A stretch of 64,000 bases of DNA from Nereocystis luetkeana. Lineage: Eukaryota > Sar > Phaeophyceae > Laminariales > Laminariaceae. This document shows, piece after piece, positions 1-64,000 of this stretch. The stretch covers positions 7,582,157 to 7,646,156 of the forward strand of contig JARUPZ010000023.1 of assembly GCA_031213475.1 (NCBI GenBank), in the 5' to 3' direction. The position numbers and the translations under genes are program-made. The notes beneath the pieces were generated by a model. It made no database searches, was not told where the DNA came from, and saw only the letters and a program-made list of their open reading frames with translations. How positions within the stretch are numbered: position 1 is the first letter of the stretch; each line of letters starts with the position of its first letter.

Positions 1-326
1 TTCCTTGCATATGGATGGCAGCGTCGAGTTATTTGATTTGTTTTCCGGTGTGGCCACTTCCAGAGACAGCAATGGGGTTGCTATGTAACTGCCTCGTGGG
101 TGCCTTGCCATGAACACTACCAGGTACGTGATGCGATCCTTGTGCGGAGTAAAGGTTCTCCACCCAGCACAAACGATTTTTCCCTCGATCGCCAGCTGCG
201 GCGACCGCAAAAAAAAAAAAAAAACTCTATGACGTGTACTCTGGATTTCTACAGTAGCTCCCTTAGTGAGCGGCATGTTTTGCAGTGTCGTTCCCAATCG
301 ACGCCAACCCAACCTGTATTCCTGGT
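1..326 (-). mobile_element. Poly(C)-tailed element, 5' half (cut by window edge)
   Basis: Matches 63250-63560 over its whole length (shared blocks CCAGAGACAGCAATGGG, GTGCGGAGTAAAGGTTCT, CGACGCCAACCCAACC). Compared with that copy it carries a precise 7 bp insertion CCAGGTA at a TA near 115. A run of nine G follows at 335-343. Confidence 0.75.
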
Positions 327-3300
327 ATATTTATGGGGGGGGGTGGCTTTCTGGCCGCCCATGCTGAGGAACAGGGTTTGTGGGATTTTGTGTTCTGCCT
401 TTTTCGATGAAAAAATCTTCACCCCACCCCCCCTGGGATGTGCGGTAACTTCGGCTTTCGGTGTTGTCAGTTCTCGTACGGGAGGCTTTCCTTCTTCTAT
501 ACCAGTATCATTTTACTTTTCAGCCTAGTTCGTGGCACTGACGTTTCCCCCAATCTCCCTTTTTTGCAATAACAGTGATATGGCATTGCCCTAGAAGGCT
601 TGTAAAGGTCCAGGATTACCAATACGCGACGATTATCTCGTTTGATGTGAAGGCCCATTTGTATCGGAAACAGGGGTTCAGATCGAGGCACGGTGGAGCC
701 CACCCTTCAGACTTTTTACTGGAGCCCTATTAGTAGTTGGACAATAGAACGCTGTTCTGATGGCAAAGCCCCCAGCACACGTGAGTGAGTGATACAGCGA
801 GACCTGCTCAAAAGGCAAACCTGGAACGGGATACGTGTCTCCCAAGCAGCCTCCTCCTGGCAGTCCCGGTTGTTATGTTGAAGGGTGCTTCGTCTCGTAC
901 TACTCTAGCAGTCTAACGATGTTACCGACAGTTTTCCAAGGCGGAGGGTTTCGTTATGTATAGTCTACCACACGTAGGGGCCTTCGATGGACTTCTGCCG
1001 CCAATGGCACACACGTGCTATACCGGTGCCCAGATGGTGAGAGGCGAGGGCCAGTCCTGCTGCCGCGTCGCCGTCCTCGGAACAGGTCGTCTGGGGCTCT
1101 ACGTTTTCGTGTTGCATCTCCGAGATTTGATTGAATTGGCTGCGGCAACTCGTTCGTACCGTAAATCATTCTAGCCACGAGCCGGCGGCTGAACTTTTTT
1201 CATGAATAAGCTGATTCTCCGTTGAGCGCAGGATGGGCCCAGTACTTCTCTTCGGGGTTTAAATGGTATCATAGTAGGGGCCAGAGGCAGCCCGGGCGTC
1301 AGCTTGCCCTGGATTGTTCGTTCTGGCTTGGTCATGTAATAGCATCGCACTGGAAGCTTCAAAGGCCCAGGTTCCAGGAATTAGATATACGGGAAAGGGG
1401 TAAAGTAGTGCGTCCTCCCTTCCCGTTTTTCCGAATCCTAGAACCTAGGTTTTTGCAGGCTTCCAGGGCAAAATCACACCCACCCTGATGAGCCGTGTGT
1501 ATCAGTATGAGCATGTCAGTTTCGGGGGGCACACCACCTGTCCCACGAACTACTCGTAGAATATCAATCGAAGGTGCGGCCCCTCAATATCGACTTACTA
1601 CCTTTGTCCCTGCGAGGCTACGAAGTATCACAGGAATAATGCTAAAACGAAAAAACGGTAAGCTCAACCGTAGTGACAGAATCGGCAGACCCAGGGGCTA
1701 CCGCCCCAGCCGGGCGAAAATGTAACCCTGACACTGAAAACACACAACAAGCAAAATCCACGTCTACAGCGAGGGCGGGGGAGCTAAGATGCAGGTAGAA
1801 AACGGAACAACACGCCCTAACTACAGCACAGAAAGCCTTAATCACTATCACGCTACTTCAGATGTTACATGAGCAGGACGCCCCCAATGCAGTACGACAG
1901 CGACGATCCACAACCGTGTGGCAGCAAAGATAAGTTGTCTGGCTCTGCTGTGGATTGTGGAGATGGGGGGGGGAAGGAGGTGGGGTTGCCTGGCGTGTTC
2001 GGTGGTTGGAAGAGAAAATTTTACGGCTCTCCTTGAGATCGAATTCACCCCGTCCTTGGCCATCATCGGTCGCAAACCGGAGATTATCCGGCAGACTTTC
2101 ACTCGGCATCTATCTGCTGTGTGTCATTCCAAAACACCAAACCGTAGAGCTGTGATTTGGCACAACTAAAGTAACCAAAATCAATCAGCAGTTATTTGTC
2201 GGACTAATGGATAGTCGTTTCCCGAAGGTGTCGGCTTTCCGATTGGTTGGGTTTCCACACGTGTAGGAAGTATTGTGGAATGCGGGATACATATTTCTTC
2301 ATTTTTTAGGGGGGGCGGGGCCCCCTCGACCCGCGAGGGCTGTTTTGGCTGGCTTAACTCGCCCACCTCAAGTCGGCAGGTCGACTGGCCCTCAGCTGGC
2401 CCCGCCAGCCGACTAGCCAACTACAGTCAGCTAGTTGGCTAAGGGTACCCTACCGATTAGATAATAGTCGTGAAATCCCGCCCACTCGCAGCTCTTCTAC
2501 CGAATTGCACACCATAACGCGAACAATGTGTATTTCAAATAATAAAAAGCCAACGGAAGGGCGGCGGAACAGACCAGGCAGCGTTCCCTATTGTCAGCAG
2601 ACAGATGCGCAGGGTGTAATATATTTACGTTCGGTGGCTCACAAGAGAGTCCAGCATTCTCAAAGTCACTTCCAGGGTACCTCCGCGAGAAAAATATCGC
2701 CGCCGCAAGGAAATTCGGAGACTCGACTCCCTGACCTAGAGCTCTCCGAGCGGGAGGCCGAAGACCGTGCCCGCGTGCGCTCACCCTTCGCGGCCCCGAC
2801 GATCAGAGTCGATGTATCAACCATTGTAGTTGCATCTACCGGGATATTTAGCCACTAGTGGGAATAGTGGGACCACGGTTTAATTTTTGGCAAGATGACA
2901 TTTGAACAGGCACAGTGGTATTCCCGTACAGCTCTCTGTGCAATGTGTGGTTCTTCAGATATTAAATATTATGTCGGTGACTATCGGCCAGTCGGAAGAG
3001 TAGGCTGAAGCCCGCAGCAACGACGAGACGCCATGCGCCACCCCCCCCCCCCCGCCTCCCCCACATTCCAATACAGCCTCCTCCAAGGCGAACCCACCAC
3101 CTCTCGTAATCACACACCCTCGCTCCCCCCCCGTTCGAAACAATCTCTTTTCCTGAGCCGCCTGTACCACACCCATGCATTATTGTCTACTGGAGGATAA
3201 AGTGTGATAATCGGGGAATTCGGTGTGGCCCCCAAGTGGTTCCAGTGCTATAAGAAGGAATGCATCATACCATTGCGGTTGTCTTCCTTCTCACTACTTA

Positions 3301-6290
3301 CAGCGTTTGGGCTACTCGGGTGAGTGGCTCAGTACCTCACTCGAAATTGGACCTGGAAACAGTGTGTTGGTGCAGCCTATCATAGCAAACGAACCCATAG
3401 CTGTGCATATCGCGAACCAAAAATCCCCGAAACCTTATGGCCGCGAAACTGAATAGGCTATAGTTACTCGGCCGAGTGGCTCAGCGCGGTTGCAAAGCAA
3501 GGACCTTAAAGTGACCCCCCCCTTACGCAGCACCAGTCTGCGCCGGCCTGAGTTGGCTTTCATGATGAGGGCATATGCCTAGAAGAGGTCGGCCAAGCAA
3601 GTCGCAATGCGAAACCTATTTGCACCTCATGTTCGGAGATCGTCAGGGCGTTATACTGATCTTTAGCTCGGATTATAAATATAGTGTACCAATGTCCGGC
3701 GTTCTTCATGATATGCAAGACGTTTTTGTACTCAGGTGCACGACGATGCTGGAATAAATGGCAATACTATCCTCATGGAAGAAGCGGACTTAAGTTTATA
3801 CAGGCCCACAGTTTCTCTCTACCACAGATTATCCCGATGAAGTAATCACGCTGTTGAGCTGGATGCCAAGCTCGCGAGAAAAAAACATGGCCTGTGGGAA
3901 CACGATAGAACACTCGTTATCTCGCATCACGACTCCAAACCTGAAAGTTGGCACTCAAGAAAAAAGTGCTGTGTTCGCTACACGACTGAACAGTGCCTGT
4001 CTAAGGGGACACGGCGTAGACAGGTACGGTACCTCTACACGGCGATACACCCTATATTATACTTCGAAGTAGATAAGTGCTACCAGTATTCGGCTATTAG
4101 GCAAGTTCGACTCCAAGCCGCTGGCCACTACAGACAGGTAGCCTTAAAACGGTACTACCACTCACTGTTGTATTGACAATCAACTCTATCTAATAAGAAC
4201 CTATTGTAGAATGATGTACTACTGTAGTTCATCGTTGGAGTCTGCATAATACATGGACCACACCTGTCAAGAAAAAAATATCCTACCGGTCCCCCAATTT
4301 TCACGCACTGGGCATCGTCGCTCAAACCCAGTTTCACGTCACGTTCAAACCAAAGCGCCTCCCGCACCGCCTTCCAACCCCTTCTCCCCTTCCTTGTGAT
4401 ATGTCCAACGATGCGGAGTGTGTAATATTCAGAACGGTAGCACGAAAAAGTGCCGCTTGCAGACTACCAGGTAAGTAAGGTAATGCACCACCCACTACAA
4501 AAAACTGGGCACCGCCGTGGCACTGGCAACAAACCCAGGCAGGTCGATCCGCCCGCAAGATTTATCCAACGATGGTGATGGGTGATAGAAGATCATAATA
4601 GAATCTTAGATGACAGGCCATAAAAAAAGGTCAAGATCGCGTCACCTTCAGTTTCAACTGGGGTAACTCAGCCTCCCGCGTTGACTCGCGAGGAAAACCA
4701 AAATGGCGCCGGGTAATCACGCGGTCCGTCGGGGCTAGTGTTATTGAACACAACACTTCACTTTGCCGCGTTCACTGGCGTTTCCGACTATCGGCCACGT
4801 TTTGTGCATGCTGCATTAAACGTACGATATCTGCTTTTGTAAGTAGATTGTCGGTGGTGTCTTTGGTGCGGATGTTTGGTTTGAGGTTGCTGAGCATGTG
4901 ACGGGGTTGTCAGTGAGAGCCAGCACAGCCTTCGGGATATTTTTTTCGTTGTGCGCAAACGAGATGATCTACAGTAGGAATGTTGTCTGCTTGCTGAGGT
5001 CGTAGAGTACTGTGTTGATGAGAGGTGCAGGCAGACCGAACTCATGATGACGCTAAACAAAATAATCGGGGTCACTGTTGGCGATTGCCAAGTGCGAGTT
5101 GAAGGTTGTGCTTCGCGGCTTATACGCATCGACCGGGGGCATGGCTTCCGGGTCTAGAGCGTTGCGTCATTAAACTCACAGTATGGCCACCTTTTCTGTA
5201 CCCGATGTACTGCAGTTACTGTGACCGTGTAGCTTTCTCCCCTGTCAATGTCGACGTCAAGAAGGGGGGTGTTGTTTTTAGCTGTTTGTCCACGGCTTCC
5301 AGACTGCAGCTGTTGACAGCTCTACGCAACAGGGGTTGGTATTTCTGCCATTCAAAAACCTACTCCCATGTCATGCACACGTTGCCGAACGAAACACCCG
5401 ACAACACGCGCCGCGTGCCCACATAGCCTTCTTTAGCGCTATGCGGGTCTGTGCGTCTAACATTCGCCAGCAGCCTGCACCGTTTAGCCACCACAGCCTC
5501 TGGCCACGACCAGCTGGGACACTGCGATCTGGCTGTCGGCCGTCAGCGGCGCTCGTAGGGGCCGGGGCGCAAAACAAAGCATCCCCACAGTCTCCTTACC
5601 GGAACGCGACATTCGACGCTTCTGGCGCGCCTAGGAAAGTCCTAATTTTGAATCACCCACGTATTGGTATGTTCACAACTTGATCTGTAACACGGTGACT
5701 ACCAGTCGCCAGAATCTCTAAACGGAACGTTTCTCGAGCCGCCGTACAATTATAGTGCTACTGTGGCCCGATCACAGGAGACGTATTTCTGACAACCCCT
5801 CGACAATTATGCGGCGACCCTGGAAAGTTCGTAGCAATGTCTCTGTAGAAGTACGAGTACGAAGCGGCACAGCTTCAGATGGCGATGATTTCAGCAGCTC
5901 TACGGGGAAGCAGATGTCGTTCTTCCCAGCATCAACTCCAAATGAATGACGATGGTCGTGGTAGCTCTGCGGAGTGACTCGCAGCGTGTCTCCACATAAG
6001 TACGAGTACGTAGAAGATATTGCTTCAGACGCACCGTAGTATTTACTCGATAGAACCGCTGGACCACAGCTCTACGTTGAGCGCCGAACACGTCGAGGCT
6101 CGTAACCTGTTGTCGGAGTGTCCGTTTGTGGCAGTGTGATGGACGTGCTATGAACAGGTCAGAAGCTTTGAGCGATTCGCTTTTATAAAAATTAAGTGCA
6201 ATAACTATACAATATTTATTGGTTCTATGATACACGAATCAGTCATTTGCGATACTAAAATCGATATGTATCGCGGTTCTCAGATGCACT
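327..6290. other. Gene-free stretch 3' of GNAT, no exon recognised
   Basis: Open frames here are short and match no family I know. A piece of the ~200 bp dispersed family D is near 505-540 (TTTTACTTTTCAGCCTA). G/C runs occur at 335, 1960, 3041 and 3516. Two copies of a GAGTGGCTCAG block lie near 3313 and 3474. The rest shows nothing I can name. Confidence 0.5.
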
Positions 6291-6299
6291 TCGTACATA

Positions 6300-6545
6300 G
6301 TTATATAGTTTCTTTGTTTTTCCCATCCCGTCCACGTTTTGTCTTCGCACTTGTTTCTCTAGCTCCTTCCCTTTCGTAACTCAGACCCGGGGTCACATTA
6401 GCAAGCGCCCGCCTCCCCTCCCCGCTACGGTGCGTGCCTTTAGTTCTATCTCGAGAAGAATTCAGTATTTTCTTCCCTCGTCGACTCGCGTGAGAATAGT
6501 TGGAGAAAAATCAGTCCTTTCTTCCCTCGTCGACTCGCATAGGAA
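6300..6545 (+). repeat. Dispersed family H, copy 1
   Basis: Shares GGGGTCACAT, AGCAAGC, a CCTCCCCTCCCC tract, a GTGCCTT block and CTTCCCTCGTCGACTCGC with copies at 11890-12075 (inverted) and 12275-12530. Its end holds a ~55 bp tandem duplication of TTCTTCCCTCGTCGACTCGC. Confidence 0.5.
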
Positions 6546-8129
6546 TAGCTAGATGCGGGAAAAACACTTCAGTATGGAGAAACAATACCTACCACTCTGG
6601 ACGGAAGAAGTTTATGGACCGCTTGGTGTTCACATTAATGTACCGACGGTCCTATCTTGCCGCTCAGAGTGGTGCCATGTGTGCACCAGTCCCTTTCCGG
6701 GATGCAGGGATCTTTCTCCTGGGGATATATAGGACGCTATCTTGAGCGTCTCCGTATTGTCTCGGGCTTCGAGAGGCACAACATCGGGGGGGGGGGGGGG
6801 GGGGGGCTGCCACAGACAGCCTTTCTGTAACACCTGTCCCCGATGTCCATCACGCCCAACTAATGCTAATCAGAACCGTTCTATTTAACACAAGTATGCT
6901 ACCTGGTATACATGTACTTCACCGTCTGCTCCCACTCCCTGTCGCACTTAACAACAGTAGCCCATTCTGAAGAGTCGCGGATGAAGATCCCACGACAGTG
7001 CAAGGACGGCAAATAGAACATAGGGAAAATCCGGAAATGGATCCGACATGCGGCTCTTCAAAACTGCAATAATAACGAAAACAAGGCGATATGTCTACGT
7101 ACCTTACACCTCGTCATGAGCCTAAAACGCCTCTCCTAGGAGATATACACCCTGTTTGATACAGGAAGGGAATGGTAGGGGGCGGCTATGTACGTACCCG
7201 AACTGTCCTTGCATTGATGGTGATGCTCGAACTATATTATGCCAGGGAGCTGCTGTGTCTACAACTGAACTGCAAGGAGTAAAGCACTGAGAAAAAACAG
7301 ACTAGACTGCAAACGAGATCCACAGGGTTGAACCTCATGAGAGAGATAGCGTACGCGACATCGACACCGAATATGGCGATACTCCCTGGGACGCAGGGAT
7401 ATCGACTGCGATGTTTTTCGGTTGGGGACAGATGACGCTCTCTTTAATCCCTCGGTTTTACGTTGGGGTCGAGAACCGAGGGAGCGCGGGGGGCAGCCAC
7501 AGAAAGCCTGAAGCCCTCTGCTTCCGATACCAACCGTACTTGGTCAACGCCAAACACAATCATTCCATACTCAAGGCTACTCCAGACCTGGTTCACCGAT
7601 CAACTCTCACGTCCACAGCACTTCAAAACGCATGAAAACTCCAATTGAGTACAAATATACAAATAACAAGGACTATAAAACTACGGCAAACTTCAGAATA
7701 AAAGAGCTTTCTTTCAATATCGTCAGAGCAATGTGCCACTCACGACTGCTTGTGAAAATTTTGATGAATCGCCGTCGTGGGGGTAACATATGGTACAGCA
7801 GTGCGCCGAGGCGTCTCTTAATGTGATGTGATCGGCGAACAGGTACCGTCTTCGACGTCTAAGCATCTAGCTCGAGACTATCATTTTCGGCAAGCTTAAG
7901 GAAGGGAGCCTAAGGAAGGGAGCAAGCCGAAGGGCGATTGGGCGCATTCACCACGAACTAGATCCGAGCTTGCGCAGAGCTGCAGGCTGGTAATCGTACA
8001 TGTGTATTCCAGCCAGCAGAAGGGCAGAGCACGAGATCCCGCATCTCGTCCCCCCACCACTTCGCTGGGTAAGCAACCTACACTGGCGGTTTTCCATAAT
8101 ATACTAAACACCAGGAAACATTAGATGCT
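6546..8129. other. Gene-free stretch with a G20 homopolymer
   Basis: Holds a G run at 6787-6806 and a duplicated 13 bp block GGAAGGGAGC(C/A)TAAG near 7900. I see no exon or known repeat here. Confidence 0.4.
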
Positions 8130-8326
8130 TCACGAGATGGTCTTGGTCATCTGCTGAAGTTTTACGTCAAGCCCCTCTCTGACGTATCCAGAACAGGGAA
8201 ACGGGAGAATTTTCCCCATCTCGTAGCCCTGGGTCTTGTACCAGGCACACAATCGTGGGGAAATACTCAGGACTACAATTTCCAGGACAATGTCCTTACG
8301 CCCTAGTTCTCTTCGACAACATTTTT
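8130..8326 (-). CDS. GNAT exon 3 (residues 159-222), C-terminal strands
   Basis: Encodes KCCRRELGRKDIVLEIVVLS, then WYKTQGYEMG and a PFP turn, the usual end of a GNAT domain, and stops with TGA at 8132-8130. The acceptor is GCGTCGTGCAG/AAAAATG. The first two bases complete Glu158 with the G of exon 2. Confidence 0.78.
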
Positions 8327-11300
8327 CTGCACGACGCAGCACGCAATGGGGGCAGGGACCAAGCGGGAGATAAAATCGTGATCAGCATGTACCGAGCGGT
8401 CGATCAAGAGAACAGCAATTGACATCTTAGAGATCTCACGTACCTGGTATAGGATATCGATCGAGTCCCCGCACAACCACGGTATGGCCTCAGCCTCATA
8501 CCACGATGTCCGGAAAGATAAAACCGTTTTGGCATTAATGGCCCGTACTTATCCGGACACAATGGTATGCTACAAATAGATACTACGAGCGAAATCTGAC
8601 ACGAGGGCATCAACACAGGGACGTCGAGGGTACCGCTTCGCCCGGCGCGCGGTTCATGCCGTACCAGGTACCAGTTTGCGCATAGCAGACAGATGAGCCG
8701 GTGTCCGGGGGAGTGCGAGAAAGACGGTTTCCGATTACCCATACCACCTACCAGGGTACCTGGTATGATTCGACGATTATGTGTAACGTTCAATGTTCCT
8801 CTCGTGTCGTCAACACCGAGCACATCTTCCCGATGCCAGCTCACAGCTGGAGGCTCCGTCTGCAATGGTCAGGCCGTATCGTGGCGAACAGGGGACATCG
8901 GCGTGGATATCGGTTGCGTACATTCCTGGCGCCAACCGATTTGACTAAATAATTTTTGTTTTGCTTCTAGACGAAAATTATGCCCACACACTCAAAAGCA
9001 TGGAAACATTTACTGTATTCGACACAGTCTCCAGGACGGCAGCAGCAGCAGCAGGCTGGGGGACGACGACTTCGCTTGCCACAGCAGCTGCGCTCAAAAA
9101 CCACCGACACAGGGGGGATGAACTCAACGAACAGCCCGAGGATACCTGGCAAGGTTGCTTCTGGTCGTTGTGGCAACAGCGCAACCGTTGAAAATCCGAT
9201 TTTTCGGTCGTACGACGGTAGTGGTTGTTTTTGCCCATTCTAATCCGTACGATGTTTTCGTCGGAACTTAAGGCCCGTCGCCCCACAGTCGTGCCCCTCC
9301 CCCGCTCCCCCTCTCCCCTCCTCACCACGGCGTTCACCTTCGTTGTTACGCGTGCCTGCGCGATGGGGTCTGCAATTCCACTTTTAGCAGACTCCCGGCG
9401 TCAAGGTGTGCTTTTTCACGTCACTGCTAATGCACCATGCTCCTGTCCCGATTGAGAGAACGTGGACAACAAAAGAAGAAAGGGCCCGAGCGGGAGCCGA
9501 ACCGAGGACCCCCACTGATCAAGCAAAAACTCGTGCTTGTTAAAACCTCTTGAAAAAACAGCAGTAAATTGCGAGCGGTCTCGAGTCTATAAATAGCTAT
9601 CATCGAAAAAAAAAGAAGGGGTTTAAAAACGCCTTTAGAACTGCACCCCACGTTTTTGGGTGGTAAATTACTTGGAATTAGTGGGGGATAAGATTTTCAG
9701 CATAAGGAGCACGCTTATGGATGATCCAGCACGGAAAAACAACAACAACAACAACAACACCTGCGGCGGATGTAAGAAGCGTCCCGATTCCCCGTCCTGA
9801 GTAACGATTCGGCACGCTGAGCATGCCGAAGTGCGCATTGACCCCCGGGTCCTCGCTAACGCTCGTCCCCGACCAAGTCACGTGGACGCAGCCCACCACT
9901 ACAGAAGAGCCGTCAACGTTCTTTTCCTCAGCCACCAAGAAGGCTTTGCAGGGCTGCTCAATTAAAGTCGCCACTATTGTCCTCGAAAACAGGCAGGGGC
10001 GGGGGGGGGGGTGGGCGGCGCGAAAGGGGCTATAGGTGAGCAGAACCTCGAGATGCCGAGTAATACCTTAATGTGTGCCCATGTTAATACATGCAATGCC
10101 GACAGGTATACTTCGAAGTATATATATATATATACATCGCTGAACATGTTAAAACTGACACTTTTTTTTCATGGCATGAGCGTCTGGCGAATTGATATCC
10201 GGCGGGTTATCCCCTTTAGAAGTGCGGTCCCGATTTGGGGGCAATCCAGTCAAATTCTAAGTGGTTTGTCCCCAAAACGGGACCGCGGTACTATAAGGGT
10301 CAAGAAGAAAACGAAAAACGAAACACTCGGTGTGCCTTTTTTGCTCGTGTCGCCGAAAAGGCATGCGCGCGAGTTGCCACGCGAGTTGGCGAAAACCGGA
10401 TGAAAGCCGACGAGCAGTGGGGATGCTGAACCCTATGCCCAATAAACACCAAGGCAAATACATACCAGGTATATGATACATATGCCACGGGGGGGCGAAA
10501 GGAAGACACCTACCTGTGACCACGGTCTGTTCAGAAGGTCGTTGGGCGTCAAGGCCTCTGCGAATAAAGCTGGAAAGTAAAAGGGACGATCTCCCCTTAA
10601 AAAACAACATAGTCATCAGACTACTTACTGTATGTAGTGCTCCGTGAGCGCGTTGGAACAATGCACGTTTGCGAGACCTATGCGAGACTACAGCGATGTT
10701 AAACTGCAAGGATATATTGCCGTATCATGCCATAGCAAGCGCGCGATGGAGAAGCTGGGAGCACCCGAAGCACAAAGCACGAGCCCAAATACCGCTGATA
10801 CTCGTACGCCTTACGTATAGGCGGGCAAATAGGTGTCCTGCACTGGACATTGGTCGATCGGAACTGCTGTTAATACGAGCATACCAGGTACCAGGTACCA
10901 GGTATTGTATGATGATTAGTAAGGGGTAACGAGGCCTCGCGGTTATCTCGCCGTATCCTACCGCTAGGCCAAAACCCGTACCTGGTTTTTTTTTTCAGGA
11001 TCATGAACGTAATACCAGGTAGTCCCTACTGTACGTCACTACTGCTACGTACTTGATGCTAAGGAGGCGCGGTGGGCAGATCGTTCCTTCTAAACCGGAG
11101 CAACACACTGCTACCGGGTGCGTACGTAAACAGCAGTGCTACCAGGGACCAATACATGCCCAGGGCGGGCAATAGTCGGGACGAAGCCCGGCGAGGAGAA
11201 CCCACAGGACGGGACAGGTCGACAATAAACTGGTGCCTATCAGTGTCTAGTACACAACCTCCAAGAGCTCCACAAGCCAACGAGGGGTCCACGGAAAACT

Positions 11301-14300
11301 CCTCGTTGATGTTGTGGACAACAGCAACAACAGTAGCAGCGAGGGATGGGGCGAGTGGTCACGAGGGGTCGTGAAAGAAGCTGAAAAGTTCAAGGACGTG
11401 TACAATAGTTGGCTTGAGGGGGGACCAGTTGCTGGGAATGATGAGGATGGGTGGGCGGGGGGTGGCGAGATGCCGAGCCTTGCGAGAGAGAGAGGCAGAT
11501 GAAGTATTTCCTGTAGGCCAGTACGTGAGTAGTCGTAGTAGTAAGGGGGGAGGAGGGTGGCGTCGCGAAAACAGAAAAATTGTGCCGCAGCCGGAGAGGC
11601 GAGGAAGAAAAGGATGATGGCAAGAAGACCGTGTGGCAAGGCTCCAATTTGACTTCGAATGAAATAATGGAATCGACGCTTGTTCATGTCGTCGTTAGGT
11701 ATGATACCCTATCCCACATCGGTATTCAACAGTATGCACCCGATGGATGAATTCGGATAGCTGTGGAGGTCAGATTCGCAGATGGATGCGAAGATGGAGA
11801 AGATGCGAATGATGCTTTGAACTTCCACGAGCACCTCGATGTGTTCTCCTTCCCTCTTATGTTGCGTGCCAGCATTTGAATAATAGCAAGGAATTAACTG
11901 CGACCGAGAGCGCGTAGGGTGGGTAGGCCCAATTCGCTGCGAGTCGGCGAAGGAAGGAATGGCTGAAGTCTTCTCGCGGTATAGATGAAGGCACAAACCG
12001 TATTGGGGAGAGGGGAGGGGAGCTTGCTAAGTGACCCGGGATCTGAGTCACGACTATGAGAGGAGGGAGAGAGAAAAAATGATGGCGAAGACAGCAAATG
12101 GGAAGAAGAAGAAGAAGAAGAAGAAGAAGAAGAAGAAGCAGAAAAAGAAGAAGAAGAAGGAGAAGAAGGAGAAGAAGAAGTGTCACAACAAATGACAACG
12201 ATATCTTACGTACGAAATGCGGTGCTCATCAAAGATACCCACAGCACACTTGAGGTTCGTACGAATTGACTATTTTTCCTTCTTTTTTTTTCCTCTTCCC
12301 ACCTACTGTCTCCGCCCTGCTTTTCTCTCTCCCTCATATGAATAGTATGAGTACTGGTACCAGGTAATAGTCGGGAATCAGATGCGGGGTCACATAGCAG
12401 GCTCTTCTTCTCTCCTCCCCTCTCCCCACACTACGTACGGTTTGTGTCTTGTTGCAATATATATTATATCACAAGAATACTTTACCCCTTATCCTCCCGT
12501 CGAATCGCGTCGAATCGCGCCTCTATGATGCGTACTGAGGTATGTGTTAACTTCTAGAACCGCAGTCCCGATTTGGGGACAAACTACTTGAAATTTGAAT
12601 GGATTGTCCCCCAAAATGAGACTGCAGTTCTAAAAGGGTTAACAGACATACCGCCGTATCATACCATATAAATATCCAATTACGTGTGCTACGATACGTA
12701 TAAAGAAGAAAAAAACGAAGCCGTGACCTATGCCAATGGGACAGCGAAGTTTCAATAAAAAGTTTGAATTTCAAAGATACCCGCCAAAAAAAATCAGAAC
12801 ACGCTTCCTATGGGCCACGTAAAAACAAAAAAAAAGTTTCCAACTTTTGGAAAAGCCCGAAAAAAGCAAATCTGGGGCCGATGTTGGGCCAACATCGGCT
12901 TGAGAAAAACTCAGGCCGATCTTTGGTTCGAAGCGGCGAGATTCCGAGTCCTCGACAGACATCGATCAACAAAACCAACGATTGCGTCATGAATTCTGAA
13001 CGGAGTGCGCTCGTTAGGGGCTCCGACCCACCCTAGGGTCACCGTCTTCACACCATGGCCGGTGCCATGTGGCCGGAGCTGACCAGGCGTACGATGAAAG
13101 AAAAATTGGCCGCTGGTTTGCACAAAACAGAAGACAAAACTTCTCCATCCGTCTCGAATGGCAAAAAATAGACTTTTTTTCAGGTTTGGGAGGATACCGT
13201 AGGACGCCGCCGGCAAGCTCTCGCGCCCTAGACCATGGATCCACCTGATATCTTCAAGGCCGTCATCTATGTTCGTTGGCCTTGCCAGATACCGAGCGGG
13301 TTGGCCGTGGGCTGAGTCTATGTTCAGATCGAGCGTCGATCGTCGCACGAGCTGGTTTCGATCACCGTGTTGACAATTTGCAACCAGAAAAACACAAATT
13401 GCGCCGCCTGCAGCCGTTGGGGGAAAAAAAAGAAAAAATCAAACATTTTTCTCTTTTTTCCCCACAGCGGAGGTACAAGAATTTTTTCGGCTGTTTTTTT
13501 AAAGCAACATATTGGAAAAATAACTTTTGAACTTCGCGTTTCCATTGATTGGCATAATAGGTCTGAGATCGAAAAATTGCTCACAACTCATCTTTGCGAG
13601 CTTGGTGTGACAATTCGATCGCGCGTTCTAACGGAGTGTGTAGCTTTCTCGAGCTGTCTACTCGTACAAATTCTTATTATGCTTGTCATCCGACAATGTG
13701 TAGTGTTGTTCTAAAAAAAGACTATTAATAATCGACGAAAAACAATGAGGGAAGCGAAGGAGAGCAAAAAGCAAAAGCAGATATTTAATATTACGGGGGT
13801 CATAGTAACTAGGACCAAATATTGTTAATAATAGTAAAAAAAAGGTAAATATATAGGTTATTGTGTTTGTCGTAGGTCCTACGTACTATGGTCCCCCGTA
13901 ATAGCAACAAAGCAACAAAGCAAAACGCAAGAACAAACAGAGACACAAAGAGGGGCAAACGGGAAAGAAGGAAAGAGGAAAAGAAGGGACAAAAAAAAGA
14001 CAAAAAACGGGCGGGGGGGAAAAGATAATACGAAATGCAGGAACTGGTGTCTACAGACACGCAAAGTTGCCCGGGTGGCACCATGCTAGTTACTTGGATC
14101 CCAAAGAAGGGAGCGCATCATGACGATGATGACCATACCCAGACTCAGTCTGTTGGGCAGACCGCCCCCCTCCCCTCCTTCCCCACTCCCCCCCCCCCAC
14201 ATCCCCACTCCCCCCCCCCCCCCCCATCCCCCCTCTGCCCGCTCGTCCCCCTTTCGCCCCCCTCTTCCCTGCCATTCTGCGCACGTGCGTTGGCGCCAAC

Positions 14301-17300
14301 GGTTGCAGTCGTGGTTGCAGCCATCCTGTGTCGTTCTGCCGATGCCTGCTTCTCATCCTTATGCCCTTTCCGCAAGAAAAAACCTCCGCCCCTTCCTCGA
14401 CCCGTCGGAACCATCTGCCGGCTTTCTGTGCTGCCTCGTGCCACCCTTCGAGCTTGATGCCAAACTCCTTGAGGTCCTCCTCAAGGTACCTCATCCAGTT
14501 CCACTTCTGTCCTCCGGAGTAGCCCTTACCCCCGACCATCTCCCCAAACATCACCCTCTTCGGCAGACGCTCCTCTCCCACGCGTGTCACAAAGCCCGCA
14601 AACAATAGCCTACGTCTGCCCACCGTCATCTCAACGCTCTCAGAGTACCAGGTATTAAGTGGACTATGCTCGAGGTTTTCCAAGCATTAGTGCCAAAAAA
14701 AAGGTTTTAAGGCTGGCCCTCGCTATTACGGGGGATCATAGTTAATAGGAACTACGGCATTCATAAAAACTTATATATTTAAGCATTTTTACCAACAATA
14801 TTTTGGTCCTATTAACTATGGTCCCCCGTTATACTATATACTTCCAGGTACGTAGGTGTTCATTGTTGGCTGATCCATACTGTACCAAGAAGGTGAGCGA
14901 GCGAGTGAAATGCCCGACGCACTATTGCTATAAGGCACGAAAGCGACTCGCAAGTGGTGCGTACTCTGTAGGAGCCCTTCCTATATCTTCGTGTTCGGTC
15001 AACGAGCGCAACTATGATTGGCTGGAACGAACAAGCACGCGTCAACCACAGTGCTCCCCTCATGGACAGGATTGCCGATAGGTTGTCGTCAATGGCGCTC
15101 TACCCACGTCAATCGTCACTTATGGAGTTTTGGATCGAATCGAACCGTTGTCGCAGCACCCTCAGGAACAGGCGGAGATTTACGGGGGGAAAATAAAACC
15201 CGACGACGTTTTGTTTTGATGCTGGTGTAGAAATCTCCCTTCCCCACGTGCTGCGCCAATAATTCGGGCCGAGCCAACATCTCCGACGTTCTTTACCTGG
15301 TATTATTATGCGATATTATTCGAAAACGGAGTACCGTGTGTTGTTCTGCTCCACTTGTCGGTTCAGAGAAAGTCCGCCGGAGCAAGCACCTCGCCGTAAT
15401 GGCAGTGCTCATTGGGAAAGGCACGTTGCAGCATGTGATCCGGCCACTGGACACTAATCCTACGGTATACCGGCTCCAAACTACTCAGGTTGGCTTTCAC
15501 CGTTTTATGGCCTAGGGTTCGCCGTTTTGTTGCCTACCGAACTCCGAACGATGCATCCGTCAGACCCCGGGCAACATCAGAACAAACCGAAGCAACAGCA
15601 GCATACGAGTACGTCCGGCGGAGCAACAACAAATTCCTACATCCAAGAGAGCACTACTAGTATTATTGATCGCATCAATAGCGGGGGTCAGAACGTTCCG
15701 TCACCTGCAACAGTGGTGCTCTGTTGGTTGTGTACATGTTGTTGTTGCTCCGCGGGAGTCATGCTTGTTGTTCTCGTTTTTTAGTTCTGATAAAGAAAGT
15801 TGACCGGGTTGACTTACTGTAGTCCGGGTCTCATGGGCATGTCGGTCTGCGGTCTGTGCACGGTGAAACCTAGGCAAAACAAAACGGTCAAAACCAACCT
15901 GAGAACTGAGTACATACGTACGTACGTAGTCTGGAGTCGTACGGTGAGGTTTGTGGCCAGACCATCGTACAGCGGTGCCTTGGTCAATGAGCGCTACCGA
16001 TATAAAAGGATGCCTTCTGCGGCGGATTTGTCCTGCACCGGAAAGTGGCAAGAGAAAGCTCCCGGTACACCGTTTTATGGACAGTACACACTAGACGGAG
16101 CATCGTCGATGTAGCCGACGGAGAGGTCCCAAGTGAGGTACAAAGGGCTGGTTCAAGGAAAAGACCTCAAATCGCGTCAGCCACGAATGAAGGTCGTATG
16201 AAATACCTGGTAGCTATGAATACATGAATATCACACTATTCGGTATCCTACTGACCGCGATGATCAGCGGGAAGAGGTAGCCGTATCCACAGTATTCATT
16301 CGGGTCCACTTATGTATGAGTTTTTTTATTCAGAATTATTGTTTTGTGGGCAACTTTTTTCACCATATTCTTCAGGACAATATTTGCATGTGAATATATC
16401 AGCAGCCGCACAGACCCACAGAGACACGTTTTTTTTGTATATATACTTCGAAGTATATTTTTTTTCATCATCACTTTTACTTTCCAGCCTAACTCGTAGC
16501 GTAGGAGGTTTTACCCTCAGCGATCCTCTGGACAAGCGGTGGTCACAGGTGTCGTCCCTTCTCCCCCCCGGTACGTGCCTTTATTTTCTTGTCGTGCGTA
16601 GGGTCCAGCATTCCCACTGCTCGTCGATCTTCATCGAATCTAGCTAACTCACGCTCTCGCGCTTTCCCCCAATCGTAATTTTATGCAAGAAAAAGTCCCT
16701 ACCAGCATGCACTCGGTGAGACTTAAACCCACAAAATTGATCTTGATATGCATGCGAACCACCTACCAAGCCACCGGGGACGCCGGCTGCAACACGCGTG
16801 GGTAAAACCGGCGGAAAACCGAGGATTTCAGCTTTCCAGCGATACTACTTGTAGCCGTAGGTATACGGTTGAAGGCGAGAGGTGAGATGATAAAAATAGG
16901 TAGTGAAGAGCTATATTAAACGGGGGGGGTGCTTAGACCGGAGAGCACCCCGGATTTTTGCGTGTTAAGCATATATTTGGAAAGCTTGGAGTACGGGCCG
17001 CAGAATTGTGTAGGTTTGGCGCGAGTCCTGATCGTTCGTGAGATACGTGCGTCTAAAGACCGGCACCCTTACTCTCGTTCCCTACCTCTGGCGCATCCGC
17101 AACATCACATTTATTTTCGGCTATAAGTAGAATCATTGGAAAGCTGAAGTCCTCAGCTTTCCGTCGATACTAACTACTGCTCTGTAGCTCTCCTGTTTGC
17201 CGCAGTATACACAAAACTTAGTCCGGATGCTGATAGCTCCGTCGACAAAACGAGGCGAAAAAAATTACCTTAAAAAGAACAATTCCGGAAAGATAAAAAA

Positions 17301-20300
17301 AAAAATGTAAATCCGCTGGGCTTAAATACATCAGTTTCTTTTGGGTGAGGGGCCTAGGGCTGGCGCTAGAGGCAAACCTAAAACGGTGTCCCGACCAACC
17401 ACAGGCTTTCGAAGAGGTCAGTAAATCAATAATGGTGAGGCGCTTCCGTTATAGAAAAAAACCATTGTTTTCATTATTTTCTGAACGAGCCGGTTCCAGG
17501 TACTCCAAGGCACGTCATCAAAACGTTTCGTGCAACTATTTCGAAGAACTGACTGAGTGAGACCAATATAATGTCATAACCAACGCCAAACGTTGAGCCT
17601 ACAACACTGAAACAGCTTCCACCGCATAATGAACGCGTTCTACCACAGAGAGAGATATCGGGGCTGGTCTGGGTATTCGGGCCACTCGTTTGTGGCCCAG
17701 GACGCGTGTTCCAGAGTTGTGGACTGGGTTTAGGTGGCTCTTGGCGTCTCAGATGTTATTTTTCTTCTCGTTTTTGGTATTCACTTTTTTGCTCTTCCGT
17801 GCATCTTCCTCGCCTTCCCCCCCGTTGCGGGCGGCATGGCGATGGCTTTCGCTGACGATTTATCCCTGCCCCTTGAGGCTAGGTCTTCCTTTCATTCTGT
17901 TTCATCTACTTTGCCGGCTTCGTTGCCTTGCTGTTCAGAGGTGTGGGAGTGGGTTTTGAGGAGCTGCATCTTCGACGCATGTTCTAGTTCGTGGAATCGG
18001 GGTTTCCATGAACTTTCCATAATTATGCATATACGGCTCATCAGAGTGGGCTAGTGTTATGGTACTGTTTTGAATGAGGCTGACAACCCGGTAATTACCT
18101 GGGTTCAAGTATTGGGATCGTGTTTGTGGTACTTGGGAGGCGTATCTTAGATGGAAAACCAGGGGTTTTCCCAGCGGGCACGAGCTCGGCTCTCAGTCTC
18201 CCCGTGCACGAAAATAATAAAGCTGCTCTTCTCCTATCTCTTAAGCAAACAACACACGTGAGTACCAACGAGTACTGACGTAATAGGCAAACCTGTTCAG
18301 GGATACAAAGTGTCCCGACCTCTGATCTTGACAGTAACACATTTATTTCCTCTAAAACATGTTCTGAATGACGGGGCTCCTTATTATCCCAAAAATCGTC
18401 GGAACACCAGTCTTGTTTCGAAAAATAAATGGCGTTCTTGTATACGTGGGTCATTGGGTTTTACATCTGGATGCAATTTGATTTTTGCTGGAGTCAGTTT
18501 CCGGGTGAGGGATGGAGCTCCTAGAGTGAGGAGCCTCAGAACAACAAAAAAATGGTGAGCCTCTATCGTAAACCGCCTCAAAGGTCCAAGTGTCTACGAC
18601 GTTTTTTACAGATAGATCCTGAAGTTTTTGCACAGACGTGTTCTGTTCTGTCTTTTGTGGGCCCCTTTCGAAGTGTAAACGAACCTTTTTTTTCCAGCCA
18701 GAAACTTTTGATTCCTCAAGTCTCAAATGTTGGGGGGGGGGGGGGCGGTGTTATAAGGATTACCCTACGCTGGGTAATCGATCGATTTTTTACGCCTATA
18801 GCTCAGCAGATATCACCTTCACATTCGACGTCGTCCAGGTCACGGAATTGAACCTCACTTCGAACGTTTTTTTAACAGGAACGCTTACGCGTGAGCCCCT
18901 CTGAACAAATCTCCCTGGTTCCCCAGGAAATGAAACGAGGCGGGAAGGTCAGCGCACAGACAGTAGGTATACGGTTCCGGCGCCCCGAAGATCCCGCCGT
19001 TCAGAGGGGGAGAAAGTGGTATAAGGATTACCCTGGGCTGGGTAATCGATCGATTTTTTACCGCTATAGCTCAGCAGATAACCCCTTGACAACGGCCGAA
19101 TACCTGGCGGAAAACACCCTTCGTTGACGGGTCGACAGGGCTCACAGAACACGTGTGCGTGCGAAACTGCAGGATATCTCTACAAGAGACGTGGGCTTCC
19201 GACACTTACTTGAACAATTACCGTAGACGGATTCGGCGTGGACACGCTCGCAAGCTGACGTGTCGCATATACTACTACAGTAACTGCTGTACAGCAGTAT
19301 CTACCGTGAAGCTCGCCAAGGTCTGTTTTATTCCATACTAAACGTACATAGACACGGGTTATTGTTTCACCCGGGTTGGTCAGTAGGAAACACTTCCGCT
19401 TTCCTTTGACATCATCAAGGGCACGGCTTGTTTTTCCCCACTTCGAAAGCCGCTTGCCCCAAACATTAGGGCTGGGCCCTGGTCCAGTACTACTGTACTG
19501 GCTGAGGGGGCTGCCAGGGTGCCAGTAAATTGATTATTTACGTATGTCCTACAATAACGCCTCATTAAACAACGGAAATCTATAAAAACTTACTGCGTAA
19601 AGAGCAAAGAGGGTCCGCGGAACAGCTAGAGAGAGGAGGCGGGAAGGCAGGGAGGGAGACCGTGAGAACGATGGACGAAGCCGCCTCAACCACTGATGGC
19701 TTGAGCTGTGTGGGTCCTGACCGTGCACCCGGAGCCGAGCCCTTGGTGAAGTCGAGCCCGGTCACCGCTGCTGCTGCGGCTGCTGGTGCTGGTGTGGAGG
19801 TTCTATCGGCTCCCAATCGAGAAGGGAGTCGGGATCGGCTGAAGCAGCCACAGCGGGAGGCGAAGCACACAAGGCTTAAGGCATGGCGAAGGAGAATCTT
19901 GAGTAGACATAATGTTTGGAACAATATAATAATATACCAGGGTACACGGATATGTACGTGAATATTTACGTTTCTGGGGCTGCGATTTCGCGAACTGTAG
20001 CGATTCGGTATCGCTGTTCAAACATATCTTCGAAGCCGTGTCCCACCATTTTCGGTACTTAGGCTGCGTGCTGCAGTGTGCCGAATTTCCACACACTCCT
20101 GTCCATCATGCGCTTCGCTCGCTTTTTTGTTTTTATTTTTTAATCTATTTCTTGGTCAATCTGCCACCAAATTGCATTTGAAATGGTCCAAAAACGACGT
20201 AGTTTTTAGCTCTAGTGAAGAACGCGCCAAAGCGTGCCTCCGGCAGGGCGCCTCCAGCAGGGCCCTCCGGGGACGCCTCCGGCTGGACCCCCTCACCAGC

Positions 20301-23300
20301 CGGGGGGGGGGGCAGGGGTCGCGGCTTCGCCGCGACCACCGGTGCACTTTTCGGGTCCAGTGTACTGGCATATGACGCAGGCAGTACATACTGCACTGGC
20401 TAGAGCTACCAGGGCCCAACCCTGCCAAATACCATGTCGCCCTGGACCCCCCCAGAATAGTTTGTCTTTGTTCGTTTGTTTGCTTTTATTTTCCGGCGGA
20501 TGGGTTAGGTTTTTACCACCCTTTCACGTTTAAGATAGATAGGTGAAAGTGTTACAATTTTAACCCGTCGCTCCCGGTGCAAGAATCAGAACCGGCTGCT
20601 GCTACTGCTACTACTACTACTACTACTGCTACTACTACTACTGCCACAGGCGCGTGAGCATGCTGACCCTGCCAGACCCCCGAGAGGAGCAGGTGCGGAG
20701 ATTGGGTGTTCATAGGCGCGCACGACCGGATACCGTACAGAGATCCGTCTCCCGATTCGTCCCACAGAGAGGGGTATTCATACATCAATGTTCTGAGGCT
20801 CATACCCTGATTCTTCCACCAGGTACACCGCAGGAGTAGTAGTATAAGAGTACTCGTGGATGGACAGAAAAAAAAACGTTTGCTTCTCGTACTCCATACC
20901 AGGTAGGTCAGTAATTAACACCCTCAAAGCTCACACGAGTTTTTTGGGACTTCTTTCGCTCTTCGTGTTATTCAATTTGGGGAGTTTGCCCAACTCGACG
21001 TGGCATGTTCCTGAAACCGAAGCAAGTCACGCAAACTTGAGTCGTGTCGTCGACTGCTCCACAGGTGAGATCCATCATTCCCGAGAGACAGGGCCACCGG
21101 AGTAGCCGCAGCGCGAGGTCCGACGGCCCCTAGCACAGAGTAGACCATCCGCGGCGCCTAAACAAATTACAAAGCCGTCGCAAATCCAGTTTTTCATCCC
21201 TCTTTGCCTCGCAAACCACGCGAGCACCGACCAGGTCACGACTTCGTCACAAGAACGATAGCCTCTTCGGCGGTGCCGGCAGCGATAATCTGCCGCTGAC
21301 CGCGGCACCCCGGGGAGGACGCGGGCCGTCGCTCGCCTTGTTGGTTGCCCTCTGGTGTTTGTTGACCCTTGTACGTTTTTCGCTTTCTTTTTAAATACGC
21401 TATTCCTCGATAGGACCGAAGGCACATCTTTCACGAAATTCTATTCAAATCAAAAATCCTTTTTTTTCCCCCTATTCGATTATCATGAATGAAAAACGTT
21501 TCTCGTTTATTATTAAGACGGGCCCCCTTATTACCTACCATGGTACCACTCCGATGGTTGACGCACGCTGTGTAAGAAGCGGAAAGGTGCACCTCTAACC
21601 ATTGTTGACTGGGTCGGGGCTACTGCTGTGTCTGTATTTGGAGTTGGATATGCCACATGGTATGTGAGAAAAGAGAATCGACTTCGATACGATATGAACG
21701 ATATCGGCAAACAAAACACATACTCGATACATACGATTTCGATATGTTGATATATATATCGAAGCGTCCGTTCGGGTTCAGCATGAAGAACACGGGCACG
21801 CCAGGAGGTGGAAAGGCAAAACGCGTCGGATGTGATGTATCCAACGTTCGATCTTTCGATATACTGTATCTATATGCAAACAAATCGTTACGATGTGCAA
21901 CACTTCACTATACAAATAAATGGGCGCCACTTTTATTAAGAAAAATAGGCTTAGGCCGGCACAAACGATAATAAAATCTGTTTTAAGAATCGCGGCTCAA
22001 CAGTGGACCCAACACTTAATCCGATCAGGTATACAGTAGAGTCAGTAGATCAAGGTCAGAAAAAAGTAAGACTTTGAGCCTGGACGCCAAGTTGACGTTT
22101 CTCAACACCGGGCGCCGAGTGTATTAAGCGCGTGATCAGCCCTCGCAAATAGAGACAGATCCGCGGGCTCTAAAAGGATCCATGGGTACTACTCCCAGCG
22201 ACCACGGACTGTACGTCAATCGAGTCGGATCCGGGTTGGGGTAAGGGTTAGGGTTGGAGATTGGGCTGGGTCTACGCCCGTACCTTGATCCCACCATGAA
22301 TAGGAAGTAGATCGCAATAACGAACAGCCCGGCTCCCGGAAGCAGAGATGTCAGGAGACATGTCAAGCAAGGCTAAACGTGCGCTGTCACGGGTTTAGCG
22401 CCGGTTGTTTCACACTAAAACCTAATAATTTGGTGTCGGTCATGGCATGCCGAGGCAAAGTTGCTGTCTGTCAAGGGGTGAAAGTGCGGTCTCCTGGCAC
22501 CCTTGCTTGGAAGACCCTACCGGTGCGCAACACCACAACCTGGCGTCCTGGATCCTGGTACTGACGCGTTCTACGATAGAGGTAGCACATTTTCGCTACA
22601 ACGTTTTCTGAATGACGGGGCTCCTTAACCCAAAATCGTCGGAATGCCAACCTTGTTTCGAAAAAAGACGTTCTCGTATACTTGGGCCATGGGATTATTC
22701 ATCGGGATGCGATTTGAGTTTCACAGAAGTCAGGTTTCGGGTAGGGTATGGAGCTCCTGAGGTGAGGAGCCTCAGAAAAAATAGGTGAGCCTCTACAGTA
22801 GAACCCCTCTACTTTCAATTTGCTCTGTGGGTGCGATTTCCTACCCAGCACATAGGGTTTCCCTTTTTTTTGCTGTTTTCTTTCATTACAGAATCATGGG
22901 AGCCTGTGTGTGCTTGTGACTTGCGAATTGTCACCACGGATTTCGTAGATTATAAGTACGGCGTTACGGCTACAAAATGTAACAGGTGCGCCATGCGCAC
23001 GGTCTCTTTCCGATTTCCGCGCAAGGCCCTCCTCCTCCACACACAATAAACCCCCGGAACCAGGCAATACGTGACCAACGAATACCGAATACTATATTAT
23101 GCAGTCCGAGCAGCAACGCCCCAAGTCAAACAGGGAACACACACTAAGGGTTATTCTTATCGGAGAGCTTTTTTTCCAATTTTTCGACATTTGTTTCGCG
23201 CAAATTTTCAATCTTCCATATTTTCCTGGTTTTTTTTTCCAAATATTGGAATGTTAACGAACTTGATATTTTTGGTTCTTCTGGAGAATTTCACGAATAG

Positions 23301-26300
23301 TGACAGGACGCCTCCGTATATTGATGCATATCTCCAATTATTTCCAAACTTAGGAAATTATGGGAAAAACGCTCTCCGCTAAGAATGAACCTAACACGTG
23401 TGCCAGCAAAAATGTAGGCGGTACGTACCGCTGCATCCTATTATACCGCCCATGCCATAAAAAACGCCATAAAAACAGAGGTCGGCGAATGATGTGTACG
23501 TACAGTCAGTAGTACTGTACGTCGACGTGCATCACAATTGTGTTGTCGCCGTTGGTGCCCTGATGATGAGACACTGCACTGAGACAGGCCACGGAACAGG
23601 CGGACTATTAAAAATCCCACTTACCAGGTACGCTTTAGACAAATTGGAGCGGGCAGTCTTATTACCGCCGTAGGTCTAATTTTTTGCCGTCAGGAACGTT
23701 GCCGATCCATCTACTACAGTCAGTATTCCTGTTTTCTCTCCGCGAACCCGCAAAGCAACTTCCTGGTTTTTGATGCATGAAATTACTTTGCGTGCTTTGA
23801 AATCCTCTACTACGGGGGGCCATAGTTAACAGGACCAAATATTGTTAGTAAAAATGGTTAAATATATAGGTTTTTATGTATGCCATAGGTCCTATTGACT
23901 AGGGCCCCCCGTAATAGCTACCAGGTAAGTTGCACTCTGGCGATCCAGGGAACAACCATCATCACGTTTTTCGCTCCTCATCATCTATATCTACGCTACG
24001 GTTATTTACCAGAGCTTTGATATACCTGGTACAATATAATGGTACCTGGTATGTATGTGATAATTCTTGGATACGTATCTTGGTCTGGTTCAGGATGCAA
24101 CACGATAACACGATGGGAGGCAACACGACAAGGCGGTGTCTCTATTCTCTCCCACGGCGTGATGCAGCCAGTCGCAATTTTCTAATAATAAGCCCCCGCC
24201 TTGCGTGAGATGGGAGGGATATGTTTTTAGGATGACAGCTTTTGGGGGGTGGGGGGTGCTACCTATTAATAGTGCCCACGCGTACACTGAAGCCACGACG
24301 GGATCGACAGCCACACTACACGTGTATTTACACGTATTTTTACCTACTTGATACCTGGTATATGTATTTAATACTTCAATGAATGGTTTAGACGTAAAGT
24401 TACTACGAGCAGGAGTATAACTGTTTGCTGTATAGTAAAATGACTCTATGTACGAAGCATTTTCTTTTTTCTTTTTTTAAATCATCACTTTTACTTTCCA
24501 GCCTAACTCGTAGGAGGTTTTACCCTCAGTGATCTTCAGGACAAGCCGTGGTCACATGTGTCGTCCCTTCTCCCCCCCGGTATATACGTACGTGCCTTTA
24601 TTTTTTGTCGCGCATAGGGTTCAGCATTCCCACTGCTCGTCGATTTTCATCGAATGTATGCAGGACTACTGCTTCAGCTGCTGTACGTATTTCACACTTT
24701 TATTAACAGTGCCGAGCAAATGCGTGTAGGAGGAAGATATCAACACGGAACAATAAACAGACGAAATGAATGGCGGAGGCAGTCTTTTGATAAGAGTGGC
24801 TGCCCTATCCGTCAGAGCAGAGAATGTGACACTACGCGCACGACGAGGACTCGAGCGCTACCGCTACTACTACTAACTGTGCGTACTCGCGAAGCTTTGT
24901 GTGTTTCGTGCGCCTACCGTATTATAGCTTTGTTAAATACGCTATACTTCGAACTACTTCGGTATAATATATATATGTACACCAACCTGCACCAAGCGTG
25001 TACTCAAGCCAAATGTAGTCGAGGCGAGGTGTCAAGTCGACAGTTGTTGTTGCCCCAGGTATTCGACTAAACCATATACCGACCGGTATCACGCTACTAC
25101 TATTAATAGGTGATCTGTTTGCGATAAAAAAAGGCTCAAAGATGCCCTTTTGCATCATCATCCTCAGATCATATCGCGTGACGCAGGGTATGTATGCGTA
25201 TACACACAACACGTAATACACCGAAACATTATTCAGATCGACCGCTACTCGTACCGTCTGTGCAACTGCTGTTGTACTCGACGATACCAGGGCAAAAGAG
25301 TTTCAGAACGCGAGGCACGACAATAGATCCGGTTTGTATTGAAGGATGTATCCGTCCTGCTGGCTTGGTTCCGACTACTACGTAGAAGGAAAGTATGCAG
25401 ATCGAAATGATAAATCGACACCTACCTGGTACGTGTTATCGGTCTGTACATCGCCGCCAGTTGCCTATGGCCTTATGATACGTATACTCGTAGGGTTCTA
25501 CTGGTATTGCTGTGCTATTATTAATAGCAGTAGTTGGCCGTAGGTTCTATTAGGTATAGAGCTCTACGAAATTTCCCACAATCCACCAGCCACTCTACAA
25601 TGAACAGACAAATCGGAAAAATGGGAACGAAGCCTAAAATGAGAACCAAGCCGTATCTCCAGAACCATGTGGTGTATCAGAGAACCAAAATGATCCTGCG
25701 AAACCCCTTGGCCAGCCCTGTGAGAGGAGCTCGTCAGAACGGTCATGCTCCCTCTCGTGCCTTCGGGTGGGCGCAAAAAGCGATATACGCTGGCTCTATT
25801 GTGATTTCTCTAGATGCTGGCTACCGCGGCGATGCCGAGGACTTCCAGCCTGAGCGACAGCTCATTCGAAGGCTGCTGTACAGCCCCACAGGACTGTCAA
25901 CTTTTTTTCTTGGAGTTGTACACAATTGGTTTGCTTTCTAAAAAAAAACGTCCGTTCCCATTTTTTGTTTCGTTCCCATTTTTCCGTTTTGTCTGTTAAT
26001 GGAGGACTCGTGGCTCCAGATCTCAAGACTCAATCAAGGCACGAAGGGTTTGGATCCACACGTCTACGCATATGCTACAGAGTAGTAAACACTTCGTGCA
26101 TGAAACCTTCCGTATAAAAAAAAAACGGAAACACATTTCCACAGAGGAAACACACAAGCACATCCACACCACAGACGATGGCACGCGCACCTTGGGTCCC
26201 GTCGGGAGAAACTCGGGTGGAACCTTCCACCGCGAACAGTGATGTGGAGTGGCGGTGCGCATCGATGATGATGCTCGTCATAGAACAGGCGTCCGAGAGC

Positions 26301-26449
26301 GTTGCTCTGCGAACGGAGACGTTCGAAATCCCTTCGCCGTTGCCATTTACGCCGACAGCAGTCCGCCGCCTGTCGTTGCAGCCTCCAGCCGCCATCCCAG
26401 CAACCACCGCCGCTCCCATCCGTACCGTAGGACTCGACATCACGTGCAT
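8130..26449 (-). CDS. GNAT-family N-acetyltransferase, 3 exons split by a 16.2 kb intron
   Basis: Exons on the minus strand are 26449-26191, 9973-9761 and 8326-8130, giving 222 aa. The GNAT fold transfers an acetyl group from acetyl-CoA to an amine; the substrate here cannot be told. Seen: the N-terminal strand and helix VSVRRATLSDA (44-54), FLVAEE (98-103), VVVGCVHVTW (111-120), the acetyl-CoA loop RYSGRGIG (143-150) in motif A, and the C-terminal WYKTQGYEMG (187-196) followed by PFP. The length suits a single GNAT domain after about 40 extra residues. Both junctions are phase 1 and keep the frame (CAA G/TG GCG; GCA G/AA AAA). Met1 and Met4 are both possible starts. The gene diverges from ThiD-ThiE. 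The join of exons 1 and 2 across 16 kb is inferred from phase and family continuity; a small extra exon, or two separate fragments, remains possible. Confidence 0.75.
9739..9760 (-). repeat. (GTT)n microsatellite at the GNAT intron 2 donor
   Basis: On the sense strand the intron reads GTGTTGTTG... for about 22 bases directly after the exon. Confidence 0.9.
9761..9973 (-). CDS. GNAT exon 2 (residues 88-157), acetyl-CoA binding core
   Basis: Carries FLVAEE, VVVGCVHVTW, HFGMLSV and the RYSGRGIG pyrophosphate loop. The acceptor is ...GGACAATAG at 9975-9974. The donor is GCAG/GTGTTG at 9760, directly followed by a (GTT)n microsatellite. It starts and ends in phase 1. Confidence 0.8.
10206..10302. 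mobile_element. MITE family B, copy 1
   Basis: Inverted arms around GGTCCCGATTTGGGG and CCCCAAAACGGGACC; ends resemble GTTAACCCTTTTAGAA. Confidence 0.7.
10420..10600 (-). repeat. Dispersed family D copy (inverted)
   Basis: Reverse complement of the blocks at 16466-16645: GAGCAGTGGGGATGCTGAACC, the G/C tract, and TGACCACGGTCTGTTCAG, then GCTGGAAAGTAAAAG. Confidence 0.6.
11890..12075 (-). repeat. Dispersed family H, copy 2 (inverted)
   Basis: Read on the minus strand it matches copies 1 and 3 (GACTCAGATCCCGGGTCAC, AGCAAGCTCCCCTCCCCTC, ATACGGTTTGTGCCTT). It faces copy 3 across the GAA microsatellite. Confidence 0.55.
12102..12180 (+). repeat. (GAA)n microsatellite
   Basis: About 79 bases of GAA with a few interruptions, between inverted copies of family H. 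Confidence 0.95.
12275..12530 (+). repeat. Dispersed family H, copy 3
   Basis: Same order of blocks as copy 1: GGGGTCACATAGCAGGC, CCTCCCCTCTCCCC, TACGGTTTGTG and CCGTCGAATCGCG. Confidence 0.5.
12546..12643. mobile_element. MITE family B, copy 2
   Basis: Begins GTTAACTTCTAGAACCGCAG and ends as the near-inverted TGCAGTTCTAAAAGGGTTAAC; arms meet through TCCCGATTTGGGGACAA and TTGTCCCCCAAAATGAG. The clearest copy of this family. Confidence 0.8.
13789..13903. mobile_element. Hairpin MITE family A, copy 1
   Basis: Ends TATTACGGGGGTCATAG and ACTATGGTCCCCCGTAATA. Interior AAATATTGTTA...AAATATATAGG as in other copies. Confidence 0.8.
14378..14683 (-). pseudogene. LINE (non-LTR retrotransposon) ORF, C-terminal fragment
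   Basis: The minus-strand frame gives RRRLLFAGFVTRVGEERLPK, then FGEMVGGKGYSGGQK, DLKEFGIKLEGWHEAAQ and WFRRVEEGAEVF. This is the typical tail after the RT domain in many LINE ORF2-like proteins (RLRWxGHVxRM...RLPKxxLxGE...GRPxxRW...DLKxxGI...W...AxDRxxWR). There is no RT or endonuclease domain beside it, so it is a relic. A TACCAGGTA unit sits inside its 5' part. Confidence 0.7.
14724..14832. mobile_element. Hairpin MITE family A, copy 2
   Basis: Ends TATTACGGGGGATCATAG and ACTATGGTCCCCCGTTATA; interior in the opposite orientation (ATATATTTAAGCATTTTTA). Confidence 0.8.
16466..16645 (+). repeat. Dispersed family D copy
   Basis: Starts CATCATCACTTTTACTTTCC, passes GGTGGTCACAGGTGTCGTCC, a C run and CAGCATTCCCACTGCTCGTC. 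About 90% like 24483-24656 by eye. Confidence 0.75.
17734..17970 (+). pseudogene. Possible reverse-transcriptase scrap (AFADDL)
   Basis: One frame has GGMAMAFADDLSLPLE, like the catalytic FADD box of non-LTR reverse transcriptases, followed by SSFHSVSSTL. No other RT motif is nearby. A second GG..MAFADD scrap occurs on the minus strand near 54700, which makes chance a little less likely. Confidence 0.3.
18343..18590 (+). repeat. Dispersed family E, copy 1
   Basis: TTCTGAATGACGGGGCTCCT, AAATCGTCGGAA, CTTGTTTCGAAAAA, GGATGGAGCTCCT and GAGGAGCCTCAGAA are shared with 22578-22815. Confidence 0.75.
18747..19092 (+). repeat. Two direct ~65 bp repeats with an internal hairpin
   Basis: The block TATAAGGATTACCCT...GGGTAATCGATCGATTTTTTA...CTATAGCTCAGCAGATA occurs at 18750-18817 and again at 19021-19083. 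GATTACCC and GGGTAATC form a short stem. Confidence 0.75.
19466..20432 (+). mobile_element. Element C, copy 1 (~0.97 kb)
   Basis: Nearly the same sequence as 31751-32700. Ends are inverted: AGGGCTGGGCCCTGGTCC at the left and CCAGGGCCCAACCCT at the right. No transposase frame is recognisable; a Pro/Ala-rich frame kept in both copies changes at replacement sites. Copy 1 has a small extra insert with TACCAGGGTA near 19937. Confidence 0.75.
20598..20645 (+). repeat. (CTA/CTG)n microsatellite
   Basis: About 48 bases of CTACTACTACTGCTA type. Confidence 0.9.
22205..22300 (-). repeat. Repeat block with interstitial telomere-like GGGTTAGGGTT
   Basis: GGGTAAGGGTTAGGGTTGG is followed by TCTACGCCCGTACCTTGATC, which reappears inverted at 41605-41660 next to CCCTAACCCTAACCC. 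Confidence 0.65.
22578..22815 (+). repeat. Dispersed family E, copy 2
   Basis: Starts GATAGAGGTAGC and ends GGTGAGCCTCTAC, near-inverted ends; interior as in copy 1. Confidence 0.75.
23145..23395. mobile_element. ~250 bp MITE family G with ~40 bp inverted ends
   Basis: The left end GGGTTATTCTTATCGGAGAG and the inverted right end GGTTCATTCTTAGCGGAGAG match at most positions, and both run on into T-rich sequence. Confidence 0.65.
23808..23917. mobile_element. Hairpin MITE family A, copy 3
   Basis: TACTACGGGGGGCCATAG ... CCCCCCGTAATAG with the standard interior AAATATATAGGTTTTTATGT. Confidence 0.8.
24480..24656 (+). repeat. Dispersed family D copy
   Basis: Same blocks as 16466-16645 (ATCATCACTTTTACTTTCCA, GGTCACATGTGTCGTCCC, CAGCATTCCCACTGCTCGTC). 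Confidence 0.75.
26191..26449 (-). CDS. GNAT exon 1 (residues 1-86 plus 1 nt)
   Basis: Encodes a 40-residue Ala/Gly-rich leader and then the first strand and helix of the GNAT fold (VSVRRATLSDA). It ends CAA G before a GTGCGC donor, phase 1. The leader (MHVMSSPTVRMGAAVVAGMA) is mildly hydrophobic; I do not assign it a targeting role. Confidence 0.68.
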
Positions 26450-26705
26450 GTGCGGTATCCCTACGTTCGCTGTGACGGAGATCCCCTGCGCGAATACTTG
26501 GGGATGTGGCGATCAAGCGAATCAATCTGGTATGATTTGAATGGGATCGTTCCCACCAGAGTCCAAATTCCAAATTCCAGCGGAAGGAGTTCCTCGAATT
26601 CAGACCGAAACGGCCATCCGGGGTTGCACTTGAGAAAGTTACTGACAAATTCTGTGCAGGCCCCGAGAGGCTGGAGGCTGTGCAAGGCAGGAGGCCGTAG
26701 GCAGC
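26450..26705. promoter_or_regulatory. Shared 256 bp spacer between divergent GNAT and ThiD-ThiE starts
   Basis: The two start codons face away from each other, so promoter and 5' leader sequence for both genes must lie here or overlap the first exons. No TATA box or known motif stands out. Unlike almost every other non-coding stretch here, it contains no recognisable repeat. Confidence 0.5.
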
Positions 26706-27006
26706 ATGTTTCTTTGGCAGGGGTTTGCTGTGCTCGTCGTGTCCAACTTGGTGCTGGAGCTGTCGGGTTTCGTGACCATCCCCTCAACGTTGAGAGCCGG
26801 TGGTAGAGCGATGAGCTCAGCGGCAGCGGTCGACACGGTCGACGCAACAACGGCAACCGATGCAACATCAGCAGTCGAGCCTACACCGCCCATCGTGTGG
26901 ACCATCGCGGGATCCGACTCCGGCGGTGGAGCAGGCATCCAGGCAGACCTGCACGCCATGCACGCCCTGGGTGTGCATGGCTGCAGCGTCATCACTGCCA
27001 TGACAG
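26706..27006 (+). CDS. thiDE: ThiD-ThiE exon 1: presequence and ThiD N-terminus
   Basis: Encodes residues 1-100 plus one base. The first ATG of the frame opens a hydrophobic leader with SG/F at 20-22, then the substrate-binding GSDSGGGAG. Donor G/GTATAT, phase 1. Confidence 0.93.
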
Positions 27007-30000
27007 GTATATAGTGGGTCGTTTTGAGACTGAAGGCTAGCAGCACATTCGAACTCTCCCACCAGTGTACGTCGTATCATATGTATGACTAGTGTTGTAA
27101 TCACGACATGAGGCAGTCTGCGCGTCTGCGCCTCGTGTGTACTTGTGCCTCTTTCGTCTTTCGACTTTTGCTCGTACGCACCAAAAGTACACCGTCCTAT
27201 TGGCGCGTTGGGCGTGTGCGTGCTTCTACGAGTACAGACGACAGGTACACGTATGTACCTGGTACCACGTACCGGGTATACCGGGTATATCGGTATGGTC
27301 TTAAAATATACCAGTACCAGGTACCTGGTACCAGTTAGAGGGTTTTAGCCAAAAATCAGGTATACTTTGCCACTTTTTCCACACCTCGGACAGATCAGCT
27401 CACGGTAGCTCTAGCTAGCTCTCTAAAAGAGCTAGTTCACCTGTGAGCTGCGTGAGCTACATGAGCTGCGCATGTTTGCCTGGCTTGAGCTATAGGAGGG
27501 TAACTCATCTGCACATGTTTTCAAAGCTTGAGCTATGAGGGATACTGTGGCTCATCTGCACATGTATGTCCAGCGTGAGCTATAGAAGCTACATGAGCTA
27601 GCTCATCTACCCCCGAGATGAGCTGTAAGAGCTACATGAGCTACACATGTTTCCCCTGGTTTGAGCTATAGGCTGTAGCTCATCCGCACATGTTTTCAAA
27701 GCTTGAGCTATAGGGGATAGATGAGCTAGCTTATGAACTGTATAAGTGACCAATGCAAGTACGCAGAATAGATGCGAGCCATACGTGAGATACCTGAGCT
27801 ACGCATGTTCTCCTGGCTTGAGCTACCTGGTATGGTTTTAGCTCATCAGCACATGTTTTGAAGGCTTGAGCTTAGAGGATAGCCCATCTACACACATTTT
27901 CCCAGGCTGAGCTATAGGAGCTACATGAGCTACTGTAGCTCTTCTATCCCCGTGATGAGCTATAGGAGCTACATGAGCCACACATGTTTCCCCTGGCTTA
28001 AATAGGCGGTAGCTCATCTGCACATGTTTTCAAAGCTTGAGCTACAGAGGATTGCTCATCTACACACATTTGCCCAGGTTGAGCTTTGGGAGCTATATGA
28101 GCTACTGTAGATCATCTGCCCCCAAGATGAGCTATCGGAGCTACATGAGCTACAACATGTTTCCCCCGGCTTGAGCTATAGGCGGTGGCTCATCTGCACA
28201 TGTTTTCGAAGCTTGAGCTATACAGGATGGATGAGCTAGCTCATGAGCTGTCCGGGGTGTGCTGTGTGCTGACTCTGTCTAGCTTTCAACTGATTTTGGC
28301 CAATTTTGAACCAATCAGAGAGGCCATACGTACATTGTTTTCCCTCTGCGTATGCTGTATGCGTCTGCGGTCCCTCGGTTGCACAATTCTTGTGTCGTAC
28401 CAGGTATTAAACTCTGTACAGTACTCGTACGTACGTATTAGGTACGCACTTAATGCATACCTGGTACCTGGTACATACGTACGCTCTGTGCTTTTGTGTA
28501 CCAGGTACGTATTTATGCATACATGCGTGTGGTGGTTCACTTTTTGTTCTGTTGGGTGTACCCAAAAGATAAAGATGTCAGAAGACAGCATGTTCACCTC
28601 TTGAGACAGCCACTTTGCCTCGACATGTCTCGACTGACACCAAACTAATACCTGGTAAGTTTTAGTGGGGAACACTCGGCCCTACCAGTGCACCCTTGAC
28701 AGGGCACGTTTTGCCTTGCTTGACATGTCTCCTGACATATTTGGTGTCCAATGTAAGTCAGTTGTTTTGATGTATACTCGTACTATGTTTTTCTATGGCC
28801 TATATACCCTAAAGAAAACAAAACAATTCAGATTTGGAGGCCACATGCTATGTTCAGGCGCAGTTTTTTTTTCATGGATTTTGATGGACAAAATGCCGCT
28901 CGTGGCGCGCGTTGTTTACTTGGTTTTAGTATGTAACTGGTTTCGGCTCAAAACTGGCCAGGTATACCTAACATACCTGATTTTGGCCACAGCCCTTTTT
29001 TATACCTGGTATATACAATCGCCAGAGTCTCGCCCGTCGCCTTGCTTTCCCCTTGTGAGCGTCCTGGTCAGCCCATGGTCATCGCGCGTGGCTCCTGCCG
29101 CAGGCGAGTCCTGTGGCGTCCGTCCACACATGCCCCATCGCGTGCTCCCATGTCATCTCATGTATCCCCATACCCCGCCGTGAGCCTCCTGGCATGTAGC
29201 CCAACACCCCCGGCACCAATCACTGCAAGCCCATCTCGCAATTTGTGCCCGTTCGGTCGGGCCGTTTGGGTGCTTCTCAAAGTTTTGTTCCCCCTCCTAA
29301 AAACACGGACAGGGTGGGAACGCTTGGAATCTGTTCACTTTGAAACAAATACACCAATCAGCAGCATTTCTGACGGACATAGCATTCCACATCCGACAGT
29401 TCCAATACTCTGTAGAGGAAGTTAACCCTTCTTCTGTAGTACTGCAGTCCCGTTTTGGGTACAAACTATTGATACTCAACTTCTCTCTACGGAGTTTGTC
29501 CCCAAAACGGGACTGCAGTACTCAAAAGAGTTCAGACACACCCATATCACCAGGTCATAATGTGTCGCTCTCGGATGACACGTGTCCACCACTATTAATA
29601 TCAATACTTGGATTATTGTACGAGTAATTTTTTTTGAATGTATGTTCAACATGCTGTTTGAAGTTCAGCAGTATGATTCGTACCTATTTTTTATTATTTT
29701 CTGTCGATTCCGTTTTGTGTAGTCGGCGGAGGACTGGCTGGATTGTGTGTGTTTTGCTTTTCGAATTCAGTACGTTCGGCATTACGTTGATCGGCATATA
29801 CCGGTAAATCGCCCTTGTTTGCAATGTGTGCCTCGTCGTTAGTGACCACCGAGCTTCTGTCATGCCCCGTACGGTAAGTATCTCGAAGGCATCAAGAATG
29901 AGCACGGACACTCACTGGGTGTGCTGGATGTCGATTGGTCACGGTTTAATGTGAAGAAAACACACAAACATTTCCCCCCCCCCCATATAGGTTGGGTTGG

Positions 30001-30866
30001 CGTCGGTTGGCAACGACACTGTAAAACATGACGCTCGCTACGTGAGCTAGACAACCAGGGTACCGTTTTTTTTTTTTTGGCGGTCACGCACAGCTGGTCG
30101 TCGAGTTAGATAATCTGTGCGAGGTAAAGAACCTTTACTCCTCATGAGGGAATTGATGATACAGTATTCATGGTAGGGCGCCCAAGAGGCAGTTACATAG
30201 TACTCCCATTGCTGTCTCTGGAAGTGGCTGCACCGGAAATTAAATTAACTCATTGAAGCTGTCATCCATATGCAAGTCCGCGTCACAAGCGGTTCTTGGT
30301 AGGGTGCAGCTCACCCTTCATGCGACTCGCCGGACACCTCACGGCGCTTCGCGCTTGGTGCAAGCAATTTCTGGTCGGTGAAGACCCGACATGCTCCGTC
30401 CCGGCATTGTAGGGATGCGAGGGTCTATGGTCATCCGACTACGGCCATGCTTGAGATCGAGGTCATCTCTCCTATCGAGTACACCCCCCCCCCCCTCGCC
30501 CTTCTTCACGCACGACCCCTCCCCCCCCCCCCTCCTGCCCCGCTCCTCCCTTCCTCCCTCCCTGCCCCCTAGCACATCAACACCACCAGCATCAATCCCT
30601 TTATATTAACATACCATGTATGTGTGAACACTTGTACAACTTATTTAATACCTGGTAGTGTTAATAGGTGCGAATACTGCTGCTGTAAGTAGAGTATAGT
30701 CACCGACCGGAGCGCACCGCGCAACCCCCAAACCCCTAATCTGGGCACAGCATACTATGGGATACGAGTGCAGCAGCATACGAGCCGCCGAGATGCCCCC
30801 GAGCTTCCCAGAGGTGTCCGCAGTCAGCATTCGCCAAATTACTCGTACCGTACATAGCATTCACCC

Positions 30867-30898
<32 letters not shown>

Positions 30899-33800
30899 CC
30901 CATATATATATTATATGTATATATTTCTAAGTCGCTCGCCGTAACCTCACCAGCTCTCGAAACGTGCGCTGCGTGCCCCGCTTGTTTTTGTTTTTCCCTC
31001 GGCAATTGCCTGCTGCGTGCATATCATGTACCGCTTTCCGAACCCTGGTGCGGGGCACCAGCTCAGAACAGCCACTCCGTGACCCATGTGGAATACGCGT
31101 CTGTGGAGATGATCCGGGCGACGGTGGCGGCTCTCGAGTCTGACCTCCCGCCGGCCGCGGTGAAGCTGGGCATGATGGGAACGGACGCCGTGGTTTCTGT
31201 GGTGGGGGAGTTTTTGGACGGCTATGAGGGCAAGGTGGTGTGCGACCCTGTCATGATCTCCACCAGGTGGGCTCCGCATGTCGGTAGGTACTACTGTACG
31301 TAGGCATACCAGTATCGTATATATGCAATACAGTATGCCTTTGTACTAGAGAGCGAGAAGCAGGAAGAATGGCCCATGCCGGATTTCTTCTCAGGGAAAT
31401 GGGTGCGTTCTATCATGCTGTAACTGCAGCACTACGATTCCCATAAATTATTTTTATTTTCCTGCGTGTTCCAGCCTGTCTCTATTGGTACTGGTCATCT
31501 TCTGATCCGTGCTAAGATAGAGGTAGCGTTTTTGGGCCAAAATCGTTTCTGGCAGACGGGGCGGAGCTCCTTAAGTGGGAGAACTATCCGATTTTTCGTC
31601 TCCCCGAATTTCAAAACACTAAAAAATCCCCCGCAATATTCTGTGTTTTTTTCTGTTTTTTACTTGTGTTGTCTGCGACATTTGTTTCGTAAAAACACGT
31701 TTTTTTGTTTCTTTCGTTTCGCAAGAATGGCATTCATGTTTTGCTATTAATAGGGCTGGGCCCTGGTCCGGTATGTACTGCCAGTATTACTGTACTGGCT
31801 GAGGGGGCTGCCAGGGCGCCAGTACTTTGACTATTTACGTACGTCCTACAATAACGCCTCATTAAACAGCGGAAACCCCCAAAAAAATCACAGCGTAAAG
31901 AGCAAAGAGGGTCCGCGGAACAGCTAGAGAGAGGAGGCGGGAAGACAGGGAGGGAGACCGTGAGAACGATGGACGAAGCCGCCTCAACCACTGATGGCTT
32001 GGGCTGTGTGGATCCTGACGGTGCACCCGGAGCCGAGCCCTTGGTGAAGTCGAGCCCCGTCACCGCTGCTGCTGCGGCTGCTGCTGCTGCTGGTGTGGAG
32101 GTTGTGTCGGCTCCCAATCGAGAAGGGAGTCGGGATCGACTGAAGCAGCCACAGCGGGAGGCGAAGCACACAAGGCTTAAGGCATGGCGAAGGAGAATCT
32201 TGAGTAGACATAATGTTTGGAACAATATGAATGGATATGTACGTGAATATTTACGTTTCTGGGGGCGCGATTTCGCGAACTGTAGCGATTCGGTATCGCT
32301 GTTCAAACATATCTTCGAAGCCGTGTCCCACCATTTTCGGTACCTAGGCTGCGTGCTGCAGTGTGCCGTATTTCCCCACACCCCTGTCCATCATGCGCTT
32401 CGCTCGCTTTTTTTGCTCTTTTTTTAATCTATTTCTTGGTCAATCTGCCACCAAATTGCATTTGAAATGGTCCAAAAACGACGTATTTTTCAGCTCTAAT
32501 GAAGCCAAAACGCGCCAAAACGTTCCAACGGCAGGGCGCCTCCAGCGGGGCCCTCCGAGGGCGCCTCCGGCGGGGCCCCCTCACCAGCCGGGGGGGGGCA
32601 GGGGTCGCGGCGAAACCGCGACCACCAGTGCACTTTTCGGGTCCAGTGTACTGGCATATGACGCAGCCAGTACATACTGTACTGCCTAGAGCTACCAGTC
32701 CCTATGTTTTGCAGTGGTCAATAGTATTCGTTGGACTTACGCCCCAAGTCATGGGCTTGCTCGTCTTGTTGTACTTCGTACATGATTCGTCAGATTTTTA
32801 GGTGAGATAGAGAGCTCCTATACCACAATCAAGCGAGGAGCCTCGGAAAATGTGGGAGCTTTGTTTTCCTTCGCGCACATAGCATGCGCCTTATTAGCGT
32901 AAGAGCTGTCCCGTACCGTTCACCTGGTGTGCTTGGTATGATGTACTACTGTTCACGAGTAGTTCTGCGGTCTGCCACTGATACACACGTAACCTGTGCT
33001 CGTACCTTGTATACCCGGGTTGTTCTTATGTGATGCGCACGTTCGCCGAGCCAGCTGCTAGAAAAATAATAATTAAAAAAAACAAGCAAATCACTGTCAT
33101 TACGCGCGGTGGGACCGCAGTCTTGCCCCGAAAAGAAGACTTAGGGTGTGAACAGACTGAATGCGGAAGTCGGCGAATGCGGAAATCGGACGGTTCGATG
33201 CACCCGATGAGGCCGTTCGACTGCTCCCCAACACCGTAGCGTGTCATGGGTCACTGGGGCTCTGGGCTCGGTCGGCGATGGTCGGCGGTGTCGAGCGAAA
33301 CGCCGGCCTCTTCACCTCGCGGTCGGCTATCCTCGCCGGCGAACATCGCAAGCAGCCAGGCAGCCCGCTGGCCCCTACAACAATGCCACCGTCCCGTCAA
33401 TGCCCCGCCCTTACCCCCTTTCTACCAGTGCAGAAAACACTTGCACACTTATTCTAAGTCGCTTGTCCCTGGAACGTGGGTTTCAGTTGTAAAAGGGTTA
33501 CCTCGAGGTGAAACATGACCCCTTCCCCCCCCGCCCACTCCACTCCACTTACACCAAAAAGGCCCTTGCTGACACCCCTGCATCGCCTGCATCGCTTGCG
33601 ACAGTGGGTCCCGATTGATGGCCGAAGGCGCGCAAGCTCGAATGGTGGAGCGCATCTTTCCCCGAGCAACGATGATCACGCCCAATCTCGTAGAAGCGGA
33701 GGCCTTGGTCGGACGGCCCCTGCGGACACCCCGCGATGTAGAGGCCGGCGCGGCGGAGCTCTTTGCGACTTCGGGCGCCCGTGGCGTTCTGATCAAGGGC

Positions 33801-35965
33801 GGGCATGCGGAGCCGGAGCAGGACGAGGAGGAGGAGGGAAAGGGAGGGGGGAGGGAGGCCGCCGCCGCGAGCAAAGGTCGCGCTCGGTATTCCCAGGACT
33901 ACTGGACCGACGGGACGCCTTCAGGAAGTTTTTGGCTCACCGCGCCCCGATCGGACGGCTCCAACACCCACGGTACGGGCTGCACGCTTTCCTCGGCAGC
34001 GGCGGCGTGTCTGGCCCGTGGCCTGGACCCCGCCGACGCGATCGTTATCGCGAAGGCGTACGTGACGCAGGGGATTCGAGCGGCGCGACGGCTGGGGCAG
34101 GGACCGGGCCCCGTGGCGCAGACGGCGTGGCCCTCCAGCGTGGATTGCTTCCCCTGGGCGACGGCGACGGCAGAGGGAGGGGCGAGCGAGCGGCCCGAGG
34201 CCTTCCCGCGCTGTCACGACGACTGGGGGCTGTATCCCGTCGTGGAAACGGCCGAGTGGTGAGATTGAGCGGCTGACTTCGCTTAGGGGGAGGCAAGGCT
34301 GGTTTGTTCGAGCCGGGGGGGGGGGGGGGGGGGGTGTACTCGATAGGAGAGATGTACTCGATCTCATGCATGGCCGTAGTTGTATGACCATAGACCCTCG
34401 AATCCCTACAATGCCGGGACGGAGCATGTCGGGTTTTCAACGACCAGTTCGAGCCGGGGGGGGGGGGTATTAACCGTCAGCAGCGGATGTGCTTCCAAAC
34501 GTTGTTGCTGCCGTTGTAGGGTATCGCGCGAAACCTCCGTGCGTTCCGTGGCCTGCGATGCGATGGTTTGCTGTTCTTTCACGCCCTCTTTTATTTTTGG
34601 TCCTGGTGTATTCGGTCTTCTCTCCGGTTCTCTCGTGTGCGCGGCCATGGTCGAAGGCGGCTGTTACCGTGTCTATCACCTTCCACGCGAAGAGCCGTCA
34701 AGTACTTACACATACATAACCTCCCTGCAAGAAAAATGTGACGGCGTTGTTTTGTTTTTTAGAAATTGACTGCTCTGATCTCCCTCCGTCCTTCCCTCGT
34801 TCCCTCCTTCCCTCCTTCCCTCCTTCCCTCCCACCCTCCTCGCGCGAAAAAAGGGTGGAAAGACTGCTGTCCCTCGGGGTTAGGGACATCCAGCTGCGGG
34901 TGAAGGGAGCATCGCCCGAAGCCCTCGACGCCGAGGTGGGGAAAGCCGCCCAGGCGTGCCGGGCCGCCGGCGGGAGGCTGTGGGTCAACGACTTCTGGCA
35001 CGCGGCAGTAAGGCACGGCACTTACGGGGTCCACCTCGGGCAGGAGGATCTGGAGGCTGGCGGTGGGGAAGCGCTGGGGGCGATTGCGGCGGCCGGGCTA
35101 AGGTTAGGTGTCAGCACTCACTCGTACATTGAGCTGGCGAGGGCGACGGCGGTCCGGCCGAGCTACATCTCTCTGGGACCCGTGTTCGAGACGAGTTCTA
35201 AGAAGGTGGCGTTTTCTCCGAGGGGAGCGGTGTTGGTGAGGGCGTGGAGGGCGCTCGTTGACGTGCCGCTGGTTGCCATCGGGGGGATCAGTCTCGAGAC
35301 CGCGCCTGAGGTGAACCAGTCGAGTGTGTGCTTGGTGTGTTCATGCTTTTTGTTTTGTACAGTACCTCGTACTGGCACCTGGTACATACCTGGGATACAC
35401 CTATTAATATTGTTACTATTAGTAGCAGTGAAAGTGTGGTGTGAACCTGCGGTGCGGTGCTCTTTTTGCTTGAGCGTGAGTCTGAGTTGCTTGTATATCC
35501 CGAGGGGTCACGTAGCGTTTTTCCTTCGACGACGTGTGGCCTTGACCTTGTGTTCTCTAGGTTGGTATATTCCAGACTTCAGGTATATATCTATCTCCGT
35601 GCGGTGGTTGCGCTTCATCCGGTCCATTTTGCGACAGCTGCCTGGGTGCGCCTGGACTTCTCTCCTGCCCAGCGACCTGGTCCTGTGGAGCAAGCTCCAG
35701 TCGCCACGGTCCTGCCGTGATCCCTTGCCTCTGCTCTCCCTATAAATATATCGTGTTGATAGAGGTGTTGGGAAATTTCACTGCATGCATGCATTTTTTT
35801 TGTTTTTCTGATGCCGACTTTGACTCGTTGGTCTCTTTCTCTCCGAAGGTTTTGGACGCTGGTGCTGACAGTATTGCGGTGATCTCGGCCATAACGAAGG
35901 CGGACGACGTGGGCGAGGCGGTGCGAAAATGGAGCGCTCTTTTTAACGCCAAGGGCTCCGAGTGA
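26706..35965 (+). CDS. thiDE: Bifunctional HMP-phosphate kinase / thiamine-phosphate synthase (ThiD-ThiE fusion), plastid-targeted
   Basis: Exons are 26706-27006, 31062-31266, 33605-34258, 34854-35310 and 35849-35965, giving 577 aa. ThiD phosphorylates HMP and HMP-P to HMP-PP. ThiE joins HMP-PP to the thiazole phosphate, giving thiamine monophosphate. Residues 1-37 look like a plastid presequence: hydrophobic leader, then SG/F at 20-22. ThiD follows: [16 protein letters not shown] (66-81), TAQNS (100-104), DPVMISTSG, KGGH (233-236) and [10 protein letters not shown] (292-301). ThiE starts near 372: [17 protein letters not shown] (399-404), VNDFW (431-435), [10 protein letters not shown] (444-453), [25 protein letters not shown]. 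The domain order matches plant TH1, but ThiE most resembles the bacterial enzyme. An acidic/Gly-Ala loop (about 237-265) is inserted in ThiD. All junctions keep frame (phases 1, 2, 2, 0). No TPP riboswitch was seen. Confidence 0.95.
27370..28250 (+). repeat. AGCT-rich minisatellite, about five ~170 bp units
   Basis: The landmark CACATGTTTTCAAAGCTTGA recurs near 27512, 27687, 27850, 28021 and 28197. Each unit has sub-units GAGCTATAGG and GAGCTACATGAGCTA, so GAGCTA occurs dozens of times in about 0.9 kb. Confidence 0.92.
29422..29533. mobile_element. MITE family B, copy 3
   Basis: GTACTGCAGTCCCGTTTTGG at the left is mirrored by CCAAAACGGGACTGCAGTAC at the right, a 20 bp near-perfect inverted repeat (one mismatch side extends outward). 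Confidence 0.8.
29985..30495 (+). mobile_element. Poly(C)-tailed element, near full length
   Basis: Reads ATATAGGTTGGGTTGGCGTC ... GGCATTGTAGGGATGCGAGG ... CTCCTATCGAGTACA followed by 12 C. It is the reverse complement of 63048-63560. Eleven C also stand directly before its 5' end, as expected if the C tract was part of a duplicated target. Confidence 0.8.
30867..30895. repeat. (TA)n microsatellite
   Basis: About 29 bases of TA in ThiD-ThiE intron 1, followed by a second TA-rich patch. Confidence 0.9.
31062..31266 (+). CDS. thiDE: ThiD-ThiE exon 2: ThiD core
   Basis: Encodes residues 101-168 plus two bases, including [21 protein letters not shown] and CDPVMIST. The acceptor is GGCACCAG/CTCAG and the donor is ACCAG/GTGGGC (phase 2), leaving an exact join to SGSRL. 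Confidence 0.95.
31516..32870 (+). repeat. Family E copy 3, split by element C
   Basis: Left part GATAGAGGTAGC...GACGGGGCGGAGCTCCTT at 31516-31577 and right part AGAGCTCCTATA...GAGGAGCCTCGG near 32810-32850. The E order is kept but element C lies between the parts. Confidence 0.5.
31751..32700 (+). mobile_element. Element C, copy 2
   Basis: Starts AGGGCTGGGCCCTGGTCC and runs parallel to copy 1 to CTAGAGCTACCAG; its right terminus is less intact (CCAGTCCCTA). Confidence 0.75.
33605..34258 (+). CDS. thiDE: ThiD-ThiE exon 3: ThiD C-terminal half and start of ThiE
   Basis: Encodes residues 169-386 plus two bases of Trp387. Contains [14 protein letters not shown], the acidic insertion, [10 protein letters not shown] and the fusion linker, then [10 protein letters not shown] of ThiE. 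The donor TG/GTGAGA falls inside the Trp codon; reading through it hits TGA at once. Confidence 0.95.
34259..34853 (+). other. ThiD-ThiE intron 3, 595 bp
   Basis: GTGAGA...AAAAAAG. Carries a poly(C) element insertion with a clear target duplication and ends in a (CCTTCCCT)n pyrimidine tract. Confidence 0.9.
34315..34467 (-). mobile_element. 5'-truncated poly(C)-tailed element with target duplication
   Basis: A 112 bp stub (TGTACTCGATAGGAGAGATG ... TCGGGTTTTCAACGACCA). GTTCGAGCC plus a G run stands on both sides (34306 and 34447), a target-site duplication that includes the G tract. Confidence 0.85.
34854..35310 (+). CDS. thiDE: ThiD-ThiE exon 4: ThiE barrel
   Basis: Encodes WVERLL through [11 protein letters not shown] (387-539), with the phosphate- and pyrimidine-site motifs QLRVK, VNDFW and HLGQEDL. 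A long CCTTCCCT pyrimidine tract precedes the acceptor AAAAAAG/GGTGG. Donor GAG/GTGAAC, phase 0. Confidence 0.95.
35311..35848 (+). other. ThiD-ThiE intron 4, 538 bp
   Basis: GTGAAC...TCCGAAG. No repeat recognised apart from a CACCTGGTACATACCTGG cluster. Confidence 0.85.
35849..35965 (+). CDS. thiDE: ThiD-ThiE exon 5: ThiE C-terminus
   Basis: Encodes [20 protein letters not shown] and the last helix, ending NAKGSE and TGA. Acceptor TCCGAAG/GTTTTG, phase 0. Confidence 0.93.
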   Translation, partial: VLDAGADSIAVISAITKADDVGEAVRKWSALFNAKGSE

Positions 35966-38900
35966 ACCATGCTCCTGACTTGGACGACAACGACAGGCCG
36001 GGATCGGAAGGCGCAGCCAACCTCGGCAGCGGCGGCGGCGGCGAGAACGATGCCGCCACAGTCGCTACAGCACCGCGGTGGGTGGATGCGACGAGAGAGA
36101 CGTCCCTGCACCACGCGAACGACAACCACGACGAGGCAGATTGTGGAAGCATACGCACCTTTGAATGACCATGGCCGCGCGCCTGCCTCTGCCTCCGGCA
36201 GGAGGCGTGAGTGGGCTCAAAAGTTCAGCCTCCACCAAAGTAGCCAGGCTCATGCGCGGCATGCATCGTTGTGAAAGGAACGCCTCTTCCCGATCCTTTT
36301 GATTGGGCGTAGGTTCAGGGCTCATTCTTGATGTCATGCCTACATTAGCTCCACCCATTTTTGTGGTACATAATAATTTTTACCTTTCTCAGATCAACTC
36401 GCATGATATTGTTTTTTTTATGGTTGACGACCTTGTATTTATCTACAATCCGTACGTGGGCGCAGGTGTCTTTCTTTATCCCCCCCCCCTCCCCTGGTAT
36501 TATACATGCCTTGATTTTTGCCGCCCATAAGGCTCGGCATTCCCTTTGCTCGTCGGTTTCCGGGGTGAACGGCGTAGTCAGGGAGAGAGGCGGCACGGGC
36601 TCGAACGCCTTCACCGACCGAACTCCCCTCGCGGTGAGGGTCCGGAAGATGACCGAAGATTACGATTGGTTGCATTGGCGCTGCGCAGAGCTTACTTTAT
36701 GGTTTCGGGTCTCGTTGAGTTTTACGGAGTATACGGTAGGTATGAATATCAGGTACACTTGGCACAGGTTTGCATTTTTCTTTCGGGCGCTGTGCGCGGG
36801 GAGGGAACAAAAATAAACAACAAGGGGAAGAAGCCAGGCGGGTGATGAAATATCGGGGTGCCAGCTTGGATGTGACCGTACCGCGTCGTACTACACACGC
36901 GAATAATGAAAAGGCAGGGGTCACGCTAATCGCCGGTACGTTTTTATACGGTCTTGAACTTGAGAGAAATGTGCGCGAGGAAGAAACAAAAATACACGAA
37001 CAAGGGAAACCAAGATTCGATATGACTGTATAATACCGCGTGATACACACGTGAATCGTGAAAAGACAGGCGCCACGCTGATCGCCGCTGCATGTTTATG
37101 TGTTCTAGAACTTCAGAGAAATGTACGCTGGGAAGAAACAAAAACACAAAAACACAAAAACAAAAGAAACCAAGCTTGGGTAAGACCGTACCGCGTCGTA
37201 CACACGCGAATCATGAAAAGGCAGGCGCCACGAGAATCCTCACTACGTTCTTGAACCCCAAGCTGAGCCCCGTCAGAGACTAAAAAATGACAGGAAGGCA
37301 ACTAACACAGCCAATAGACGCCATCACATTCCCCCATGGTGCTCGTTTCTCCTGAAGAGGCAGGCGAATGATAAATCGACTCCGCCGCGCTGCGCTGCCC
37401 GCCGACGAAACACCAGATATAGATGGCGCACATAATTGTGCGTACTGCGCCTTGATATACCTGGTATCGGTTTTGAACGTAAATGTATGGTTTAGGTTTT
37501 GTTGAGGGCCGTGGTGTCTTCGCCACGCACGGACCCTTCTCGCGACCGACTCATTAAAAAAACACCGAAACTGGGACACTGAAAAAAAGAAGAAAAAAAA
37601 AAACTGGGTTCGTACTCGTAGCTAATACAAAACTGGGTGCTAAAGCTGTTGCGCGTAAACCCCGCAAAACTTCACGCAAAATTGTGACGCACCAGTACTC
37701 GCCGACAGGCGTGTTGCGACACGGCCTCGATGCGAACACAAGTGACACAGACTAAACAATCGGGGTTCAACCCCAAAACTCCTATACCCCACTCAGGCAG
37801 AGAGAAGCGTGTGCCGTCAAAACTTGCGACTAAACACGAACTACTGCTGTTGTAACTGCAGACAACACCCCGAAAAAAATAAGCGAGAGAATAATAAGCC
37901 ACGACCCGCTCCGTTCCGTGTACGTGTATCACATCTCGAAACCCCCCCCTTCTGGATGCCAACGTACCTCGTACTGGTGCTAGCGAAGCAAGCCTCATGT
38001 CTCGTTTTTTTTCTTCTTGTTTTTTTCTTCTTGTTGTTGCAGCTGTGTGCGGCGAAAAGCGATGCGTTTGTCGCGGGAGGCACGAGCAAACGCCGCATCC
38101 CTACCGCCTCAATAAAACTATAAATCCGGCCAAAAAAAAAAACGCCTCCCGCTCTACAAATTCCACTGGAAAACGCGCCCTGTTTAGTACTACAGTACAT
38201 ACTACTGCCGCTGTGTACTGTGCACTTCGGAGTGTTTGCTTGCTAACGCAACCCCGTGCGTACATCGAGAGACACCCCCCATGTCGATTTCGCGCCCGAG
38301 CCACCGTGTGACCTAGAAACCGGCCTACTTGGAATCAGCGGAATTAGTATGGGTTGTTTTTTTCAGTACAGTCGTGGCCCCTCTGTAGTGCCCGTATGCG
38401 CTATAGCTAAAAATGCCGGCACTATAGCGGCAACCGGCAGTATTCCGCACACCACCACACAGGTTACAATCCCATCTGTGCCGAGCGATTCCACAGGTAC
38501 TATAGAGCGACCGCTACTGTGAGTAAAAGCGTAAAAAAAAAAACAAGGCCCGTCAGGTTTCAGTCGAAAGCATACGGAGCCTCGGACGCCACCAACGACG
38601 TATACAGCTCAATCGAGCGGCGCCACAAACCGACACGACCCAAAACCATCGCGCCAGCCCTCTCTCCGAAACGACCCCCCCTTACCCCCCTCCCGCAAAA
38701 AAAGTCGAGCCACCCCTTCCATGGTCCAGCTCTCTCGCACAAGCAAAACACGCGCGGGCTCCTGCAAATTTTCTACACTAGACCTCTCGGGAAGATCAAC
38801 CAAAAACGCCATTTCTTGCGAAAAAAAAAGCAACAACGACAAGCACTGACTAACGTTGGTAAGATACCCCACAGCTGCTGCGTGTGTTGCTGCGTTTTTT

Positions 38901-39035
38901 TCTCGGAAACCCCAAAGAGCCTCCCCCCTCCCTCCTCCATCCGCCTACCCCAGCGCGCCAAACACCCCGCAGAAAGTGGCGCAACTGCAAATCAGCTCCG
39001 CCCCCCCCCCCCCCCCCCCCCCTCTCCCCTTCAGT
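35966..39035. other. Convergent intergenic region between ThiD-ThiE and PK
   Basis: Both genes end into this 3.07 kb. It holds a family D remnant near 36465-36570 (GGCTCGGCATTCCCTTTGCTC), a ~155 bp tandem array and G/C runs. The frames starting at 37997 and 38519 have no family match. Confidence 0.6.
36860..37255 (+). repeat. Tandem array, about 2.5 units of ~155 bp
   Basis: GACCGTACCGCGTCGTAC / ACACGCGAATCATGAAAAGG and CTTCAGAGAAATGTACGC-type blocks recur at about 36877, 37024 and 37185. Confidence 0.8.
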
Positions 39036-39167
39036 TTAGTTTTCGTCGTCGTAATTTACGAAGGACTCGGTGTGTCCAATGTCGTCCCCATCTGTGGTGA
39101 GGGTCGGGTCCCAGATGTCGGGTCCGGCGGCGGGGAGCACGCGCAGGATGTTCACGACCCCCGGTAT
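39036..39167 (-). CDS. PK: PK exon 14: C-terminus
   Basis: Residues 570-612: [17 protein letters not shown] (family PGTTNMLRV), then an acidic tail ending NYDDEN and TAA at 39038-39036. Acceptor GCCTCGTAG/ATA, phase 0. A G run on the sense strand begins 14 bases after the stop. Confidence 0.9.
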   Translation of the reverse strand: MPGVVNILRVLPAAGPDIWDPTLTTDGDDIGHTESFVNYDDEN

Positions 39168-40157
39168 CTACGAGGCCGAGGGAATCAGAAGAGACCGACG
39201 CGAAACGAAACGAGAAAGCGGGTCATGGGCGACGAGGGCAAAGAACTCAACGATCAGCGCGAGAAAAAAAAACAACAACAACAACAACAACAACGTGTTT
39301 CACACTACATCCAAGTAGTTGCGCGCGACTACGCACCGAACAAGAACAACACACAAAGTACAGTACTGCGTATATCGACCAAAAATCGGCAAAAACCGGA
39401 CATTCTTTGTTTTGTACATTATGAAACATTTCTGAAACAAAACGTCGTTTTCCCCGCATACAACACAACCCAAGAAAAATAACGCATATCTCGAATTCGT
39501 GCGCCGCTCGTATGCTTCGGTAGAGAGAAGCCGTGCCTCTTTATTGTTTGCTGCCTGCGCTCACTGATGCACTATGGTTGGGCCACTCTGGCCGGAAATA
39601 TAAGCCATGTTTGATGTTCACATCAGATTCCCAAGGGGGGCTACTACTGCTGTATCATCACGGGCGGAGCGGTACGTAATGAGTGCTGCGGTAGAATCGG
39701 GGGATGGGAGGTAAACGCCATTGAACACCGCGAGAGGGTGAAAAAACACCAACACACCCCCTTGCATTTTTGCGTGTCATGTTTTCTGTCTGCAGCGATT
39801 TGAGATTTTGAGGAGATAGCAAATTGCGGCGGGTACCGGTAGTCTAAAGACCGGGCATTGCCTTAGGTAGGGTTTCATCCGTTGGGGAAAAAAAACGAAT
39901 TTCTTCCTGAGAAAAAAAAACACAGACAGGGTAAGGCCAGTGGTGTGACACAAAATATGCTATGACATATCAAGAGTGATTACACCACGTCACTTTGGCT
40001 TGATGAGAAGTCACCAGACAACGATCAACCAACCGGGAAGGGGATGTCGCACATAGCACAGCACGCTGCGGGGCACAAAAAATAAGAAAAAAGAGGACGT
40101 GAGCGTCGAGAGCCTACCCACTCTCCACTAGTCTAGCGACATGAAAAAAAACACACA

Positions 40158-40226
<69 letters not shown>

Positions 40227-43200
40227 GAGACGTCAATGCCTCCCGATTTTCCACCAGTCTAGCGACATGAAAAAAAAAAACACGAGATGAGTCAATGCCT
40301 CCCGATTCTTCACCAGTCTACCTGCATAAAACACACACACATAAGTCAATGCCTCCCGATTATTCACCAGTCTAGCGACAGGAAAGAAAACAACATAAGA
40401 AAGTCAGTGCCTCCCGATTACAGGGCGCGGACAACTGTTTCACTCCGTTCACACCGCATCAACGTTTTGGGCAAAACCCACTCCAAAAAGGGCTCGCAAA
40501 AAAATCTGCAGCGGTTGAACAAGGGTTCACGCCTCGGAGAGATCGTCGGTATCGTCGGTTCCCACAGCAAGATCGACGTCATTCAGGGTAGATAGATACA
40601 CTCTTTGATCTATGTGATCTACCTGCTGTAGCTCGTGTTTCCTCGTGGGAGGGGAGCCGTATACACCTGCATGATCTAAGGACAGGTTTCCCGGGTTGAC
40701 TCTGTACAACACAGATCCTGTGCGACATCTCATAAACGGCAGTCATTGTTGCCGCGTGGGAGCCGTATCATCTGCGTGACCTAAGGACGGTTTTCCTGCG
40801 CTGGATCTTTCTGTATGTACAGTACAGATCCTGCCTTAACATCTCATAACGGCAGGCTAGGAACTACTACGGGGGACCATAGTAAATAGGACCAAATGTT
40901 GTTGGTGAAAATAGCGAAATATATAGGTTTTAGTGTGTACCGTAGGTCCTATTTAATATAGTCCCCCGTAATCGATGTTCTATCTGTAGATGATCTATCT
41001 GATCTAGATTATCCATCTAATCTGGATGATATATATCTGATGAGCTCGTAGATGACCGCAGGATCTAGATTATTCGAGGAATTAGATGATCTGGATGACC
41101 TAGATGATCTGTATGATCTGGAATATTTAGATGACCTAGATGATCCGTCTGATCTGGAATATTTTGTTGAACTAGATGATCTGTCAGATCTGGAAGATCT
41201 GGAAGATTTAGAAAGATCTGCCTGGTCTATATTATCTGTCTCATCTGTCCGGCGGGTGAAAGCGGTAAGATTTCTCTCCTACGATAGTAAAAACACTCCC
41301 GCCCCGTCCGACCGATGCGGGGAAATTACTGTAAAAACTCCGTACGGCAGTATCTGTATCTGTATGTATACATCATATCATACTTACAACTGCAGTATAT
41401 ACCATGGTACCATAATATTAATAGTTACATAAAAAACAAAACAAAAAACGCGCCAGCTGTGAGAAGGGGGGATTTCGTCGAAACTCCATCTTTGCAAGCT
41501 GGGTGTGATACTACTGTACATAGTGATACTTCGATGAGGACCTTTAACAGTCTGGGAGAAGGGATCTTTAGGTTGGTAGGCTGTTCGGATGTTTTGGTTC
41601 CTGTTGGGATCAAGGTACGGGCGAAGACCCAACCCAACCCCTGACTCTAACCCTAACCCTAACCCCAAACCGCAACCAAAACGGGCCAAAACTCGCCAAA
41701 AACGCGGCTACGCCGAGTTTGCATCGAACCAGGAAATTTCTCAGATGCGGACGACGATTCCGAAGTGCAGACCACGCTACACATTTTTCAAGTAAAAAAC
41801 ATCGCTAAAGATCCCTTCTCCCAGACTGCTAAACCTACTCACTTCGATCGCGCGGCTATTGTATGGCAAACCTGGCCTCATCTCGGGTGGTTTTCTTCTT
41901 CGAAAGCAAAACACGCACGCAAGCAAATACCACCAGCAATCAATGCAAAAATCGATGGAGGCCTTCACCGGGATCTTACGCGCATACAGGGATTTAATTG
42001 ATACCCTCTGCGCATACATGGAATAGTGACGCGTTTGTGTCCAACAACAGCCATCGCCACCCACAATAGATTGTTGGCCGGGCTTCGAAAAACATGAATC
42101 TGACTTACTCCATTTGAGGCACATAAAAAATCAAGCTAAGAAACGGAAGCTGAGGATTTTCTTGTAAAGTTTACCGGCATCCGAAAACAAAATCTGACTT
42201 GAATGGTCGTAACTGGTGTTGTTGTCTTTCTTCTTCGTTTGCTGCTGTTGTTGTTTTTCTTTTCCATTTATTGCTGCTGTTGTTCTTCTCTTGCTACCAC
42301 CTTAGCCCACCGCCACACACCTGGCACATATTATACTGTTGTGCTGTCACCAAAGACAGGCCTCCACAACTCTGGGAGTGGATGGAATAATACCCCAGGA
42401 GAAACTACTGCAACACCACTACACACTGTTGTCGGGGTTACTCGCAGAAGAAGAAGACGGTGGTATCACGCGAGAAACGCCTTCCTCTGCTATACAAAAA
42501 TACGAGCAAAACAAAAAAGGGTCAAATATGTTTCTCCAGCAGCAACCAACGACCCCCCCCCCCCCCCCCCCCCCGGCCACCCGGGCACCTTACCTTGAAG
42601 GGGAGCCCCGCGGTGACGACGAGCAAGTCGGTCGTCTTCTCCGCGATCAGCTTCGCCTGCGCCACCTCACAACACTGCGGGGACACCGAAGGACAACAGC
42701 AGGGCAGAGCCACGCGGACAGTTAAGGGAGGGGCAGCGGCGCGACCAAGCGCAAAACCATTCACAATGTCAAACAAACAAAAAAAAGGACGCCATTGGTC
42801 ATCTAGTCTCTGTACCCTGGTATGTATTCTTAATAGATACTACTACAGCATACAGCAGGTTTGTTACCTGGTGCTATTACTCTGGACCGATTGTAAGAAC
42901 CGCTGTGGTACACATATGAAGACCAAACGGTCCTTACATCTCCGCGCGTACGATCCACTCACTACCTCGCGCTCCTCTGGCCGGACACGGAAAACGTACG
43001 GACCGTTTGTGGTGAAAACATGGAAGACCAAAAAAACTGTCCTAATATTTCACGTACAGAGTTTATTTAGTTCCGCAGTAGTCCCGTTTTGGGGACGAAC
43101 TAATCAGAACTTGACTGATCTGTCCCCCAAAGAGGACTGGCGGCAGCTTTTTTCCTAGAGAAGGATTGAGACCGTCGAGTTCGTTGAGTTGGCACGGGTA

Positions 43201-44799
43201 GGCGGGATCTCGATCGCTTTTCAGCGCTCGATTTTTCCAGAACGGGAAAGGCTGCCATGCCAACACCGAAAAACTATTTCGGGGGACCATATGACATACC
43301 GGACCTACGGTACAGACAAAAACCTACCTGGTACCTGGTATGTTTTTTCGATATTTTTGCTGACAAATTTTAGGTCCTATTCACTATGGTCCCCCCGTAA
43401 TCGGTGTTACTCGGAAAATATGTGATCGAGAGGAAGAGAGAGAGCCTTCCGAAAATAGAACGTACCCGGTACGACTTTGGCACCCTTGCCGTCGTTGTCC
43501 AGAGAAAGAAACGATCGCACCTAAACCCTGTGCGCGCACTCAACGCTCTTTTACGCTATTCGTTCTGCCATCCGACCATGTGGTCGACGCTTCCCGGTGG
43601 TCCTATATGGTGCTTTATAAACCTCGCGAATAGTCATAGATCAAGGTCGTGAGTTCGAATCCTGCCCAAAAGCAGGAACATTTCTCGCGGAAAAAATGAC
43701 TTTTGCTGAAAGCGCCCATCAAGAGCGTGTGAACGCACATTTCGACACGGGCCGACGAGAGAAGAGAGTTTGCTTGGCTCGTCCCGCGACAAAAATGAAG
43801 GCACGCGACGCAGTGGGGTAGGGGGGGGGGTACACTCGATAGGAGAGATGTACTCGATCTCATGCATGGCCGTAGTCGTATGACCATAGACCCTCGCATC
43901 CCTACAATGCCGGGACGGAGCATGTCGGGTTTTCATCGACCAGGCAGACATTGCTTGCACCAAGCGCGAAGCGCCGTGAGGTGTCTGGCGAGTCGCATGA
44001 AGGGTGAGCTGCATCCTAGGGGGGGGGGGCGTACTCATTTGTTGCTCGCCTTAGTCATTTGACCATTGACCACGCATCCCTTTCGAGACGGAGCATCCTA
44101 GGGGGGGAGGGGGCTGTACTCGATATCATGCACGGCCGTAATCGCATGACCATAGGGGGGGGGTGCCCGCTGTGTGACCCCGGGTCTTATTTCGAAGGGA
44201 AGGGAGTCGGGGCTATAGAGAAATAGGGTCAAACCTGATACATGGGATGGAAGAAAAAAAACAAAGATAAACCTACTCGTACCAGGTATGTGCGAGTACT
44301 CGTATTATGTACCGGTATCAAAATCTACTGGCACTGGTATTGGCACTCTAAACCATCTGGAACCCCAGGTACGACGACCCAAACGATTCAGTAAACGCGA
44401 TCTCGCCGAAAGTAGATGATACGGTGAATGAAACAATCTGTATCTACGAGTATAAGAAGGTTACTTTTATTTTAGTATGTCGTGCTGCGAGCCGTCAACT
44501 AAATCGTGGACGGGAATTCTTCTATTTTTCCTCGCAGCCCTATCCTCACCAATGGACACATATATGAGATGCAGCAGCAATCCCTTTGGCAGTACGCGCT
44601 ATATACCTGGCACGTGTATGTAGTTCCGTCATGCCCCAAAATTCCAACATTGCCCCAGCACCATGGCGCACTCTTCTAATACTTGTAGGTTCTTTATAGT
44701 TTCTCTGCTTTGTACCAGGTACTCATCATTTCTTAGATCCATATAATCATTTCTTACTTTCTCACTCCCAATTCCCTTCGCTTATTATCACTACTGCCT

Positions 44800-44845
<46 letters not shown>

Positions 44846-46898
44846 CCCCTCTTACCTTGAAGAGCATCGTGCGGAAGTTGACTTCGTCGCTGCCGGTATC
44901 GATCACGGCCGGGTACACCCCCCACGTCAGGGCTAGCCCCCGCGCGGTCTCGATGTTCGGCGTCACGCCCATCACGGGAACGTTGGGCCGCAGCTGGGCG
45001 GCCTTGTTGACGGTGGTCCCTCTGGAGGTGAACACCACGATGGCCTTCGCCCCGAGCGTGTCAGCCACCTGCGCGCGCCAGCGAAACGCGGGGGGCACAA
45101 AAAGGAGAAACAAATGGTGCAAAAATGGTGCGAAAGCGGTGCAAAAAACGGAGCAGAAGCGGTGCAGAAGCGATATGCAAAAATGGTGCAAAAAGCGGAG
45201 CAGAAACGGCGCAAACAAGGGGGAGGCGGGCGGGACAGGGAGGGGGGGGTTATGATCGACGTCGACCGAGACAGAGAGGAGTCGAGGGGAGCGGTGCGAG
45301 CGGAACAAACGCGGAGCGAGGCAGGCAACCCTTTGTGTGGGAGCAAGGCCAAGGTCTATTAACATATTTTACCTGGGTGTGTTACATGTCGTATGCAGAC
45401 CTCCACCGGGACAACTACAACTAATGTTCATCGTATAGATTTGAAAAAAAGAAAAGAATAGAGTCTCAACAAAGCGTCACCGACATAGTCGCAGACCGAG
45501 CGAAAAGGAACCAACGCCTAGATAACGTGAGCCAATCGAGGAGGCGGTGGGTGGCCTACGACTACTACTACTACTACTATACTGCTACTACTACTACTGC
45601 TACTACTACGACTACTACTGCTACTGCTACTACTACTAATATTGCTGTACTGAGCTGCTACTCTATATCCCGCGATGGGGACAAAACGGCAGGCAGCGAG
45701 TACGGCAAGAACTGCAAGTGCATCGAGTACCTGACGGGCGGCCATGGTGATGGCGTCCGTTGCAGACCCGGTCCTCTGCTTCTCACTCTGGGTGAGCATG
45801 TATCTGCGGTACAGCTAGAGGTGCAGCGGCATTGACGCGAGTGGGGGGGGGAAAGACGTCACGGATACTGTTGCTCTTGGTGGTTGCCGTTCTTGTTTTT
45901 CGTCGTTGCTGCTGCCGCTGCTGCTGATACTGTGTGGCGGTTAATGTTGTTCACGTTGCTGTTGTTGTACCTGCTGCTGTTGATGTTATTGTTATTCGTG
46001 TTGCTGCTGCTGCTGTCGTCTCAACGTATGGTACCGATATAACAGTGCGAATCGAGGGGGAGGGGGGGTACTCATGGGAGAGGCAGCAAGAGTACCGCGT
46101 TCGAGGCACCCCTTGTTTGGTCCCCGGCGTCCCGCTCAGGTGGGCACGCATGTCATGCACCGGCTGCGTGCGCGCACGTCCGTCCATGCATCCCACACCT
46201 TCCGAAAGAAGAGTTACGGGCTACAGATCCCAAAACGAGCATTGCAAGCTATTACAAATAAAGCCAAGTCAACATGCAGACGCGCCGCGCAGTTCGGAGG
46301 ACACAAAATATGAAAAAAGAAAGCGGCACTACGTCTGCAAAACCACGGCAGCAGAAACCCCCACGGACAGTTCCACCGACCCGCACAAAAACAGACGCGG
46401 GGAGCACTTGGAAAACGGCAGGCAGCAGTTGTCATATGGCATTGAGCTCACACCGCAAAATAGGCGGTCGTCCGCGTCGTTTTCGATGCTGTAGCGGAAA
46501 ACGTCACCCACCAGGAAAGCACAACCCCGCCCTCCCCACCTCGCCAACCCACCCCACTAACCCCCCCCCACACCACCACCACCACCACCCCGGTATTGTA
46601 GGGATGCGAGGGTCTATGGTCATATGACTACGGCCATGGATGGAAATAAGTACCCCCCCCCCCCCCCCCCTCCCCCCACCCACCCACTCCAGGCTCTCAT
46701 TCTCGCCCCTCTCGAGCCAGCCTCACCGGGTCGTTCTCGACGGCGGTGATGATCTTCTGCTGCATCCCCACGCTCTCCACGGGGTACTTACCCGCCGCCG
46801 ACTCGGCGGAAAGCATGATGCCGTCAGCTCCGTCGTAGATTGCCGTGGCGACGTCCGATGCCTCGGCACGGGTAGGGGTGGGGTTCTTTTGATCGGAG

Positions 46899-46938
<40 letters not shown>

Positions 46939-49900
46939 AGGCGCAAGCAGAACACAGAACACGAGATAAAGAGGGAGGAGGGGGGGGGGGGGGGGGATAG
47001 GGTGGGTAGGGCGGGGGGGGGGGGGGGAGGTAGAGAGGTTAGAGAAGGAAAACAAGAGGGAGAGAAGAAGAGAGAGGGAAGGAGAAGGGGAGGAAAAGGA
47101 AGAGAAGGAGAGCATCACCAAGAAGGGAAGAGAATGAGAAAGAGAGAGAGAGGGAAAAAAAAGACGGATAGAGAGGAGAGAGAGGTTGAATAACAAGCAA
47201 AAACGATCAAGATAAAACGTAAGGCACGAGGACGGGGGGGCGGTGGGCAACGAGGCTATATGGCGAGGGCGTCGGCGGCGTGCTGCACAACAGCAGGTGG
47301 GACAGATAGAGCGGACGTCAAGCCGGTGCTCGAGGCGTCCTGGCCTCGCCTCGCTCAGCGTGCGCGCTACCGTGCGGCTGGTTCCGCATTGCCCGTGTCG
47401 AGCAGCTCGCGAGGGGACTTACTCTTAAACGCAAAGGCATCTATCTACGAGGCGATTCAGGCACGCAATTCAACCACCGCCACCTCCTGCGCTACATTAT
47501 CACACACAGCTTGCAAATATGAGTTTGACGCAATCCTCGATCTCACAGCTGATGCTTTTCGATTTTGTGTTGTATCTACCAGGTGTTTGTTACCACTATG
47601 CCCCTAAATATGATAAAAGGTTGGATTGAATATTAACTAACCTACAACAAATCTTTCACCATTCGGGACAGCGTAAATATACTACACCGCAGTAATCGAC
47701 AATATTTCCAAGTTTCAAGCCCCCATCTTCAAGCTAAGCTACGCTAAGCTAAGCTAAGCTAAGCTAAGCGCACCTCAATCATGGACTCGAGCATCTGCGT
47801 GGCGACAATGACCGGCTTCCCCTGGCGCCTGCAGCAGTCGATGATACGTTTCTGCGTGATGGGCACGAGCTCGGGGGGCATCTCCACCCCGAGGTCGCCT
47901 CTGCGGCAAAAAGGGGAGGAAGAGAGAGGGCAGACACGCAACGGCACGACAGGGGAGAAAAGGACGGCGTCACTCTTCCAAGGCTCCGGCACTCACCCGT
48001 ACTCGGCAGCCTCAGGCCGGTCATAAATTCGCAAGGTGGAGCGGACGGCACTCGGGGGGACAGGCACCTGTTGCGGGGGGACAGGCACCTGTTGCGGGCA
48101 GACACTTGTAGGCCAACGGTTTTTGCGGGTGGAGCCAACTCTCGCGAGTCGGGCACGGACAGGCCGGGCCGACGGCGCCTGGCCTATGATATATTCGAAG
48201 GCGCCTGGCCTATGATATATTCGAATCACGGGCTGTAGTCTGACCCAGCCTGCGAGATTCCAATCTCACCGACCGTCGGCCGAGCCCGGTCCGCGAAATT
48301 CTATCTCGCAGGCCATCTGCCGGGCCTGACCTGTGATATTCTCAGATCATTTTCGCTTTTGTCTTCGAGGTGTGGCTCCTCCTTCTCAAAATTTCGAGCC
48401 CACAGCGTGCTCGTTACCCCGCGCCCAGCGGTGTCTATGGGTAGCCGCCCGTTGTCCACAAGCAGCGTACGAAGCAGAATCTGCCATGCCCCTATACCGT
48501 TGGTGCGCGTGGGTTGCGTAGTGCCTTGATCAGGCGTATTTCGAGCCACGCCAAAAGTCACGAACCGTGATTTTGTTTTTTTTAGGGAAAAACTACAAAA
48601 ATAATGGCGCGTCATGAATCGTTTTTTTTTTTAATTTCCTGTCATGGCTTACGAAAAAAAAAACACGATTAACGACACAAAATTTCACGAATCGTGATTG
48701 TTTTCGTTCGTCAGGAACTACCCTTACCCTGGTATATACGTATACGTGGGCGCTTGCTTGCCGGAAGGAACTTGTAGGCAAGCACTCCAAAGACAGGTGG
48801 GCGGGTAGGTAGCCAAGAAGGCAGCCAGTAGTCGCCCTCAAAGGACCCGATGCTGCAGTCCGAGCAGGGCTGTGGTGCTGGTTATTGGTCTGGCACAGAT
48901 AGTTTGTGGAACATCTGCATATAAGGAAACGAAGGATTTGCTTCTGGCGGTACTGTTTCTTTAATTCCCGATTCAACCCAGGAGTAGCATTCATTCTTCG
49001 TAGAGGGGCGCAATGCCAAATGAATTTTTCGACCTCACAGCTCACGTTTACTGACTTTTTTTTGTTTTACCTCTACAGAAAAAGAAACAACAAAAACAAA
49101 GCATAGAATAACACAACCAATAAAAACGTCAAAAACGTACCGAGCCACCATGATAGCGTCGCACAGAGCAACGATCTCCTCCAGGTCGTTGACCGCTTGC
49201 GGCTTCTCGATTTTCGCCATCACCTGCAGGGCACACCACACCACAAGAAACATGAAGAACAAAAAAGTGAGTATGGCTACGTACGTACGCGCACATGAAA
49301 CTGATTTGGTTTTTGTATCCCCACCGGAAGGGAGGTCATCTGGTGGTGTACTTTTATTGGGCGGCAATCGGCTGAGAAAAAAAAAACAAAAAAAAAACTA
49401 TTCATGTCGGCGGCTGATGTTGTGCTTCTAGTTCATATAGAAAAAAAGCACAGCATATCACAGCACAGCACGGCAGGATGGTATAGCGTGGGTAACAATC
49501 GCGGGCGCGGAAATTCAGAAAAACCAAGGTCAGCGTTTTGCCGCACGTCGTCCCCGTCCCCGTCCCCAGCCACAACTGACGCCAACATGAATCGTCGAGG
49601 AAAGCACAAAAGGAGGCGTACCCACACCGGCGTGGCGAGCACCCCACTGATAAAAAGGCAACGACGACGCAAACCGGAGCGCACGCGGAGCTGTCAGGGC
49701 GGCCGAGTCAAGAACGCCTCCCAGGGAATCGTCACTGCGTACCCGGTATTATGTTTCACAAGCCAGTGCGCCTAGTTGTACGATGGCGTGGACAACTAGC
49801 CATGAAAATGACACACACAACACACACACACCTCCCTCACTCACTCACCCTGCATCGCCCCTGCACAATATCCTTCAGCTCCTGGACGTCGGCCGCCTTC

Positions 49901-50265
49901 TGCACGAAGGACAGAGCCACCACGTCTACCCCCCCGGGCACGATCAGAGCGAAGTCCAGGTCGGCACGGTCCTGCGTCATGAACAATTTTGCCCCGAGAG
50001 AAGAAAGGACCGCCATCATAAACGTGTACCAGGTATAAATAACTATTACGGGGGACCATAGTTAACAGGACCTATGGTACACATAAAAACCTATATGTTT
50101 AACCATTTTTACTAACAATATTTGGTCCTGTTAACTATGGCCCCCCGTAATACCAGGTATATGCTAGTAAGAGCGGGGGATGAGATGATGGCAACGGCGA
50201 TATAATATAGACGAAAAGGGGGAATGCCGAACCCTACGTACGAGTGCGAGACAAGAGTGGAGGCA

Positions 50266-50297
<32 letters not shown>

Positions 50298-53200
50298 AAG
50301 ACAACTGTGATCACTATTTAATAGGGGAAGGGAAAACACCTGTGGCCACGGGGAAGGGGGGGGGGGGGGGGGGGGGGAAGACAACTGTGATCACTATTTA
50401 ATAGGGGAAGGGAAAACACCTGTGGCCACGGGGAAGGGGGGGGGGGGGGGGGGGGAAGACAACTGTGATCACTATTTAATAGGGGAAGGGAAAACACCTG
50501 TGGCCACGGGGAAGGGGGGGGGGGGGGGGGGGGGGGGAGAGGGCGAAGACAGGCACCCTACCCTGTGACCACGGCTTGTCCAGAATGCCGCTGGTGGTAC
50601 AAAATATTCCTCGAACTGGACTGGATAGTAAAAACGATGGAACAAACAAAAAATAATTGAACAAAAAAAATAGCGGGGTACGAGTATTTCATCTACTACA
50701 TACGCATGGAGGGCTCTTTTAACGAACGTTATGAGCAAAAAAAAAATGCCACGTTGAACGAACAGAATCTGCGGTATGTGGATCGGTAGTGATCCTCAGC
50801 ACAAGAGGCGTGATGGCGGTCGAGTGTTAGTTGCACGAAGATTTAAAGCACGGAGTCTAACCAGGGTTTTTTCCAACCCCGGAGGATGTTATTGGCTCAA
50901 GGCACGTGGCAGCATCAAAAGGGCGCCCCGTATCCGAATGGGGTAGATTTTGCGATCTGTAGACCGTATAGTGGAGCATCTACTCCCCTGACGCCCTCAG
51001 CAAAAAAAGCATGACCAACTACGTGCTGGGAATGCAACCTCAAACGTGCGCGTCGCTGGCGGCAGCACTCGCTTTATCCTGGGGTGAAAGATAAAAAGGT
51101 GAGAGGACGGTACCACACACTCTACCTACGTACTGCTGTGGCTCTACATACTGCTGTGCTCGCCTTGGGGGTCATCGCGGAAATGGGCAGACGCACGGTC
51201 GGAGTGTTCACCCCCTTCTTGTTGGACAGCTTGCCCCCCACGTCGACCCTGCAGCTGACGTAGCCCTCTCCGCTGTCCACAACCGTCATGCGCAGCTTGC
51301 CGTCGTCCAGAAGTAGAGAGTCGCCCTGCATTGCGCCGGGGGGGGGGGGGGGGGGGGGGGGGCGTACTCGATATCATGCATGTCCGCAGTCGTATACATG
51401 ACCATCGACCCTCGCATCCCTGCACTGCCGGGACGAGGGGGGGGGGGGGGGTACTCGATATGATGCATGGCCGTAGTAGCATGTCCATGAGGGGGAGTAT
51501 CCCCATTTTTCGTTTTTCGTTCTTTTTTTTTTCGTTTTCGTTTTTTTCTAGATTGTTTTGGTGCTCTGGGGCAAATCGGGGAGAAAAAAAAAAGAAAAAA
51601 AAAGAGAGAGCCACGGCGTATGGGGCATGCAGAAGTGGGGTACCACGATCTAGCCTCTAGCCTCAAGAGAGATTTTCGGTACAGGCCAAAAAACCCCTCT
51701 CTTAACCCTCTTGGAAAACTGTCGATACAAAACTGATGACCACAGCAACGGCCCCTGCGTGATCGGGTGGCGACACCAAATCGATGTCCCAGTCACAATG
51801 CAAAGCAGGCGTACACCACGGGCGCAACATGATCCTATACGCCTGGTGTACCGCCACTACTCGCCGCCCGCGCTACTCGTACGTAGGCGTTTGAGGGGGG
51901 GGGAAAGTTTCATTGTTTTGGCCGCTATCTCGGGAGTTCCAGAGGGGCTAACTAGCCTTCTCTTTTACTATTACGGGGGACCATAGTCAATCGGGCCAAA
52001 TATTGTTTGAAAAAATAGGGAAATATATAGGTTTTTGTGCGTACCGAAGGTTCTATGTACTATGGTCCCCCCGTGAAATAGTACATACCTGGTATGTGGT
52101 ATTAATAGGATGCACACTATTACGGGGGACCATAGTTAATAGGACCAAATATTGTTAGTAAAAATACGGAAATATATAGGTTTTTGGGTGTGTGCCGTAG
52201 GTCCTATGTACTATGGCCCCCCGTAATAGCATGTATGCACGCTACTTCAGAGGGAAATATATAGCTTTTAGTGTATGCGGATGCAGTTCATTGGGTCTCT
52301 CTTAACTGCATGACAATATTCTCTTATATAGCGTGCCCTCTCTCGAGTCGGGATGCCCACTACTGCTGTATTCACAGCAGAATCGACTAAAACGATGATC
52401 GCGGCGTGTGACTCGCCGGACCAAACAACCATTGCAGAAAAGAGCGACCCCTTCGGACGAAAGTATTGCGGCGTATCCACTCGTACCGAAATAACCCCTC
52501 CGAGAGAAACGGTCGCCGCGCCCCAAGTCAGAGCCAAGCGCACAACACAACCCTCTCGCCATGTGAGCAAACGCCAGATCAGCTCCGCTCAGCTTCAGCT
52601 TCGCACTGCCCAGCTCACCTCCTGGAGGGTGTCGATGATCTCCTTGTGCGGCAACCTCACGCGGGCCGAGTCTCCCGGCTCGTCGTCCATGTCGAACCGG
52701 AACAGCTGCCCGTCCACCAGGTTCACCTGTCGGCCACCACGGGCGAAGGAAGGTCAAGGGCAGCAGACGGGGGGCAGAGGGGCACTCGCTCCATGTCCAG
52801 AACTCTAGGTGGACTTACTACATCCCGATGGGAGCAGGAGAGCACGGGGCTGCTACTGATGTCTGCTGTACGACCTGCGGCGGAGAGCCTACACGGTCCA
52901 CCACCCACCAAGGCAACGGGCCACAGCATGCGCCACCACCCACTCACCCACCCACCTACATGCGACATGCATCCCGCACTCCTTGGACACCCTCCGCACG
53001 GCGATGTATGTGATGGGGTCGGGAGTCGGGCTTCGTTCGAGCTCTCTGCTTTTCGCTGCTTGTCCTCACACCCACAGTATCTAGTGGGTAGCTTCCCTGT
53101 GAAAAATGCCTTGCAATCCTACTGAAACCCAATCGCACAACCGTTGCTGTCCAGCGTGGCGCGACCGCCATCAAAGCGCAAGCCTTATACTACTGCAAAA

Positions 53201-54038
53201 ATAAAGCCCTGTCTACTTCCAAGTGTCCAAAAACATGGATGCCCTCGTAACCGTGGTCTGTATGAACAGGCGCAACGTGCTTGTGCTGCCGTAACTGCAC
53301 CATCGACACACGCCCCCCCCCCCTGGCCCCTACACGCCTCCGTCTCCTCACCGTGTCCTTTTCGAAGACCCCAACTCGGAGCTTGGGCCCCTGAAGGTCT
53401 GCGAGGATGCAGATGGGGTGCTTGTACTTCGCTTCGATCTCGCGGATAATGGTCACCAGCTGCCAAGGGCGGGCAGACAGCAGCAGCAGTCGCGTCGACA
53501 GACAGCGGAGAGAGGCAAAGGGCACCGTCGTTGTCATCATCGTCGTCATCGTCGGCGTCATCGTGGCCGTCACCGCCATCGTCACTGCCGTCGTTCGAAC
53601 AACACAAGCGGGAAGCGCGACACCGACATATAGAAGTATGCATACCACAGTATACGAGTACGCTTCTTTCGGTGCGCTTCCGCTCACCGAGGGCAGCGCC
53701 GCACGCCACCGCACGGCTTAATAGCTGCTCTGACGGGGCGGACTAGCGGTGCATGCCATGCCTTGGTCGAAAACTCAGCATTTAATCACCGACCAATACC
53801 TGATCCTTCCCCCCCCCCCCCCTCCCCCTACGGCCATGCATGAGATCGAGTACATCTCTCCTATCGAGTACACCCCCCCCCCCCCCCCTCCTCTCCCTCC
53901 CCCCCTCTCTCCCTCCGTCTCATTTAGGGAATAGGAACGGTGCTCCCCCCCCCCCCCTCCCTCCCTATAGGGAACAGGCTCCGTTTCGATAGGATGCGTG
54001 GTCAATGTTCGTAAGACTTGGGCAAGCAACAAATGAGT

Positions 54039-54080
<42 letters not shown>

Positions 54081-57000
54081 CTACACTACACCTACGACTA
54101 CGGGCATGCATGACATGAGAACCCCCCCCCCCCCCCCCCCCGCCCCCCCCGCCCATCCCTCTCTGCCCTTATTTGTGTATTTCTAGCGCACCTCAGCCTT
54201 CTCCTCGTGTGCACCGTGCGAGAAGTTGAGCCGGAACACGTCGACGCCAGCCAGGAAGAGCGCTTCGATCTGCTCGTACGTGCAGGACGCCGGACCCAGG
54301 GTCGCAATCTAAGCAAACGCCAAGGCGGTGGGGTGGTGTGGGGAAGGCAGGGGAGGTTAAGAGATTGGTTGATGGGGGAGAAAACCATTGGCAGGAGGCG
54401 TACCGGAAAACGTGTACTGTACCGGTACCTCGTGTCAAGTACCTATAAATATAGTGAAAGTATACCAGGTACCCGGTGAGATACTTACGGATATATATAT
54501 ATATATAATATATATATATATATATTTATTTTGAAGCTGGGCGGCCGAAAGACCCGCCTTGACCAATAAGACCCGCATCCTGCACAAAGTTTTGTGCAGG
54601 ACCCTCATAGGTCGAGTCGAGGGGGGGGGGTGTACTCATGTCATGCATGGCCGTAGTCGTATTGGGGGTGGTGGGGTGCGTTGATAGTCAGTATCGTCTG
54701 CAAATGCCATCACCCATGACCCACCCACTGCTATAAACCCAAACCTAAATAGTGGTTCAAGAGAGGCTAAAATGGTAAAATGGTACGGCTGGGGACTATT
54801 ACGGGGGACCATAGTTAATAGGACCAAATATTGTTCGTAAAAATGGTTAAATATATAGGTTTTTATGTATACCATAGGTCCTATTAACTATGGTCCCCCG
54901 TAATAGCACAGCAGTATGTACAGGCAGCAGTAATCTACCCGGCCAGCATACTCGCCAGAAAGGTTTATTTTACGTACGTCCAAGAAACACACGATGCTAA
55001 GCTATAGTACGAAAACCCACCGAATGCGTTACGGGAGGAGAGAGGAGAGACAACAACATGCTGTTGAAATCCGACAGACCGATAGAAAATGACGGCAGCA
55101 CATTCGCAACTGTCTTGAATCAGCCGGTGTCCAGCCCTACAAAATGGGGCAAACATATATCGATATTGATATTTCTCTCTTAAAAACGCTGCCCCATTGT
55201 ATGTATCGTCATACTGCCGGTTGTCCTCATCAATACTCGAGTAGTACTAACCTGCTTGGTGTTCTTCTTCCATCGTGCCTTGTTCGCCGGGTACGCAAAG
55301 TCTTGAAAGTGGTCGATTTCCTCCGCGCTGCTGGCGGCGGTGCTGCCGAGAATGGCGGGGTCGAGCTTCGTCTGTTCGGGCATCGTGGCCGTGCAGGATA
55401 GGACCGTTCGACGGGCGCTCCCACTGTCGGGGTAGGCTTGGCTTGGTCGCGTCACTTCGATCGCGCCTATTGCCGCTGTGATGCAAAGAGTAACAGCAGA
55501 AGTGTACCGGTTTGCCCGAGGTAAGGTACATACATACCAGGTACACAAGTTCATGTAATATTATCATACCGGGTATGTTCGGTGTATTCAGGAGGTATCA
55601 CACCGAGCTTGCAAATACCAGGTACCAGGTATGAGTTTAGAGGAAAAAAAACTATCTCAATCCAGTCTCATTACGTCGTCAAGCACCGATATACTCGTGC
55701 CTGGTATTTGTGAAAAGCAAAGACACACATGTATGTGTCACAAGTCAGAAGGTGTGAGGTATCGTGCACAACGAAACATAGTACGAGTACGTACGTACGA
55801 GTATTATTATTAATAGTGTATTAGAGCAGCAACGACAAACCAGCGACGGAACAAGCACCACATAACATCATAACATGCATTTTCTCCCTCTTTCTATCAT
55901 ACCAGGTACCACCTATTACGGGGGACCATAGTTAATAGGACCGAATATTGTTAGTAAAAATGGTTAAATATATACCTACGTCGTACCAGGTAGTAGTTTT
56001 TTTATGTATACCATAGGTCCTGTTAACTATGGTCCCCCGTAATAGTGTAGTACAGCAGTAATAATTCGTACCTGGTACCTGGTACGAGTATACTCTTAAC
56101 CGAGTGCAAGCATCTTTTTTGGGTGTTTTGATGTGTGGTGTGCAAGTGTCAACGTTCTCGCGGGCTCGGTTTTGGTTGGCTTGGCCCGGGTGTGTCATAG
56201 ATAGGCCAACCGTGGGTGTGTCATAGATAGGCCAACCGTGGGTGTGTCATAGATAGGCCAACCGTGGGTGTGGCATCTCGAAGCTCGACGCAAATCAAGC
56301 AGGATTATCACAAGCTCCGAACCTCCGGGCGGAATTTGGAGCCGCTTTTCGGGACAGCCACGCACCCATCACGCACAGGAGACAGGAGGGACGGCTTCGG
56401 TGAGGATCACTGATATACAACACAGCAGGTATTAACAGGTACCCTTGTACTACTGCTGTACTGGTATGGGTATCTTAATTCCAGCACGATATATCCAGCA
56501 GTCTGTGGACCTGCGGAGGGCCATGACCTTCGCTGAGAGCCCACCTCTACACGACACGTGGCGCTTGCTTTGTTTCGACGGAACCAGCGATGGAATAAGA
56601 CACGAGTACCAACACGGTAAGGGGCTACGTATGTACTTGCCGGACCACTTGCAAACAGCACTGACAGCACTCCATAGTTAATACCAGGTACCTGGTAGTA
56701 CCAAATATTGTTAGTAAAAATGGTTAAATATATACCAGGTAGCTTTTTATGTGTCCTATTAACTACCTGGTATGGTCCCCCGTAATAGGTGGGCTGGAAA
56801 GAAAAGCAGAGAGCAGAGAGAGAAAGAGAAGAGGAGTTTGCGGAACCATGCGTCTGTTGGGCAGGACGGAGCGCGCGAGTCTTTCCCGCGAGCGAACCAT
56901 GGACGAACCCAGGGCAGACCCTAACAACGCGTGCTACAAGCGGTGCACCAGGTACGTGTCAATTAATAGTCGGACAAAGCAGGAGCAGGACGATATATAT

Positions 57001-57570
57001 TCGAGAGTCCGAATGATGCCTGGTTCAGGTTGACCTGACCTGGTCCAACGTGTGACGAGGCCTTTAAAAAAAAAATGAAGGATTTTTTCGTTTGCGGTTG
57101 GTAGCAAAGGCCTCTGTCTCCTCTCTATTAATACTCCGAGTAGTAGACTGCTGCTGTGCAATGTAACTTTAACACCATAACACTGCTGCTGGTTATGGGG
57201 TTGGTGCTGCTTCGAGGATCTCCAGCGCTCCGCGTCGAGCCCCTGCGTTGTTGTATTTTCGTTTCTTCTGTGCCAGTATACCAGCAGTTTACGTATGCTG
57301 CAACGTCGAGCATATGAGGCGAATGCCAACCGCAGACCAAGACACAACAGCAGCAGAAGCAGCATTAGCTGCGGCCGCATTTGGGAAGCCGGCTATAGTA
57401 GTCAACGCATGCAACCTTCTTTCGCACTGAATACGGAGCGCAGTCCGCTCACCTCCCATGTCGCCCATTGTTTGTCTGGCGATCGAGAAAGCTGCCGGGT
57501 TCGCCACGAAAGCTCCCGCCATTGGCACGACGGCCGCCGAGAGCATCAGCCCCAACGCCAGGGGTGCCAT
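39036..57570 (-). CDS. PK: Pyruvate kinase, bacterial type, plastid-targeted, 14 exons
   Basis: Converts phosphoenolpyruvate and ADP to pyruvate and ATP. The 14 exons join without a frame break into 612 aa over 18.5 kb. Residues 1-20 form a signal-like leader ending GA, followed by F21, as in heterokont plastid presequences; a transit region runs to about 110. The catalytic domain has ATLGPAS (116-122), FRLNFSHG (139-146), [10 protein letters not shown] (174-183), AKIEKP (323-328, Lys324 and Glu326), MVARGDLGVE (345-354, Mg2+ ligand Asp350), VATQMLESM (380-388) and [12 protein letters not shown] (414-425). The B domain lies in exons 5-6. The C-terminal domain ([27 protein letters not shown]) is in exons 11-14. 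Motifs such as [20 protein letters not shown] and LLLDDG resemble proteobacterial PKs more than cytosolic eukaryotic ones. The acidic tail ending NYDDEN is extra. Introns are loaded with MITEs and poly(C) elements. Confidence 0.95.
40105..40420 (+). repeat. ~65 bp tandem array with (CA)n
   Basis: CAATGCCTCCCGATT...CACCAGTCTAGCGACA...AAAAACACAC recurs about four times, with a diverged unit before the (CA)n run. One unit's ACAC stretch has expanded to about 77 bases (40149-40225). Confidence 0.85.
40636..40858 (+). repeat. Two ~115 bp direct repeats
   Basis: GGGAG(G)GGAGCCGTAT...CTAAGGAC...ACAGATCCTG...CATCTCATAA(A)CGGCAG occurs at about 40648-40742 and 40759-40856. Confidence 0.8.
40865..40972. 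mobile_element. Hairpin MITE family A, copy 4
   Basis: TACTACGGGGGACCATAG ... ATAGTCCCCCGTAAT; standard interior. Confidence 0.8.
40980..41230 (+). repeat. GATCTAGAT-type short tandem repeat encoding an acidic frame
   Basis: Imperfect 12-15 bp units (GATGATCTAGAT, GATCTGGAATAT) read as [18 protein letters not shown] in one frame. It lies inside a PK intron on the other strand, so I read it as a repeat, not a gene. Confidence 0.8.
41535..41855. mobile_element. ~320 bp TIR element with telomere-like core
   Basis: TTTAACAGTCTGGGAGAAGG at the left is mirrored by CCTTCTCCCAGACTGCTAAA at the right. The core holds CCCTAACCCTAACCC and the GATCAAGGTACGGGCG block shared with 22205-22300. Confidence 0.75.
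42553..42574 (+). repeat. C22 homopolymer
   Basis: Uninterrupted C run just inside PK intron 13, beside the exon 13 donor. Confidence 0.95.
42594..42674 (-). CDS. PK: PK exon 13: CCEVAQAKL to TAGLPFK
   Basis: Residues 543-569. Aligns with the bacterial ACEIA...VVVTAGVPF segment. Acceptor GTCCCCGCAG/TGT, donor AAG/GTAAGG; a 22-base C/G homopolymer starts about 20 bases into the intron. Confidence 0.92.
43061..43155. mobile_element. MITE family B, copy 4
   Basis: AGTCCCGTTTTGGGGACGAA ... GTCCCCCAAAGAGGACT; diverged ends. Confidence 0.65.
43275..43401. mobile_element. Hairpin MITE family A, copy 5, with a tandem CCTGGTA insert
   Basis: Standard ends. Where other copies read AACCTATATATTT it reads CCTA, then CCTGGTACCTGGTA, then TG, an extra two 7 bp units at a TA. 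Confidence 0.8.
43819..44163 (-). mobile_element. Stack of three truncated poly(C) elements at one TAGGGG target
   Basis: Three stubs (43831-44016, 44030-44098, 44114-44152) all start at the tail end (GTACTCGAT or GTACTCAT) and stop at different points. TAG plus a G run stands before, between and after them (43819, 44017, 44099, 44153). Confidence 0.8.
44801..44843 (+). repeat. (CT)n microsatellite at the PK exon 12 donor
   Basis: About 43 bases of CT; on the sense strand the intron reads GTAAGAGGGGGGGAGAGAG. Confidence 0.95.
44856..45068 (-). CDS. PK: PK exon 12: C-terminal domain
   Basis: Residues 472-542: [20 protein letters not shown], then [20 protein letters not shown] and [18 protein letters not shown]. 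Acceptor GCGCGCAG/GTG. The donor AAG/GTAAGA is followed by a (GA)n microsatellite. Confidence 0.95.
45564..45645 (+). repeat. (CTA/CTG)n microsatellite
   Basis: About 80 bases of CTACTACTGCTAC type in PK intron 11. Confidence 0.9.
45731..45814 (-). CDS. PK: PK exon 11: linker helix into the C-terminal domain
   Basis: Residues 444-471, [16 protein letters not shown] then [12 protein letters not shown]. The acceptor ACCTCTAG/CTG was chosen over a nearer AG because only it keeps phase 0 and gives the DPxYRR spacing of bacterial PKs. Donor CAG/GTACTC. Confidence 0.9.
46591..46670 (+). mobile_element. 5'-truncated poly(C)-tailed element
   Basis: GGTATTGTAGGGATGCGAGG ... CTACGGCCATGGATGGAAAT followed by AAGTAC and 18 C. 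The tail half only, in the plus orientation. Confidence 0.75.
46727..46885 (-). CDS. PK: PK exon 10: NPTPTRAE to ITAVENDP
   Basis: Residues 391-443, with [20 protein letters not shown] and AGKYPVE. The (CT)n microsatellite upstream serves as pyrimidine tract before the acceptor GATCAAAAG/AAC. Donor CCG/GTGAGG. Confidence 0.95.
46903..46937 (+). repeat. (GA)n microsatellite serving as pyrimidine tract for PK exon 10
   Basis: On the sense strand this is (CT)n ending 17 bases before the exon 10 acceptor. Confidence 0.9.
47731..47770 (+). repeat. (CTAAG)n tandem repeat at the PK exon 9 donor
   Basis: AAGCTAAGCTACGCTAAGCT type 5 bp units, ending four bases before the exon edge. Confidence 0.9.
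47774..47900 (-). CDS. PK: PK exon 9: GDLGVE and ATQMLESM
   Basis: Residues 348-390. Begins by completing Arg348, then [18 protein letters not shown] and [15 protein letters not shown]. Acceptor TTGCCGCAG/AGG. The donor GAG/GTGCGC runs straight into a (CTTAG)n tandem repeat. Confidence 0.95.
48055..48230 (+). repeat. Two short tandem duplications
   Basis: GGGGGGACAGGCACCTGTTGC twice (about 48054-48095) and GGCGCCTGGCCTATGATATA twice (48174-48223), both in PK intron 8. Confidence 0.85.
49141..49223 (-). CDS. PK: PK exon 8: catalytic AKIEKP and DAIMVA
   Basis: Residues 321-347 plus two bases of Arg348. Carries catalytic Lys324 and metal ligand Glu326. Acceptor CCTGCAG/GTG, donor CTCG/GTACGT, phase 2. 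Confidence 0.95.
49849..49971 (-). CDS. PK: PK exon 7: DRADLDFAL to IVQGRCR
   Basis: Residues 280-320, including [15 protein letters not shown]. Acceptor ATGACGCAG/GAC, donor AGG/GTGAGT. Confidence 0.95.
50044..50152. mobile_element. Hairpin MITE family A, copy 6
   Basis: CTATTACGGGGGACCATAGT ... ACTATGGCCCCCCGTAATA, ending directly in a TACCAGGTA unit. Confidence 0.82.
50200..50665 (-). repeat. Family D copy (inverted) with three ~80 bp internal tandem units
   Basis: GAAGACAACTGTGATCACTA, GGGGAAGGGAAAACACCTG, GGCCACGGGGAA and a G run of 20 or more repeat three times (about 50298-50540). The flanks match D (GACCACGGCTTGTCCAG, GGATAGTAAAAACGATGG). Confidence 0.75.
51164..51325 (-). CDS. PK: PK exon 6: rest of the B domain, GC donor
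   Basis: Residues 226-279, [10 protein letters not shown] to [10 protein letters not shown] run of 25 C on the sense strand lies 12 bases upstream of the acceptor GCAATGCAG/GGC. Family spacing (TPK followed by DRADL) needs the non-canonical donor AAG/GCGAGC; a GTATGT 12 bases further on (exon end 51152) would add Ala-Ser-Thr-Ala and also keep frame. Confidence 0.88.
51338..51490 (-). mobile_element. Two truncated poly(C)-tailed elements in series
   Basis: G25, then CGTACTCGATATCATGCATG ... GCCGGGACGA, then G15 and a second GTACTCGATATGATGCATGG stub. The 25-base tract lies 12 bases from the PK exon 6 acceptor. Confidence 0.8.
51969..52080. mobile_element. Hairpin MITE family A, copy 7
   Basis: CTATTACGGGGGACCATAGT ... 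ACTATGGTCCCCCCGTGA with the standard interior; only 38 bp from copy 8. Confidence 0.8.
52118..52228. mobile_element. Hairpin MITE family A, copy 8
   Basis: CTATTACGGGGGACCATAGT ... ACTATGGCCCCCCGTAATAG in PK intron 5. Confidence 0.82.
52619..52726 (-). CDS. PK: PK exon 5: start of the B (lid) domain
   Basis: Residues 190-225. Encodes [20 protein letters not shown], then [14 protein letters not shown], as in bacterial PKs. Acceptor GACAG/GTGAAC, donor GAG/GTGAGC. Confidence 0.95.
53352..53459 (-). CDS. PK: PK exon 4: [13 protein letters not shown]
   Basis: Residues 154-189, from [12 protein letters not shown] to GVFEKDT. Acceptor TTGGCAG/CTGGTG, donor ACG/GTGAGG. Confidence 0.95.
53806..53896 (+). 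mobile_element. 5'-truncated poly(C)-tailed element between C runs
   Basis: CTACGGCCATGCATGAGATC, GAGTACATCTCTCCTATCGA and GTACA, then C15; a C14 run stands before it. Confidence 0.8.
54028..54145 (+). mobile_element. Short poly(C)-tailed stubs in series with C40+ run
   Basis: AAATGAGTA plus a C run of about 40, then CTACGACTACGGGCATGCAT GACATGAGAA and another C run. Both stubs match only the last bases of the element. Confidence 0.6.
54192..54308 (-). CDS. PK: PK exon 3: ATLGPAS and RLNFSHG motifs
   Basis: Residues 115-153. Encodes [18 protein letters not shown], then [17 protein letters not shown]. Acceptor GCTTAG/ATT, donor GAG/GTGCGC, phase 0 both ends. Confidence 0.95.
54488..54527. 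repeat. (TA)n microsatellite
   Basis: TATATATA run in PK intron 2. Confidence 0.9.
54617..54665 (-). mobile_element. Poly(C)-tailed element stub
   Basis: G10, then TGTACTCATGTCATGCATGG and CCGTAGTCGTATT, then G5. Confidence 0.65.
54636..54790 (-). pseudogene. Possible reverse-transcriptase scrap (MAFADD)
   Basis: The minus-strand frame has [20 protein letters not shown], like an RT catalytic box. It is isolated and partly overlaps the poly(C) stub's edge. Low confidence. Confidence 0.3.
54797..54906. mobile_element. Hairpin MITE family A, copy 9 (best preserved)
   Basis: The first 30 bases, starting CTATTACGGGGGACCATAGT, are the exact reverse complement of the last 30. TA flanks TTACGGGG on the left and CCCCGTAA on the right, so a TA target is likely. 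Confidence 0.88.
55252..55475 (-). CDS. PK: PK exon 2: transit region and lead-in to the catalytic barrel
   Basis: Encodes about residues 40-114, ending [10 protein letters not shown] chose the acceptor CATCACAG/CGGC because it has a pyrimidine tract (CTGTTACTCTTTG) and restores frame with exon 1; an AG 11 bases downstream (GGCAATAG) is not in phase with this choice's residues but could also keep frame. Donor CAG/GTTAGT, phase 0. Confidence 0.8.
55914..56044. mobile_element. Hairpin MITE family A, copy 10, with insert
   Basis: Standard ends. After AAATATATA it carries CCTACGTCGTACCAGGTAG, absent from other copies. Confidence 0.82.
56195..56275 (+). repeat. 26 bp tandem repeat, three units
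   Basis: GTGTGTCATAGATAGGCCAA followed by CCGTGG, three times, in PK intron 1. Confidence 0.9.
56672..56787. mobile_element. Hairpin MITE family A, copy 11, with three inserts
   Basis: Left end lost. Carries CCAGGTACCTGGTA after TTAATA, CCAGGTA after ATATATA, and CCTGGTA inside AACTATGG, each at a TA. Confidence 0.8.
57453..57570 (-). CDS. PK: PK exon 1: signal leader and F+1 motif
   Basis: Encodes [20 protein letters not shown], then [13 protein letters not shown]. Ends GGA G before GTGAGC, phase 1 (residues 1-39 plus one base). Confidence 0.85.
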
Positions 57571-60125
57571 GATGATGGCCGCGTGGATGCCTTGAAAATA
57601 CTATGCGAGTCCAAGAACACCTCTCTCGGGAACCTGGAAGGAACCTTGGAGTATAGAGGGGGGTGGTAACCAAGCTCGGAAGAGAAGCAAGCGTGCCGGT
57701 CGAGGAAGAGAGGTATCTGTAGCCGCGGACTTGGGGCACGTGCTCAATCAGTCCTGACCTGTGTGGCTCTCGGCAAGGTCGGGTGTCGGGTGTTTAGGCA
57801 AGCAAGCTATTCCGAAGCCGCACGATGACACGATGGAGAAATGCGGTGGTTGCTGTTGCATCCGACGAGTTCGACCTTGACCAATCATAACTCGCTCTTA
57901 TATTTTTGTCGGTTTCGTTTTTTTTTTCTTCGTTTTATCGTTTTTTTTATTGGACGCGATCCAGCGCGATCCGCAAAACGAACGCCAACGGCAAAACGAC
58001 TACTTGTCTCGGCCGCGGTGCTCTCATCCTCTCATTCGCGTGAAACGGACCCGCCAATGCACCTCGCGAGGAAAGGGAAGAGACTGACCCGCACTGCTAT
58101 AATAGCAGAGCACTGCTATAATAGCAGCTGTGCTTTGCTCTAGGGGATCAAATAAAAACCTTTGTAGCCAACATGAATGACGTTTTTACCTCATAATAAT
58201 CAGAAACAGGTCATTATTACCTCCTGGTTGGTTGGTATAATATTAATAAATAGTTGACGGGTTCGTTCGCGCCATCTTCCGTTCTTCCCGGTGACGATCT
58301 GGGTATTACATGGTTATCTCATCTCGTAGGTCTTCTCTCCGTCAAGGTTGTCTCGGTCTAGTCTATCGGCGTACCAGATACCTGGTATTTCTTTGTCTTG
58401 TGGGTGTGGTCAGATGTACTGCTACGACAGAAGAATACTAATAATACTATACTACTGCAGTCTGTATGTACCGCAGCTGCATCTATCTGTACGACAGACA
58501 CTCGCCTGTGGCAAATCCGAAGTGTTGCTACTTTTTGACAGAGGGTAGTCCACCCACCCACATGTAGTACGTAAAGTCGGCATATATAAGAAGCGTGGTT
58601 GTTGTAGAGACGGCGATGATGGTGATATAAACATCCATTTTATTTTGGGTTGCGCAAATACATCTATATCTGTCCTTCCTGAGTACGTAAGCTTTCCGCC
58701 TAGCAGCCCTTCTGATGGACTCCCTTGCGTGATTTGTATAATGTTTCATGTCAGTTTTTTTTGTGTTACTGCCCTATTGTTCTTATTTTCTGGTTTTGCT
58801 TGTGTTGTGTTCTCGTGCCCGGTACGCTGGCATTTCACTTGCTTGACACTTGAATTTGCGATCATTTTTTATTTTTTGGTCTTGCTCTGTCTCACAGTCT
58901 GTGACCACAGAATCAGTATCTCTCTAGGATAAGGAATCAGGACGGACACTGGGTGTACTGATGAAGCTGGGTAGAAAGAACGGTTTAATGTGAAGACAAC
59001 AACATGACATATCATCATGCATGCATACATGCTGCAAAAAAGAGACAAAAAAAAAGCTTGTTGTCCGGCACAGAGCGCGCCGAGCAGTCGACAGAGTTAG
59101 AGGGGGGTAGGTAGGCGACGTAAAGCATATGTTCGTCATTCTGCTGCGGTTAGCAGTCCTTCTAACGCACAGTACACACTCATCATTCTACGTATAATAT
59201 GCCTTCCACGTCGTGTTGAAAAAAAATCCGAGTTGCGATTCAATATGCGCAAAACGCCGAAACAGGCTCGCCCACTCTGTTGCCTCGTCCAATACAAATA
59301 CGCACACTAACCTATCGGAGTATACACGTGCGCCATTTATTTGCGCGGGTCGTATAGGCCATTCTAGTGGTCCAAGCAATGGCGCGCCTTCAGACAATCA
59401 CGCAGCCCAGGCTCCTGCCGAAGTACGCAAAATCGTGGAGCGCGCGAGTGCCTGCTTTACCTTGCCCGTACCGTTACCTTTTGCCTCCCCACCCCGACGG
59501 TTCGGAGTTTTCGGGTACCAAGCACGCCTTCCTTCCGTATATATTCGGAGAGTAGCGCGGAGCAGTGGCCGTGCGGAGAGGCGACACCGGCTTGCGCCTC
59601 GGGACAGAATAATCGCTTACTAATAATAGTATCAATTAGTGCTGACCACGCATGCACTAAACAATCCAGGCGAGGCTCTGCGCATATTCGTCGGAACTTA
59701 TCGCGTGAAAAAAAACGCAAGCGTGCTTGAATCAGCAGTGCGGTATGCTGCTGACACAAGCCTTCTCCCCGCCATTAAAAGAAAAAGCTACCACAGACTG
59801 AGCGGTACGCTAGCGGCCAGCCCACCCACCCACCCACCCACCTATAAACCCACCATGCAATCCTGATATTTCACGGGGGGGGGGGGGCGCCTGTACCTAA
59901 AGCAGAGAGGGCAAGCCAAACAAGAACACCAAGCGTTGCGTTGCGCCAAGTCTCAGAGGACTACAAATAGTACGTAGCCGACGAAAACGGCACCGTGAAG
60001 AGGAAAACGCAATAATGCGCGACACGATGAGTCTTGGCAGGGGAGAGAGGGGCAGGGAGAGGGGGAAAAAAACGTGGGAACGAACGCCATTGCTCCCGCT
60101 GCGGCAAGCAAGTGCCTCGATATTT
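57571..60125. other. Intergenic region: PK upstream side, RPA2 downstream side
   Basis: PK promoter sequence should lie here; no TATA or known motif stands out. A block GGACACTGGGTGTACTG...GGTTTAATGTGAAGA (58935-59000) also occurs near 29908-29960. A perfect 18 bp tandem CACTGCTATAATAGCAGA-type duplication is at about 58091-58127. The rest is unassigned. Confidence 0.5.
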
Positions 60126-60207
60126 TCAACACTCCGTAGACCGGAAGTGGTCGTCGTCGATTGTGGAGTACAGATGACCCTCCGAGGAAAGGAATGCTGT
60201 CGCAGCC
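60126..60207 (-). CDS. RPA2: RPA2 last exon: [14 protein letters not shown]
   Basis: The first G completes Glu, then [26 protein letters not shown] and TGA at 60128-60126. The acceptor CTCTCCCAG/GGCTG gives exactly the four residues needed between the winged-helix halves. Confidence 0.93.
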
Positions 60208-62067
60208 CTGGGAGAGCGAACAACAAAAACAAAAAAGGAGGCGAGATACGAACGGCCACCGCACAAAACGCAAGTGGTGGGGGGCGAGGTGGGGGTATGA
60301 GCGATGAGTGAGGTGCGGAACAGTGGTCCAGAAGGTACCCACTCTTACGGGCGGGGCGACGTCGACGCGTGTCGGCGAATGTGCAGCACGGCAGGAGCCT
60401 TCCGCGATTGTAGCGCACCCTCTAACCACCGCGTTTCATACGCCGTGCACCAGGGACGAGCATATAAGCAAAAGAGCAACCCGAACTAAAACGACTCCGG
60501 GGCTGTGTTCAGCAGTGTATCATACATACTCTGGGAGTACCCGGGTACATACTCAAGTATGACGAAAACAACCAGGTTTGGTACCCTAGTACCCAAAGGT
60601 ATACACCTTGCTTAAACACAAATTCGGACGATTTTCACATTCGGCATACAATAAAAATGAATATACGGACACTGCTCTTCACGAGAAGCCGGTACCCTAC
60701 GATCGAACGCTAGAACTAACTGCGGTACGGGGAGCAATCATCTACGAGAGGGGGGGGGGGGGGGGGGGCAGGACCGGTGCTAGCCGTGACCAAGCAGCGA
60801 CCTACACCCCCCTCAGCACTACGAGTGCGGCATGGATATATAGCGCGTAGGACAACCATGAATACGTACAACAGCACATCTCCAGGATGCAGTGTGACAC
60901 TCACTCGACGTCGCGCATAGAGACCCCACTGCCTTCCAGGGCGTTGAAAACGTCCTTCATGCTCAGACCCTGCTCCTCATGCGCGCCGAGGTACAGGTCG
61001 CGCACCTGCCAGTCAGAAGATACAAGCACGTCACGGCGTTTCATTGCACACGTTAGAACGCACTACCGACCAACAGAGCGCTCGGTGCTTCATTTACGCC
61101 GACGGAAACGTCAACGCAAAAGAAGAACAAAAGCACACAGCAACAAAATACGTTATCCGCTGAAACATCCAAACGAGGCACAGCAGCAAAGCAGCAAAGC
61201 AAGAGAGTGGTGATTTTCCGATGACGTCGATAGCAGCAAAGACCATGCCTCAGCCCCGACAAAATGGCTCAAGTATACAGTACTTAAAAGTAACACTTGC
61301 AGTAGTGTAAAAAATTATCCCACACTATTTCCAAGTATTTTGTCCCAAAACAATGGTTGCAGTTCTTAAGGGGTTGAACACTACACCTAACGTTTTCGTT
61401 TCTTGTAGGACACCAACGACGAGAAAGTGGTGGACTGTCAACCATTATTTTCGGAGCTGGGCCAAGTCCTGGGCGTTCCTGCTGGTGACGTCAGAGATCG
61501 GCAGACATCATGGCTTGGCGAACCGACGGCTTGCATGCTCGACGTCCCGGGGTGAAACAGAGAGCAAAAAAAAAAAAAAAGGACCAGCAACCAGCAACCC
61601 CGGTCGGAAAACACACAAAAAAAAACAGTCTCCATGGCAGCGGTCGGTAGGTCATACAACGGGCATATGAAATACCAGGTACATGTTTTTTATCGTTTGC
61701 CTGCACAATCTCGAGCATTACCACATACCACGGGCATGCAATGCAGCACGCGTACACAACGGCAACCAGCACCCTGCAGGGCCAGGAACAGCTCGTGGCC
61801 CTGAGAGCGAGAGCGCGCAACGCGGGTGTCTCGCCTTCTGTTGGACCGGGGTGAAGCCTTGCCCGCCCCCCTGCGCCCCCTGCTGGCTGCTTTGCATGCC
61901 ACCACCACCCGGGCTTGTGAAACCTTGCTGCCCGCCTCCGCCGTGGAAGCCAGGGGAGCCCACGCCCTGCACGACGGAAAGCCATGTGCGAGAGAGGTTG
62001 ACGAGGCTGAGCGTTGACATAATTAAGAAAAGTGCATGGGGAATGCACGCACAGCAATAGTAGTACT

Positions 62068-62103
<36 letters not shown>

Positions 62104-64000
62104 CATTGTAGTAGTAGCAGTATTAATAGTAGCAGAAGCAGTAGTACTACAGTAGTAGTACTGGTAAAGCAGTAGTAATAAGTGTAGTAGTAGCAGTAGG
62201 CGTGTTGTCATTGCCGTACCACTGTACTCGTCCGCGTTCGCGCATACGTAGTACGCGGGGCCCGACTGGGTTCCAAGTAGCCGCGCACCCGAAATCACTC
62301 AGGACTGAAATATGACACGAGGGCGCCACACGCCTCCAGCAGAGTGGTTTATGAAGTCAAACCACCGTCGCCGGTCTCACGTGCATGGGCTGCGCGACGG
62401 CTGCCCCCCCACCGACCGAACTCTTCCCCGGCAGCGGGCCCTTTGTGTTGAAGAGGTGCGTGTAGATGATCTCGAGGGCGTGCATGGTGACCTCGTTGAA
62501 GTCCGCTATCGGCTGCATGTCGTACGCGACCGAGTGCCGGTCGTCCTTCCACGAACGCACCTGCCGAAAACAAAACGTAAATTAAGTTGACTTAAATCGC
62601 ATTAAAAAGTACATCAAGTGAATGAACAATGCGTACACACGTGAAACGCCGAGCGCTGTGGATTTGCAGTGACGAAATGGTAGCGATTCAAGGTAATGCT
62701 GTGCTGTATCCATCAGGATGTGCCGTACGAGTACCAGCTTTGTGAGTATCTGGAGTTGTTGTCGCTGTTGCTTGTAAGTAGTGTACGACGACTAATAGGG
62801 TGCGCTCGCATCTAGAACAAAAAAATAACTTCGAAAAAACACGAAAGCGTGCCGCCGTCTGCGCTTGCACGTGCATGTGCGCGGGTCCACGCCGTGGACG
62901 AGCTTCGTACACACACAATCGGTTCGGCTTCTGTCCTTTTTTTTTTGCCGGAGCAGCTATCAACGCGAGAGTGGCGGCCCTCGTCCTCAAAGAGAGGGCC
63001 CACTCCATTGTTCTATGCTGCCGTTGCGGGGGGGGGGGGGGGGGGGGTGTACTCGATAGGAGAGATGTACTCGATCTCATCCATGGCCGTAGTTGTATGA
63101 CCATAGACCCTCGCATCCTTACAATGCCGGGACGGAGCATGTCGGGTTTTCACCGACCAGGCAGACATTGCTTGCACCAAGTGCGAAGCGTCGTGAGGTG
63201 CCCGGCGAGTCGCACGAAGGGTGAGCTACATCCTACTAAGGACCGCTTGTGAGGCGCACTTGCATATGGATGACAGCTTCAGTGAGTTAATTTAATTTCC
63301 GGTGTAGGCATTTCCAGAGACAGCAATGGGAGTACCATGTAACTGCCTCTTGGGTGCCTTACCACGAACGCTACGTGATACGATCAGTTCCCTTGTGCGG
63401 AGTAAAGGTTCTTTACCTCGCACAAATGATCTAACTCGACAACCAGCTGTCGGCGACCGCCAAAAAAAGAATAAAAATAAAACGGTACCCTGGTTGTCTA
63501 GCTCACGTAGTGAGCGGCATGTTTTACAGTGTCGTTGCCAACCGACGCCAACCCAACCTATATAAAATAAGGAGAGGCTGCCGTTGCGGGGGGGGATTTA
63601 GGCATCCCCTTCCGTGCCGCACCAACCACTCGAAAATATTGGTCGAGAAAGAAAAACAACAGGCTTACATCGCCGCGTGGCAAATTTAGGCTATATCCAC
63701 ATACCAGGTTGTGGGATATCCGTTCGGATCAAAAAAACAAATAGTCGCGGGAGTATTTTGGCCGTAGAGTAGTGGGTTATCCCTTCCGACAATAAAAGGT
63801 ATGTGCCGAAGGTTGACCGTTTATTCCTTCCGGCGAGTACTACACCTCGTACCTACCGGTGCAAAGAGGAAGAGAGGGGAACGAACGGCTAAAGGACTTA
63901 CGCTGCCGAATACTCGCACGTAGGTCCCGATCTCATTGCGGGCGCGCCTCTCCGCGCTGCGGTCGTTTGTGCCCTCCCCATCGCTGTGGAAAATCTTCAC
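60126..64000 (-). CDS. RPA2: Replication protein A 32 kDa subunit (RPA2), 5' end outside the window
   Basis: Exons 64000-63902 (partial), 62560-62381, 61966-61835, 61005-60905 and 60207-60126 give the last 197 residues. RPA2 is the middle subunit of the single-strand DNA-binding RPA trimer in replication and repair. Seen: the end of the OB fold (DBD-D) with [11 protein letters not shown] then [15 protein letters not shown] and [18 protein letters not shown]; a Gly/Gln/Ser-rich linker ([23 protein letters not shown]); and a C-terminal winged helix with [47 protein letters not shown], stopping after Cys. All junctions keep frame (phases 0, 0, 0, 2). The third intron uses a GC donor (AAG/GCGAGA). 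The N-terminal phosphorylation region is not in the window. Confidence 0.93.
60905..61005 (-). CDS. RPA2: RPA2 exon: first helices of the winged-helix domain
   Basis: Encodes [20 protein letters not shown], then [13 protein letters not shown] plus two bases of Glu. Donor GA/GTGAGT, phase 2; reading through gives TGA at once. Confidence 0.93.
61318..61379. mobile_element. MITE family B, right-half fragment
   Basis: TTGTCCCAAAACAATGG, GCAGTTCTTAAGGGGTTGAAC; the left arm is missing. Confidence 0.5.
61835..61966 (-). CDS. RPA2: RPA2 exon: Gly/Gln-rich linker, GC donor
   Basis: Forty-four codons, [10 protein letters not shown] to GFTPVQQK. The only exit that keeps VQQK joined to VRDLY is the non-canonical donor AAG/GCGAGA at 61834. 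Confidence 0.9.
62068..62180 (+). repeat. (TAG)n microsatellite
   Basis: Pure TAG to about 62103, then interrupted, in an RPA2 intron. Confidence 0.9.
62381..62560 (-). CDS. RPA2: RPA2 exon: [10 protein letters not shown] to linker
   Basis: Sixty codons covering the last OB-fold strand and helix, then [20 protein letters not shown]. Acceptor TTTTCGGCAG/GTG, donor CAC/GTGAGA. Confidence 0.95.
63028..63595 (-). mobile_element. Full-length poly(C)-tailed element with target-site duplication
   Basis: About 530 bp plus a 20-base tail (G20 on this strand). GCTGCCGTTGC plus a G run stands at both ends (63017 and 63577), a target duplication of up to 19 bp. It includes every block seen in the other copies and lies in an RPA2 intron. 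No coding frame is shared between copies, so it is non-autonomous. Confidence 0.88.
63596..63901. other. RPA2 intron end, no feature seen
   Basis: Short A/T- and G/C-mixed sequence before the exon donor at 63901; nothing recognisable. Confidence 0.4.
63902..64000 (-). CDS. RPA2: RPA2 internal exon (cut by the window edge)
   Basis: Encodes [20 protein letters not shown] then [13 protein letters not shown], the second half of the OB fold. Donor AGC/GTAAGT, phase 0. Confidence 0.93.

Follow-up and report, generated by a model that had tools for sequence, protein, structure and literature searches.

The window, the whole 64,000-nucleotide stretch of Nereocystis luetkeana contig JARUPZ010000023.1 analysed here, raises the question of why one 7-bp unit, CCAGGTA or CCTGGTA, recurs at TA dinucleotides throughout it. 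The initial annotation had noticed at least forty TACCWGGTA sites and proposed a comparison with shuffled sequence; a motif count gives 55 (29 CCAGG and 26 CCTGG) against an expectation of 0.59 under an order-2 Markov model (p about 1e-86), and 30 order-3 simulations of the window averaged 0.57 sites with a maximum of 2. CCWGG occurs 202 times in the window, 55 times with exact TA flanks on both sides, compared with 4 for the next most frequent flank pair. The enrichment is spread beyond the window rather than local, with 133 sites in 264 kb where 2.1 are expected and 146 in 294 kb where 2.4 are expected, three further contigs (30 kb) contributing 13 of the latter. In the assembly as a whole (465 Mb), TTTGGTCCTACCWGGTA, the pattern for a single TA of MITE A, has 189 matches and its reversed-pattern control has 0.

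The 55 sites of the window make up 47 events, 40 single, 6 double and 1 triple, all listed with strand as (.) and placed by motif match unless another basis is stated. Single CCWGG sites lie at 4465..4473, 6900..6908, 8441..8449, 8662..8670, 8757..8765, 10463..10471 (also a gap relative to the diverged paralogue 24481-24651), 11013..11021, 12358..12366, 14646..14654, 15294..15302, 16204..16212, 20897..20905, 23622..23630, 24023..24031, 24043..24051, 24352..24360, 25423..25431, 27256..27264, 28398..28406, 28499..28507, 29003..29011, 30649..30657, 37458..37466, 44280..44288, 44713..44721, 50027..50035, 52086..52094, 54463..54471, 55535..55543, 55900..55908, 58379..58387 and 61673..61681. Tandem arrays are a CCAGG triple at 10882..10904, CCTGG doubles at 28458..28473 and 56069..56084, a CCAGG double at 55616..55631 and a CCAGG+CCTGG double at 27315..27330. 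Between 30.66 and 43.32 kb of the window, the only CCWGG footprint is the one at 37458.

Comparison of repeat copies shows that the unit is an insertion. A scan that compared repeat copies for indels without regard to the motif found 244 insert sites, of which 28 regenerate TA; all six TA-regenerating inserts of 7 bp are CCWGG, and 29 further 7-bp inserts in the same scan do not regenerate TA. Seen from the inserts alone, the regenerated TA of all six fits a TA target that is duplicated on insertion, as in Tc1/mariner elements. The CCAGG footprint at 118..126 is among the TA inserts of the scan, and the comparison originally drawn between two poly(C) elements is borne out, the sequence at 118 reading ACTA[CCAGGTA]CGTGAT and its empty paralogue near 63373 reading GCTACGTGAT. 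The CCTGG footprint at 27824..27832 lies within a tandemly repeated unit whose paralogues lacking it read GAGCTATA, and the CCTGG footprint at 28649..28657 corresponds to a 7-bp gap relative to the paralogue 22348-22499.

The copies of MITE A are equally informative. In the copy near 56690-56788 the three insert places described earlier were recovered, namely a CCAGG+CCTGG double at 56682..56697 (by alignment, its second unit also in the indel scan) and single CCAGG and CCTGG footprints at 56733..56741 and 56764..56772 (both by indel scan and copy alignment). Copy alignment also places a footprint at 55984..55992 within a longer complex insert, as had been reported, and alignment together with motif match places footprints at a copy edge (23919..23927) and at the terminal TA of another copy (50151..50159). 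In the copy at 43274-43401 the tandem CCTGG double (43325..43340, by copy alignment) is indeed an insert, but its exact empty state is ambiguous because the adjoining TATA run differs too. At every place the unit is the minority state among 11 aligned copies, present in one copy, or in two at the CCTA site (a double in copy 43274 and a single in copy 56690), which supports gain rather than loss of an ancestral sequence; some copies outside the window (L037 and L012) share a unit-bearing TA with a window copy. The comparison of element C copies did not hold up: TACCAGGGTA is present at 19935, but the two copies differ there by a 16-bp gap that is no clean TA insertion, and it is therefore not good evidence.

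Very probably, the 7-bp units are footprints left by the excision of a Tc1/mariner-like cut-and-paste transposon that targets TA and whose ends would read 5'-TA-CCAGG. Such an element would insert at TA, duplicating it, and on exit its transposase would cut the strands with a 5-nt stagger and would therefore leave a 3' overhang, TA-CCAGG, on both flanks. The two identical CCAGG overhangs could anneal with a single central A.A mismatch, repair of which to A or T would give TACC(A/T)GGTA; slipped or trimmed joining would give the rarer CCAGGG, CCAG and CCATGG, and tandem units would arise when a TA belonging to an earlier footprint was targeted again. The initial annotation had already named excision footprints as one of two possible causes, and this reading agrees with the precise TA-regenerating inserts and with a nearly equal choice of central base, A:T being 69:64 in 264 kb and, in fixed orientation at the MITE A site, 57:43 by eye among 100 listed of 189 places. 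It also agrees with a target preference that is symmetric around TA, as for a Tc1/mariner-type element: R-TA-Y accounts for 64.7% of 119 events in 264 kb compared with 37.4% of 12,760 TAs (p=1.8e-9), and in the left and right flanks of 115 of the 119 events A/T occupies position 7 in 82% and 79% (background 51%) and T stands beside TA in 3% and 9% (background 17%).

Minor forms of the footprint are polar. In 294 kb, three forms expected from CCAGG ends are in excess, TACCAGGGTA and its complement with 11 occurrences versus 0.77 expected, TACCAGTA with 22 versus 7.7 and TACCATGGTA with 3 versus 0.25, whereas the mirror forms expected from CCTGG ends are near expectation, TACCCAGGTA with 1 versus 0.77, TACAGGTA with 9 versus 11 and TACCTAGGTA with 0 versus 0.16. 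One 6-nt form, TACCAGGGTA, stands at 8749..8758 in the window and has its last TA in common with the footprint at 8757..8765. TACCAGTA is compatible with a CTG-ended parent too. This polarity indicates that the parental ends would read CCAGG and that W would arise at repair, so that the earlier suggestion of a TA-targeting element is retained and its ends, given as CC(W)GG, are refined. Counting against CCAGG ends, TACCCCAGGTA fits CCTGG ends and occurs 5 times versus 0.24 expected (294 kb), an excess that is probably due to a duplicated block. The order of tandem units also counts against the favoured reading, although the numbers are small: the 14 neighbouring pairs in 264 kb include 0 CCTGG-CCAGG and 4 CCAGG-CCTGG, which is odd.

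The alternative that survives best, though it is unlikely, is that 3-nt CCA overhangs, from Mos1-like ends, meet at one A.A position and have their gaps filled to CCWGG. The product and its W centre would be identical, and CCATGG (3+3), found 3 times versus 0.25 expected in 294 kb, fits such overhangs; however, the simpler products TACCATA or TATGGTA show no enrichment (33 versus 32.9 in 294 kb), and overhangs that overlap only at a single mismatched position would be poorly suited to joining.

Other footprint classes accompany CCWGG in 264 kb: TAC(A/T)GTA occurs 88 times versus 30 expected, the TACGAGTA-TACTCGTA (CGAG/CTCG) class 62 versus 8, and the TATTAATA (TTAA) class 47 versus 1.0. Among TA inserts of the indel scan, C(A/T)G is represented at 5 sites, CGAG/CTCG at 2 and TTAA at 1. 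The examined DNA has at least three and probably four scar classes. C(A/T)G footprints in the window are TA-CAG-TA at 250..256, a 5-bp TA insert relative to other copies, and TA-CTG-TA at 27931..27937 and 28103..28109, both from the indel scan and alignment and possibly related by descent. The TTAA class fits MITE A, an element present in the window: the copy at 54796..54906 (minus strand), with perfect inverted ends beginning TATTACGGGGGACC, is the candidate parent of the TATTAATA footprints, and a preceding C is common to TATTAATA (53/96) and MITE A ends (22/30) over a background of 20%.

These parallel classes with other letters, one of them fitting a MITE present in the window, and the polar minor variants that resemble trimmed or slipped overhangs strengthen the case for excision footprints and make it very improbable that a TA-specific enzyme adds or copies the CCWGG unit without any larger element. 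Such micro-insertion would agree with the parent not being seen, and with tandem events (12 of 119 in 264 kb) exceeding random TA choice by a rough estimate that is not a test. Least credible of all is a functional motif, for protein binding or methylation, that selection or repeats have spread; this would suit a palindromic and very frequent sequence, but not a unit that is inserted and missing from sister copies, has unrelated flanks and tandem 7-bp steps, and requires TA on both sides (55/202 CCWGG, next pair 4).

The search suggested earlier for a TA-targeting element ending in CCAGG/CCTGG found none in 264 kb examined for inverted ends. There, 77 pairs of CCWGG ends that face each other agree at 13/20 positions or more, and the best 15 of the 77 all start with complete scars; among 95 facing pairs of non-scar ends within 10 kb the best match is 13/20, at least 4 of these positions being fixed by the search. 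Half sites do not show an excess of the predicted ends (TACCAGG 52 and TACCTGG 58 in 294 kb, 37 expected of each). The MITE A site has 16 non-standard inserts (reversed controls 0 and 1), and the 7 of these 16 that were inspected are short variants and include no elements. The genome has 0 matches to DDE_3, a Tc1/mariner-type domain, and 28 to DDE_1 (PF03184); of the latter, two open frames were inspected (352 and 415 aa). Pogo-like elements with DDE_1 transposases target TA as a group, but inverted CCAGG ends were not found in 8 DDE_1 loci (about 3.3-3.6 kb) of the 28 matches; no transposase linked to CCAGG ends was found among the loci inspected.

Known elements provide close parallels for excision footprints. 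Overhangs of Sleeping Beauty and Frog Prince pair except for a central A.A, and Minos, with CGAG ends, leaves a 4-nt footprint that resembles the TACGAGTA/TACTCGTA class here rather than CCWGG. The Sleeping Beauty and Frog Prince footprint, given as C(A/T)GTA in Table 1 of PMC3878927, likewise combines a TA duplication with terminal nucleotides and an A or T centre, but comprises 3 nt instead of the 5 nt of CCWGG, which here has 146 sites in 294 kb and a parent not seen. The logic of the CCWGG footprint would be best explained as that of C(A/T)G, two nucleotides longer. In the cases described in PMC1925063 and PMC9632168, Osmar5, Ppmar2 and Stowaway MITEs also leave terminal-nucleotide scars between TA duplications, with one instance of a fresh insertion at an already scarred TA. 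The staggers there range from 1-4 nt, and Stowaway scars combine 2-4 nt on one flank with 1-2 nt on the opposite one, a heterogeneity that gives scar length alone a precedent; unlike them, a single symmetric 5-nt form dominates here and suggests a 5-nt stagger, compared with 1-4 nt in the cited papers. Two other groups were rejected: piggyBac, which targets TTAA and leaves no scar (PMC8151067), because the target here is TA with a scar, and PIF/Harbinger (Tourist), with a 3-bp duplication and mostly precise excision as described in PMC4561436, because the indel scan shows a 2-bp TA duplication with a scar. Programmed excision of TA-bounded elements, as in ciliates, would leave the elements in the germline and remove them from the soma; the data here come from a single assembly.

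The form of the scar is what an excision leaving TA plus terminal nucleotides of the predicted parent would give, and a few active copies could leave far more scars than copies because the element moves without necessarily multiplying. Tentatively, and with somewhat less than even confidence, the parent may be a TA-targeting 'ghost' transposon whose ends read CCAGG and whose stagger is 5 nt, and which near-obligate excision holds to very few copies, so that scars (about 2x10^5 marks in the genome by extrapolation) and not copies would be its main trace. Excision scars in the cited papers come from single loci or donor plasmids; those described here, with a CCWGG site roughly every 2 kb of the 294 kb examined, are dense enough for one assembly to show the history of transposition, the choice of targets and the outcome of repair, and the minor scars allow inferences about the ends of an element not itself seen and about its stagger. 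The accumulated transpositions of a lineage become countable from its scars, which, if the ghost element is real, would be a counter of transposition events.

The window, positions 7582157-7646156 of contig C23, contains 55 copies of TACCWGGTA, a 7-bp unit CCWGGTA placed after a TA; the central base is A in 29 of them and T in 26. An order-2 Markov model predicts 0.59, and none of 30 order-3 simulations gave more than 2. These sites represent 47 events if each tandem run is counted once, seven of them tandem (six doubles and one triple). The sites are not confined to the window: 78 more lie in 200 kb of neighbouring sequence, the 264-kb set as a whole contains 133 versus 2.1 expected, and three other contigs contain 13 in 30 kb. 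Extrapolation from 146 sites in 294 kb, mostly of one chromosome, to the assembly of 465 Mb (1987 contigs) gives about 2 x 10^5 sites genome-wide, as an order of magnitude. One-letter variants number 107 versus 54 expected alongside the 146 perfect scars, from which scar divergence is roughly estimated at 4%. Neighbouring scars within the 12 tandem runs of the 264-kb set form 14 pairs, a small number, of which 4 are CCAGG-CCTGG, none CCTGG-CCAGG, and 10 of equal letters.

The initial annotation had read the unit as an insertion at TA by comparing copies of repeated elements, and copies of two of these elements bear this out. MITE A, a short inverted-repeat element, is present at 54796-54906 and in ten more window copies with perfect or near-perfect inverted ends (TATTACGGGGGACC); the copies near 43274 and 56690 carry units after TA that most of the 11 aligned copies lack, with one place, CCTA, occupied in each of the two. 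Likewise, one copy of the poly(C) element reads ACTA[CCAGGTA]CGTGAT where another reads GCTACGTGAT. Element C, also cited at first, was dropped as support, its gap not being a clean insert at TA. Unpicked examples came from a scan of 264 kb of kelp genome and three contaminant contigs for gaps of 4-60 bases between similar copies with similar flanks and no second gap nearby. Among 244 insert sites, 28 are consistent with N..TA having been added behind a TA, with cores CCWGG (6, one of them a unit of a tandem), CWG (5, two of which share one tandem repeat and may have common descent), CGAG (2) and single others including TTAA. CCWGG accounts for six of six TA-regenerating inserts of 7 bp (29 other 7-bp inserts do not regenerate TA), and CWG for five of six of 5 bp. 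Assembly-wide, TTTGGTCCTACCWGGTA, at one TA of MITE A, has 189 matches and its reversed control 0.

Dcm-type methylation was set aside as the cause, since the units require a flanking TA at each end and this, like the alignments of copies, argues against a function of bare CCWGG. The facts fit a reading of the units as putative excision footprints of the Tc1/mariner style. The CAG overhangs of Sleeping Beauty pair except at A.A, which explains its C(A/T)G scar. CCAGG overhangs would pair likewise, with a single A.A mismatch, and would yield CCWGG. Table 1 of PMC3878927 gives the Sleeping Beauty scar as C(A/T)G between two TAs, the form followed here together with PMC8151067, and another rendering, TAG(T/A)CTA, appears in PMC2874221. 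The ratio of A to T at the centre of the kelp scars is near 1:1 in 264 kb (69:64), and 57:43 by eye count in fixed orientation at the MITE A site (100 listed of 189 matches). Targets of the form R-TA-Y make up 64.7% of 119 events versus 37.4% of 12,760 TAs (p=1.8e-9). The left and right flanks, read apart in 115 events, give like preferences: A/T at the seventh flank position in 82% and 79% versus a background of 51%, and avoidance of T beside the TA (3% and 9% versus 17%). Transposase-mediated integration would be expected to show such a symmetric target preference. A stretch of the window chosen post hoc, 30.66-43.32 kb, has 1 event versus 9.3 expected and contains the ThiE frame; window frames carry ThiE-type, ThiD-type (Phos_pyr_kin) and pyruvate kinase domains.

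Being symmetric, the major scar is compatible with CCAGG and with CCTGG ends alike; imperfect joints tell the two apart. Over 294 kb, the forms built from CCAGG ends are in excess: TACCAGGGTA and its complement occur 11 times versus 0.77 expected, and TACCATGGTA 3 times versus 0.25. The 22 occurrences of TACCAGTA versus 7.7 expected are ambiguous, as CTG ends fit them as well. The mirror forms predicted by CCTGG ends show no excess in the same sequence (TACCCAGGTA, 1 versus 0.77 expected; TACCTAGGTA, 0 versus 0.16; TACAGGTA, 9 versus 11). One form, TACCCCAGGTA, points against CCAGG ends with 5 occurrences versus 0.24 expected in 294 kb; its excess is probably that of TACCTGGGGTA of a larger duplicated block. 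These polar minor forms indicate that the parental ends would be CCAGG. At the MITE A site, 16 inserts genome-wide start with CCWGG without TA next (reversed controls, 0 and 1), a count that leaves out inserts of CCWGG followed by a non-T base and A (pattern TTTGGTCCTACCWGGVA), and 12 of the 16 read CCAGGGT. Seven were examined, namely all four of the others and three of the 12; all are short scar variants, comprising CCAGGG, CCAGGTGG, a 12-letter form, one without the second TA and one with an altered TA, and the element itself is absent among these seven.

Other scar classes accompany CCWGG. TAC(A/T)GTA occurs 88 times versus 30 expected in 264 kb. TACGAGTA/TACTCGTA, with 62 occurrences (29 and 33 by orientation) versus 8 expected in the window and the neighbouring stretches L018-L037 (264 kb), is apparently the 4-nt footprint class of another element, and two cases were caught as TA inserts, in L030 and L034. 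Assignment of the CGAG class to Minos was set aside, as the likeness is one of form only. TATTAATA occurs 47 times versus 1.0 expected in 264 kb, with many different flanks, and its likely parent is MITE A, judging from sequence features. If the outer TA of MITE A is taken as its target duplication, an overhang of TTA joined through TA would yield TTAA. C precedes 22 of 30 MITE A ends and 53 of 96 TATTAATA (background 20%). A TTAATA insert at TA is present in an L020 copy of MITE A. TATTTAATA (14 observed, 0.8 expected) and TATAATA (57 observed, 19 expected) also fit MITE A ends, but their counts may be swollen by repeats and A/T-rich microsatellites, so the argument rests on TATTAATA. The presence of both a likely parent and its scar in one class strengthens the footprint reading of the others. 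Intact MITE A copies coexist with apparent TATTAATA scars in the window.

A MITE A 19-mer is also exact in three contigs (L010, L011 and L012) from bins g2_MAG_00016, g3_MAG_00007 and g3_MAG_00016, binned as Saprospiraceae, Phycisphaera and Flavimaricola. Contamination by the host probably explains their place in these deposited bacterial bins. In L012, three TACCWGGTA lie in the 8 kb examined. A kelp-blade metagenome study with the same bin naming scheme mentions a host kelp bin in whole-tissue assemblies (PMC9238374). A 19-mer of MITE A has no match in viral contigs, nor a MITE A stretch in plasmids. An exact search of viral contigs for the tandem unit found nine stretches with 2 or 3 motif counts each, judged to be chance. 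The thiamine-synthase frame matched three Salmonella records (44-49% identity) by tblastn against a phage collection, and Rfam at gathering scores and ARAGORN gave no matches on the window. Long poly(G)/poly(C) runs are very numerous in the window, and several adjoin a repeated element continuing TACTCGATA (seven such junctions). A large inverted duplication spans L030-L031 (G000:C23, about 7.698-7.703 Mb of the same contig), with arms of about 1.7 kb at 97.6% identity and related copies nearby.

Facing pairs of CCWGG ends that match at no fewer than 13 of 20 bases number 77 in the 264 kb, and each of the best 15 of these starts with complete scars. An exact 14-mer search found no facing ends other than scars, and the best agreement among 95 facing pairs of non-scar ends is 13 of 20. 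The half sites TACCAGG (52) and TACCTGG (58) both exceed the expected 37, and TACCAGG is not the commoner of the two. The TACCTGGGG repeats, and likewise TACCTGGGTTC, were rejected as element ends because they belong to a larger duplicated block. No transposase was found at Pfam E 0.001 in 162 of 164 window stop-to-stop frames of at least 105 aa, a set counted after removal of low-complexity frames and without 1-330 (minus strand) and 34720-35742 (plus strand); a slightly shortened version of the latter was scanned. The genome has no match to DDE_3 and 28 to DDE_1 (pogo-like), two of them inspected as open frames, and no CCAGG ends were seen at the 8 of the 28 loci that were examined. In theory, neutral scars accumulate at the rate of transposition per genome, and therefore few active copies are enough. 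The parent may thus be a low-copy, mobile element, which would account for its absence among the sequences searched.

Searched as whole words, a method that letters within longer printed sequences would escape, the scar had one 7-letter match in the literature, in an unrelated paper, and none of the titles listed for microalgal, brown-algal or MITE excision footprints concerns such scars; genome-wide footprints yielded no paper. In the Stowaway scars described in PMC1925063, one side contributes 2-4 nt and the other 1-2 nt, which gives a 5-nt scar in itself a precedent. What we rate as new in Nereocystis luetkeana is a single symmetric 5-nt scar at such uniformity and density.
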